Positions 1 to 64,000 of a stretch of DNA of 64,000 nucleotides are shown piece by piece. The translations under genes and the position numbers were made by a program. The stretch's first letter is position 1; each line of letters starts with the position of its first letter. The notes beneath the pieces are model-generated. The model was not told the origin of the DNA, did not search any database, and saw only the letters and a program-made list of their open reading frames with translations. The DNA comes from Crambe crambe (Eukaryota > Porifera > Demospongiae > Poecilosclerida > Crambeidae): contig OZ004595.1 in NCBI GenBank assembly GCA_963924555.1, forward strand, positions 620,001 through 684,000. The letters are read 5' to 3'.

Positions 1-1220
1 GAGAAACAAGTCTGTCTTGGGTGCCCAAAGCATCGCCAATATCATCCCTCGTCTTCCTCCGAGTACCAACCATCTCGGCATCTCCGAGGACACTTCAGTA
101 GCATTGCTCTGCTGCCTTATGGAACTCTTTTCAAATTGTCCAGAAAATGCCAAGTAGGTCATGTGATTGTCATGTGATTTGTCATGTGAGTGTGGTGGCT
201 ATGTAGGTTATTTCATGAGAAAGAAGGTGTTCTCCTGCTGACAAGACTGGACAGCACACAGTTAAGGTCACCTTTGCAGCACATAAGGTAAACAATGTCA
301 TATACACACTCTTTAGGGAGATTGGTTGCCCAAAAGAATGGTGGTGCTTACTAGGACCACTGAAACCTGGAGATTGCAGTGATCTTGCAACGAACACCAA
401 ACCAAAATTTACATAGCTTCCTTTTAAGTAACCCCAACTCCAAAGCCACAGTTAAGTCCTTCACTATGTTTTTTGCTGGTCTGGATTTCTTGCACTGCAA
501 CACTAATCCATGCAGTTGTGTAATCCATAGAATGTCCCCCCACCAACCAGTACTGTATCATATTCCATGAACGAAATGGCATGTTTGATAGAAAGAGAAA
601 TGTGACTATGAAGGATTACTCAGTGTTTTGCAATGGATTTTATTATTTCCTGTATGTACTAGGTTTATTCTCTGCTGTGGGACTACAAGGACTACAGGTC
701 AGTGCTGAGGAAGTTGGGATGGGAAATCAGCCACTTCAACCATGCGGCCAAGGACAGCAAAGTGGCCCAGTTTGAGTTTGACATTCAGGGGAGCATTTCG
801 CGAGACTACCAGGGCTCCCGTAGGAAGAAGCGAGACAGCAAACGTTCCAGTAAAAGGTCGGGAAAGAAGAATGGAGGGCCAGGCAGTGGAATAGGCTTTA
901 TTGCTGGGGGCTTACCCCTAGGGGAGATGGCAGATGTACCAATGCAGGTATGCATGTATGTGTAACATCAGAGCTAGAAATAACTGGTCATTCCGTGGAA
1001 ATGGCCAACCAACAGGATTATGACCAATCAAATTGATCTTACTGTATGTATGGTATTCTATTCTCTATTTCTTCAGAATCCGTCGTCTGCCATGAGTGTT
1101 GGTACTGGTACCATTAGCCCTTCCTTGACTAGCCCTTCTTCAATGAACCCTTCCTCAGTGAACCCCTCCATGCTCTTAGAAGACCCCAACTATCAAACCA
1201 TCCCCAGCCCCTCATCAGGC

Positions 1221-1240
1221 CACCATCATCATCAACAACC

Positions 1241-1278
<38 letters not shown>
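1221..1278 (+). repeat. CAT/CAA coding microsatellite (His-Gln tract) in delta-catenin copy A
   Basis: A run of CAT then CAA codons inside the 1077-1442 exon encodes a His-then-Gln tract. The matching tract in copy B is shorter, and both keep the reading frame. Confidence 0.85.
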
Positions 1279-1871
1279 CCCCTGCCTTGATTGAACCCAG
1301 TTACCAAAGTGTTCCTGCTGCTTCCTCTCAACACAACCAATCCCCTCCCATGATAGAACCCAATTATGCCAGCGTCCCCACCACTTCTCCTGACCCCACC
1401 CCCTCCACCACAAACCCCCCAGCACCAACTATAATATACCAGGTATTTATAATAGTATACCAGGCATGTATAATAGTAAACTATAATATACCAGGTATGT
1501 GTAATAGTATAGGTATGTATGTTAGTATACCAGGCACTTGGGACCCAGCCTTTTGCCCTTTGTAGAGAAGTTGTCCTCTTTAGAGGTCGTAAAGGTACGA
1601 GAGTTTGTCCTCTTTCAGAGTGGGAGACTGGGACAGTGTGTGGTGCTTCAAAATCTCACCCTGTTCAGTTGGATTTTATTTTCTTACTTCCTGCAGTCTA
1701 TTAATGACCCTGACATGAAGTCAGGGGTGCAAGCGAGTGCCACTACAGTGGAGACATCTGCCATAGCCTCCACTACCAGTGGACCAGTGTCAGTCACTTC
1801 TCTGGAGGAGGAGGTGGAGCCTGACCCCAATGCCACTTACGCTTGTGTAAATATAATTATGTGCAGTGACT

Positions 1872-1976
1872 CCTGATCAGAGAGGTGTCCTGATTAGAGG
1901 GGTGTCCTGATCAGAGAGGTGTCCTGATTAGAGGGGTGTCCTAATTAGAGGGATGTCCTAATTAGAGGGGGTTTCC
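1872..1976 (+). repeat. 17-bp minisatellite in delta-catenin intron, copy A
   Basis: About six copies of a 17-base unit like GTGTCCTGATTAGAGGG, alternating with a TGATCAGAGA variant, fill the last intron. The same array in copy B (11939-12075) has about eight units, so it is a variable-number repeat. Confidence 0.85.
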
Positions 1977-2131
1977 TCAATTTAGGGGAGAATAATTTAC
2001 TGTGTTGTGATATTTAGGTGGATATTGAGAAGAAGAGAGCCTCTCGTCGGAAGAAGAAAGAACAAGAGAAACAAGAACAGCAGCAGCAGCAGAGCCAGGA
2101 ACAAGGAGAGGCCATTGATTCCTGGGTCTAG

Positions 2132-2744
2132 TCTCTTTCATCTCACACTCCCTCTCATTCAAACTGGTCCATGCTACCATAAGTATATGCAATGTCAAGT
2201 CCAACTTGTTAATATATCACTATTTTAGTATTGAGAGATGTCAATTTTACTTATCGATAATCATACTGGAAATGTAGGACAGTTAAATGAAAGGAAAAAG
2301 TAGACGCTGAAGATAACATCCTGGGGGGGGGGGGGGGGGGGGGGACACACAGTACCAACCTCAGACACAACGTGAAATATGGGAGAGAGGACTTGGCAAG
2401 GGAAATAAACCAATAATTGAGTTCCTGGCTGTATGAAAGTAGCACCCTGTACTGTAGCATTTACAGGTGTTATTAAAAGTATCATGTCAATATTCGATTA
2501 GTTTCAATGTTAACATCACTACTTCCCCACTACAGACTTTATAGTCTTGTATATAGTGGTCCCATTGCTTCAAGTTCAATCATTTCAAGGAATCTACTCA
2601 TATAAAAAGGGGGAAATTGTGTCGGTTTAATAATATTATCATTCACGTGATACTCTGATCAAACGATTGAGGATTGAGCCCTTATTAAATTTCTTTTCAG
2701 ATCAGAGCCGGCCTAGCCAAGTAACTTAAACTCACGTAGCTACA
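2132..2744 (+). other. intergenic: delta-catenin A to RCD1
   Basis: About 610 bases between the catenin stop and the first RCD start codon. It holds a poly-G run (2323-2344) and no convincing exon. The homologous spacer downstream of copy B (12242-12839) is very similar, so the whole interval was duplicated. It probably contains the RCD promoter, but I see no TATA box. Confidence 0.6.
2323..2344 (+). repeat. poly-G tract
   Basis: 22 consecutive G. The equivalent site in the downstream duplicate is only a short G-rich run (about 12434-12447). Confidence 0.95.
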
Positions 2745-5700
2745 ATGGATGAATCTAAACAGGTGAGCTATAATGCATGCTCATCAGTAGGTCTAGAAAT
2801 CCAGATGAAGAACTTGTTCACTGATGCCATTAAGTACCAGGCTATGGCGCCTAAAATATTGGGGAGGACAGCTGCATTGGTCGGCTAATTCGCCTCAAAA
2901 CAGCAGCTGTTTGTTTGTTATGTACAGCCTGTCCTGCTATTTATCAGTTGGCCAATTAGTAGAGATAGCAGTTAGCTAGGTCTGCAAGTTTTTTTAGACT
3001 TGACTGGTAGATGTGTTACTGCTAGTTTATAGTTTGACTATCTAGATGTTTCCTCCCAATACAGGAACTCGAGAGACAGCTTCAGAGTGAATTGGATGTA
3101 AGTTGTCATGAAAGTAGCTGCTGTGATGTTGTGTTGGTCCAGTGCCCTCTGGTCAGTCACTGCAAAGCACCTTAGGCCCATAGAAACAGTCTGTCAAAGA
3201 TGAGGGGTGCTCGTTTGCAGGGATGGGTTGTTTATTGGAATGCTGGACTACTGAACCTTAAAGCAGTTACCTCCAGCATGTGGGCCCCAATGTTTCGTAC
3301 AGATTGTCAACACGCCTCAGCTTGTGTGCCTACTAGACCCCTGTCCATTTTTATAGGCCAAATGCTGACTCGGCATAATTCCTAGTGCCCCTCTGCCGAG
3401 GGAAGTGGGTGGAGTCTTGTGACTCACAGACCCCAGGACAATATTGAGCACACTTTTTAATGAACATTCCCCACGTTTGGAGTGTACAACTCGAACACCT
3501 TGCATGCTAGACCCCTGCTCAATTTTTTACAAGCCGTTACCAACCCATTCAAGTGTGCCGAGGGAAATGGGCGGAGTCTAGTGACTCATGGACCCCATGA
3601 CCTTATAGAGCATGATGTGCTCTACAGGTTCTCCAAGTTTGGAGGCCGTAGCTCGCATGCTGTGGGTGTGGTGATTTTTTTTTGTGGTGCATGATGGCTG
3701 TCTTTGTGTGTTGGTTGTATGGTTGTCTCACCTTCTCTCTCTCACTCCTCACAGAAGAAGGCAAAGTATCAGTGGAGTATAGAGTACTGGGAACATGTGA
3801 GTGATGAGTGTAGCAGTGGTGTGATGAGGGCGTGGCATGTGGCCCAGTCCATACCTGGTGTGTATTCCATGTGTGCAGGGATTGTCTGCTGCTCAGAAGG
3901 AGCTCAGTCAGCCTTCCCTGAGTAAAGGAAGGAGGTTTGATCTTGAGAAGGAGGTGAGGAATTGTGAGAGATGGATCCAGATATTTAAAAAGTCTCTCCT
4001 TACTAAAGAAGAAGAAATAAAAAAAGTGCAAGATGCCCTGGGGCAACTTACTTGTAAGTATAAAGATTTAGCACTAATTAGATGATGTAATGATACATTA
4101 TACAAGTTAAGTAATAGCCCAGAGCTATAAAATAGTGTGCACTCAGCTGGGAGGTGTAATTAGTAATTAATAGTAACATGTAAGAATTAATTAGTGACTA
4201 ATTAAAAGTAGGTGAAATTAATAAATGTTTGAGTGGCCATAACTTTTGAAGGGAAAGTGAAATAAGAACCATTCTGCTCAGAAAATTCTACTCTTTCTTT
4301 GTGTCACTACTAGCATTACCTAAGAGAGTGTTAGGGAGGTGGTAATCCATTTTGGCATGTATTTTATGACCTTATTATCATTTTATCAGCAGAATGTGAC
4401 TGTTGTGATGTCTTGTAACACTTATTATAACTGTTATGTAAATAATGTTCTTTTTCCCTCTTCAGCTGCTTCCCAGAAGCCTGACTCTTCTTCCCAGAAA
4501 GAAACACAGAGTGAGTATTGTCCACAATAAGTGGTCCCATTGACAGCAATGTACACATACAATGATGTGCTTTAATTGAGGTTCTTGGCCAATTAAATAA
4601 AATATTACCATTACACCAGCATTACCCAGAGCTATATAAAATAGTGCTAATTTTACTCTTTCTTTGTGTCACTACTAAAGTATCAGGGAAGACCGGGTGA
4701 TATCCATTTTGACATGTGATATGACTAATGGAATTGAATGTGACATTGTTAGAGTACTAAAGTATCATTATTATTTCTCCTCTATAATAGATACCTCCTC
4801 TAGTCCTGTCTCTACTCAAAATGAACTTCTGACTGGATTTGGTGAGTTATACTGGAATGTGGCATCTCAAGTACAATAACATCCATACAATTTCCTTTTC
4901 AATCTTTATGACTCAGTTTCCAATGAGATGCTGCAACATGAGAATGCTTGTTCTAAGGTTATTGCAGAGAAAATCTGTGTGGATATCGACATAATAAGGA
5001 TGGTTTACTCTGGCCTTCCTCGATCAGGGAAGACGTGCAGTCGACGTCGTTTGATGGGAGAGATCTTGAATATCTTGATGGCCATGGAGAAGGAACAGCC
5101 AAGCACAGGAGTGGTGGAGGAGGGAGGCCATGTTGTCATCAGGAATGTCCATTCTGATGTGGGAACAATTGTGTCTCGGAGATGGTCGGTAGTTAAGGAT
5201 GTGTTAGAGGAAGCTGGTATATATAGCCGGTTATTCTATGAAACTGTCAAGAGTGGCACAACATTGGCAGTTGGCAGAGATACAGCTTCGCAGTCTTCTG
5301 TATCTGATGTTGATACAAGAAAGCAGAGGGTAGAGGACATGGAAGAGATTCTCTCTCTTTTCCGAGAAGCCATGCGTAATGAAGAGTGGGGCAAAGTAAA
5401 GTACCTATTGGACGACACAATCCTTTTGATAAATACTGACACTGGTGGTCATGCAGAATTTTTGGAAATGCATGCTGCCCTCGTCATGGGTCCTTCCCTT
5501 TACCTTCTCTTCAGCCGACTGACCGACCAACTGGATAGCCTTTTTAAAGTGTATTATACCAATGAAGAAGGTGTGTCTACTGACCCAGAAGATTCTACAT
5601 TGACCATGGAAGAAGTTTTATTTCAATCTCTCTCCAGCATCGAATGCTTTAGTGAGCGTTCACTGGATAGTCGTGATGGACCCCCAGTAAAGCGTCGTGA

Positions 5701-7770
5701 GTTCTCGGGTCACTTCAAATCAAAAGCTGTCTTTGTGGGAACACATCGAGACAAGGTGAATGACGAAGAGTTCAAGGAGAAAGATGGACTCCTTCAGAAG
5801 AGAATCAAAAATACAAGTTTTTATAAGAACGAGATTATCGAGTTTGTCTCAGAGGACCAGCTGATGTTGGCAGTCAATAATTATGATGGTGGCCAAGAAG
5901 AGATAGAGGAGATCAGAAAAGTCCTGGAGAGAATAATCAAAAGGAGCTTCAGTAAAATAACCATTCCAGCTGCCTGGTTAATGTTGAGTCTCCATGTACG
6001 GAAATTGAATTTGCGTGTGATGAGTTTAGTGGAATGTGAAGAGCTGGGAGGGAAGCTCGGAATCAGTCCCAGTGAGCTGCAAGAAGCATTGTGGTTCCTG
6101 CACCATTGTGTGGGCCTCATTTTGTATTATCCCGAGTTAGACTCATTGAAAGATACAGTCATCTGTGATGTGCAAGTCCTGTTTGATAGCGTAACAAACC
6201 TTGTCAAGAAGACGTTCACTTTTGAGAAAGTTGGGAAGAGAGTGGCAGAAAAATTCAAAGAGAAAGCACAGTTCTCACTTAAAGATTTGAAGAGTGCTAC
6301 ATCAAGTTGTGCTGATGCCCTCATTCCACTGGAGAAATTGGTGGAGCTTCTTGAATACCTCAACATATTGGCACGCTTCACTCCCACATCTCCTACAGGA
6401 GCTAGTTCCACTCAAGAGGAGGTGTACTTCATGCCCAGTATCCTCAAGAGTGCCAGAGCCAGTGAATTGACAGTCGAGACCTCCAATGAAGACCCAGCCC
6501 CCTTACTGCTACGCTATGATTGTGGCTATGTGCCTCTGGGCACATTTTCATACATGATTGCCAACATTGTTTCTCAGCACTCAAAGGACTGGAAACTGGT
6601 TGAAAGAACTATTCGAAAAAATAAAGTTGAGTTCCACGTGTGGAAAAACTATGACAAAATCACACTCATCTCATGTCCCTTGTACCTTGAAGTTGCAATT
6701 ACACGACGACAACAGCATAGGAAACCAGTAGCTCAGACTAAAATGCTCTGCAGTCGTGTTCGTGGGGTAGTTCAGTCCACCCTGAAGACAGTCACCTCAC
6801 GTTTGAACTACAAATTCATGATGAAATATAAGTTCGCCTTCAAGTGCCCCATCCACTCTAGTACAGATCATCTCTGTGTGCTGGCAGAAGAATCTGCACC
6901 CTGTATGGAGTGTCTACAAGACCCTCAACAGATAGAACCAGTGGACTTGAAGCCTAAACATACCATTTGGTTTGAAGAGGTAAGGAACCACTGAGTTAAT
7001 ACTTATGTCATTGGATTTGACTCAATTCATTTTTTCTTAATAGGAATGTGGTGTGCAACCTTTTAATGTCAGTGGTAAGTAATTATTTCCCTCTATAATG
7101 TAAGAACATTACTACCAGTGGCTGGGAATAACCCTTTACACCATCAAAAGCTAGGAATGTAGTTTGATCCCTACCACTAATAGACTGCTTCAAAAATTGT
7201 GTTTGTTGGATCACTTTGATGTTGATAAATGAATAACAGCAATATAATTACATCAAGTGATTAACTCTTTCTCTTGTTGTGTAGCACCACCCGACCATTT
7301 TGAAACCTCAAGATTACTTAAAGCTTTGAGCAACGATGAGTTGATAGAGTTGGGGACAGCTCTTGGATTATCCTTCAGCAATTTGAAAAGAATGACGATG
7401 CTTCTTGGTGATATGATTCAGGCATGGTTAAATGGTGACGACGACATTACTACAAGAAGTGGTCCTCCCAGCTGGACTAGTCTGGCCACAGCTCTTGAAA
7501 GAACTGGTCACACAGCTATTGCCTCCAAAGTCAGGAAAGGTGAGCACAGTCAAAATCAATGAGATTACAAACACTTAATTAGTTGATCTGTTTCCTATTT
7601 TATAGAAAAGCTCAGTCAAGTCCTCACTACTCCTTCACCTCCAAGACCTACACCAGCAGGTGAGCAGTTCAACAGAGTGTGTATTATCATACTGGTACAT
7701 GGTACTGTTAATGAATGCAGGTCCTTCTGTCAACCCTTTACCTGATGAGGTGGACAAAGAGCTCACCTGA
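2745..7770 (+). CDS. RCD1: coiled-coil / Roc-like GTPase (class A) / COR / Death protein
   Basis: Spliced gene of 11 exons: 2745-2762, 3065-3097, 3755-3796, 3879-4053, 4466-4510, 4791-4841, 4917-6979, 7044-7074, 7285-7539, 7606-7659, 7721-7770. Phases join without a break into 938 residues. Residues 1-104 are a charged coiled coil (MDESKQ, then ELERQLQSELD and following). A P-loop GLPRSGKT lies at about 154-161, a G3-like DTGGH near 296-300 and a G4-like THRD near 396-399, replacing NKxD as in other Roc-type GTPases. A helical, winged-helix-rich COR-like region follows, then a Cys/His segment ending HTIWF. The 7285-7539 exon (about 820-905) is an alpha-type Death domain ending near SWTSLATALERTG. 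The tail is short because five bases present in RCD2 (AGTAT after GTGGAC) are missing, which brings a TGA forward. Likely a cytosolic signalling protein that oligomerises through its coiled coil. The function is inferred. Confidence 0.85.
3098..3754 (+). other. RCD intron 2, strongly conserved between copies, with internal duplication
   Basis: This roughly 650-base intron is almost the same in RCD1, 2, 4, 5 and 6 and shortened in RCD3. It contains two related blocks with the core GCCGAGGGAARTGGGYGG followed by GACTCA, near 3394-3436 and 3557-3600. Small open frames across it are shared only because the DNA is shared. They have no splice logic and I do not treat them as genes. Confidence 0.6.
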
Positions 7771-9041
7771 TAACGGCTGTGAAGTCTCACCAAACTTCTT
7801 CCACTCCTCAAAGACATGATCGTAAATGCCAAGTTTCGTAAATATTTAATTTGTCATAACTTCATGATTACAATATTGCACATGCACCATTTGTTACCAC
7901 TGCTTGTCTTATATTGAAATGTACATATAATTATTGTGTGTAAAGAAGGTAAAGAGGTCATCAGCTGCTTGACTGTGTCGCAAAAAATTGATGTAAGTAT
8001 GTGATGAGTCATAAATAGAATGGAAGAGTGTGTGAAGTTTATAGCACAGGAAAAGAAAATCATGATAACAATAGGATCAAAATTAACATGTAAAAATATG
8101 AGCAATTTAAAATTCGAAGGTTAAATTCACAAAGTATGTATTATGGACTTGGTGGACCAGACTCATCAGAGAAGGATGGTGGAAAGTTGGGTTGTTGAAC
8201 AGAGGGGGAGTGGTGTGATTGAGGGTAGACAAAGGGGGGCAGGATGGGATTGAGACAAGCAGAATACCCACTGTCTGATTCATAACTAGCCAATGAGAAC
8301 AACTTGGATTCAATCTCGCTCAGATCAACAGCAGAGCGGAGAAACTGGTCACTCAACGAACTCAGAGAGAACAGCCTTAATAATTATTGCAGACAGACCT
8401 GGGAGGTACAAGTCTTTATTCACGATGCTGCTTATGGGTGTGGGTTTTGATGCAACACACAGAGGTGCCAATGATGACAGGGATATCAACGAGGAGGAGG
8501 AGGGGAAGCAGAGGGACGTCTGTTGTCCTGATATTCCAAGGTGCGGCTGGATGATGAAGAGAATCAATACCTAAAGGAATCGAAAGCAAAGAGACTGTTT
8601 AAAATGTAAGTGGAAGAAGGATGCTTACTCTACTCCCCTGAAATTCAGCACCTCAAGTATCTTGATTAAAGGGTAATGTACAAGTAATCGAGGAAGACTA
8701 CTTAATACAGAACAGTGTTTGTAAGGGAAAGAGCAGCCTCACTTGAGGGGGTGAAATCAATTGCCGAGGGAAACATAACTGATATGTATGTTGCTCTGAC
8801 TGCACCAGATCTGGAGAACAATACTGGATGACAAGGTGATCTTTCTTCTAAGACTCTAATAGATTCATTGTTCTCATTTTAAGTGGAATTTTTTGTGACC
8901 ACTTTTTAATCTAGGCATTATGCTGATTTCCATTAGAACTAAAGTCTCCATGTAGTGGTGATCTTTTACCATACATAGACCCAAGTGGTTTTAGTGGTGA
9001 TGACCCCTTACCATACATCACCTTTACCTGTCCCTCCCCAG
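7771..9041 (-). pseudogene. inter-gene block with degraded minus-strand exon fragments
   Basis: Between RCD1 and delta-catenin copy B. On the minus strand, 8141-8356 reads as a Ser/Pro-rich stretch with SYESDSGYSACL, and 8349-8567 reads as a Ser-rich stretch. Related DNA recurs at about 31020-31720 and 44840-45330, with indels that change the frame. I cannot name the parent gene. The last ~100 bases before 9042 also belong to the repeated spacer (a motif like TGATGACCCCTTACC recurs near 22400 and 47707). Confidence 0.45.
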
Positions 9042-9791
9042 GCACTCTTCGAAACATGTCTTCTGCGGGAGAGTCTGCTCGTTCATTCATGCGCAGCACC
9101 AATGGCATGGTCGACACCCTCCTCTGGCTCCTCAAGGCTGGTGTTCAGCAAAAGTCAGCGGCTGATGAAAAGGTAAGAGGGCAGAGTGGGAGAGAGGGGG
9201 GGAGGGGGGTGGTCATTTTCCAAGCACTGAATGATAAGAAATTTCACTTCTGCTTATTCAATAATTTTTTAGACCGTTGAGAATACTGTCTGTATCCTAC
9301 GAAACCTGTCATACTGGTTGGAACGAGGTGGACCCGCAGGAAGGAGGAGAGGACATTTTGGATCGGGAGTGGGAACAGGAGCAGCGGAGGGAAGTGGAGG
9401 ACCTGAACCGTTCCTTCTCCAAACCTTCCTCTGGTTGTCTGTCCTTCTGTGTGCGTCCCAAGACTCGTGATGATGCTCCTCGTGTGGCTCTCACTGCTGT
9501 CAACAGACCAGTCTTCAATGTGGACTTTGTCTATCCTGGTATGTACGCACCTCGTTATTCAACCCCTTACTTACTTATGTAATGGAATTGATGGATCATT
9601 CCCTCTTTGCTGCAGATGCCTCAGTGATGCCGAAGCGTCGGAAGCCAGTGTATGGGAAGTGTTTACTGTGGCAGCCTGAGGTGGTGTTTGTGTACCTGGC
9701 AGTGGTGGAGCAGTATCCCGACTCTGTGGAAACCATAGAGGCTGCGGCAGGAGCTATACAGAACTTGACAGCATGTAATTGGAAGGTACTG

Positions 9792-9794
<3 letters not shown>

Positions 9795-9859
<65 letters not shown>

Positions 9860-9860
9860 T
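9795..9860 (+). repeat. (CT)n microsatellite
   Basis: About 30 CT units in the intron directly after the exon ending at 9785, extending the pyrimidine tract upstream of the next acceptor. Confidence 0.95.
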
Positions 9861-11938
9861 CCTGAGGAAGTATCTTGAAGTTTTTCTTTCTTTCCAGTGG
9901 TCAGTTTATATTCGTAACATCGTTCGCACATCAAATGGCCTCCACCTAATAGCTGAACTTCTCAACAATGGGCATGATTCAGTGGTTCGAGCAGCTGCCA
10001 CAGCCCTGCGCAATGTGGCCATAGACCAGAGAAACAAGTCTATCTTGGGTGCCCAAAGCATCGCCAATATCATCCCTCGTCTTCCTCTGAGTACCAACCA
10101 TCTCGGCATCTCCGAGGACACTTCCGTAGCATTGCTCTGCTGCCTTATGGAACTCTTTTCAAATTGTCCAGAAAATGCCAAGTAGGTCATATGATTGTCA
10201 TGTGATTTGTCATGTGAGTGTGGTGGCTATGTAGGTTATTTCATGAGAAGGAAGGTGTTCTCCTGCTGACAAGACTGGCTCGCTCCAGACAGCACACGGT
10301 TAAGGTCACCTTTGCAGCACATAAGGTAAACAATGTCATATACACACTCTTTAAGGGTGGTTGCCCAAAAGAATGGACCACTGAAACCTGGAGATTGCAG
10401 TGATCTTGCAAACCAAAATTTACATAGCTTCCTTTTAAGTAACCCCAACTCCAAAGCCACCTTTGCTATGTTTTTTGCTGGTCTGGATTTCTTGCACTGC
10501 AACACTAATCCATGCAGTTGTGTAATCCATAGAATGTCCCCCCACCAACCAGTGCTGTATCATATTCCATGAACGAAATGGCATGTTTGATAGGAAGAGA
10601 AATGTGACTATGAAGGATTACTCAGTGTTTTGCAATGGATTTTATTATTTCCTGTATGTACTAGGTTTGTTCTCTGCTGTGGGACTACAAGGACTACAGG
10701 TCAGTGCTGAGGAAGTTGGGATGGGAAATCAGCCACTTCAACCATGCGGCCAAGGACAGCAAAGTGGCCCAGTTTGAGTTTGACATTCAGGGGAGCATTT
10801 CACGAGACTACCAGGGCTCCCGTAGGAAGAAGCGAGACAGCAAACGTTCCAGTAAAAGGTCGGGGGAGAAGAAAGATAAAGATGGAGGGCCAGGCAGTGG
10901 AATAGGTTTTATTGCTGGGGGCTTACCCCTAGGGGAGATGGCAGATGTACCAATGCAGGTATGCATGTACGTGTAACATCAGAGCTAGAAATAACTGGAC
11001 CAGTGACCGACCAACAGGATACTGTCAGACCAAATCTTTATAATGACCTGTATTTATATAATTACGTATGTTTACATGTATGTATGGTATTCTATTCTCT
11101 ATTTCTTCAGAATCCGTCGTCTGCCATGAGTGTTGGTACTGGTACCATTAGCCCTTCCTTGACTAGCCCTTCTTCAGTGAACCCTTCCTCAGTGAACCCC
11201 TCCATTCTCTTAGAAGACCCCAACTATCAAACCATCCCCAGCCCCTCATCAGGCCACCATCATCATCATCAACAACAACAACAACAACAACAACAATCCC
11301 CTGCCTTGATTGAACCCAGTTACCAAAGTGTTCCTGCTGCTTCCTCTCAACACAACCAATCCCCTCCCATGATAGAACCCAATTATGCCAGCGTCCCCAC
11401 CACTTCCCCTGACCCCACCCCCTCCACCACAAACCCCCCAGCACCAACTATAATATACCAGGTATTTATAATAGTATACCAGGCATGTATAATAGTAAAC
11501 TATAATATACCAGGTATTTATAATAGTATACCAGGCATGTATAATAGTAAACTATAATATACCAGGTATGTGTAATAGTATAGGTATCTATGTTAGTATA
11601 CCAGGCACTTGGGACCCAGCCTTTTGCCCTTTGTAGAGAAGTTGTCCTCTTTAGAGGTCGTAAAGGTACGAGAGTTTGTCCTCTTTCAGAGTGGGAGACT
11701 GGGACAGTGTGTGGTGCTTCAAAATCTCACCCTGTTCAGTTGGATTTTATTTTCTTACTTCCTGCAGTCTATTAATGACCCTGACATGAAGTCAGGGGTG
11801 CAAGCGAGTGCCACTACAGTGGAGACATCTGCCATAGCCTCCACTACCAGTGGACCAGTGTCAGTCACTTCTCTGGAGGAGGAGGTGGAGCCTGACCCCA
11901 ATGCCACTTACGCTTGTGTAAGTATATGTGCAGTGACT

Positions 11939-12075
11939 CCTGATCAGAGAGGTGTCCTAATTAGAGGGGTGTCCTGATCAGAGAGGTGTCCTGATTAGAG
12001 GGGTGTCCTAATTAGAGGGGTGTCCTGATTAGAGGGGTGTCCTGATTAGAGGGGTGTCCTGATTAGAGGGGGTTT
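11939..12075 (+). repeat. 17-bp minisatellite in delta-catenin intron, copy B
   Basis: Same unit as at 1872-1976 but with about two more repeats, showing repeat-number change after the duplication. Confidence 0.85.
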
Positions 12076-12839
12076 CCTCAATTTAGGGGAGAATAATTTA
12101 CTGTGTTGTATGATTCTTGATATTTAGGTGGATATTGAGAAGAAGAGAGCCTCTCGTCGGAAGAAGAAAGAACAAGAGAAACAAGAACAGCAGCAGCAGC
12201 AGAGCCAGGAACAAGGAGAGGCCATTGATTCCTGGGTCTAGTCTCTTTCATCTCACACTCCCTCTCATTCAAACTGGTCCATGCTACCATAAGTATATGC
12301 AATGTCAAGTCCAACTTGTTAATATATCACTATTTTAGTATTGAGAGATGTCAATTTTACTTATCGATAATCATACTGGAAATGTAGGACAGTTAAATGA
12401 AAGGAAAAAGTAGACGCTGAAGATAACATCCTGGGGGGGGGAGGGGGCAACCTCAGACACAACGTGAAATATGGGAGAGAGGACTTGGGGAAATAAACCA
12501 ATAACTGAGTTCCGGGCTGTATGAAAGTAGCACCCTGCACTGTAGCATTTACAGATGTTATTAAAAGTATCATGTCAATATTTGATTAGTTTCAATGTTA
12601 ACATCACTACTTCCCCACTACAGACTTTATAGTCTTGTATATAGTGGTCCCATTGCTTTCAAGTTCAATCATTTCAAGAAATAAGCAGGAATCTACTCGT
12701 ATAAAAAGAGTTATTGGGGAAATCGTGTCAGTTTAATATCATTCACGTGATACTCTGATCACTCAATTCAGAACGATTGAGCCCTTATTAAATTTTCTTT
12801 TCAGATCAGAGCCAAGTAACTTAAACTCACGTAGCTACA

Positions 12840-15800
12840 ATGGATGGAGGAAGGTCTAAACAGGTGAACTGTAATGCATGCTCATCAGTAGGTACTAGGT
12901 CTAGAAATCCAGATGAAGAACTTGTTCACTGATGCCATTAAGTATCAGGCTATGGCGCCTAAAATATTGGGGAGGACAGCTGCATTGGTCGGCTAATTCG
13001 CCTCAAAACAGCAGCTGTTTGTTATGTACAGCCTGTCCTGCTATTTATCAGTTGGCCAATTAGTAGAGATAGCAGTTAGCTAGGTCTGCAAGTTCTTTTA
13101 GACTTGACTGGTAGATAGTGTTACTGCTAGTTTATAGTTTGACTATCTAGATGTTTCCTCCCAATACAGGAACTCGAGGAAGAGCTTAAGACAGCATTGC
13201 GGGTAAGTTGTCATGAAAGTAGCTGCTGTGATGTTGTGTTGGTCCAGTGCCCTCTGGTCAGTCATTGCAAAGCACCTTAGGCCCATAGAAACAGTCTGTC
13301 AAGGTGCTCGTATGCAGGGATGGGTTGTTTATTGGAATGCTGGACTACTCAACCTTAAAGCAGTTACCTCCAGCATGTGGGCCCCAATGTTTCGTACAGA
13401 TTGTCAACACGCCTCAGCTTGTGTGCCTACTAGACCCCTGTCCATTTTTATAGGCCAAACGCTGACTCGGCATAATTCTAGTGCACCTCTGCCGAGGGAA
13501 GTGGGTGGAGTCTTGTAACTCACAGACACCAGGACAATATTGAGCACACTTTTTAATGAACATTCTCCACGTTTGGAGTGTACAGCTAAAACACCTTGCA
13601 TGCTAGACCCCTGCTCAATTTTTTACAAGCCGTTACCAACCCATTCAAGTGTGCCGAGGGAAATGGGCGGGGTCTAGTGACTCATGGACCCCATGACCTT
13701 ATAGAGCATGATGTGCTCTACAGGTTCTCCAAGTTTGGAGGCCGTAGCTCGCATGCTGTGGGTGTGGTGATTTTTTTTTTGTGGTGCATGATGGCTGTCT
13801 TTGTGTGTTGGTTGTATGGTTGTCTCACCTTCTCTCTCTCACTCCTCACAGTGGAAGGCAATCTATCAGGGGACAATAGAGTACTATGAACAGGTGAGTG
13901 ATGAGTGTAGCAGTGGTGTGATGAGGGCGTGGCATGTGGCCCAGTCCATACCTGGTGTGTATTCCATGTGTGCAGGCATTGTCTGCTGCTCAGAAGGAGC
14001 TCAGTCAGCCTTCCCTGAGTGAAGCAAGGCAGTCTGAGCTTGAGAAGAGGCTGAAGCATTGTGAGGGAGAGATCCAGAAAGATAAAACAAATCTCCTTGC
14101 TGAAGAAGAAGCTATAAAGAAGCTACAAGATGCCCTGGGGCAACTTACTTGTAAGTATAAAGATTTAGCACTAATGAGATGATGTAATGATACATTATAC
14201 AAGTTAAGTAATAGCCCAGAGCTATAAAATAGTGTGCGCTCAGCTGGGAGGTGTAATTAGTAATTAATAGTAACATGTAAGAATTAATTAGTGACTAATT
14301 AAAAGTAGGTGAAATTAATAAATGTTTGAGTGGCCATAACTTTTGAAGGGAAAGTGCTATAGTCTTGAAATAAGAACCATTCTGCTCAGAAAATTCTACT
14401 CTTTCTTTGTGTCACTACTAGCATTACCTAAGAGAGTGTTAGGGAGGTGGTAATCCATTTTGGCATGTATTTTATGACCTTATTATCATTTTATCAGCAG
14501 AATGTGACTGTTGTGATGTCTTGTAACACTTATTATAAACTGTTATGTAAATAATGTTCTTTTTCCCTCTTCAGCTGCTTCCCAGAAGCCTGACTCTTCT
14601 TCCCAGAAAGAAACACAGAGTGAGTATTGTAAGCCACAATAAGTGGTCCCATTGACAGCAATGTACACATACAATGGTGTGCTTTAATTGAGGTTCTTAG
14701 GCAATAACATAATTTATTCAGTCAATGATTTACTTTACAGAATCAACATCAAGTGACTTGCGTCTAGATGATGCAACTAGAGAGAAAATGGTAAGTGTAA
14801 TTAATGGAGGGGGTGTGTGTATGCAGATATCATTCATGTGGGGTATGAACTCTATGATTGCTCTCCTGGTTTCTCTGATTCAGTTCAACCAGTCCATGAC
14901 GTGGGGCCACGTTGAGGCAATCATCATCAAGGTCCTGATCGTGGGGGCTGCTGGAGTCGGCAAATCCCTTTTTTTGTCTCGTCTCCTTGGTGTCGCTATT
15001 TCTCTCATCCGAAACAGTACCGGAGTGGTCGAGAAAGCCCAGAGGGTCAACTGTCAAAGGTTGGGCACAACAGATCTCAAAAATAACATAGTTTGGGAAG
15101 TGGTCGGACCGAAAGAACTGATGAAACTTCTTGCCGATGCCATAACCTCAGGAATTGAGAAGTTCACTGCTTCTGTTTCCCCTCCACATGCATCTCGTCG
15201 TTCCAATAATGGATCAGGTTCTCATTCGACCAGTTCTGCTGATGCAAGCTACTCTACAGCTAGAACTACCGTCCTTCAGCTGATAGGTCGTTCCAAGGAA
15301 GGTAAATTGCTGAAGATGACTTGGATCTATCTGATAGATAGTGGAGGGCAGCCTCAGTTCCACGAGCTTCTTACAGCATTCATCAGAAACACCACTTTAG
15401 GTATCTTTGTCTTCAGGCTCTCAGATCGGCTGGACGATAAGCCACGGATTGAATACTACAAAGGTGGAAAGCCACTGGGTGAGCCTTATCCTTTCCCCAT
15501 GAGCCACAAGGAGATCTTCCAACACTGTATCCAGACCATTTCTTCCCTCCCTTCCACTTCTCCTCCGAAGGATCAGGCCCCAACTTGCCCGAAGATTCTC
15601 GTCTTGGGAACTCATCGAGACAAAGAGAGCAAGTGTTCCGAAACACGTGATGAAAAAGAGAAGATTCTCAGGGATGTCTTGCACAAAGGACCAAAACCTG
15701 ACTCAGCCATCTCAGAAGACTTACTTTATTACGGAAATAAGTGCATCTTTCCTTTGAATGCTAAATCACCCGAGAAGCAGGACGAGGAGATCATCGGTGA

Positions 15801-18089
15801 TATTCGAGAAGAAATAGTGCGTCTTGCACCTCAACCCCAATCCATCCCACTGCAGTATTACGCACTCGAACTGGAACTTGAAAAGAAAGAAGAGAGTGTG
15901 ATTAGCTTCAAAGAATGTTTGGACATTGCCAAGCATTCCCTGCTTTTCGAAGAGACTGTGGCCAGAGCTGCCATCCATCATCTGGATAGCCTCAACCTCA
16001 TCCAACACTTCCCAGAGTGTGCCAAGGAGGTCATATTCTGTGACCCCAACATCCTCCTCAACAAGGTGAACGAGCTGATAGAGAAAAGCTACAGGTTGAG
16101 GGGCACTTTGACCGCTTCGAAACCCGAGGTACTATTAAAAGGAGACTGGATTAGATTCCACATGCGTGGCAGGGTGACCTTACCCATGCTGAAAGAGTTT
16201 CCTGAAGGCTTTGTGCAAAATCTTTACGATCATCGCACTCTGGCCAAGATCTTTGAAGACCTGCTCATTTTCACTCGTTTTGAGCATGATGATAGCTTTT
16301 TCATGCCTGCCCTGCTCGATGTTAAAGATCTGAAGCTCATCCAGCGACCGACTAAGACGTGCCTAATCATAGCGTTCTCCTCTGGGTATGCCCCCCTGGG
16401 ACTTTTTTCTTCCTCCATTGCCTTTCTGACTTCGAGCAATAATCGATGGCCTTCTCCATGGATGTTCTTGTTCGAAAAAGGTCAACTCTTCCGAAATGTG
16501 ATCAGCTTTGATGTGAATGCGGTAAAGGTCACTCTTATTGACTGCTCAGCTCATTTCGAGGTTCATGTGGAGCTGCAGGAAGGCATGCAAGAAGACCCGT
16601 CCATGATGCCCGAAGTGTGCAGAATCATACGCCAAGGGATCAAGGAGGCCATCAAGCAATCGATGAAGAAACGCCACATCTGTAGTGCATCGTATGGTGA
16701 GAGTTTCTTCTGCCCGTGTGACTCGTATGCTACCTACCACTTGGCCAGTGTGAAAGAAGTCTTTGGAAAGTATCGCAGGTGTTGTGATGTCCACACTGGA
16801 AAGGGTGGAGCTTTGGAAGAACATCACTACCAGTGGCTGGGAATAGAACCCTCTACACCATCAAAAGGTAGTAATACATTCTATTTAGCTAGTGGCCAAG
16901 GTACTGTAGGTGGCCGAGTCTTTGGTCACTCCAGCAGCTTGAACTACCTAGTGCATGCAGGCCTGTAACTGGGTACGGTGAACCTGCCTTAAAGACCACC
17001 TGTATCCAGAGACCAACCTTCTATAAAGTGGTGTTCCCAAAGTATCATTTCAATTGATTTTGACCTCCATATAGAGACCGTCTTCCTATTAAGACCCACT
17101 TTTTTTTGCTCTGTATATAATTATTGATCTGATGCTCCATCCCTTGTAGGATCAGTTAAGTTCCCAGATATCAAGTATTTCCACCTCCAACTCATAAAAT
17201 GGATCAACCCAAATGGTGAGGAAGCAAAGCTGAAAATTTACGAAGAGATGTCATCAAAATGGAAGGAAGTTGCTGGAGTGATTGCTCTGAGTAAAGCTGA
17301 GATTGACAATATAGCTGCTCCAGGGATGGGACGTGAAATGACTGATTGCATGCGTGACGTCTTTGGGAAGTGGATGGAGAATAGTGATACGCTTCCTAAC
17401 CACACATGCTATCCACTAACTTGGGATGGCTTGTGCAACATTCTACAAGACTCTGACAGTGATACGCTGGTGAAGCGATTGAAAGAAGCTCTAGCTGCTG
17501 AACAAAGCACCTTAAGAAACACCTTCCCTGCTAAACAGTGTAAGTCCTTAATTCTACGTTCATAGGTGGTAGAGAGGTACATAGCTAACCTTGCAACTAC
17601 AAAATTTATACATAGCCTCCTTTCAAAGGACTTAACTGTGGCTTTGAAGTTGGGCTACTTGAAAGGAGGCTATGTTAGCCACCAAAGCTACCAATTTCAG
17701 TGCTGGGTGCAGGTCCTAGTTAAGACTGAATGTGATACTATTATTAGTGGTGCCTATTGTGTTATGTTTGCTGGACTTTGACATTATTAACGACTCTTTC
17801 ATTATTATAGCTCTGGCCACAGCTCTTGAAGGAACTGGTAAAGTCAGGAAAGGTGAGCACAGTCAAAATCAATGAGATTACAAACATTGATCTGCTTCTA
17901 TTTTATATTTTATAGCTAGAAAAGCTCGGTCAAATCCTCACTACTCCTTCACCTCCAAGACCTACACCAGCAGGTGAGCAGTTTAACACAGAGTGTGTAA
18001 TATCATACTGGTACATGGTACTGTTAATGAATGCAGGTCCTTTACCTGATGAGGTGGACAGTATAAAGAGCTCACCTGATAAGTCATGA
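12840..18089 (+). CDS. RCD2: coiled-coil / Roc-like GTPase (class B) / COR / gamma-type Death protein
   Basis: Exons: 12840-12863, 13170-13202, 13852-13893, 13976-14150, 14575-14619, 14741-14790, 14884-16867, 17150-17539, 17811-17852, 17920-17973, 18037-18089, giving 963 residues with consistent phase. It starts MDGGRSKQ and has a coiled coil to about residue 105. Class B GTPase: P-loop GAAGVGKS at 144-151, G3 DSGGQ near 274, G4-like THRD near 367. A COR-like region follows (ELELEKKEESVISF, SLNLIQHFPE). The COOH side of the large exon has CPC, HLASVK and HYQWLG, a Cys/His pattern. The 390-base exon (about 785-914) is a Death-fold domain unlike those of RCD1/3/4/6, with KWKEVAGVIALSKAEIDNI and LTWDGLCNIL. 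Next is a 14-codon remnant of the last helix of the usual Death exon (LATALEGTG). The intron 14791-14883 is in frame and stop-free, so retention is possible. Confidence 0.85.
14791..14883 (+). other. 93-base in-frame, stop-free intron (possible exitron) in class B genes
   Basis: GTAAGT...GATTCAG, length divisible by three, without a stop, and present at the same place in RCD3 (25927-26019), RCD5 (50546-50638) and RCD6 (61346-61438). If retained it adds 31 mostly hydrophobic residues, including ISFMWGMNSMIALLVSLIQ, just before the GTPase domain. An inner acceptor (TATGCAG) would remove only 36 bases, also in frame. Splicing is assumed because the donor and acceptor are good. Confidence 0.55.
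17566..17710. mobile_element. degenerate foldback element (same family as 32065-32231)
   Basis: Arms CATAGCCTCCTTTCAA and TTGAAAGGAGGCTATG face each other around a short loop, lying in the RCD2 intron after the gamma Death exon. A sister copy is at about 53359-53490 in RCD5. Confidence 0.6.
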
Positions 18090-18518
18090 AAGGTCTCACC
18101 AAACTCCTTCCACTCCTCAAAGACCTCATCGTAAATGCCAAATTTTATAAATATTTAGTTTGTCATGACTTCATGATTGAAATATCCACACACACCATCA
18201 CCCCTTTGTATCTATCTACCACTGCTTGTTTTCATTACACAAAAATTCTTTATTAAATTTTTACATTTTGTGTAAAATAAATAATGAGAAGAGAAGATAA
18301 AGTATGGAGGTCATCAGCTGCTTGACTGTGCCAGGCACCACAAGGAATAGAAGTATGCAGAGATACACACTGATAAATGAGTTAGGAGTGTTATGGCACA
18401 AGAAAAGAATTTCAAATCAGAAGATGTAGAACAGAATAGAATCAAAATAATGAAGTATGTAAGAATATTCAGTAAGCTAAAACTTTCACTAAAAAGTCTT
18501 AAATTTTCACTAAAAGTC

Positions 18519-18782
18519 TTAAAATTCCACAGGACCCTGATGGAGTCCACCATGGCTTGTGGCTAGAAGGGTGTTGTGGTCCAACTGGAGGAAAATGTGT
18601 TGGATCTGGTACTTGGAACTGTTGTCCTCATCACTCAAGATGCTCACCCCATCCAGCTCCTGAGCTCCATCAGGGTCAGATCCAGGATTGCCACTGGGCC
18701 ACGGGGAAGGAGGGGACATAAATATGACAGCATGAAAGTTAGCGTGCACTGAGTTATCTAATGTGAGACCTTGAAAGTTCAA
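18519..18782 (-). pseudogene. 3'-terminal coding fragment of an unidentified minus-strand gene
   Basis: The minus strand reads LDGVSILSDEDNSSKYQIQH and then, after a gap, TSHGGLHQGPVEF and a stop. A close relative lies at 54305-54562. The shared SILSDEDNSSKY core with amino-acid-level similarity suggests a true exon. The family is unknown to me. It may belong with the zinc-finger exon at 19257-19346, since both lie on the same strand and close together. Confidence 0.5.
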
Positions 18783-18987
18783 GCCAAAGTGTGTCTACCA
18801 TAGCTCATAGTCTTCAAGGGAGTTATGGTTTCAAAATATAAAGGACACTTTTAAAACATCTAACTTCAACAACTGAGGTCATATTCATATATTGGAGGGG
18901 GAGGGGGAGTATTTAAGTACACCAAGAGAGTTCTCTTTTGAAGTTTTGTTGGGTAATATGAATAAGTTATGTACATTAAGAATAAAT

Positions 18988-19012
18988 CCCCCCCCCCCCC
19001 CCCCCCCCCCCC
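18988..19012 (+). repeat. poly-C tract
   Basis: 25 consecutive C. Confidence 0.95.
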
Positions 19013-19256
19013 ATAAGCAATTAGGTTTTTTGATCCAATTAGTAGTAGGAGGGTGTTAGGACACTCATCACTTATGGATCAATTCCAGAAGGACCGGCCC
19101 CACGGAGAACCCTGTTGCTGACAATAATGGAACTATAATACTATTAGCAATTAGCTTTGAATGGATGTGGGAGTTTCCAGCTCATGACTCAGCTTGATCA
19201 TGTGATAGTCACATGGTGTATCATGTAGCAGGAAAGGGTTGTGTGTGGTTGCTTAC

Positions 19257-19346
19257 CAGGTATGGTGTCTCCTTGGTGTGACTCTTGATGTGTCTGCGTA
19301 GTTTGTAGGGTGTGGCAAATCTCCAGGGACAACCGTCAAAGGGGCA
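19257..19346 (-). CDS. single C2H2 zinc-finger exon (partial gene)
   Basis: A 90-base exon on the minus strand flanked by a pyrimidine-rich acceptor (CCTCTCCACAG) and a GTAAGC donor. It encodes CPFDGCPWRF, then KLRRHIKSH and TKETPYL: one complete C-X4-C-X12-H-X3-H finger, the spacing found in the MTF-1/ZXD type of C2H2 factor. Its linker TKETPY differs from the usual TGEKPF. Such fingers bind DNA or protein in the nucleus. I find no neighbouring finger exons within a few hundred bases. It could be a relic or one exon of a long gene. Confidence 0.6.
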
Positions 19347-19640
19347 CTGTGGAGAGGAGGGGAGAGGGGAAGCAGGTGTTACATCTTTTTTCCCTAAATC
19401 CACAATGCAACCATGGGGTTTCTTGAGAGAACCTTACCACTCATGATTATACAGTGTTTGGAAAGAGACAACTACAGATGTACAGTTCTCCAATAGCATA
19501 GCAGCCAAATGATTATTTTATCAGCGAGTTAAGGCTTGAAGTGTTGAGCTATTGTAATTTGGAGGTCGAGGATGCAGATAAATCTGAAAATAGAGTCTAC
19601 CGATAGACTGATTGATGAATCTAAAATCCTCATCCCCAAG

Positions 19641-19681
19641 TAGTCTCACGGGCCAGACCGCTTTTCTGGCTCGCGAGACTA
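19641..19681. mobile_element. 41-bp mini inverted repeat with TAGTCTC ends
   Basis: TAGTCTCACGGGCCAGA faces TCTGGCTCGCGAGACTA across a tiny loop. The ends match those of the larger element at 48206-48511, so it may be an extreme deletion form of the same family. Confidence 0.5.
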
Positions 19682-20725
19682 ATCCTCGAGTAATCATCTA
19701 TGATCATCTAGCACACACACATATTATCTAGATCTAGCAGCTTAGCTGAGTAATAAAATCTATCAAATACATGTGCATGCGTATTATCAAAAAAATGGCT
19801 TCCAATAATAATAAGTTAGTCGAGTGCTGTGCTCCATAGTGTCTCAGGGGCAGATCTAGAGGGGCCTCCTTTTGGTTCTATATGCTTATTTAGCAGTCAT
19901 CTTCTGCATACTTGAAGTTGAATCTTTTTTGTTGACATTTCAATCTAATACTGTAGCTGTAACCGTCAGATACAAGCCATGATCATCATGGCCTCAAACT
20001 AAAGCTCTTAACACTTGACTAAATTCTTAGCTGTTATTTTGGGATTGAAATGTCAAGGAAGAAGGATTCAAGTGGCTGTATCAAGTTGAGTGTTATGTTT
20101 CATAAAAGGTAGGAATGTAACTAAGAACTCTAGTGCTACAAATGTTTAGGTCTCTAGAATCTAATTCTACTGTGCCACCAGAAAATCATGCCCAGTTAGT
20201 ACTACTGCTCCTGAAATAAGTGCAAGTGGGAGTGGCCTGCCTAGTGATCCGTACACTCCAATTGTCCCAGAAAACGTTTCCAAGCTTCTTTGTTTGATAA
20301 GTGATTTAGTTTGAGCAATAACTAAGGCCAAACCAATTAAGCTTTCTGTTTACTCATTCTTTGCTGTGTGCCCAGAGTTAAAATAACTGCTGGCCCTTGG
20401 TGCAAATGGCCAACACTTTCTAAAGTGTTTGTCCTCCTGATGCACTGCAAAAACAAGAGTGTGTACTTATACCTTGTAAACAGTAAACAGTCTTACTGTT
20501 TACAGAGAGCTAGAGACATGCAAATTATGCTTTTTCTTCCCTTATTATGCTATACTCCAATGCAAGAACCCCTGCCCTATTATGCTCAACCTATTATGCT
20601 TTAAAAAATTGGTAAGAAAATTAATAAGTGATGGTTTATTGTAGCATAATTGCAGCCTCTCATCATAATTCTATCAGCACCAAGTTAGTATGTTGGAACA
20701 TTTAGTAAAGAAAACAGCAGTTGTA

Positions 20726-20727
<2 letters not shown>

Positions 20728-20762
<35 letters not shown>
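20728..20762 (+). repeat. poly-T tract
   Basis: 35 consecutive T. This could be the tail of a reverse-strand retroposon, but no body is recognisable. Confidence 0.9.
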
Positions 20763-21812
20763 CGTTACCACCACCAATGGCACAGGAACTCAAGAGTCAA
20801 CATCAATACCTCTATCTGCGAACTATTATGCCAGCATAGTGCTGGCATTAAGGTTCAAAACTATGCCGGCATAATTTGTATGTCCCTACAGAGAGCATTC
20901 AAAAGATATGCAGTAAACACTTTCACTTTCAGCTAGCTTAGAGGTGGAAAATTGTGTATTGGAATTTTGCAGCAATGAAGTGAAAACCATGTGCACATGG
21001 CCATTGTTGTTTTATTGCTATGGCCACCCTACTTTATTTTCAACTATGTCATAGTGGTAGAGACTGCTTTAATTTTCACAATGCACACACACACTATGCA
21101 GACCAAGTTAGCATTAAAAATGTAGACCAAGTTAGCTAGCTAGTAATTAAAATGCAGATAATGTAGCTTAATGAATAAAGCTATTCTGGGGGCTTATCCA
21201 TTTTTAGCTTCCCTCCCCTGTGGCTACGCAGCCGCATCGGCTTACCATGCAATTAGTTGAACCCCTCTTTTTAAAAAGCTGGTGTGGCCACACAACCCCC
21301 ACTTTTAAAAATTGCTGGATCTGCCCCTCTTTTGAGGATTGACAAGTACAAAAGATCATAGCTGGTAGAATTTGGAGTGGATTTATCCAGAAATCATAGC
21401 TGTGGTTTGAGAGATATGGCTGTCTAAGAAGAATAACGATAACAACAATAGAGAAGAAGAATCCAGCGACTTACCTGCTTGCCGTATTTCTGAAACGGTA
21501 AGTTCCCTGGTCCTGAAACTTGGTTTGCACTTTGTAGTAGGTTGGATACCGTATAGTGCAAAATTTTCGTGGGTCGTGGTTTTGCAAATATTGACAAACC
21601 CACAAAAATTTGACAGTAGCTTTTAAGTCTAAGTGGAGAGAACTAGAATTTCACTTTTGTGTATTAGTCTATAGGCGGCATGCACAGCTGTCCGCGTCAT
21701 CCCTACATAGAGAGAGCTACCGCTCTCTCTGATACTCACCCTCAAACATGCATTGATATGGTACAGAGAAATACAATGGAATTGGACCATAAATCAAATT
21801 ACAGGGTGTGTT

Positions 21813-21990
21813 GTATCAAGTGGTTATTACAGGGTTTTCCTCACAGTATTTGTACTGTTTTATCAAGTGGTTATTATAGGGTTTTCTTCACAGTATTTGT
21901 ACTGTCTTATCAAGTGGGTTTTCCTCACAGTATTTGTACTGTCTTATCAAGTGGTTATTACAGGTATTTTTTATCAAGTGGTTATGGTAA
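21813..21990 (+). repeat. ~47-bp tandem repeat, decaying
   Basis: Units begin TATCAAGTGGTTATTACAGG and contain CACAGTATTTGTACTGT, itself a short inverted repeat. Two near-complete units, one lacking about 10 bases, and two partial units follow each other. Confidence 0.85.
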
Positions 21991-22100
21991 TTAAAGTAGC
22001 AGTACAGTCTGACACAGGACACATTTTCCAGCCACTTTCCCACATGTCTGGTCCTTTGTCTGATCAAATCTGTATTAACAGCTAGGGTTATCATCAGGTT

Positions 22101-23055
22101 ATGTTAAAGGGACCGCCTCATGCACAACTAGCCAAGGGAGACCACTTTATTCACAAACAGGGAAGGGGTTTGGAGGAAGTGGACAGACCTGTGTCACTGC
22201 TGGGCATATTATGGAGAGTGGATCGCCAGCCTCTTGTGGGAGAGGAAGCTGATTTTACAACCGGGGTTGTAGACAGTCTCTGAGACAAATTTCTGACTGC
22301 AATCTGGAGAAGAGTAGGAACAATACTGGATGACAAGGTGATTACAGTAAACCTTTTCTGATCTGGCCACCCAGGTGTCCTGGATCGTTTTCTAGCAGTC
22401 ATGATGACCCCTTACCGAACACACCACTGACATTGTTGATGAGTGTGACATTATTGGATCTGCTCTGTAACAGGGGCGTAAGAAAATGTTTTCTGGTGGG
22501 GGGGGGGGGCTGATGTATGTGTGCTTTGTGTGTGGGAAAATTTTTAGCTGACCACGCCCACTTTCCTTAACCACACCCATTTTTGGATACCAGTGTACCA
22601 TCAACTGGCTCAACAGTGGCGTCAGTGCTTGTGATTGAGGTCTCTGAAGATGGACCAGCATCATCACTTGCAAATATATTTATAATGTATGCAATCTTAC
22701 ATTGATAGTTACCTGCATCAATTTGAGAACTGAATTGGAGTGATGAATTCTCCTCTGTGCCATAGTAGAGCCAAGCTAACTGCTGAGCTAGGTGTTAATT
22801 AACCAATGTCATCTCATCCTGTGATGTTAATACTTAGCTAGTAGGTGTTATTAACACTTAGTTGACATGCAGCATCTGTTTTTGCATATGCTAATACCTA
22901 TGTGCAGGTACTATCCATTTTGAGTGGGGGGGGCTGAAGCCCCCCCAGCCCCCCTGCTTCTTACGCCCATGTGTGTAAGTGAGACATAAATACGGTAACC
23001 ATAGGCCTTCCAGCTAGTTAGACTTCTTCCCATCCTTGACTCACGTATTAGTACC
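22101..23055. repeat. repeated upstream block preceding RCD3
   Basis: 22101-22460 is homologous to 32880-33340 (before RCD4) and 47385-47790 (before RCD5), with shared segments such as GTGGATCGCCAGCCTCTTGTG. The rest is A/T-rich, with G-rich and C-rich runs near 22496-22510 and 22925-22955. It may carry the promoter of each RCD gene, but no open frame is conserved. Confidence 0.6.
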
Positions 23056-26000
23056 ATGGCGTCCGAACAGGTGAGCTGTCATCAGAAATCCAAATGAAGA
23101 ACTTGCCATTAAGTATCGGGCTATGGCGCCTAAAATATTGGGGAGGACAGCTGCATTGGTCAGCTACCTGTACTGTCCTGCTATTTATCAGTTGGCCAAT
23201 TTATCTTTCTAGTAGAGATAGCAGTTAGCTAGGTCTGCAAGTTCTTTTAGACTTGACTGGTAGATAGTGTTACTGCTAGATGTTTCCTCCCAATACAGGA
23301 ACTCAAGGAAGAGCTTCAGAATGCATTGTGGGTAAGTTGTCATGAAAGTAGCTGCTGTGATGTTGTGTTGGTCCAGTGCCCTCTGGTCAGTCACAGCAAA
23401 CCACCTTAGGCCCATAGAAACAGTCTGTTTACCTCCAGCATGTGGGCCCCAATGTTTTGTACAGATTGTCAACAAGCCTCAGCTTGTAATTGTGTGCCTA
23501 CTAGACCCCTGTAGGCCAAATGCTGACTTGGCACACCTCTGCTGAGGGAAGCGGGTGGAGTCTTGTGACTCACAGACCCCAGGACAATATTGAGCACACT
23601 TTTAATGAACATTCTCCACGTTTGGAGTGTACAGCTCAAACACCTTGGATGCTAGACCCCCGCTGAATTTTTTACAAGCCGTTACCAACCCATTCAAGTG
23701 TGCCGAGGGAAATGGGCGGGGTTTAGTGACTCATGAACCCCATGACCTTATAGAGCATGATGTGCTCTACAGGTTCTCCTAGTCCATAGCTCGCATGCCG
23801 TTGATTTTTTTTTGTGGTGCATGATGGCTGTCTTTGTGTGTTGGTTGTATGGTTGTCTCACCTTCTCTCTCACTCCTCACAGGAGAAGGTATTGTATCGG
23901 AGTGCCATAAAGGGCTATGAACAGGTGAGTGATGAGTGTAGCAGTGGTGTGATGAGAGCACGGCAGTGGCCCAGTCCATACCTGGTGTGTATTCCATGTG
24001 TGCAGAGATTGTCTGCTGCTCAGAAGAAGCTCAGTCAGCCTTCCCTGCTGAGTGAAACCAGGAAGTTTGGGCTTGAGTTGGAGGTGAAGAATAGTAAAAG
24101 ATCGATCAAGAAAGATAAAAAGTCTCTCCTTGCTAATGAAAAAGCTATAAAGAAGTTGCAAGATGCCCTGGGGCAACTTACTTGTAAGTACACTAATTAG
24201 ATGATGTAATGATACATTATACAAGTTAAGTAATAGCCCAGAGCTATAAAATAGTGTGCGCTCAGCTGGGAGGTGTAATTAGTAATTAATAGTAACATGT
24301 AAGAATTAATTAGTGACTAATTAAAAGTAGGTGAAATTAACTAGGGCAATATTCAACATTCAGTTGGCAGCCAGCGAGCAAGCAAGTATTCTTTACTGCT
24401 ACAACTCTTTAGAAGATTTTGCTGTTTACTTTAGCTATATCTACTACTTTAGCTTTAGACAGTGAGCAAGTGAGCATGTTAGGCTCCAGTGCTTGATATT
24501 GTGTCAGAGACAAGAGTCATGTAAGTGGTGGTTCCAACCAGAAAGCTCCACACATCAAAAGTTGTAAATACTTACCACAAACACTTAGATAAGCCAAGCG
24601 CCTACAATTCACTTTGATAAGCCTAGCGCCTCTATGACAAAAGGCTGTAGAAAACAATCTAGCTTGATTACAATTATTGGAGCATGCGCATTATGCACAC
24701 ACAGGCACACAGGCCTACTATACTATACACGTACCATGCATATGTATGTACACCTGGGGCATTTTGGAGTGTAGACCTAGATATCAGAAGCCGTGTTTAC
24801 ACGTGCGCCCAACCCGGGTTGAGATTCAATCCGGATTCCAATCTACCTAATTGATATGGGTTGGGTTACCTGGATTGGAATCCAGGTTGGTACCGTTCAT
24901 ACGCGAAGCGAATCTGGGTCGAATCCAGGTTAGAACCCCCGTGTAAACGCGGCTAGAGAGTGCGCTAGCACTCTCTAAGTAGGGATGGCGGGTCAAAGGT
25001 CATAAGACTGTATAAACTAAAAACTCTTCTTTCTTTTCTACCCTTGCTCTACAGATTCTCAGAAGGCTATAGTGAATTATTACATCTACAAAGAAGAGAG
25101 GAGAATGTTCAAAAACCAAAAATTCATTCGCTAACATAAGAAAAAAAACGATGTCTAAAATTGACTTTTTTTCTTTTTCTTTATAATAAATATAAGATCG
25201 ACGTACCGGCTTACTGGCTATAGTCATCAAAATTCTGCTTTGGCCATTCTGTTAGAGCGGCACCTAGAGGCTGATCTTTTGCTATTAGTTTTGACTAAGG
25301 CTCTACTTCACTATTCGAGCACTCGGAACACTAGCCAATCTTTCGACGCCATTTTGAAGCGCATGTCGATAGGAGGCGGGGCTTAAGGGTGGAGCCACAT
25401 AGGCTTATTAAGTTTAGCTAGGTCTTCAGTTTAATCGTTTAGCTAGCTTATCTGACCTGAGAGTCAGCTCGCTCGCAATTAATGTTTGAGTGGCCATAAC
25501 TTTTGAAGGGAAAGTGCTGTAGTCTTGAAATAAGAACCATTCTGCTCAGAAAATTCTATTCTTTCTTTGTGTCACTACTAGCATTACCAAAGAGAGTATT
25601 AGGGAGGTGGTAATCCATTTTGGCATGTTTTTAACAATGTTATAATCATTTTATCAGCAGAATGTGACTGTTGTGATGTCTTGTGACACTTAATTTTTTT
25701 CCCTCTTCAGCTGCTTTCGAGAAGCCTGACTCTTCTCTCCAGAAAGAAACACAGAGTGAGTATTGTAAGCCACAATAAGTGGTCCCATTGACAGCAATGT
25801 ACACATACAATGGTGTGCTTTAATTGAGGTTCTTAGGCAATAACATAACTTATTCAGTCAATGATTTACTTTACAGAATCAACATCAAGTGACTTGCGTC
25901 TAGATGATGCAACTAGAGAGAAAATTGTAAGTGTGATTATTGGAGGGGGTGTGTGTATGCAGATATCATTCATGTGGGGTGTGAACTCTATGATTGCTCT

Positions 26001-29000
26001 CCTGGTTTCTCTGATTCAGTTCAACCAGTCCATGACGTGGGGCCATATTGAGACCATCATCATCAAGGTCCTGATCGTGGGGGCTGCTGGAGTCGGCAAG
26101 TCCTCTTTTTTGTCTCGTCTCCTTGGTGTCGCTATTTCTCTCATCCGAAACAGTACAGGAGTGGTCGAGAAAGCCCAGAGGGTCAACTGTCAAAGGTTGG
26201 GCACAACAGATCTCAAAAATAACATAGTTTGGGAAGTGGTCGGACCGAAAAAACTGACGAAGCTTCTTGCCGATGCCATAACCTCAGGAATTGAGAAGTT
26301 CACTGCTTCTGTTTCCCCTCCACATGCATCTCGTCGTTCCAATAATGGATCAGGTTCTCATTCGACCAGTTCTGCTGATGCAAGCTACTCTACAGCTAGA
26401 ACTACCGTCCTTCAGCTGATAGGTCGTTCCAAGGAAGGTAAATTGCTGAAGATGACTTGGATCTATCTGATAGATAGTGGAGGGCAGCCTCAGTTCCACG
26501 AGCTCCTCACAGCTTTCATCAGAAACACCACTTTAGGTATCTTTGTCTTCAGGCTCTCAGATCGGCTGGATGATAAGCCACGGATTGAATACTACAAAGG
26601 TGGAAAGCCACTGGGTGAGCCTTATCCTTTCCCCATGAGCCACAAGGAGATCTTCCAGCACTGTGTCCAGACCATTTCTTCCCTCCCTTCCACTTCTCCT
26701 CTGAAGGATCAGGCCCCAACTCGTCCGAAAATTCTCATCTTGGGAACTCATCGAGACGAAGAGAACAAGTGTTCCGAAACACGTAATGAAAAAGAGAAGA
26801 TTCTCAGGGATATCTTGCACAAAGGACCAAATCCTGACTCAGCCATCTCAGAAGACTTACTTTATTACGGAAATAAGTGCATCTTTCCTTTGAATGCTAA
26901 ATCACCTGAAAAGCAGGACAAGGAGATCATCGGTGATATTCGAGAAGAGATAGTGCGTCTTGCACCCCAACCCCAATCCATCCCACTGCAGTATTACGCA
27001 CTCGAATTGGAACTTGAAAAGAAAGAAGAGAGTGTGATTAGCTTCAAAGAATGTTTGGACATTGCCAAGCATTCCCTGCTATTCAAAGAGACTGCGGCCA
27101 GAGCTGCCATCCATCATCTCGATAGCCTCAACCTCATCCAGTACTTCCCAGAGTGTGTCGAAGAGGTCATATTCTGTGACCCCAACATCCTCCTCAACAA
27201 GGTGAACGAGCTGATAGAGAAAAGCTACAGCTTGAGAGGTTTGACCCCTTCAAAACCCAAGGCACTTCGAACAGGAGACTGGGTTGAATTCCACATGCGT
27301 GGCAGGGTGACCTTACCCATGCTTAAAGAGTTTCCTGAAGGATTTGTGCAAAATCTTTACGATCATCACACTTTGGCCAAGATCTTTGAAGACCTGCTCA
27401 TCTTGACTCGTTTTGAGCAAGATGATAGCTTTTTCATGCCTGCTCTGCTCGATGTTAAAGATCTGAAGTTCATTCAGCGACCAACCAAGACATGCCTAAT
27501 CATAGCATTCTCTTCTGGGTATGCCCCCTTGGGACTTTTTTCTTCCTCCATTGCCTTTCTGACTTCAAGCAATAATCGATGGCCTTCTCCATGGATGTTC
27601 TTGTTCGAAAAAGGCCAGCTCTTCCGAAATGTGGTCAGCTTCGATGTGGAATCAGTGGTGGCTACTCTTATTGACCGCTCCACTCATTTTGAGGTTCACG
27701 TGGAGCTGCAGGAAGGCATGCAAGAAGACCCGTCCATGATACTTGAAGTGTGCAGAATCATACGACAAGGGATCAAGGAGGCCATCAAGCAATCGATGAA
27801 GAAACGCCACATCTGTAGTGCATCGTACAGTGAGAGTTTCTTCTGCCCGTGTGACTCGTACGCTACCTACCACTTGGCCAGTGTGAAAGAAGTCTTTGGG
27901 AAATATCGCAGGTGTTGTGAAGTCCACACTGGGAAGGGTGGAGCTTTGGAAGAACATCACTACCAGTGGCTGGGAATAGAACCCTCTACACCACCAAAAG
28001 GTAGGAATGTATAGTTTGATCACCCCTAGCCTAGCTCTCTAGAACATGGTAGACTGTATATTTATATATTTTTGGTCAATGTTGATAAACAAAATGAGAA
28101 ATAACTTTATCTTCCTTTCATTATGTAGCTGCTCCAAATTCTTTAGGATCAGCTGACCATTTTAAAATCACTCAATTCCTTGAAAACCTCAACAATGAAG
28201 AATTGATAAAGTTGGGGTCAGCTCTCGGATTATCCTTTGGTAAATTGAAAAGAATGACAATGCTTCTTGGAGATGTGATTCAGGCATGGTTAAATGTTGA
28301 CGATGCCGTCATTACTAGAAGTGGTCCTCCCAGCTGGACTAGTCTGGCCACAGCTCTTGAAAGAACTGGTCACACAGCTATTGCCTCCAAAGTCAGGAAA
28401 GGTGAGCACAGTCAAAATCAATGAGATTACAAACACTTCATTAGTTGATCTGTTTCCTATTTTATAGAAAAGCTCGGTCAAGTCCTCACTACTCCTTCAC
28501 CTCCAAGACCTACACCAGCAGGTGAGCAGTTTAACAGAGTGTGTATTATCATACTGGTACATGGTACTGTTAATGAATGCAGGTCCTTCTTTCAACCCTT
28601 TACCTGATGAGGTGGACAGTACTCTAAAGCGCTCACCTGATAACAGCCATGAAAGGTCTCACCAAACTCCTTCCACTTCTCAAAGACCTCATCATAAATG
28701 TAATTCTGTGAACAGTCCATGTAGAAATAGAATTATTAGATGTTCATTTTTTGCCATACTTCAGCTCAGTCTACCAACTCTGAAGGGTTAGGAGAAAGTG
28801 GACCTCAACCAGCAAGTAAGTATGTGTCCCTCGCATGAACCCCCTCGTATCATAGTGCCACCTGTCCAGCTAATATTGATCCATTAGCATTACATCATTA
28901 TCATTGCATTAGACTTCTCCTTGAGACTGTTTTTCTTTTCCTTTTAGCATCAATAAGCCCACTGCAAGAACCAGCACATTCAAAGGTTTGCGTTTGTAAT

Positions 29001-30576
29001 GAAATGTGGACTACGAGTATCCATCCTTCATTGCAGTCTACCAGCTCTGAAGGGTTAAGAGAAAGACACGCAAGTGGACCTCAACCAGCAAGTGAGTATG
29101 TGTCCATCACATGAACCCCCCTCATATTATAGTGTCAGAATGAATGAAGAAATAACAATTCATTTCTCCCCCCTCTTTATTCTCACACACACTGCGAACA
29201 TTTCAGCCACTCAGAGCACAAGTACCCATGCTTTGTTGCAGTCTACCACAAGTGAGTAAAATATTATATGAAACCACCTCATATCATAGGACCACCTGTC
29301 CACAGAGAACCTCTCATAAGTGGTGAGGTTAGCTGTGGACAGGTGGCCCTATGGTGGCCCTATAGTCCATTTTCTCATACAAGGTTACTGTTAGAAACAG
29401 TATTTTGTATACAACTTATAAGTCCTTGATACTACTTTACAAGCAGGAATTGCGCAGCCTGCCACTCAAACATCTAATCGAGGTTAGTCACTACAGTATA
29501 GTTGGCCTCACTGCATTGTGGTAACATCATCATCTAGGCTGGTTCTGGTGGACTGTAATAGCATTCTCATTACTAGCAGTTATCTTTGCCCCCTCTTGTG
29601 AGTTATGCCATTTATAACCTTATCTGCTAATAATAGTAATAATTCTTTAGACATTGTACCATCCAGTAAAGGTGAGTGCACTGTGTTTGTTTCATGTATG
29701 TATGTTTCCTCACTGTATTCAGGACCTTCAGGTTCATTAATACTATCACTCCCTTAATATATTCACTATTGATTCCTGTATAGAGCAAACCTCTGTTGAT
29801 TTGGGAAGGATTGATACAACTACTCGACTAGGTGAGTACACGAAACAAAACAAAACAAAACTCCTTTTCCTGGAAATGAAGTTTTGTACAAGGAGGATTT
29901 TGTTGTTCTATCTCAGTTGAGGTTCTATGCTCGAGGGTTTCATACACTTACCTATGCATTATGTATGTATTGCAAGTGGAAGTATCTTCCACTTGTGCTG
30001 TATCTCATAAGATGCTGTATCTCCACACACAGTATGAAAGTGCCAGGAAGTAAATTTGATGTGGGGACAACTTTGATACTAAAGAGTGTCCATTGTTATG
30101 CTTTTATGTTTTAGATAAACCTGAATTGAGTTCATTGGAGCATCTAAAGGGTCCTCACAGTGATGTCCGCATTATCCGTGACAGTGGCGAGTATAGAAAA
30201 CTAGGAATCTGTTTGCTTAAATTACCAAATACAGCAGAATTAGAGGACATGGAAAGAGACTGCTCAGGGAAAACTTACTGTATAAAATTAGCCATTTTCA
30301 ACAAGTGGTTGCAAGGCCAAGGAGAGAAACCTGTGACTTGGACAACACTGATTTATGTACTTGAAGAATGCATGCAACTGGTAGAATTGGCCAAGGACAT
30401 AAAACTCATCATAGCATCAGCTGATGAGACACTTGCACGTGAGTATAATGATAGCACACACAGGAACTTCAAGCAGACAATTGTATTTACTTAACAAGGT
30501 CATTGTACTGTGATTAGAATTATTCTTAATTAACTTTATTATTGCAGGGGCTTCCTCAACTGTTATTCCTCGCTAG
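23056..30576 (+). CDS. RCD3: class B Roc/COR protein with two Death-fold domains
   Basis: The most complete member: 19 exons, 1144 residues, phase closed. Exons: 23056-23070, 23299-23331, 23883-23924, 24006-24183, 25711-25755, 25877-25926, 26020-28000, 28129-28401, 28468-28521, 28583-28699, 28765-28815, 28948-28985, 29037-29091, 29207-29251, 29447-29482, 29651-29671, 29784-29831, 30115-30438, 30548-30576. It starts MASEQ and continues into a coiled coil, then P-loop GAAGVGKS, DSGGQ and THRD. An alpha Death domain lies at about 782-872. A Ser/Thr/Gln/Pro linker is built from nine small exons (two share SEGL...SGPQPA, an exon duplication). A second, divergent Death-like domain lies at about 1028-1135 (FNKWLQGQGEKPVTWTTLIY). 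It ends VIPR. The linker length suggests a flexible tether between two adaptor-binding domains. Confidence 0.85.
24340..25480. mobile_element. ~1.1 kb insertion in RCD3 intron 4
   Basis: Present only in RCD3. In other copies GTGAAATTAA runs directly into AATGTTTGAGTGGCC. ATTAA occurs at both borders, so it may be a 5-base target duplication. The inserted DNA contains a smaller inverted-repeat element (24789-24954) and no long open frame. Confidence 0.6.
24789..24954. mobile_element. 166-bp terminal-inverted-repeat element
   Basis: Left end AGCCGTGTTTACACG, right end the inverse of AGCCGCGTTTACACGGG. The interior carries repeated GGGTTGAGATTC-like and AATCCAGGTT-like segments in opposite orientation. 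MITE-like. No certain target duplication. Confidence 0.65.
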
Positions 30577-30672
30577 ACCAACTTCAGGACAATCTGGTGG
30601 TAAGTTGTCTAAGTTCAATTGGAATGCTTCCATAATTTTACTAGTAAACAATCTCACTTCCTGAATGAGCAG

Positions 30673-30766
30673 GTTCTTCTGTCAACCCTTTACCTGATCA
30701 GGTGGAGCTAGCAGGTCCTTCTTTCAACCCTTTACCTGATGAGGTGGACAGTAACAATCATGAAAG
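30673..30766 (+). pseudogene. RCD tail-exon relics (two tandem copies)
   Basis: Two copies of the PSVNPLPDEVD-type exon lie head to tail just beyond the RCD3 stop. They have no partner exons upstream, so they are leftovers of unequal exchange. Confidence 0.6.
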
Positions 30767-32064
30767 TTTTGTAATTATTTTGTCATGACTTCCAATTCAT
30801 GATTGAAATTTTAATATTCCCATCACCCCTTTGTTTCTACCACTTACACAAAAATTAAATCACAATTATATACATTGTAATAATGAGAAGAGAAAACAAG
30901 TCGTGATTGAGGAAAGAATTGTGAGTACATTGACACAGGACTAGGAGAGGGAAAGAAAGGAATGGAGTCTTGATTTGGAGTGTTCTCTAGATTTGAATGA
31001 AGCCTCTATCGCTAGCACAGGGACTGACAGTGGGCTCATGCAGGGTGGTGAGGTAGAGACAAGCTCCTGGAGAAGGTTGGGTTGCTGAACAGAGGGGGAG
31101 TGGCATGATTAATGAGGGGGGCAAGACGGGATTGAGACTTGATTATTGGAGTGAACAGGATGAGCTGGAGTGGTGCTCGTGATGGGACTCACGACAGTGA
31201 GAGTCGTGATATTTCAGCAAACTAGCAACTACATTCCAATCAGAGGAGTTTAGTAAACATCTTCATGAGTGGAGCCATCAAACATTTGAGTGGGTTAGAG
31301 TTAGTATATTAGTACTGTGACTTAACTACTTGCAAAGTGTGTCTCATGAAATCACAGTTTGAAGTATGAGTATCTGAGGGAATAGTTCATATCAAAGTCA
31401 GTGTCGGTGAGGCAGTATGGTTTGGTTCCTTGGAAAATGTCCCTAATAGGGTAGGGAGGTTTTTTGCACTGTGTCCTGAGTTCACTAAGAGAGGTTCCAC
31501 TGTACAACTGCTCCAGTTGTAGGTGCTAGACTTATCTAAGTGCTTTGCGGTAAGCATTACAGCTTCACTTACATAACATATGAGTGTGGGTTTTGATGCT
31601 ACACACAGAGGTGCCCCTGACGACAGGGATATCAACGAGGAGGAGCAAAGGGACGTCTGTTGTTCTGACATTTCAAGGTGCGGCTGGATCCCATCAAGTA
31701 ATGGTGAATTGATACCTAAAGGAATAAAAGGAAAGAAACCATTAATTAAAGACAAAGAGAGGATGCTTACTCTATCCCCCTATTTTAATATCTCCTGATT
31801 AAAGGGGCTGCCTCACAACTAGTTTGAAAATTTAAGCTATCATGTGATGATGCCCTACAAGTGCCAAGTTACCAATAAACTCAATCAGGTCAAGGAGCTC
31901 GTTACTACAGGACATTGAAAACAAAACATGGTGGGAAAGAAGGATGAATCTTCTAGAGAAAGTCAAGAGACTTCTTCCTGACCTGAATTGAAACCTTGAA
32001 GTTAGTTGAAAGTTTTTGAGTTAAGTGCATGTCAAGAGGTGAGCATCTGCTTTTGGGAGTGTGT

Positions 32065-32231
32065 ACAGCAGATTGCAGTGATCTTGCAACATGAAATCCA
32101 GAACAGCAAAACCAAAATTTACATAGCCTCCTTTCAAATGGCTTTGGAGTTGGGCTACTTGAAAGGAGGCTATGTAAATTTTTGGTTTTGCTGTTCTGGA
32201 TTTGTATTGCAAGATCACTGCAATCTGCTGT
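32065..32231. mobile_element. 167-bp foldback (hairpin) element, copy 1
   Basis: ACAGCAGATTGCAGTGATCT at the left end is mirrored by AGATCACTGCAATCTGCTGT at the right, and the arms pair along most of the length around TGGCTTTGGAGTTGGG. No open frame. Identical element at 46595-46761. Decayed relatives at about 378-505, 10395-10502, 17566-17710, 44281-44306 and 53359-53490. Confidence 0.85.
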
Positions 32232-32436
32232 AACATCTGCTAGATATGAACCCTAGTTTGAGGTCAATCATTAATCTCTCTCCCAAGAAATGTAGATAAG
32301 TGGTTTTACGTTTGTTTGTTTTATAAGTAAGGAGGAGTATGAAAGGAAGAAGATTTTAGGAGTTTTTTTCTCTATACTCGTTGAAACACTCCCTTAGCAT
32401 TCTCATTTTTCCCCCTTTAACTTTACTGCTTCTCAC

Positions 32437-32687
32437 CTTGTGTTTCAACTTGGTGTTGTTGGCACTGGGTGGGTAGGGGTGATGTCCTCCCCCTTCACCA
32501 GTCCGTGTCGTCTCCAAGTGATTGGGCCTCTGCATGACCAGGTTGGACTTGGAGGAAGAGAGTGTTTTCCTGATGGAGGGACTTGGTAGTGGAGTTTGAG
32601 CTGTCTGCTCGTCTGATTTGACATGGCCCCATTAGAAGACCGCAGGGTGGTAGAGTTGGGCAAGTTGCTGGTGGCTCTTGTAGAAGA
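32437..32687 (-). pseudogene. minus-strand exon of unidentified gene, copy 1, broken frame
   Basis: Bounded on the minus strand by TTTCTGCAG acceptor and GTGAGA donor. Translation gives FYKSHQQLAQLY in one frame and Ser/Pro-rich NNTKLKHK at the end in another, so the frame is interrupted. The second copy at 46967-47216 is one base shorter and differs in frame. Low-complexity, Ser/Thr/Pro/His-rich. No family recognised. Confidence 0.45.
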
Positions 32688-33682
32688 CTGCAGAAAATTA
32701 TAAATAAGTCAAAAGCAAGTTATGAAGGAAAACGATATGAAAGTCAAGTAAGTATTTATGCTTAGACTCTGTGCATCAACCACCACCACTCAACCTACTC
32801 TCAGCAACAGAGTGAATAGAATGGCCATCAAATCCACTTTACAAAGAGTAAGTCGAAATGGTAACCCCCAATGATTAAAGGGACTGCCTCACTTGAGGGG
32901 TTGAAGTCTAGTCAAGGGAGACCACTTTATTTATAAATGGGAAAGGAGCTTGGGAGGAGGTGGACTGACCATGTCACTGCTGGGTGGACAACCTGCGAGT
33001 GGATCGCCAGCCTCTTGTGTGATCTAGGAAGCTGAGTTCACAGCCAGGGTGGGGTCAGTTGTACCCATAGTTGGTGAAGTGCATGTCGTAGACACTCTCT
33101 GAGGCAAATTTCTGACTGGAATCTGGAGAAGAGTGGGAATGACAAGGTGATTTTAAAGTTCCTCTGATCTGACTACTCTTGGAGTCCTGATTAGAGGGTG
33201 GTCTCATGTCAGGGGTAGATTATATTGATGTACATGAATTGGAACATTTTCTAGCACTCATTACCTAACACCCCACTTGAATGTGACACCAGACATTGTC
33301 GTTATCTTGATGAGTGTGATGTTATTGGATCTGCTCTGTAAGTGAGAGACATAGTTCATTTCAGATGATAATGAAGTCCACCAGTCCCTCCAAGTCTACA
33401 TAGTTAACAGAAGATAGGGCCAACTCTGGACTCGGGTTGATGTGGACAAACGGCCTTGCTTGAGGGAGTCACACACACACAGGAACTTTTCTGTGGAAGT
33501 AACCAAAGGCCTGAGGGGCAGATCTAGGATTTTGAGATGGGGCCTCTGTGCTGGGTACAAAAGTGACATAGCTACAAACATCAAGCAATGAAAAGTAAAG
33601 TCAGTCAGTTGTCATTCAAAGGATCCACTAATAGCATGCTCCTTGGGTGGTGAACAATTTTGTTTATTGTGGTGGTCATGAT

Positions 33683-33717
<35 letters not shown>
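33683..33717 (+). repeat. poly-G tract
   Basis: 35 consecutive G upstream of RCD4. Such a run may form G-quadruplexes and is prone to length error in assemblies. Confidence 0.95.
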
Positions 33718-33719
<2 letters not shown>

Positions 33720-34007
33720 TGGCCCCCACAGCTCACTACCACTGCGGCCTTCCAGCTATAGCATTAACTAGCTACTCGACTCGCCCATAACTTTCACAGG
33801 TCTAATGCAACTCAACTGCATCAAGTCAGACTTCTTCCCATCCTTGAAGGCTACAGGATATTCGCAGATCAATGATTAATCCTAACACTCGTGATCCTAA
33901 CACAGACACAATGATCCAGATTGCATGATCTACCACGCCCTTATTTTGTTTGAATTGTTTCCTTTTTTTTTTTACTTACCTCTGTTACTTAAACTCACGT
34001 AGCTACA

Positions 34008-37000
34008 ATGGCTGAAGGAAAATCTAAACAGGTGAGCTATAATGCATGCTCATAGGTAGGACTAGAAATCCAGATCATAGATAGAGTATCAGGCTATGGC
34101 GCCTAAAATATTGGGGAGGACAGCTGCATTGGTCGGCTAATTCGCCTCAAAACAGCAGCTGTTTGTTTGTTATGTACAGCCTGTCCTGCTATTTATCAGT
34201 TGGCCAATTTATCTTTCTAGTAGAGATAGCAGTTAGCTAGGTCTGCAAGTTCTTTTAGACTTGACTGGTAGATAGTGTTACTGCTAGTTTATAGTTTGAC
34301 TATCTAGATGTTTCCTCCCTCTACAGAAACTCGAGAGAGAGCTTAAGGCAGCATTGGCGGTAAGTTGTCATGAAAGTAGCTGCTGTGATGTTGTGTTGGT
34401 CCAGTGCCCTCTGGTCAGTCACTGCAAAGCACCTTAGGCCCATAGAAACAGTCTGTCAAAGATGAGGGGTGCTCGTTTGCAGGGACAGGTTGCTTATTGG
34501 AATGCTGGACTACTCAACCTTAAAGCAGTTACCTCCAGCATGTGGGGCCTAATGTTTCGTACAGATTGTCAACACGCCTCAGCTTGTGTGCCTACTAGAT
34601 CCCTGTCCATTTTTATAGGCCAAATGCTGACTCGGCATAATTCTAGTGCACCTCTGCCGAGGGAAGTGGGTGGAGTCTTGTGACTCACAGACCCCAGGAC
34701 AATATTGAGCACACTTTTTAATGAACATTCCCCACGTTTGGAATGTACAGCTCAAACACCTTGCATGCTAGACCCCTGCTCAATTTTTTACAAGCCGTTA
34801 CCAACCCATTCAAGTGTGCCGAGGGAAGTGGGCGGGGTCTAGTGACTCATGGACCCCATGACCTTATAGAGCATGATGTGCTCTACAGGTTCTCCAAGTT
34901 TGGAGGCCGTAGCTCACATGCTGTGGGTGTGGTGATTTTTTTTTGTGGTGCATGATGGCTGTCTTTGTGTGTTGGTTGTATGGTTGTCTCACCTTCTCTC
35001 TCTCACTCCTCACAGTGGAAGGCATCCTATCAGAGGAGGATAGAGTACTGGGAACAGGTGAGTGATGAGTGTAGCAGTGGTGTGATGAGGGCGTGGCATG
35101 TGGCCCAGTCCATACCTGGTGTGTATTCCATGTGTGCAGGAATTGTCTGCTGCTCAGAAGCTCAGTCAGCCTTCCCTGAGTAAAGCAAGGAAGTCTGAGC
35201 TTGAGAAGGAGGTGAAGTTTTGTGAGGAACAGATCCAGGAATGGAAAAAGGATCTCCTTGGTAGTGAAGAAGAAATAAAGAAGCTACAAGATGCCCTGGG
35301 GCAACTTACTTGTAAGTATAAAGATTTAGCACTAATTAGATGATGTAATGATACATTATACAAGTTAAGTAATAGCCCAGAGCTATAAAATAGTGTGCGC
35401 TCAGCTGGGAGGTGTAATTAGTAATTAATAGTAACTTATAGCCCGTTGCCATGGTAACGGACCGATTTACATGGATTTATAAATGTGATACAGTGCATGT
35501 AATTGTAGCCTGGGGTGGTGTTTACAGGGAAAAGTTAGATATAGATTCTGCAAAGTTGATATTGTACTTTTAAGGAGTTGTGACTAGACTGAAAGGTGAG
35601 TATGTGACAGTATAGAGTTCTGTCCTTATACTAACTACTCTCAGAAAAGAATTTTATTCATTGACCACATTCCACATTTCAAACCCAACAAGCTTTTCAG
35701 AGAGTAGCCAGCATAAAAGGCAGAACTTGCTAGCTGTGCAACAGCGTGGCTGGTATTCTGCACTAGCTGCCCTACTACTTGCCATTCAGCGTCCAACCAT
35801 AATTATGACGCTGTGCCCCTACCTTACGTGGGCAACACAGTGAGTGGGTGGGTTATAGAGTGAAAGATAGTTCGGTACCATACGAATCACGACGTTGAAG
35901 TGGGATGGCCATATTCTTGTAAGCAGCCAAAAAGTAATAGCTACATCGCTATAGAGACAGAAGCACTGAGCATGCGTAGTATACTCGCGCGGGCTATAAA
36001 ATAGTTATTAACCGCGCGCGTGCGGTTTGTAGTGAATTATAAGCACTCGCCCCTCGGGCTTCGCCCTCGGGCCTCGTGCTTATAATTCGACTACAAACCT
36101 AGCGCTTGGTTTATAACTATTACATGTAAGAATTAATTAGTGACTAATTAAAAGTAGGTGAAATTAATAAATGTTTGAGTGGCCATAACTTTTGAAGGGA
36201 AAGTGCTATAGTCTTGAAATAAGAACCATTCTGCTCAGAAAATTCTACTCTTTCTTTGTGTCACTACTAGCATTACCTAAGAGAGTGTTAGGGAGGTGGT
36301 AATCCATTTTGGCATGTATTTTATGACCTTATTATAATTTTATCAGCAGAATGTGACTGTTGTGATGTCTTGTAACACTTATTATAAACTGTTATGTAAA
36401 TAATGTTCTTTTTCCCTCTTCAGCTGCTTCCCAGAAGCCTGACTCTTCTTCCCAGAAAGAAACACAGAGTGAGTATTGTCCACAATAAGTGGTCCCATTG
36501 ACAGCAATGTACACATACAATGGTGTGCTTTAATTGAGGTTCTACTCTTTCTTTGTGTCACTACTAGCATTACCTAAGAGAGTGTTAGGGAGGTGGTAAT
36601 CCATTTTGGCATGTATTTTATGACCTTTATCAGCAGAATGTGACTGTTGTGATGTCTTGTGACACTTATTATAAACTGTTATGTAAATAATGTTCTTTTT
36701 CCCTCTTCAGCTGCTTCCCAGAAGCCTGACTCTTCTTCCCAGAAAGAAACACAGAGTGAGTATTATAAGCCACAATAAGTGGTCCCATTGACAGCAATGT
36801 ACACATACAATGGTGTGCTTTAATTGAGGTTCTTGGCCAATTAAATAAAATATTACCATTACACCAGCATTACCCAGAGCTATATAAAATAGTGCTAATT
36901 TTACTCTTTCTTTGTGTCACTACTAAAGTATCAGGGAGGACCAGGTGATATCCATTTTGACGTGATATAATATGACTAATGGAATTGAATGTGACATTGT

Positions 37001-39999
37001 TAGAGTACTAAAGTATCATTATTTCCCCTCTATAATAGATACCTCCTCTAGTCCTGTCTCTACTCAAAATGAACCTCTGACTGGATTTGGTGAGTTATAC
37101 TGGAATGTGGCATCTCAAGTACAATAACCTCCATACAATTTCCTTTTCAATCTTTATGACTCAGTTTCCAATGAGATGCTGCAACATGAGAATGCTTGTT
37201 CTAAGGTTATTGCAGAGAAAATCTGTGTGGATATCGACATAATAAGGCTGGTTTACTCTGGCCTTCCTCGATCAGGGAAGACGTGCAGTCGACGTCGTTT
37301 GATGGGAGAGATCTTGAATATCTTGATGGCCATGGAGAAGGAACAGCCAAGCACAGGAGTGGTGGAGGAGGGAGGCCATGTTGTCATCAGGAATGTCCAT
37401 TCTGATGTGGGAACAATTGTGTCTCGGAGATGGTCGGTAGTTAAGGATGTGTTAGAGGAAGCTGGTATATATAGCCGGTTATTCTATGAAACTGTCAAGA
37501 GTGGCACAACATTGGCAGTTGGCAGAGATACAGCTTCGCAGTCTTCTGTATCTGATGCTGATACAAGAAAGCAGAGGGTAGAGGAAATGGAAGAGATTTT
37601 CTCTCTTTTCCGAGAAGCCATGCGTAATGAAGAGTGGGGCAAAGTAAAGTACCTATTGGAGGACACAATCCTTTTGATAAATACTGACACTGGTGGTCAT
37701 GCAGAATTTTTGGAAATGCATGCTGCCCTCATCATGGGTCCTTCCCTTTACCTTCTCTTCAGCCGACTGACCGACCAACTGGATAGCCTCTTTAAAGTGT
37801 ATTATACCAATGAAGAAGGTGTGTCTACTGACCCAGAAGATTCTACGTTGACCATGGAAGAAGTTTTATTTCAATCTCTCTCCAGCATCGAATGCTTTAG
37901 TGACCGTTCATTGGATAGTCATGATGGACCTCCAGTAAAGCGTCGTGAGTTCTCGGGTCACTTCAAGTCAAAAGCCGTCTTTGTGGGAACACATCGAGAC
38001 AAGGTGAATGACAAAGAGTTCAAGGAGAAAGATGGACTCCTTCAGAAGAGAATCAAAAATACAAATTTTTATAAGAACGAGATTATCGAGTTCGTCTCAG
38101 AAGACCAGCTGATGTTGGCAGTCAATAATTATGATGGTGGCCAAGAAGAGATAGAGGAGATCAGAAAAGTCCTGGAGAGAATAATCAAAAGGAGCTTCAG
38201 TAAAATAACCATTCCAGCTGCCTGGTTAATGTTGAGTCTCTACATACGGAAAAATAATTTACGTGTGATGAGTTTAGTGGAATGTGAAGAGCTGGGAGGA
38301 AAGCTCAGAATCAGTCCCAGTGAGCTGCAAGAAGCATTGTGGTTCCTGCACCATTGTGTGGGCCTCATTTTGTATTATCCCGAGTTAGACTCATTGAAAG
38401 ATACAGTCATCTGTGATGTGCAAGTCCTGTTTAATAGCGTAACAAACCTTGTCAAGAAGACATTCACTTTTGAGAAAGTTGGGAAGAGAGTGGCAGAAAA
38501 ATTCAGAGAGAAAGCACAGTTCTCACTTAAAGATTTGAAGAGTGCTACATCAAGTTGCGCTAATGCCCTCATTCCACTCGAGAAATTGGTGGATCTTCTT
38601 GAATACCTCAACATATTGGCACGCTTCACTCCCACATCTCCTACAGGAGCTAGTTCCACATCTCCTACAGGAGCTAGTTCCACTCAAGAGGAGGTTTACT
38701 TCATGCCCAGTATCCTCAAGAGTGCCAGAGCCAGTGAATTGACAGTCGAGACCTCCGATGAAGACCCAGCCCCCTTACTGCTACGCTATGATTGTGGCTA
38801 TGTGCCTCTGGGCACATTTTCTTACATGATTGCCAACATTGTTTCTCAGCACTCTAAGGACTGGAGACTGGTTGAAGGAGCTATTCGAAAAAATAAAGTT
38901 GAGTTCCACGTGGGGGAGGACTATGACAAAATCACACTCATCTCGCGTCCCTTGTACCTCGAAGTTGCAATTGCACTACGACAATGTAGGAAACGAGTAA
39001 CTCGGATTAAAATGCTCTGCAGTCATGTTCGTGGGGTAGTTCAGTCCACCCTGAAGACGGTCACCTCACGTTTGAACTACAAATTCATGATGGATTATAA
39101 GTTCGCCTTCAAGTGCCCCATCCACTCTGGTACAGATCATCTCTGTGTGCTGGCAGAAGAATCTGCACCCTGTATGGAGTGTCTACAAGACCCTCAACAG
39201 ATAAAACCAGTGGACTTGGAGCCTAAACATACCATTTGGTTTGAAGAGGTAGGGAACCAACTGAGTTATTACGTATGTCATTGGATTTGACTCATTTCCT
39301 CTTAATAGGAAGGTGGTGTGCAACCTTTTAATGTCAGTGGTAAGTGTATATTCAAAGCAGAGAGTAACAGGGTATTTCATCAAGATCAACTACCACCAAA
39401 TTATTATTCCCCTCCATAATGTATAGCCACTTCTGGTTCTCTTGGGATGGATGCTGTTTATACAGTTAGTCAATACCTGAAAGACATGGACAGAGAAGAA
39501 GTGATCAGACTGGGGATAGCTCTTGGATTGTCATTCATCAAACTCAAAGGCATGATTATATTTCCTGAAGATGTCATAGCATCATGGTTGAAGGGAGACG
39601 ACAAATGTGGTCCTCCCAGCTGGACTAGTCTGGCCACAGCTCTTGAAAGAACTGGTCACACAGCTATTGCCTCCAAAGTCAGGAAAGGTGAGCACAGTCA
39701 AAATCAATGAGATTACAAACACTTAATTAGTTGATCCGTTTCCTATTTTATAGAAAAGCTCAGTCAAGTCCTCACTACTCCTTCACCTCCAAGACCTACA
39801 CCAGCAGGTGAGCAGTTTAACAGAGTGTGTATTATCATACTGGTACATGGTACTGTTAATGAATGCAGGTCCTTCTGTCAACCCTTTACCTGATGAGGTG
39901 GACAGTACTCTAAAGCGCTCACCTGATAACAGTCATGAAAGGTCTCACCAAATTCCTTCCACTCCTCAAAGACCTCATCGTAAATATGTAGTTTTGTAA
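34008..39999 (+). CDS. RCD4: coiled-coil / class A Roc / COR / beta-type Death protein
   Basis: Exons: 34008-34031, 34327-34359, 35016-35057, 35140-35311, 36424-36468, 36711-36755, 37039-37089, 37165-39248, 39309-39339, 39427-39687, 39754-39807, 39869-39999, giving 990 residues if both copies of the duplicated 45-base exon are used. It starts MAEGKSKQ. Class A P-loop GLPRSGKT, DTGGH and THRD are close to RCD1. The large exon carries an in-frame 24-base tandem repeat (SPTGASST twice, near 38635-38683). The Death domain is beta-type (YLKDMDREEVIRL, FPEDVIASWLKG), as in RCD6, not RCD1. The last exon has AT inserted before the donor seen in RCD3, so it runs to TAA at 39997-39999. Skipping it would join in phase to the Death-like exon at 40455-40765 and give 1050 residues. 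Confidence 0.8.
35436..36123. mobile_element. 688-bp insertion in RCD4 intron 4 with a long hairpin end
   Basis: Absent from the same intron in other copies, where TAGTAAC runs directly into ATGTAAG. The right end (36000-36121) is an imperfect inverted repeat: AATAGTTATTAACC and GGTTTGTAGTGAATTATAAGCAC pair with GTGCTTATAATTCGACTACAAACC and GGTTTATAACTATT. GTTGCCATGGTAAC lies at 35445-35458. No gene inside. Confidence 0.65.
36424..36755 (+). repeat. tandem duplication of RCD exon 5 with intron
   Basis: The 45-base exon beginning CTGCTTCCCAGAAGCC occurs at 36424-36468 and 36711-36755 together with about 240 bases of intron. Both copies have intact splice sites, and including both keeps the frame. 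Confidence 0.85.
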
Positions 40000-40454
40000 T
40001 TCTGTGAATAATTATTAGATGTTCATTTTTACCATACTTTAGCTCAGTCTACCAATTCTGAAGGGTTAGGAGAAAGTGGACCTCAACCAGCAAGTATGTG
40101 TCCCTCGCATGAACCCCCTCGTATCATAGTGCCACCTGTCCATGTCCAGCTAATATTGATCCATTAGCATTACATCATTACATTAGCATTACATCATTAC
40201 ATTAGCATTACATCATTATTATTGCAATGACTTCTCCTTGGTTTCTTTTAGCATCAATTATTATATTATTAATGAGCGTGGGTATTTTGTCGCTCAAGCC
40301 TACATAGAAAGTGCTACCGCACTCTCTGATTGGTGCATGATGGGACCCCTCAATGTATTTTCATACTTTGTCATACCCCTTAACATGAAGATACCTTTCT
40401 GTCTTCACCACTAGAGAATTTTGTTAATGATATTTATATCACACACAGACACAG

Positions 40455-40765
40455 ACAAACCTACTCTCCTGACTCTCATCAAGTTCAAGTGTTGTGATGG
40501 TTCACATGTCAGTATTGCTGAAGAAATTGGTATCCGTTATATGGAGTTTGGTATTCTTCTTCTTCGAGATGAAACTGGTGCTAAAGTGGGCTCCATAACT
40601 CACAAACACAAGGAGAATCCAAATGCGATAAACCTTGAGATATTTCAATCATGGCTTGGTGGTGCTGGTCTACAACCAGTCAGTTGGAAGACATTAGTTG
40701 ACGTTCTTAAGGATGTCAAACTTAAAGTTTTGGCTGACAAGATCTCAGCAGCTAAAGCATTTTAA
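40455..40765 (+). CDS. delta-type Death-like exon, possible alternative C-terminus of RCD4
   Basis: Open from an acceptor (CAGACACAG) with DKPTLLTLIKF through LEIFQSWLGGAGLQPVSWKT to a TAA. It matches the second Death-like exon of RCD3 (DKPELSSLEHLK, FNKWLQGQGEKPVTWTT) in start, phase and length. Between it and RCD4 lie relics of the RCD3 linker exons (about 40043-40093 and 40253 onward) that no longer splice in phase. Exon skipping from 39807 would join in frame. Confidence 0.65.
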
Positions 40766-44210
<3,445 letters not shown>

Positions 44211-44414
44211 GTGAGACACTACTCAACAGATATCCTTTCTACATCCATAGGCGGTAGATAGGACATAGCTAACTTCTCTACAGCAGATTGCAGTGATCTT
44301 GCAATCTTCTCCCTCTCTGTATTAGTGGTGCCTATTGTGTTAGTCTATATCATGTTTGCTGGATCATTTTGATGTTTATGAACAAATAACACATATTAAC
44401 AACTCTTTCTTTAG

Positions 44415-44690
44415 TTGCTCCAAGTTCTTTAGGATCAGCTGACCATTTTGAAATCACTGGAAAGGTGAGCACAATCAAAATCAATGAGATTACAAACACT
44501 TAATTAGTTGATCTGTTTCCTATTTTATAGAAAAGCTCGGTCAAGTCCTCACTACTCCTTCACCTCCAAGACCTACACCAGCAGGTGAGCAGTTTAACAG
44601 AGTGTGTATTATCATACTGGTACATAGTACTATTAATCCAGGTCCTTCTGTCAACCCTTTACCTGATGAGGTGGACAGTAACAGGTCTTA
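44415..44690 (+). pseudogene. RCD 3'-end relic (seventh copy trace)
   Basis: 44415-44464 fuses the start of an alpha Death exon (APSSLGSADHFEITG) to its last bases with the core deleted. Then the KLGQVL...PTPA exon (44531-44584) and the PSVNPLPDEVD exon (44642 onward) follow in normal order. The phase is lost at the first exon. It shows that another RCD gene once ended here. Confidence 0.7.
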
Positions 44691-45528
44691 TCTAAGCAAA
44701 TGCCAAGTAATTATTTCGATTCATGATTGAAATATTCACACACACCATCACCCCTTTGTATCTATCTAACTATAAATCATATTGTGTGAGAAAAATCAAT
44801 AATGAGAAGAGAAGATGAGGCATATTGTATAGTCATGTGATTGAGGGAAGAATTGTGAGTACATTGACACGGGACTGGGAGAGGGGGACCTGAGTTTTGA
44901 TTTGGAGTGAACTGAAGTTCAAATGAGGAGAGAAGAAGCCTCCATCACTGGCACAGGGACTGACAGTGGGCTCTTGCACAAGAGAAGGAGGGTGGTGAGG
45001 TAGAGACAAGCTCCTGGAGAAAATTGGGAGGGGGAGTGGCATGATCAACAAGGGGGGCAAGATGGGGATTATTGGAGTGAACAGGAGGTCACTCCGCTCA
45101 CCAGACCAATCCTCATTCTCAGAAAAAGTCTCAATATCATTCACAGACAGGCCTGGGAGTCCTAAATGTTTGATGAACGTGTTCTACACGATGCTGCTTA
45201 TGGGTGTGGGTTTGATGAAGAAGGGGACAACAGGGATAACAAAGAGGAGGGGAGCAGAGGGACGTCTGTTGTCCCGACATTCCAAGGTGTGGCTGGATCC
45301 CATCCAAGCAATGGAGAATTGATACCTAAAGGAATCAGAAGAGACTGTTAAAATATGGAGGAAGGATGCTTAGCAGTCATGTGATGATGACCCCTCATCT
45401 AACACCACTAGAATGGAACATTGTTGTCTGAACTTGTACTTCATCATCTTGATGAGTGTGACAATATTGGATCTGCTCTGTATTAAAGTGAGATATTAGG
45501 TGTGCCCGGGGACTTGATATGAGGTTAG
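44691..45528 (-). pseudogene. minus-strand relic block after the seventh RCD trace
   Basis: 44833-45144 on the minus strand reads NDIETFSENEDWSGERSDLL then Pro/Leu-rich sequence. It is related by DNA to 8141-8400 and 31000-31140. Frames differ among copies. Parent unknown. Confidence 0.4.
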
Positions 45529-46594
45529 TGAGAGTCGTGATATTTCAGCAAACTAGCAACTACGTTCCAATCAGAGGAGTTTAGTAAACATCTTCATGAG
45601 TGGAGCCATCAAACATTTGAGTGTGCTAGAGTTACTGTGACTTAACTACTTGCAAAGTGTGTCTCATGAAATCATTTGAGGGGGGAAACAATGACATACT
45701 GCATACAGTCTGTTCTCTCCAATAGTCCACACCTCCCAATAGTCCATTCTCTATAATAGTCCACTCTGACTCATGTGCTTTGAGGTACACACAGCATCTT
45801 TACATGAATGTAGTGATAGAGGTCCACACACAGTCTTAGTTGGCAGCATGCATGCACTTGAAGCTGCACTCACAGTTTGAAGTATGAGTATCTGAGGGAA
45901 TAGTTCATATCAAAGTCAGTGTCGGTGAGGCAGTATGGTTTGGTTCCTTGGAAAATGTCCCTAATAGGGTAGGGAGGTTTTTTGCACTGTGTCCTGAGTT
46001 CACTAAGAGAGGTTCCACTGTACAACTGCTCCAGTTGTAGGTGCTAGACTTATCTAAATGCTTTGCGGTAAGCATTACAGCTTCACTTACATAACATATG
46101 AGTGTGGGTTTTGATGCTACACACAGAGGTGCCCCTGACGACAGGGATATCAACGAGGAGGAGCAAAGGGACGTCTGTTGTTCTGACATTCCAAGGTGCG
46201 GCTGGATCCCATCAAGTAATGGTGAATTGATACCTAAAGGAATAAAAGGAAAGAAACCATTAATTAAAGACAAAGAGAGGATGCTTACTCTATCCCCCTT
46301 TTTTAATATCTCCTGATTAAAGGGGCTGCCTCACAACTAGTTTGAAAATTTAAGCTATCATGTGATGATGCCCTACAAGTGCCAAGTTACCAATAAACTC
46401 AATCAGGTCAAGGAGCTCGTTACTATAGGACATTGAAAACAAAAAACATGATGGGAAAGAAGGATGAATCTTCTAGAGAAAGTCAAGAGACTTCTTCCTG
46501 ACCTGAATTGAAACCTTGAGGTTAGTTGAAAGTTTTTGAGTTAAGTGCATGTCAAGAGGTGAGCATCTGCTTTTGGGAGGAAGCGAAAGTGTGT

Positions 46595-46761
46595 ACAGCA
46601 GATTGCAGTGATCTTGCAACATGAAATCCAGAACAGCAAAACCAAAATTTACATAGCCTCCTTTCAAATGGCTTTGGAGTTGGGCTACTTGAAAGGAGGC
46701 TATGTAAATTTTTGGTTTTGCTGTTCTGGATTTGTATTGCAAGATCACTGCAATCTGCTGT
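46595..46761. mobile_element. 167-bp foldback element, copy 2
   Basis: Same sequence as 32065-32231, including both arms and the loop. It was carried along by the segmental duplication and is not an independent insertion. Confidence 0.85.
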
Positions 46762-46966
46762 AACATCTGCTAGATATGAACCCTAGTTTGAGGTCAATCA
46801 TTAATCTCTCTCCCAAGAAATGTAGATAAGTGGTTTTACGTTTGTTTGTTTTATAAGTAAGGAGGAGTATGAAAGGAAGAAGATTTTAGGAGTTTTTTTC
46901 TCTATACTCGTTGAAACACTCCCTTAGCATTCTCATTTTTCCCCCTTTAACTTTACTGCTTCTCAC

Positions 46967-47216
46967 CTTGTGTTTCAACTTGGTGTTGTTGGCACTGGGT
47001 GGGTAGGGGTGATGTCCTCCCCCTCCACCAGTCCGTGTCGTCTCCAAGTGATTGGGCCTCTCCATGACCAGGTTGGACTTGGAGGAAGAGAGTGTTTTCC
47101 TGATGGAGGGACTTGGTAGTGGAGTTTGAGCTGTCTGCTCTTCTGATTTGACACAGCCCCATTAGAAGACCCAGGGTGGTAGAGTTGGGCAAGTTGCTGG
47201 TGGCTCTTGTAGAAGA
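46967..47216 (-). pseudogene. minus-strand exon of unidentified gene, copy 2
   Basis: One base shorter than 32437-32687. Here FYKSHQQLAQLYHPGSSNG continues into SNQKSRQLKLHYQ in a single frame before a stop, so this copy preserves more of the frame than its twin. Splice borders TTTCTGCAG and GTGAG are kept. Confidence 0.45.
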
Positions 47217-48196
47217 CTGCAGAAAATTATAAATAAGTCAAGTAAATATTTATGCTTCATCAATCACCACCATTCAGCAAGAAAGGAAGTTTCTCTATAA
47301 ACAAGGCAACAGAGTGAAGAGAACAAAGATCAAAAAATTAAGTCAAAGATGCTTAACATTAACCCATCAAGTGTCTTGATTGAAGGGACTGCCTCATGCA
47401 CAACTAGCCAAGGGAGACCACTTTGTGGACAGACCTGTGTCACTGCTGGGCATATTATGGAGAGTGGATCGCCAGCCTCTTGTGGGAGAGGAAGCTGAGT
47501 TCACAGCCAGGGTGGGGTCAGTTGTACCCATAGTTGGTGAAGTGCACGTCGTAGACACTCTCTGAGCTGACTGCAATCTGGAGAAGAGTGGGAACAATAC
47601 TGGATGACAAGGTGATCACAGTAAACCTTTTCTGATCTGGCCACCCTTGGAGATCAAGTGTCCTGATTAGAGGGGATACATACATCAGAATGTTTTCTAG
47701 CAGTCATGATGACCCCTTACCTAACACATCACTTGAATGTCCAACATTGTCATTATCTTGATGAGTGTGACGTTATCGGATCTGCTCTGTAGACAAAATG
47801 ACAGCTGGTAACCATAGGCCTTCCAGCTTTAGCATTAAGCTACTCGACTCACCCATAACTTTCACAGGTCTAATGCAACTCAAGTCAGACTTCTTCCCAT
47901 CCTTGAAGGCTACAGGAAATAATAACTGACTCTACTTAGTCAAGAATAACTTACTGTATTCCTTCAGGTCTCTATTAAACCAGGGAGCCTTGAATCTGCT
48001 TAGTAAAAGACCGTTGTATTCTTCAGTGTTTGGTTCTCTGTGGCTGAAGACCAGAAGCAGGGCTGAAGGATGTGCAATCACTTATCTTCAGGTATAAAGC
48101 TTAGACAAGGTACTGATCTGGATGTGTGCTAGTGAGGGGGTGTGGCATTTTTAATAGCGCTCTATCATGATCAATCCTAACGTTTAACACAAACAC

Positions 48197-48520
48197 GGGT
48201 TGATCTAGTCTCGCGCGCCAGCCCCTCCTACAGTGAATTGCAATAGCGTTGAGAAATTCCGTCAAGCGTGACGACCTCTTACAGTCAATTGCAGACATTC
48301 CGTATGAAGCATATGGTTTGTGCGTGCCATAAATAGAAGTCTTGATAGGCCTAAATTTGTATGGCACGCACAAACCATACGCTTCCGACGGAAATTCGAA
48401 CGGAGCTGCAAATTGACTGTAAGAGGTCGTCACGCTTGACGGAATTTCTCAACGCTATTGCAATTCACTGTAAATAAAATCGGAGGGCCTAGGGGCGGGC
48501 GCGCGAGACTAGGGTTGATC
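48197..48520. mobile_element. MITE: 306-bp near-complete hairpin with 9-bp target duplication
   Basis: The element spans 48206-48511, beginning TAGTCTCGCGCGCC and ending GGCGCGCGAGACTA. It is flanked on both sides by GGGTTGATC (48197-48205 and 48512-48520). The arms pair over most of the length, with matching blocks such as AATTGCAATAGCGTTGAGAA and CTTACAGTCAATTGCA, and a short loop near 48325-48350. A 9-base duplication fits Mutator-like transposases. No coding capacity. Confidence 0.85.
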
Positions 48521-48579
48521 TACCACGCCCTTCTTTTTCAGAGCGAATACTTACCTCTGTTAACTCACGTATCAGTACC

Positions 48580-51500
48580 ATGGCAGAGGGAAGATCCGAA
48601 CAGGTGAGCTGTAATGCATGTTCATCAGTAGGTCTAGAAATCCAGATGAAGAACTTGTTCACTATACACGCATAGCTAATGCCATTTATAAATTATATGG
48701 CGCCTAAAATATTGGGATGGGGACAGCTGCATTGGTCGGCTAATTCACCTCAAAACAGCAGCTGTTTGTTTGTTATGTACAGCCTGTCCTGCTATTTATC
48801 AGTTGGCCAATTTATCTTTCTAGTAGAGATAGCAGTTAGCTAGGTCTGCAAGTTCTTTTAGACTTGACTGGTAGATAGTGTTACTGCTAGTTTATAGTTT
48901 GACTATCTAGATGTTTCCTCCCAATACAGGAACTCAAGAGAAAGCTTCAGAATGCATTGGCGGTAAGTTGTCATGAAAGTAGCTGCTGTGATGTTGTGTT
49001 GGTCCAGTGCCCTCTGGTCAGTCACAGCAAAGCACCTTAGGCCTGTCAAAGATGAAGGGTGCTTGTATGCAGGGATGGGTTGCTTATTGGAATGCTGGAC
49101 TACCCAACCTTAAAGCAGTTACCTCCAGCATGTGGGCCCCAATGTTTAATACAGATTGTCAACACACCTCGGCTTGTGTGCCTACTAGACCCCTGTCCAT
49201 TTTTATAGGCCAAATGCTGACTCGGCATAATTCCTAGTGCCCCTCTGCCGAGGAAAGTGGGTGGAGTCTTGTGACTCACAGACCCCAGGACAATATTGAG
49301 CACACTTTTTAATGAACATTCTCCACGTTTGGAGTGTACAGCTCAAACACCTTGCATGCTAGACCCCTACTCAATTTTTTACAAGCCGTTACCAACCCAT
49401 TCAAGTGTGCCGAGGGAAATGGGCGGGGTCTAGTGACTCATGGACCCCATGACCTTATAGAGCATGATGTGCTCTACAGGTTCTCCAAATTTGGAGGCCG
49501 TAGCTCGCATGCTGTGGGTGTGGTGATTTTTTTTTGTGGTGCATGATGGCTGTCTTTGTGTGTTGGTTGTATGGTTGTCTCACCTTCTCTCTCTCACTCC
49601 TCACAGGGGAAGGCAGACTGTCAGGGGTGGATAAAGTTCCATGAACAGGTGAGTGATGAGTGTAGCAGTGGTGTGATGAGGGCGTGGCATGTGGCCCAGT
49701 CCATACCTGGTGTGTATTCCATGTGTGCAGGAATTGTCTGCTGCTCAGAAGGAGCTCAGTCAGCCTTCCCTGAGTGAAGCAAGGCAGTCTGAGCTTGAGA
49801 AGAAGGTGAAGCATTGTGAGGGACAGATCCAGGAATGGAAAAAGCTTCTCCTTACTAGAGAAGAAGCTATAAATAAGCTTCAAGATGCCCTGGGGCAACT
49901 TACTTGTAAGTATAAAGATTTAGCACTAATTAGATGATGTAATGATACATTATACAAGTTAAGTAATAGCCCAGAGCTATAAAATAGTGTGCGCTCAGCT
50001 GGGAGGTGTAATTAGTAATTAATAGTAACATGTAAGAATTAATTAGTGACTAATTAAAAGTAGGTGAAATTAATAAATGTTTGAGTGGCCATAACTTTTG
50101 AAGGGAAAGTGCTATAGTCTTGAAATAAGAACCATTCTGCTCAGAAAATTCTACTCTTTCTTTGTGTCACTACTAGCATTACCTAAGAGAGTGTTAGGGA
50201 GGTGGTAATCCATTTTGGCATGTATTTTATGACCTTATTATCATTTTATCAGCAGAATGTGACTGTTGTGATGTCTTGTAACACTTATTATAAACTGTTA
50301 TGTAAATAATGTTCTGTTCCCCTCTTCAGCTGCTTCCCAGAAGCCTGACTCTTCTTCCCAGAAAGAAACACAGAGTGAGTATTGTAAGCCACAATAAGTG
50401 GTCCCATTGACAGCAATGTACACATACAATGGTGTGCTTTAATTGAGGTTCTTAGGCAATAACATAATTTATTCAGTCAATGATTTACTTTACAGAATCA
50501 ACATCAAGTGACTTGCGTCTAGATGATGCAACTAGAGAGAAAATGGTAAGTGTAATTAATGGAGGGGGTGTGTGTATGCAGATATCATTCATGTGGGGTG
50601 TGAACTCTATGATCGCTCTCCTGGTTTCTCTGATTCAGTTCAACCAGTCCATGACGTGGGGCCACGTTGAGGCGATCATCAATAAGGTCCTGATCGTGGG
50701 GGCTGCTGGAGTCGGCAAATCCCTTTTTTTATCTCGTCTCCTTGGTGTCGCTATCTCTCTCATCCGAAACAGTACCGGAGTGGTTGAGAAAGCCCAGAGG
50801 GTCAACTGTCAAAGGTTGGGCACAACAGATCACTTAAAGAACATAGTTTGGGAAGTGGTCGGACCGAAAGAACTGATGAAACTTCTTGCCGATGCCATAA
50901 CCTCAGGAATTGAGAAGTTCACTGCTTCTGTTTCCCCTCCACGTGCATCTCGTCGTTCCAATAATGGATCAGGTTCTCATTCGACCAGTTCTGCTGATGC
51001 AAGCTACTCTACAGCTAGAACTACCATCCTTCAGCTGATAGGTCGTTCCAAGGAAGGTAAATTGCTGAAGATGACTTGGATCTATCTGATAGATAGTGGA
51101 GGGCACCCTCAGTTCCACGAGCTTCTTACAGCATTCATCAGAAACACCACTTTAGGTATCTTTGTCTTCAGACTCTCAGATCGGCTGGACGATAAGCCAC
51201 GGATTGAATACTACAAAGGTGGAAAGCCACTGGGTGAGCCTTATCCTTTCCCCATGAGCCACAAGGAGATCTTCCAGCACTGTGTCCAGACCATTTCTTC
51301 CCTCCCTTCCACTTCTCCTCTGAAGGATCAGGCCCCAACTCGTCCGAAGATTCTTGTCTTGGGAACTCATCGAGACGAAGAGAACAAGTGTTCTGAAACA
51401 CGTGATGAAAAAGAGAAGATTCTCAGGGATATCTTGCATAAAGGACCAAATCCTGACTCAGCCATCTCAGAAGATTTGATCTACTATGGAAATAGGTGCA

Positions 51501-53973
51501 TCTTTCCTTTGAATGCTAAATCACCTGAGGAGCAGGACGAGGAGATCATCGGTGATATTCGAGACAAAATAGTGCGTCTTGCACCTCAACCCCAATCCAT
51601 CCCACTGCAGTATTACGCACTCGAACTGGAACTCGAAAAGAAAGAAGAGAGTGTGATTAGCTTCAAAGAATGTTTGGATATTGCCAAGCATTCCCTGCTT
51701 TTCGAAGAGACTGCGGCCAGAACTGCCATCCATCATCTGGATAGCCTCAACCTCATCCAACACTTCCCAGAGTGTGCCGAAGAGGTCATATTCTGTGACC
51801 CCAACATCCTCCTCAACAAGGTGAACGAGCTGATAGAGAAAAGCTACAGCTTGAGAGGTTTAACCCCTACAAAACTTGAGGCAGATGTGGGAGGGGACTG
51901 GATTAGATTCCACATGCGTGGCAGGGTGACCTTACCCATGCTTAAAGAGTTTCCCGAAGGCTTTGTGCAAAATCTTTACGATCATCGCACTTTGGCCAAG
52001 ATCTTTGAAGACCTGCTCATCTTGACTCGTTTTGAGCATGATGATAGCTTTTTCATGCCTGCCCTGCTCGACGTTAAAGATCTGAAGCTCATCCAGCGAC
52101 CGACCAAGACGTGCTTGATCATAGCGTTCTCCTCTGGGTATGCCCCCTTGGGACTTTTTTCTTCCTCCATTGCCTTCCTGACTTCGAGCAATAATCGATG
52201 GCCTTCTCCATGGATGTTCTTGTTCGAAAAAGGTCAACTCTTCCGAAATGTGATCAGCTTCAATGTGGAATCAGTGGTGGTCACTCTTATTGACCGCTCC
52301 AGTCACTTTGAGGTTCATGTGGAGCTGCAGGGAAGCATGCAAGAAGACCCATCCATGATGCCTGAAGTATGCAAAACTGTGCGACGAGGGATCAAGGAGG
52401 CTATTGATCAATCTATGAAGAAACGCCACATCTGTTGTGCATCGTACAGTGAGAGTTTCTTCTGCCCGTGTGACTCGTACGCTACCTACCACTTGGCCAG
52501 TGTGAAGAAAACATTTGGCAAGAAATATCATAGGTGTTGTGAAGTCCACACTGGGAATAATGGAGCTTTGGAGGAACATCACTACCAGTGGCTGGGAATA
52601 GAACTATCTATACCATCAAAAGGTATTCTATTTAGCTAGTGGCCAAGGTACTGTAGGTGGCCGAGTCTTTGGTCACTCCAGCAGCTTGAACTACCTAGTG
52701 CATGCAGGCCTGTAACTGGGTACGGTGAACCTGCCTTAAAGACCACCTGTATCCAGAGACCAACCTTCTATAAAGTGGTGTTCCCAAAGTACCATTTCAA
52801 TTGATTTTGACCTCTCATACAGAGACCATCTTCCTATTAAGACCCACTTTTTTTTTCTTTTTTTTTGTGGCCCAGAGGTGATTGCTGTAGGCAGCTTCTC
52901 TGTATATAATTATTGATCTGATGCTCCATCCCTTGTAGGATCAGTTAAGCTCCCAGATATCAAGTATTTCCACCTCCAACTCATAAAATGGATCAACCCA
53001 AATGGTGAGGAAGCAAAGCTGAAAATTTACGAAGAGATGTCATCAAAATGGAAGGAAGTTGCTGGAGTGATTGCTCTGAGTAAAGCTGAGATTGACAATA
53101 TAGCTGCTCCAGGGATGGGACGTGAAATGACTGATTGCATGCGTGACGTCTTTGGGAAGTGGATGGAGAATAGTGATACGCTTCCTAACCACACATGCTA
53201 TCCACTAACTTGGGATGGCTTGTGCAACATTCTACAAGACTCTGACAGTGATACGCTGGTGAAACGATTGAAAGAAGCTCTAGCTGCTGAACAAAGCACC
53301 TTAAGAAACACCTTCCCTGCTAAACAGTGTAAGTCCTTAATTCTACGTTCATAGGTGGTAGAGAGGTACATAGCTAACCTTGCAACTACAAAATTTATAC
53401 ATAGCCTCCTTTCAAATGTGGTTTTGAAGTTGGGCTACTTGAAAGGAAGCTATGTTAGCCACCAAAGCTACCAATTTCAGTGCTGGGTGCAGGTCCTAGT
53501 TAAGACTGAATGTGATACTATTATTAGTGGTGCCTATTGTGTTAGTCTATGTTAGTGGTGCCTATTGTGTTATGTTTGCTGGACTTTGACATTATTAACA
53601 ACTCTTTCATTATCATAGCTCTGGCCACAGCTCTTGAAGGAACTGGTCACACAGCTATTGCCTCCAAAGTCAGGAAAGGTGAGCACAGTCAAAATCAATG
53701 AGATTACAAACATTGATCTGCTTCTATTTTATAGAAAAGCTCGGTCAAGTCCTCACTACTCCTTCACCTCCAAGACCTACACCAGCAGGTGAGCAGTTTA
53801 ACACAGAGTGTGTAATATCATACTGGTACATGGTACTGTTAATGAATGCAGGTCCTTCTGTCAACCCTTTACCTGATGAGGTGGACAAGTGCTCACCTTA
53901 TAACAGCCATGAAAAATCTCATCAAACTCCTTCCACTCCTCAAAGACGTGATAAATTTTGCCAATTTTTGTGA
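48580..53973 (+). CDS. RCD5: coiled-coil / class B Roc / COR / gamma-type Death protein
   Basis: Exons: 48580-48603, 48930-48962, 49607-49648, 49731-49905, 50330-50374, 50496-50545, 50639-52622, 52939-53328, 53619-53678, 53735-53788, 53852-53973, giving 992 residues in closed phase. It starts MAEGRSEQ. P-loop GAAGVGKS and G4-like THRD are as in RCD2, but G3 reads DSGGH where RCD2, 3 and 6 have DSGGQ: one base change at the position equivalent to Ras Gln61. The gamma Death exon (52939-53328) differs from that of RCD2 by only two or three silent or conservative bases, whereas the coiled-coil exons of the two differ strongly. The following 60-base exon keeps 20 codons of the old Death domain end (LATALEGTGHTAIASKVRK). 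The tail ends RDKFCQFL. Confidence 0.85.
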
Positions 53974-54304
53974 TTGTTTTTATTTCATGTCCATCCTTAA
54001 CTATTGTTCATAGCTTCATTATAACTACCAGTGGGAAAAAATCATTAATTTTTTTAAAAATCATGTATATTATAATAGAGAAGATAAGGTACATAGTACA
54101 GCTGCTTGACTCTGCCACATGGAATAAAAGTGAGTTAGACGAAATATGTAGATTTGATAGAGAGTGTGTGAAAATGTGGCACAGAAAAAGAATTTCAAAT
54201 AAGCAGATGATAACAGAATAGGATCAATGATTAACAGTATTATGTAAAAATATAGCAATTCAATAAAATTTGAAGGCTAAAATATTCACTAAAAATTGTA
54301 AGAC

Positions 54305-54562
54305 CTAAATTTCAAAAAATTCGACAGGACCTAGGAGTCCACCATGGCTTCCAGCTAGAAGGGGGTCGTGGTGTGACTGGAGGAAAGCGTGTTGGATGTG
54401 GTACTTGGAGCTGTTATCCTCGTCACTCAAGATGCTCACCCCATCCAGCACCATGCTACCGTCCACTGAGACAATCTCGGGAAATCGAAATGAAGTGTCT
54501 GTACGTGACTGCATCTCTATTCTGTGGTGAACTGTTGGACCGACAAGATTCCCCTTTGCATA
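54305..54562 (-). pseudogene. 3'-terminal coding fragment of unidentified minus-strand gene, second copy
   Basis: From an acceptor (AATCCTGCAG on the minus strand) it reads SFRFPEIVSVDGSMVLDGVS, then SILSDEDNSSKYHIQH and a stop after GPVEFFEI. Homologous to 18519-18782. It lies directly downstream of the fragments at 54636-55488 on the same strand and may be their last exon. Confidence 0.5.
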
Positions 54563-54635
54563 CTGCAGGATTACTGACACTGTTCACCAAGCAAGGACTG
54601 TCAGACCTGCTGAGACTAGCAGGGGAGGAACACGA

Positions 54636-55488
54636 TCACAAGGGCGTGCAGTGACCCTGAGAGTCCTGAGGGGATTCAATGGATGAAGATGAAGGTGACA
54701 GACTCTGACGTTTCTCAGAGTCATCGAGGAGTTCTTGGATGCTATCGATATCCATCGTCTCCACATCTTCCAACGAACTGGACATGGAACAATGTCCAGT
54801 CTTATCCGAGTCTCCCAGCAAATCCGCTATCTCGCTATCAACTCCACCCTCAAATTTCAGCCCCCAGTCATCTAGCATTTTCTCATTGAGTTGGGAAGAG
54901 AGGAGGGTATCAGGGTTGAAACTGAAGACAGAGAATAAGTCATTGTAGTCTCCAGCGACAACATCAAAGAGCTTTGTCTCTTCATTGGAGGAATTCACCT
55001 TGTGAAGTTGATGTTGCTGTCACTTAGGCTGAAGCAGAAGAAGGATTGGAGACCAGGTCCTGGAGGTTAGCAGGTTCGCTATGACACCTCTCTGGAGTCA
55101 CATGATTTCTCTCATACTTGACCTGCACTTCGAAATTTGAATTGGGAGACGATGCTTCACATTTGATGAGTGGAGGAACAGAAGAAGAAGTTGCAGCAGC
55201 AGACGATGTCATGTTCTTACCAGTGAAAATTGGAATAGGGATGGCTTGGAGTGAGGAAGGTTCGGTGGCAACTTCTTGACTCCTTTTGAGTTTGTTGAGA
55301 ATGTGTTCCCGAAACGCCATCAGGTTGGCTCGATTCATGGAACGAGGCCATTGAGTCTTCTTCTTCGTACTGCCCTTCATCGTCATCTTGCCCACTTTTG
55401 GAATACCTGTTTTACCTTTCTTTGGTGAGGACTGTGGACTCTCTGATTCGTTATTGCTTGTCTGAGTTACCTGTGGCTTTGAGCACAA
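54636..55488 (-). pseudogene. minus-strand Ser-rich/acidic coding region, likely nuclear regulator, interrupted
   Basis: Two open stretches in different frames. 55488-55024 reads KTGIPKVGKMTMKGSTKKK, then WPRSMNRANLMAFREHILNK, then Ser-rich sequence. 54998-54636 is acidic: LFSVFSFNPDTLLSSQL, DSEIADLLGDSD, METMDIDS-like DVETMDIDSIQELLDD and a Ser run. Between them a third frame reads SDSNINFT, so one or two bases appear lost. The mix of a basic block and an acidic Ser-rich domain resembles a transcription co-regulator, but I do not recognise the family. The retroelement piece begins just upstream on this strand (about 55520-55572) and may have cut off the 5' part. Confidence 0.5.
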
Positions 55489-55571
55489 GTATCCAGTCCT
55501 ACTTCCTTCTCCTTAGAGTCGGTGTGCAAGCAAGACATCTGCAGAGAAGCACTGCAAGACGGACTAGGAGT

Positions 55572-56230
55572 ACGAGTTGTTGAAAACCACCACTTCAGCC
55601 AGCATCATCAAAGTTTTGAAACCCATATTCGCACGATTTGGTATACCAGAAACCCTGATGAGTGACAATGGCCCTCAATACTCTTCCCAGGAGTTTGCTA
55701 ACTTTGCCAAAACTTACGATTTCTGCCACATTACCAGCAGCCCTCATTATCCGCAATCCAATGGCCTAGCCGAAAGGGCCGTACAAACAGTTAAGAAGCT
55801 GTTGAAGGAGTCAAAAGATCCCTACCAAGCAGTACTCAGTTACCGAAGCACACCCCTTCCCTGGTGTAATATTTCTTCAGCAGAACTCCTAATGGGCAGA
55901 CAGTTCCGTACAGCACTGCCACAAGTTGATGATCTGTTGCTACCAAAATGGCCATATCTGGACGAATTTCGACGTAAGGATGTGGAATTTAAACAAAAGC
56001 AGAAGCAGAATTTTGACAGCCGTCATCGTGTTCGAGTACTCCCTCCTATTCCTAACAACACAGAAGTGCAAATCACATCTGGGACTGAGACCACAGGCCA
56101 GGTAATCACACCAGCCAATGCTCCAAGGTCATACATAGTTGAAACGCCCACTGGCTTAGTGAGGAGGAATCACCGCCACCTCAATGTTATTCCTAATGAC
56201 CAGACTTCCGGATGGAGTTCAACAACCTGA
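55572..56230 (+). mobile_element. Ty3/gypsy retrotransposon integrase, 5'-truncated
   Basis: The open frame starts abruptly with LLKTTTSASIIKVLKPIFAR after a stop at 55566. It carries the second catalytic Asp (LMSDNGPQYSS) and catalytic Glu (SNGLAERAVQTVKKL) of the DDE integrase core, then a C-terminal region typical of gypsy elements and the end of pol. The zinc-binding part, first Asp, reverse transcriptase and gag are absent from the window. Dead element. Confidence 0.85.
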
Positions 56231-56312
56231 TACTCCTCCTCGCCAGATTATGATAAGGTCCCAAACCGGAACAGTAATTCACCCCCTGACCGATTCCATT
56301 TCTAACCAAACT

Positions 56313-56488
56313 CTGAGAAAGAGAGATGTGGTATAACTATACTAGTCACACATGTACTGTTTATAATTAGGTTACATGTTTACAGGTTAGCACCTGCTTA
56401 GAGGTGCATTATCATTCTAGCAGCTGTTTTATATAGAGAGAACTAGCTATCAACAGACTATTACTCTTATACTATTTCGGAGATACCA
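56313..56488 (+). mobile_element. polypurine tract and putative 3' LTR
   Basis: GAGAAAGAGAGA precedes TGTGGTATAACTATAC, and about 160 bases later comes GAGATACCA. TGTGGTAT and ATACCA are inverted, as LTR ends are. Position after pol and the purine tract support a 3' LTR. No 5' LTR is seen, so the end is tentative. Confidence 0.6.
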
Positions 56489-58019
56489 TAGGGGCCTAAG
56501 GGACCCCTTTTCCATTACCATTAGCCACAGTATACTCACTGCATGGTGCTGTGGATAATTATTGTGGTTTAAATGAAAGAGCCACATGGTAACATATTTT
56601 GAGCCAGAGAAAGACTACATGTAGCAATATAGACAAGAACAGAATTATGAAGCTAAGCTACAGTTGATCTAGTTGTTATTTGGGTGTGGTTTGGTCAAAA
56701 GTCAGCCAAAAATTTTCCTGGCCAGAGCTAGCTATTTTATAGTGGTATGACTTGTGACCACATACTGTGCAAAGTGCACCATCTAGGCCAGATTTTAGGG
56801 TGTCTCAGATCCAATCTGGTGCAATCTGGAGCATCAAATTTATCCAAGTCTACCTTTTAATTTGCAACTGAACTTGGATAAACTATCAGTTTCATCTGTG
56901 TGAATGTGCACCACCATTAGGTTATTCAAAGCATTTGACTCACTGTAGTTCTCAGGTAAGGACAATCCATACATTTGAGAATGCTAGTCTCTGAGTGATA
57001 CAACTTTATTATATTATCATGAGCTTTAAATAGTGCCAAAATTTATAAATCACATTGTGCACCCACCCATGGTTCACCATGCTTTCTTAAATCAGCTAGG
57101 CTATAGAATTACAACTTCATTACTCTAATCAGTGAGTGGGTGGATGAATACCACAATTGTAATGGAGTAATGAAGTGTGAAATTGAAATTCCTGTAAGTT
57201 ACATGTAGTGTTCATCCATCCACTAATTAATTAGTTGGTGATAAATCTTTTAAGTGGGAGAGGATGTGGTGTGAATAATTCACACATCTGATGGGTGAAC
57301 ACTTGCTAACACCTAAAACTAATACTGTTGAATATCAGACCGAGCCATATGACAATATGCTGCTTATGAATAATTTGAGAGGGACCCAATTCATCCCTGT
57401 CCAGAGTCTCCACTACAGTTTTCAGGGTTTAAAAAAATGTGGTTTATGTTCACTGAAATCCAACTATATTAACATCTTAATTGAGATCAATTTAATACTT
57501 CATACATAATCAGTGGCTGATCCAGGGGCCATGGTGCAAGCACATGGACCCTCTTTCCAAAAACTCTGGATCAGCTCCTGGTGAGTGTGGGTCCCCCCCA
57601 ACTAGAGAATGGGGACCCCAGGATCCCCACTTCTCTAATGATTTGGGGATGGTGGGCCCTGATTTTGGGGGGTTCCCATATCACAATGGTTCGACTTACA
57701 TCTCTGATTTTTGCTCCACACAGCCTTCTCTCCCAACACCACACAAGGTAACATTGAGCTTGGTCTTGGAGTTAGTGACACTACAGGGAGACAGTCATGT
57801 CAACTGATGGCTTACATTGGTTCAGTATGAGCTAGGTTTCCATGGTGAAATGTCAAGGAAGGATTCATTAAGTAATCAACCCTCAAGAAAACACTTTCTC
57901 TTGAAGCTGAACCACTATAATTGTAGGGTGGTCTGGAAGCATTCACCCTCAGAAGTATCACTGCATCAGTACTTAATTCCTGCACAATGTTCACAATGTT
58001 GGGTATTCACTGTTGATTT

Positions 58020-58039
58020 GGGGGGGGGGGGGGGGGGGG
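58020..58039 (+). repeat. poly-G tract
   Basis: 20 consecutive G. Confidence 0.95.
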
Positions 58040-59014
58040 AGACAGCCCCCCAGATTTCTACGTCACTGTACTATGTTGAGAATTACTCACAGATAGAAAT
58101 GATTCTTTTTTATGGAGCAACAATGACAGGGACCAGTTATTTATGTGAATTTATAGGATATACAAAATTCTAAAATGAAGAAAAGTCAACTCTTCTTGAA
58201 GTACAGGTTACTAACAGCCATGATACCGCCATTATAGATGAAAGATGGTGCTCCCTTGCACTTATTGTGGTACTCGTAAGCAAGGCATCAAAAGGAACTT
58301 ATTATTATGAAATACAAACTCATGGAAATAAAAGTTACTAAGTGATCCTATTAAAATAATTTCACCTGAAAGATGAAGATGGACTAGTAGCTAACTTCTC
58401 TCAAAGATGCTGATCTCACGAGTTTTGCCAAAGAGGCATTAGAGACAGGATCCATCCCACAAACTATCTTTGATTTGTTCATATCCTGCTCACTCAAGAT
58501 CAGGTACTTTTTATGTATGTGTTACTGTACCAGATGGTATTCATTATGAGAAATGGCTAAACTTACTTTCTCAATTTATTTCGAACTACCTCACATAAGG
58601 AATCAAATAAAACCAATACCAAGAAACAGGCAAAAGGTTTGACATCTCCAGTTCCTTCTAACTGGAAACTATAAGGTAAAATCATGTTTATCATACAGGA
58701 ACGTGGTTTTGTGGTAGAATCGTTATGTGAGGTCAAATGAAATATGCTGTACACATGCATGAATTTGATACTGTGGAGATCATGTAGCTAGCTAACAACA
58801 CTCCATCTTGTACATCATAATCACCTTGCAAATTCTATACTCACAGTAATCTATCAGCTATGTCGCTACTGTAGCTTGTTTACAAGCTTGTACAGCAGGA
58901 CAATTAATTGTTTTATTTTCATTGTTGAATTTACTGTTGCATGTTTTTTGACTTTTATTATTATCACAGTTTTAAGTGTACTTAAATAATTGCCCATTTA
59001 GTTATAATCATGAT

Positions 59015-59225
59015 CATGGCACTGAATTAAGTCAGCCTATTATTCTAATTACCAGGGACCTACTCTGACTTAAAATGCTGCCATTTAATGTGAATACTTG
59101 TATTGGCATGGAATTAAGTCACTGACTTAATTCAGTGCCATGTATACTCGTGGCATGTTTGACTTAGCTAAATCAACGCCATGAGTGACTCAAGGCATGG
59201 ATGACTTAATTCAATGCCATGAATA
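59015..59225. repeat. dispersed inverted motif cluster (GGCACTGAATTAAGTCA family)
   Basis: CATGGCACTGAATTAAGTCA at about 59017 occurs in both orientations and with small changes at least four times, with a head-to-head pair at about 59107-59142. Between them GCCATGAGTGACTCA-like pieces also repeat. Confidence 0.7.
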
Positions 59226-59375
59226 ACTCAAAGCATTTATGTAGGCTGTAAATTATCTCACCTGGATCTCAATCACATGATCCTAACGCTCCTTAAAATC
59301 TGCCACGCCCTTATTTTGTTCTTGAACAATCTTCTTTTTCAGAGCTATATCGTATCTCTTAGCGGCTGTTGTGGT

Positions 59376-62300
59376 ATGGCAGAGGGAAGATCTAAACGGG
59401 TGAGCTGTAATGCATGCTCATCAGTAGGTTTAGAAATCCAGATGAAGAACTTGTTCACTACACGCATAGATGCCATTTATAAGGCTATGGCGCCTAAAAT
59501 ATTGGGGAGGACAGCTGCATTGGTCGGCTAATTCGCCTCAAAACTGCAGCTGTTTGTTTGTTATGTACAGCCTGTCCTGCTATTAATCAGTTGGCCAATT
59601 TATCTTTCTAGTAGAGATAGCAGTTAGCTAGGTCTGCAAGTTCTTTTAGACTTGACTGGTAGATAGTGTTACTGCTAGTTTATAGTTTGACTATCTAGAT
59701 GTTTCCTCCCAATACAGGAACTGGAGAGAAAGCTTGAGATTATATTGGGGGTAAGTTGTCATGAAAGTAGCTGCTGTGATGTTGTGTTGGTCCAGTGCCC
59801 TCTGGTCAGTCACTGCAAAGCACCTTAGGCCCATAGAAACAGTCCGTCAAAGATGAGGGATGCTCGTTTGCAGGGATGGGTTGTGTATTGGAATGCTGGA
59901 CTACTCAACCTTAAAGCAGTTACCTCCAGCATGTGGGGCCTAATGTTTCGTACAGATTGTCAGCACGCCTCAGCTTGTGTGCCTACTAGACCCCTGTCCA
60001 TTTTTATAGGCCAAATGCTGACTCGGCATAATTCTAGTGCACCTCTGCCGAGGGAAGTGGGAGGAGTTTTATGACTCACAGACCCCAGGACAATATTGAG
60101 CACACTTTTTAATGAACATTCCCCATGTTTGGTGTGTGCAGCTCAAACACCTTGCATGCTAGATCCCTGCTCAATTTTTTACAAGCCGTTACCAACCCAT
60201 TCAAGTGTGCCGAGGGAAATGGGCGGGGTCTAATGACTCATGGACCCCATGACCTTATAGAGCAAGATGTGCTCTACAGGTTCTCCAAGTTTGGAGGCCG
60301 TAGCTCGCATGCTGTGGGTGTGGTGATTTTTTTTTGTGGTGCATGATGGCTGTCTTTGTGTGTTGGTTGTATGGTTGTCTCACCTTCTCTCTCTCACTCC
60401 TCACAGTTGAAGGCATTCCTTCAGAGGCAGATAGAGGACAATGAACAGGTGAGTGATGAGTGTAGCAGTGGTGTGATGAGGGCGTGGCATGTGGCCCAGT
60501 CCATACCTGGTGTGTATTCCATGTGTGCAGGAATTGTCTGCTGCTCAGAAGGAGCTCAGTCAGCCTTCCCTGAGTGAAGCAAGGCAGTCTGAGCTTGAGA
60601 AGGAGGTGAAGTATTGTGAGGGATTGATCCAGAAATGGAAAAAGCTTCTCCTTGGTAGAGAAGAAGCTATAAAGAAGCTACAAGATGCCCTGGGGCAACT
60701 TACTTGTAAGTATAAAGATTTAGCACTAATTAGATGATGTAATGATGCATTATACAAGTTAAGTAATAGCCCAGAGCTATAAAATAGTGTGCGCTCAGCT
60801 GGGAGGTGTAATTAGTAATTAATAGTAACATGTAAGAATTAATTAGTGACTAATTAAAAGTAGGTGAAATTAATAAATGTTTGAGTGGCCATAACTTTTG
60901 AAGGGAAAGTGCTATAGTCTTGAAATAAGAACCATTCTGCTCAGAAAATTCTACTCTTTCTTTGTGTCACTACTAGCATTACCTAAGAGAGTGTTAGGGA
61001 GGTGGTAATCCATTTTGGGATGTATTTTATGACCTTATTATCATTTTATCAGCAGAATGTGACTGTTGTGATGTCTTGTAACACTTATTATAAACTGTTA
61101 TGTAAATAATGTTCTTTTCCCCTCTTCAGCTGCTTCCCAGAAGCCTGACTCTTCTTCCCAGAAAGAAACACAGAGTGAGTATTGTAAGCCACAATAAGTG
61201 GTCCCATTGACAGCAATGTACACATACAATGGTGTGCTTTAATTGAGGTTCTTAGGCAATAACATAATTTATTCAGTCAATGATTTACTTTACAGAATCA
61301 ACATCAAGTGACTTGCATCTAGATGATGCAACTAGAGAGAAAATGGTAAGTGTAATTAATGGAGGGGGTGTGTGTATGCAGATATCATTCATGTGGGGTA
61401 TGAACTCTATGATCGCTCTCCTGGTTTCTCTGATTCAGTTCAACCAGTCCATGACGTGGGGCCACGTTGAGGCAATCATCATCAAGGTCCTGATCGTGGG
61501 GGCTGCTGGAGTCGGCAAATCCCTTTTTTTGTCTCGTCTCCTTGGTGTCGCTATTTCTCTCATCCGAAACAGTACCGGAGTGGTCGAGAAAGCCCAGAGG
61601 GTCAACTGTCAAAGGTTGGGCACAACAGATCTCAAAAACAACATAGTTTGGGAAGTGGTCGGACCGGAAGAACTGATGAAACTTCTTGCCGATGCCATAA
61701 CCTCAGGAATTGAGAAGTTCACTGCTTCTGTTTCCCCTCCACATGCATCTCGTCGTTCCAATAATGGATCAGGTTCTCATTCGACCAGTTCTGCTGATGC
61801 AAGCTACTCTACAGCTAGAACTACCGTCCTTCAGCTGATAGGTCGTTCCAAGGAAGGTAAATTGCTGAAGATGACTTGGATCTATCTGATAGATAGTGGA
61901 GGGCAGCCTCAATTCCACGAGCTTCTTACAGCATTCATCAGAAACACCACTTTAGGTATCTTTGTCTTCAGGCTCTCAGATCGGCTGGACGATAAGCCAC
62001 GGATTGAATACTACAAAGGTGGAAAGCCACTGGGTGAGCCTTATCCTTTCCCCATGAGCCACAAGGAGATCTTCCTACACTGTTTCCAGACCATTTCTTC
62101 CCTCCCTTCCACTTCTCCGAAGGATCAGGCCCCAACTTGCCCGAAGATTCTCGTCTTGGGAACTCATCGAGACGAAGAGAGCAAGTGTTCTGAAACACGT
62201 GATGAAAAAGAGAAGATTCTCAGGGATGTCTTGCACAAAGGACCAAAACCTGACTCAGCCATCTCAGAAGACTTACTGTATTACGGAAATAAGTGCATCT

Positions 62301-64000
62301 TTCCTTTGAATGCTAAATCACCCGAGAAGCAGGACGAGGAGATCATCGGTGATATTCGAGAAGAAATAGTGCGTCTTGCACCTCAACCCCAATCCATCCC
62401 ACTGCAGTATTACGCACTCGAACTGGAACTTGAAAAAAAAGAAAAAAGTGTGATTAGCTTCAAAGAATGTTTGGACATTGCCAAGCATTCCCTGCTTTTC
62501 GAAGAGACTGCAGCCAAAGCTGCCATCCATCATCTTGATAGCCTCAACCTCATCCAACACTTCCCAGAGTGTGCCAAAGAGGTCATATTCTGTGACCCCA
62601 ACATCCTCCTCAACAAGGTGAATGAGCTGATAGAGAAAAGCTACAGTTTGAGGGGTTGGACCCCTTCAAAACCCGAGGTACTTGTAGGAGGAGACTGGAT
62701 TAAATTCCACATGCGTGGCAGGGTGACCTTACCCATGCTTAAAGAGTTTCCTGAAGGCTTTGTGCAAAATCTTTACGATCATCACACTTTGGCCAAGATC
62801 TTCGAAGACCTGCTCATTTTCACTCGTTTTGAGCATGATGATAGCTTTTTCATGCCTGCCCTGCTCGATGTTAAAGATCTGAAGCTCATCCAGCGACCGA
62901 CTAAGACATGCCTGATCATAGCGTTCTCCTCTGGATATGCCCCCTTGGGGCTTTTTTCTTCCTCCATTGCCTTTCTGACTTCAAGCAATAATCGATGGCC
63001 TTCTCCATGGATGTTCTTGTTCGAAAAAGGTCAACTCTTCCGAAATGTGATCAGCTTCAATGTGGAATCAGTGGTGGTCACTCTTATTGACCGCTCCAGT
63101 AACTTTGAGGTTCATGTGCAACTGCAGGGAAGCATGCAAGAAGACCCGTCTATGATGCCTGAAGTGTGCAAAACTGTACGACAAGGGATCAAGGAGGCCA
63201 TCAAGCAATCGATGAAGAAACGCCACATCTGTAATGCATCGTACAGTGAGAGTTTCTTCTGCCCGTGTGACTCATATGCTACCTACCACTTGGCTAGTGT
63301 GAAGAAAGCATTTGGAAAGAAATATCATAGGTGTTGTGATGTCCACACTGGGAATAATGGAGCTTTGGAAGAACATCACTACCAGTGGCTGGGAATAGAA
63401 CCCTCTACACCATCAAAAGGTAGGAATAACAATTTAGTTGTGGCACTGGTCTAAATCGTCCTCTATTATGTTCTTTATAGCCACTTCTGGTTCTCTTGGG
63501 ATGGCTGCTCTTCCTGCAGTTAGTGAGTACTTGAAAGACGTGAACAGAGAAGAGGTGATCAGACTGGGGCTAGCTCTTGGATTGTTATACAGTAGACTTG
63601 AAGGGATGAAAATGTTTCCTGAAGATGTCATAGCTGCATGGTTGAGGGGAGACGACGAATGTGGTTTTCCCAGCTGGACTAGACTGGCCACAGCTCTTGA
63701 TAAAACTGGTCACACAGCTATTGCCTCCAAAGTCAGGAAAGGTGAGCACAGTCAAAATCAATGAGATTACGAACACTTAATTAGTCGATCTGTTTCCTAT
63801 TTTATAGAAAAGCTCAGTCAAGTCCTCACTACTCCTTCACTTCCAAGACCTACACCAGCAGGTGAGCAGTTTAACAGAGTGTGTATTATCATACTGGTAC
63901 ATGGTACTGTTAATGAATGCAGGTCCTTCTGTCAACCCTTTACCTGGTGAGGTGGACAGTGCTGCAAACAGTTCTCCTAATGACAGGCAACAAAGGTCTC
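59376..64000 (+). CDS. RCD6: coiled-coil / class B Roc / COR / beta-type Death protein (runs off the window)
   Basis: Exons: 59376-59399, 59718-59750, 60407-60448, 60531-60705, 61130-61174, 61296-61345, 61439-63419, 63481-63741, 63808-63861, 63923->64000, all in phase. It starts MAEGRSKR, with GAAGVGKS, DSGGQ and THRD as in RCD2. The Death exon is beta-type (YLKDVNREEVIRLGLALGLL, FPEDVIAAWLRGDDE), matching RCD4 although the GTPase module is class B. The final exon is still open at 64000 (PSVNPLPGEVD and on), so more C-terminal exons, possibly the linker and second Death-like domain seen in RCD3, lie outside. Confidence 0.85.

Follow-up and report, generated by a model that had tools for sequence, protein, structure and literature searches.

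Four described systems come closest to the locus described here. In Podospora anserina, the WD40 repeats of the NWD family (het-d, het-e) undergo exchange and homogenisation both inside single loci and across loci, and positive selection acts on four surface codons in each; attached to a signalling NTPase, the repeats form an allorecognition repertoire (PMC1805685). The zinc-finger array of PRDM9 shows positive selection together with concerted evolution, and helix positions -1, 3 and 6 are the most variable and set binding specificity (PMC8925151). The ROCO proteins of brown algae are Roc-COR GTPases whose LRR recognition repeats are encoded as separate exons that undergo exon shuffling and diversifying selection at four sites per repeat; they are proposed to be immune receptors (PMC11378527). 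Sponges contain expanded NLR families, large sets of receptors that are also proposed to act in immunity (PMC12909245). The window (the whole stretch of 64,000 nucleotides from Crambe crambe analysed here) contains six gene copies, RCD1 to RCD6, with a variable exon-3 cassette of which we found no published description in a literature search that had most subscription papers outside its reach.

The exon-3 positions and the six peptides given for these copies in the initial annotation are exact (Table 1). Exon 3 of each gene is 42 nt long and, as described for RCD1, has seven hypervariable codons. The 10 of 42 bases said to differ between RCD1 and RCD2 fall in six codons, and the amino acid is altered in each. 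The copies compared show the same behavior in exon 2 and in the central part of exon 4. The flanks of exon 3 had been described as virtually the same in most copies; five of the six copies in the window agree at every base over 71 bp on the left side and 82 bp on the right, and RCD3 has small indels and a few base changes. The window is a piece of a larger array, C18, in which we read exon 3 in 30 copies, and the exon 3 of RCD3 is the same as that of C18:839199. A genome scan with the start of intron 3 gave 76 matches on five contigs and, among the matches listed, the 71-bp left flank of RCD1 recurs at at least 40 places on 5 contigs. Outside the variable codons, copies on five contigs have almost the same cassette sequence.

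Table 1. Positions of RCD exons, flanks and body open reading frames in the window.
Feature	Position	Strand	Basis
RCD1 exon 1 (start codon, MDESKQ)	2745..2762	+	alignment of copies with splice donor
RCD1 exon 2, 33 nt, variable	3065..3097	+	copies compared
RCD1 left flank of exon 3, 71 bp	3684..3754	+	genome matches and subfamily comparison
RCD1 exon 3, 42 nt, 7 hypervariable codons	3755..3796	+	copies compared
RCD1 intron 3, 82 bp, conserved right flank	3797..3878	+	genome matches and subfamily comparison
RCD1 exon 4, 175 nt, variable in middle	3879..4053	+	copies compared
RCD1 exon 5	4466..4510	+	sequence read
RCD1 body ORF, type A, COR-like match	4928..6994	+	ORF and domain profile
RCD1 C-terminal 84-aa domain, death-like by pattern only	7287..7538	+	Pfam/PDB profile without death domain match
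RCD2 exon 2	13170..13202	+	
RCD2 exon 3	13852..13893	+	
RCD2 exon 4	13976..14150	+	
RCD2 exon 5	14575..14619	+	
RCD2 body ORF, type B, Roc- and COR-like matches	14725..16968	+	ORF and domain profile
RCD3 exon 2	23299..23331	+	
RCD3 exon 3	23883..23924	+	
RCD3 exon 4, 3 nt longer	24006..24183	+	end judged by eye from sequence
RCD3 body ORF, type B	25861..28014	+	
RCD4 exon 2	34327..34359	+	
RCD4 exon 3	35016..35057	+	
RCD4 exon 4, 172 nt, 3-nt deletion	35140..35311	+	
RCD4 exon 5	36424..36468	+	
RCD4 body ORF, type A	37176..39290	+	
RCD5 exon 2	48930..48962	+	
RCD5 exon 3	49607..49648	+	
RCD5 exon 4	49731..49905	+	
RCD5 exon 5	50330..50374	+	
RCD5 body ORF, type B	50480..52639	+	
RCD6 exon 2	59718..59750	+	
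RCD6 exon 3	60407..60448	+	
RCD6 exon 4	60531..60705	+	
RCD6 exon 5	61130..61174	+	
RCD6 body ORF, type B	61280..63454	+	

The bodies that follow the variable exons are of at least two types, A and B, about 25% identical to each other and preceded by the same cassette. The Roc profile matched 11 of 13 bodies at E<=0.01 (best 3e-6); one type B body scored 24.2 bits, below the cut-off of 27, and one type A body had no Roc match at E<=1. COR-A matched all 13 (best 1.1e-5), with one type A and one type B body scoring 23.3-25.7 bits, below the cut-off of 35.3; the best PDB profile match was a leucine-rich-repeat protein (E 0.013). No NACHT or LRR match was found in the bodies, which alone were scanned (2 at E<=1 and 13 at E<=0.01). 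The C-terminal domain of RCD1 presumably resembles a death domain. The Pfam Death model had no match in six copies at E<=10 and a PDB profile search returned no death domain at E<=5, both weak tests, and with no death domain detected a DAPK-like Roc-COR-Death assignment was not adopted.

The initial annotation proposed that the coding exons change faster than their introns through strong diversifying selection or a targeted diversification process, and named dN against intron divergence and dN/dS as the tests. We read 29 C18 copies and dropped three that are damaged (by a stop, the loss of exon 2 and a frameshift), leaving 26 copies and 325 pairs. In these, both tests came out in favor of selection: pN exceeded the divergence of introns 2-4 in 325 of 325 pairs and exceeded pS in 324, with means of 0.174 for pN, 0.023 for introns and 0.079 for pS; the last falls to 0.066 when codon 50 of exon 4, a leucine codon for which five synonyms occur, is left out. 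Maximum-likelihood omega was 3.9-4.0 across exons 2-4 (24 copies) and was also high, at 3.8, for the codons that we had classed as invariable. As a control, the GTPase-like bodies of 11 copies gave a pN/pS of 0.27, with a pS of 0.105. A duplicated neighboring gene, also taken as a control, matches at 96% over 318 bp, a comparison at the nucleotide level only. In the C17 subfamily, copies L050 and L051 differ at 34 of 256 bases in exons 2-4 versus 10 of 1928 in introns 2 and 3 and downstream DNA that is mostly intron and includes later exons (Fisher p = 2.5e-24); a 293-bp piece of intron 1 outside this test has 10 differences. These results, together with the restriction of variability to one helix face, support the view that the helical region at the N terminus is under strong diversifying selection. 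Exon pS is higher than intron divergence, and therefore selection alone leaves part of the pattern unexplained.

The product of exons 2-4 is predicted to have two helices with a Pro-Ser turn between them, probably as a hairpin. Variable residues recur every ~100 degrees, as on one face of a helix, both in exons 2 and 3 (best angle 98; p = 5e-5 at 100 degrees) and in residues 23-52 of exon 4 (best angle 101; p = 5e-5 at 100 degrees). The variable positions and the face are common to the C18, C17 and C8/C15 subfamilies (Spearman 0.45-0.63; faces at 149, 165 and 168 degrees), and changes on this face are almost all amino-acid-changing. Its residues are rich in Tyr, Trp, Arg and Gly, and constant hydrophobic residues, picked by hand, sit on another face. 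A search for PDB relatives of exon 4 returned 26 sequences (E 0.04-0.76) that are mostly generic helices.

The flanks had been treated as ordinary introns, which they are not. The introns adjoining exon 3 are the most conserved DNA of the family, with 99-100% identity between subfamilies; identity is 48-88% in the more distant parts of intron 2 and 43-63% in exon 4. They are specially conserved or homogenised and are no neutral yardstick. No part of the family changes more slowly, so that measuring the exons against these flanks only would exaggerate how much they are accelerated, and mid-intron and synonymous sites were also used as yardsticks.

The exon 3s come close to forming a single pool across the genome, in which codons are near linkage equilibrium. 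Mean codon differences are 6.66 within and 6.67 between subfamilies, the histogram of codon differences among 67 exon 3s is close to that of independent draws, and only 3 of 2211 pairs have a whole exon 3 in common. Shuffling of ready-made exons is weak as a sole source of the variation because so few exon 3s are shared and the codons are near equilibrium, though shared runs of six or more codons in C18 exons 3-4 exceed chance (17 runs; null mean 5.9, maximum 14 in 200 shuffles, none reaching the observed number). Linkage disequilibrium in the intron declines with distance (r2 0.23 for sites less than 30 bp apart, 0.11 for those 30-75 bp apart), and there are four-gamete violations. The C17 copy L051, a young recombinant, is L049-like upstream (1 mismatch in about 937 bp) and L050-like downstream (2 mismatches in 1167), and its exons 3 and 4 resemble neither; none of the 67 exon 3s read is identical to its own. 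These two exons changed 86 times faster than the flanking DNA (lower bound 29), or 365 times (lower bound 125) if the excess is attributed to about 17 variable codons. Copies L045 and L047 are identical across exon 3, intron 3 and exon 4 (0/299) and differ at 29 of 1699 positions downstream. Thus, parts of the gene recombine independently.

We consider it probable that the genes form a germline repertoire in which very strong diversifying selection maintains differences at about 25 codons per gene in a cassette that gene conversion homogenises. Either conversion or unequal crossing-over would keep the neutral parts of the cassette alike, and selection for novelty would keep the putative contact codons, on one helix face, different between copies. 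The face is most likely kept different because it binds something variable, probably a protein. With the module placed on at least two types of Roc/COR-like bodies, which are presumed signal switches, the protein may be a cytosolic immune or self/non-self sensor, and an immune or allorecognition role is suggested for the family. Units are homogenised across loci, as in repertoires under concerted evolution of the NWD and PRDM9 type, and constraint on the flanks may share in this; positive selection likewise acts on codons of one face. Several observations count against this explanation, among them the excess of exon pS over intron divergence, the omega of 3.8 in codons classed as invariable, the scarcity of pairs with a whole exon 3 in common and the lack of a match to the exon 3 of L051 among the 67 read. 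The acceleration in L051 is so extreme that it would be hard to reach by mutation-limited selection, and the sparing of exon 3 in DNA homogenised up to its splice sites would need exchange at a very fine scale.

The initial annotation had left the choice between selection and a targeted diversification process, and we think it unlikely that variable codons in the exon-3 (and 4) cassette are rewritten, in the germline or somatically, by a dedicated process that uses the frozen flanks as its address. The near-freezing of the flanks across five contigs and the near-equilibrium of the codons are in its favor, as is an all-or-nothing look in which exons are wholly changed where flanking DNA differs by 0.14-0.16% and other pairs keep their exons. 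However, a blind mutator would hit synonymous sites, and the seven constant exon-3 codons have only 3 silent variants in 469 readings; the third base is constant at codons 3, 6 and 13 in 67 of 67. (Six of the 67 rows were left out of the constancy alignment: four with flank-shifting indels, three C18 and one C17; L054, a partial duplication; and L067 of C8, with a different flank mismatching 39/71 and 36/82 as aligned.) Third-base changes altered the amino acid in 13 of 18 codon pairs, and exon 3 had no stops versus 25.7 expected from base frequencies. Because of this silent constancy, the amino-acid-changing third bases and the lack of stops, selection fits better than targeted mutagenesis. 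Adenine-targeted or uniform hypermutation is contradicted by the silent constancy; variation is not confined to adenines as with a diversity-generating retroelement, since many adenines are constant, including the silent A of GCA and the third-base A of codon 3, the latter the same in 67 of 67. A related reading, also improbable, makes the flanks functional addresses at which a germline (or somatic) process would transfer exon-3/4 cassettes from gene to gene and renew their contact codons, with selection filtering the output.

Strong purifying constraint on the flanks (for instance for splicing control of 33-42 nt exons) combined with ordinary positive selection on exons 2-4, and no special exchange, is unlikely as an account of the whole, and such constraint could explain part of the flank identity. 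In its favor, flank conservation is highest at exon 3 whichever subfamilies were compared, the DNA before exon 3 is pyrimidine- and GU-rich, and the exons are short and in frame. By contrast, variable exon-3 codons have the same usual third base from one subfamily to another even though the neighboring bases are random, and exon 3 has almost no subfamily structure. In the one copy folded, the exon-3 block was less stable than all 200 shuffles (z = +3.1), which argues against RNA structure as the form of constraint and bears on that form only. Coiled-coil-like helices beside a Roc/COR-like body, with variation on one face, could instead set homo- or heterodimer pairing through which dozens of paralogues avoid cross-talk, with no foreign ligand. 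We hold this to be quite unlikely: the hand-picked core hydrophobics are constant and the variable face points elsewhere, exon-3 codons do not clearly covary (smallest p 0.022 in 21 tests on 58 copies), and the make-up of the variable residues suggests a binding surface more than pairing of charges. Relaxed constraint or pseudogenes, to which the three damaged C18 copies might point, would be a most improbable cause given pN above both pS and intron divergence, constant framework codons and bodies under purifying selection.

If the germline repertoire is real, it is large, and its recognition surface can be read codon by codon from DNA. It would place one diversified face of a helical scaffold on GTPase-like switches, and a helical scaffold diversified on one face resembles an engineered binder library. 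It makes testable how much receptor diversity can arise from selection and gene conversion with no dedicated mutator. Were the address reading true, the repertoire would be generated in a way that differs from V(D)J, AID and VLR assembly.

Compared to known systems, the locus differs from the sponge NLR expansions in that its scanned bodies have no NACHT or LRR match. It shares with brown-algal ROCO proteins separate recognition exons under diversifying selection, on bodies that are Roc-COR GTPases there and Roc/COR-like here; the recognition units are LRRs there and a helical module here, and the accessible part of that report does not describe genome-wide frozen flanks. Positive selection and concerted evolution are common to this family and PRDM9, which is a coding minisatellite in one gene and binds DNA, whereas here separate genes lie on five contigs. 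The NWD repeats, like the cassette here, are homogenised units with positively selected codons on an attached body, a signalling NTPase there and a presumed signal switch here; the unit there is a tandem WD40 repeat on a NACHT body, and here it is one exon of a helical module, dispersed and with introns on both sides, with more variable codons and a Roc/COR-like body.

The exon-3 positions and peptides reported for the six gene copies in the window (RCD1 to RCD6) were all correct when re-read in the sequence. Exon 3 of RCD1 and RCD2 differs at 10 of 42 bases, which lie in six codons with the amino acid altered at each, and the flanks are nearly the same, with 71 bp 5' and 82 bp 3' of exon 3 identical in five of the six copies. 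Across the 143-Mb genome, in which the window spans C18:620001-684000, the 26 bases that open intron 3 gave 76 matches (32 on C18, 18 on C8, 14 on C17, 10 on C16 and 2 on C15), 72 exact and four with one mismatch; the reversed pattern, used as a control, had none genome-wide. In the stretches fetched, 29 copies bearing exon 3 lie on C18:502686-939580 and another near 1.087 Mb. Exon 3 was read at 69 places, with six of the 76 matches unread and one being a second match 49 bp from another. It is 42 nt long in 67 of these, 36 nt in one and 60 nt in one, both odd lengths being in frame. The 71-bp left flank was 100% identical at all of the best 40 of 82 candidate places.

The initial annotation proposed that the coding exons change faster than their introns, and this was borne out on C18. 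Among 26 copies (325 pairs; the damaged k07, k24 and k27 were dropped), mean pN was 0.174, pS 0.079 (0.066 pooled without exon-4 codon 50), divergence of introns 2-4 0.023 and that of near flanks 0.006. pN exceeded intron divergence in all 325 pairs and pS in 324, and ML omega was 3.9-4.0 (24 copies), or 5.8 for 27 variable codons and 3.8 for 56 others when split post hoc. Exon pS likewise exceeds intron divergence, an excess to which path counting at codons hit more than once and linkage may each contribute. No stops were seen in 67 exon 3s where base frequencies predict 25.7. The third base of codons 3, 6 and 13 was unchanged in all 67, and the seven constant codons held three silent variants, one each at codons 2, 9 and 10. 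Exon-3 codon pairs differing at the third base only were amino-acid-changing in 13 cases and silent in 5.

The introns beside exon 3 are near identical as described, but they fail as a neutral yardstick, being the most conserved part with identity decaying outward. Between subfamilies (four C18, four C17, one C8 and one C16 copy), identity reached 99-100% over the 71 bp of intron 2 next to exon 3; in intron 3 it was 100% over the initial 40 bp and 93-98% over the final 42 bp. Outward in intron 2 it fell to 83-88% at -200 to -100, 63-77% at -400 to -200 and 45-87% beyond; in exon 4 it was 43-63%, the C16 exon 4 lying mostly beyond the fetched piece. Within C18, intron-2 pi was 0.004 in the last 80 bp and 0.03-0.04 mid-intron. 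The 129 flank bases showed 14 departures from consensus in all over 61 of 67 rows, the six omitted including L067, whose flank is quite different. All four combinations at intron-3 sites 60 and 67 occur across subfamilies, which is compatible with exchange or recurrent change.

Residue entropy is periodic as in a helix, with best angles of 98 degrees for exons 2+3 (25 aa) and 101 degrees for exon 4 residues 23-52 (24 copies). At 100 degrees p was 5e-5 for both, and with any angle from 60 to 180 allowed 0.001 and 0.003, respectively; the wider exon-4 span, residues 14-58, gave 0.0014 and 0.052. The C17 and C8/C15 groups share 29-43% identity with RCD2 in exon 4. Variable positions coincide across the C18, C17 and C8/C15 subfamilies (Spearman 0.45-0.63, p 0.0002-0.001), and the variable face agrees (149, 165 and 168 degrees; 26, 10 and 14 sequences, broken or duplicate rows removed beforehand). 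Hand-picked constant hydrophobic residues are offset from it by ~125 degrees in exon 4 and ~160 degrees in exons 2+3. Variable exon-3 residues include Tyr (18%), Arg (13%), Trp (12%) and Gly (7.5%). Exons 2-4 would form a putative hairpin, with its turn at the QPS motif.

Downstream, type A bodies (at least 95% identity) occur at seven sites, six on C18 and one on C8, and type B bodies (at least 91%) at 24 on C18, one of which is split; the two types are ~25% identical. Of the 13 bodies scanned, all matched COR-A and 11 matched Roc, mostly weakly, with printed scores under curated cut-offs. Further relatives are numerous (486 and 467 first-look candidates in the type B and type A searches, mostly unscored), and C6, C9, C11 and C15 carry clusters of remoter bodies, ~32-49% identical. 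The family is a putative immune or allorecognition sensor. In 11 type-B bodies pS was 0.105 and pN/pS 0.27, with pS climbing along the body, from 0.01-0.05 over its initial 180 codons to 0.17-0.24 by the final windows, as if homogenisation had spread from the N-terminal exons.

The duplicated neighbour gene presumably resembles catenin/armadillo genes, with one exon rich in Q and P; a Pfam search of two pieces gave no match. CpG observed/expected for the whole window was 0.31, which suggests germline methylation.

Features in the window and odd exon-3 loci elsewhere in the genome
Feature	Location	Observation
Integrase-core ORF	window 55577-56230, between RCD5 and RCD6	Pfam rve, E 2.8e-9; retrotransposon-like
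Second gene, duplicated among RCD copies	window ~1-2150 and 8950-12150	DNA ~92% identical
Type B body (example)	window 14929-16857	synonymous divergence up several-fold from P-loop end to 3' end
L073 exon 3	C16:704120-704336	in-frame 18-nt internal duplication; its two copies differ at variable codons
L053 exon 3	C8:7692811-7693230	6 nt shorter
L054	C8:7728148-7728641	two intron-3 starts within 49 bp, a small partial tandem duplication at exon-3 end

Exon-3 variants behave much as one pool. Codon differences between pairs resembled those after within-column shuffling, with an excess in both tails (42 pairs with 10 differing codons, 19.9 after shuffling; three exact matches), and mutual information among codons was at shuffle level (58 copies, before C16 was included). 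Mean differences were 6.66 codons within and 6.67 codons between subfamilies, with slight structure at codons 1 and 7 (FST-like 0.03 and 0.04, p 0.02-0.03). Exon-3 distances correlated weakly with those of exon 4 (Mantel r 0.28, p 0.03) but showed no clear correlation with those of intron 2. Codon runs common to C18 copies over exons 3-4 outnumbered shuffles, chiefly inside exon 4.

L050 and L051, young duplicates ~10 kb apart on C17, differ at 2/1167 downstream positions, 0/82 in intron 3, 8/679 in intron 2 and 10/293 in a piece of intron 1, compared with 5/39 in exon 2, 13/42 in exon 3 and 16/175 in exon 4; over these exons there are 32.75 nonsynonymous and 1.25 synonymous changes. Upstream, L051 matches L049 with one mismatch in ~937 bp, exon 2 included and gaps uncounted; downstream it is L050-like, and its exons 3 and 4 are unlike both. 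By contrast, L045 and L047 have exon 3 in common despite 1.7% downstream divergence, as do C18:643883 (RCD3) and C18:839199 despite 0.4% intron divergence. Exons in these pairs are therefore either shared or widely different, which does not fit a steady clock and points to exchange, to allelic depth or to a process acting in bursts. We favour very strong diversifying selection combined with concerted evolution. Neither the magnitude of the effect nor homogenisation reaching the splice sites is easily explained in this way, and for these reasons a dedicated process that diversifies the cassette, though unlikely, keeps some weight. The favoured combination of concerted evolution and diversifying selection follows a logic stated for the WD40 repeats of fungal NWD genes (PMC1805685).
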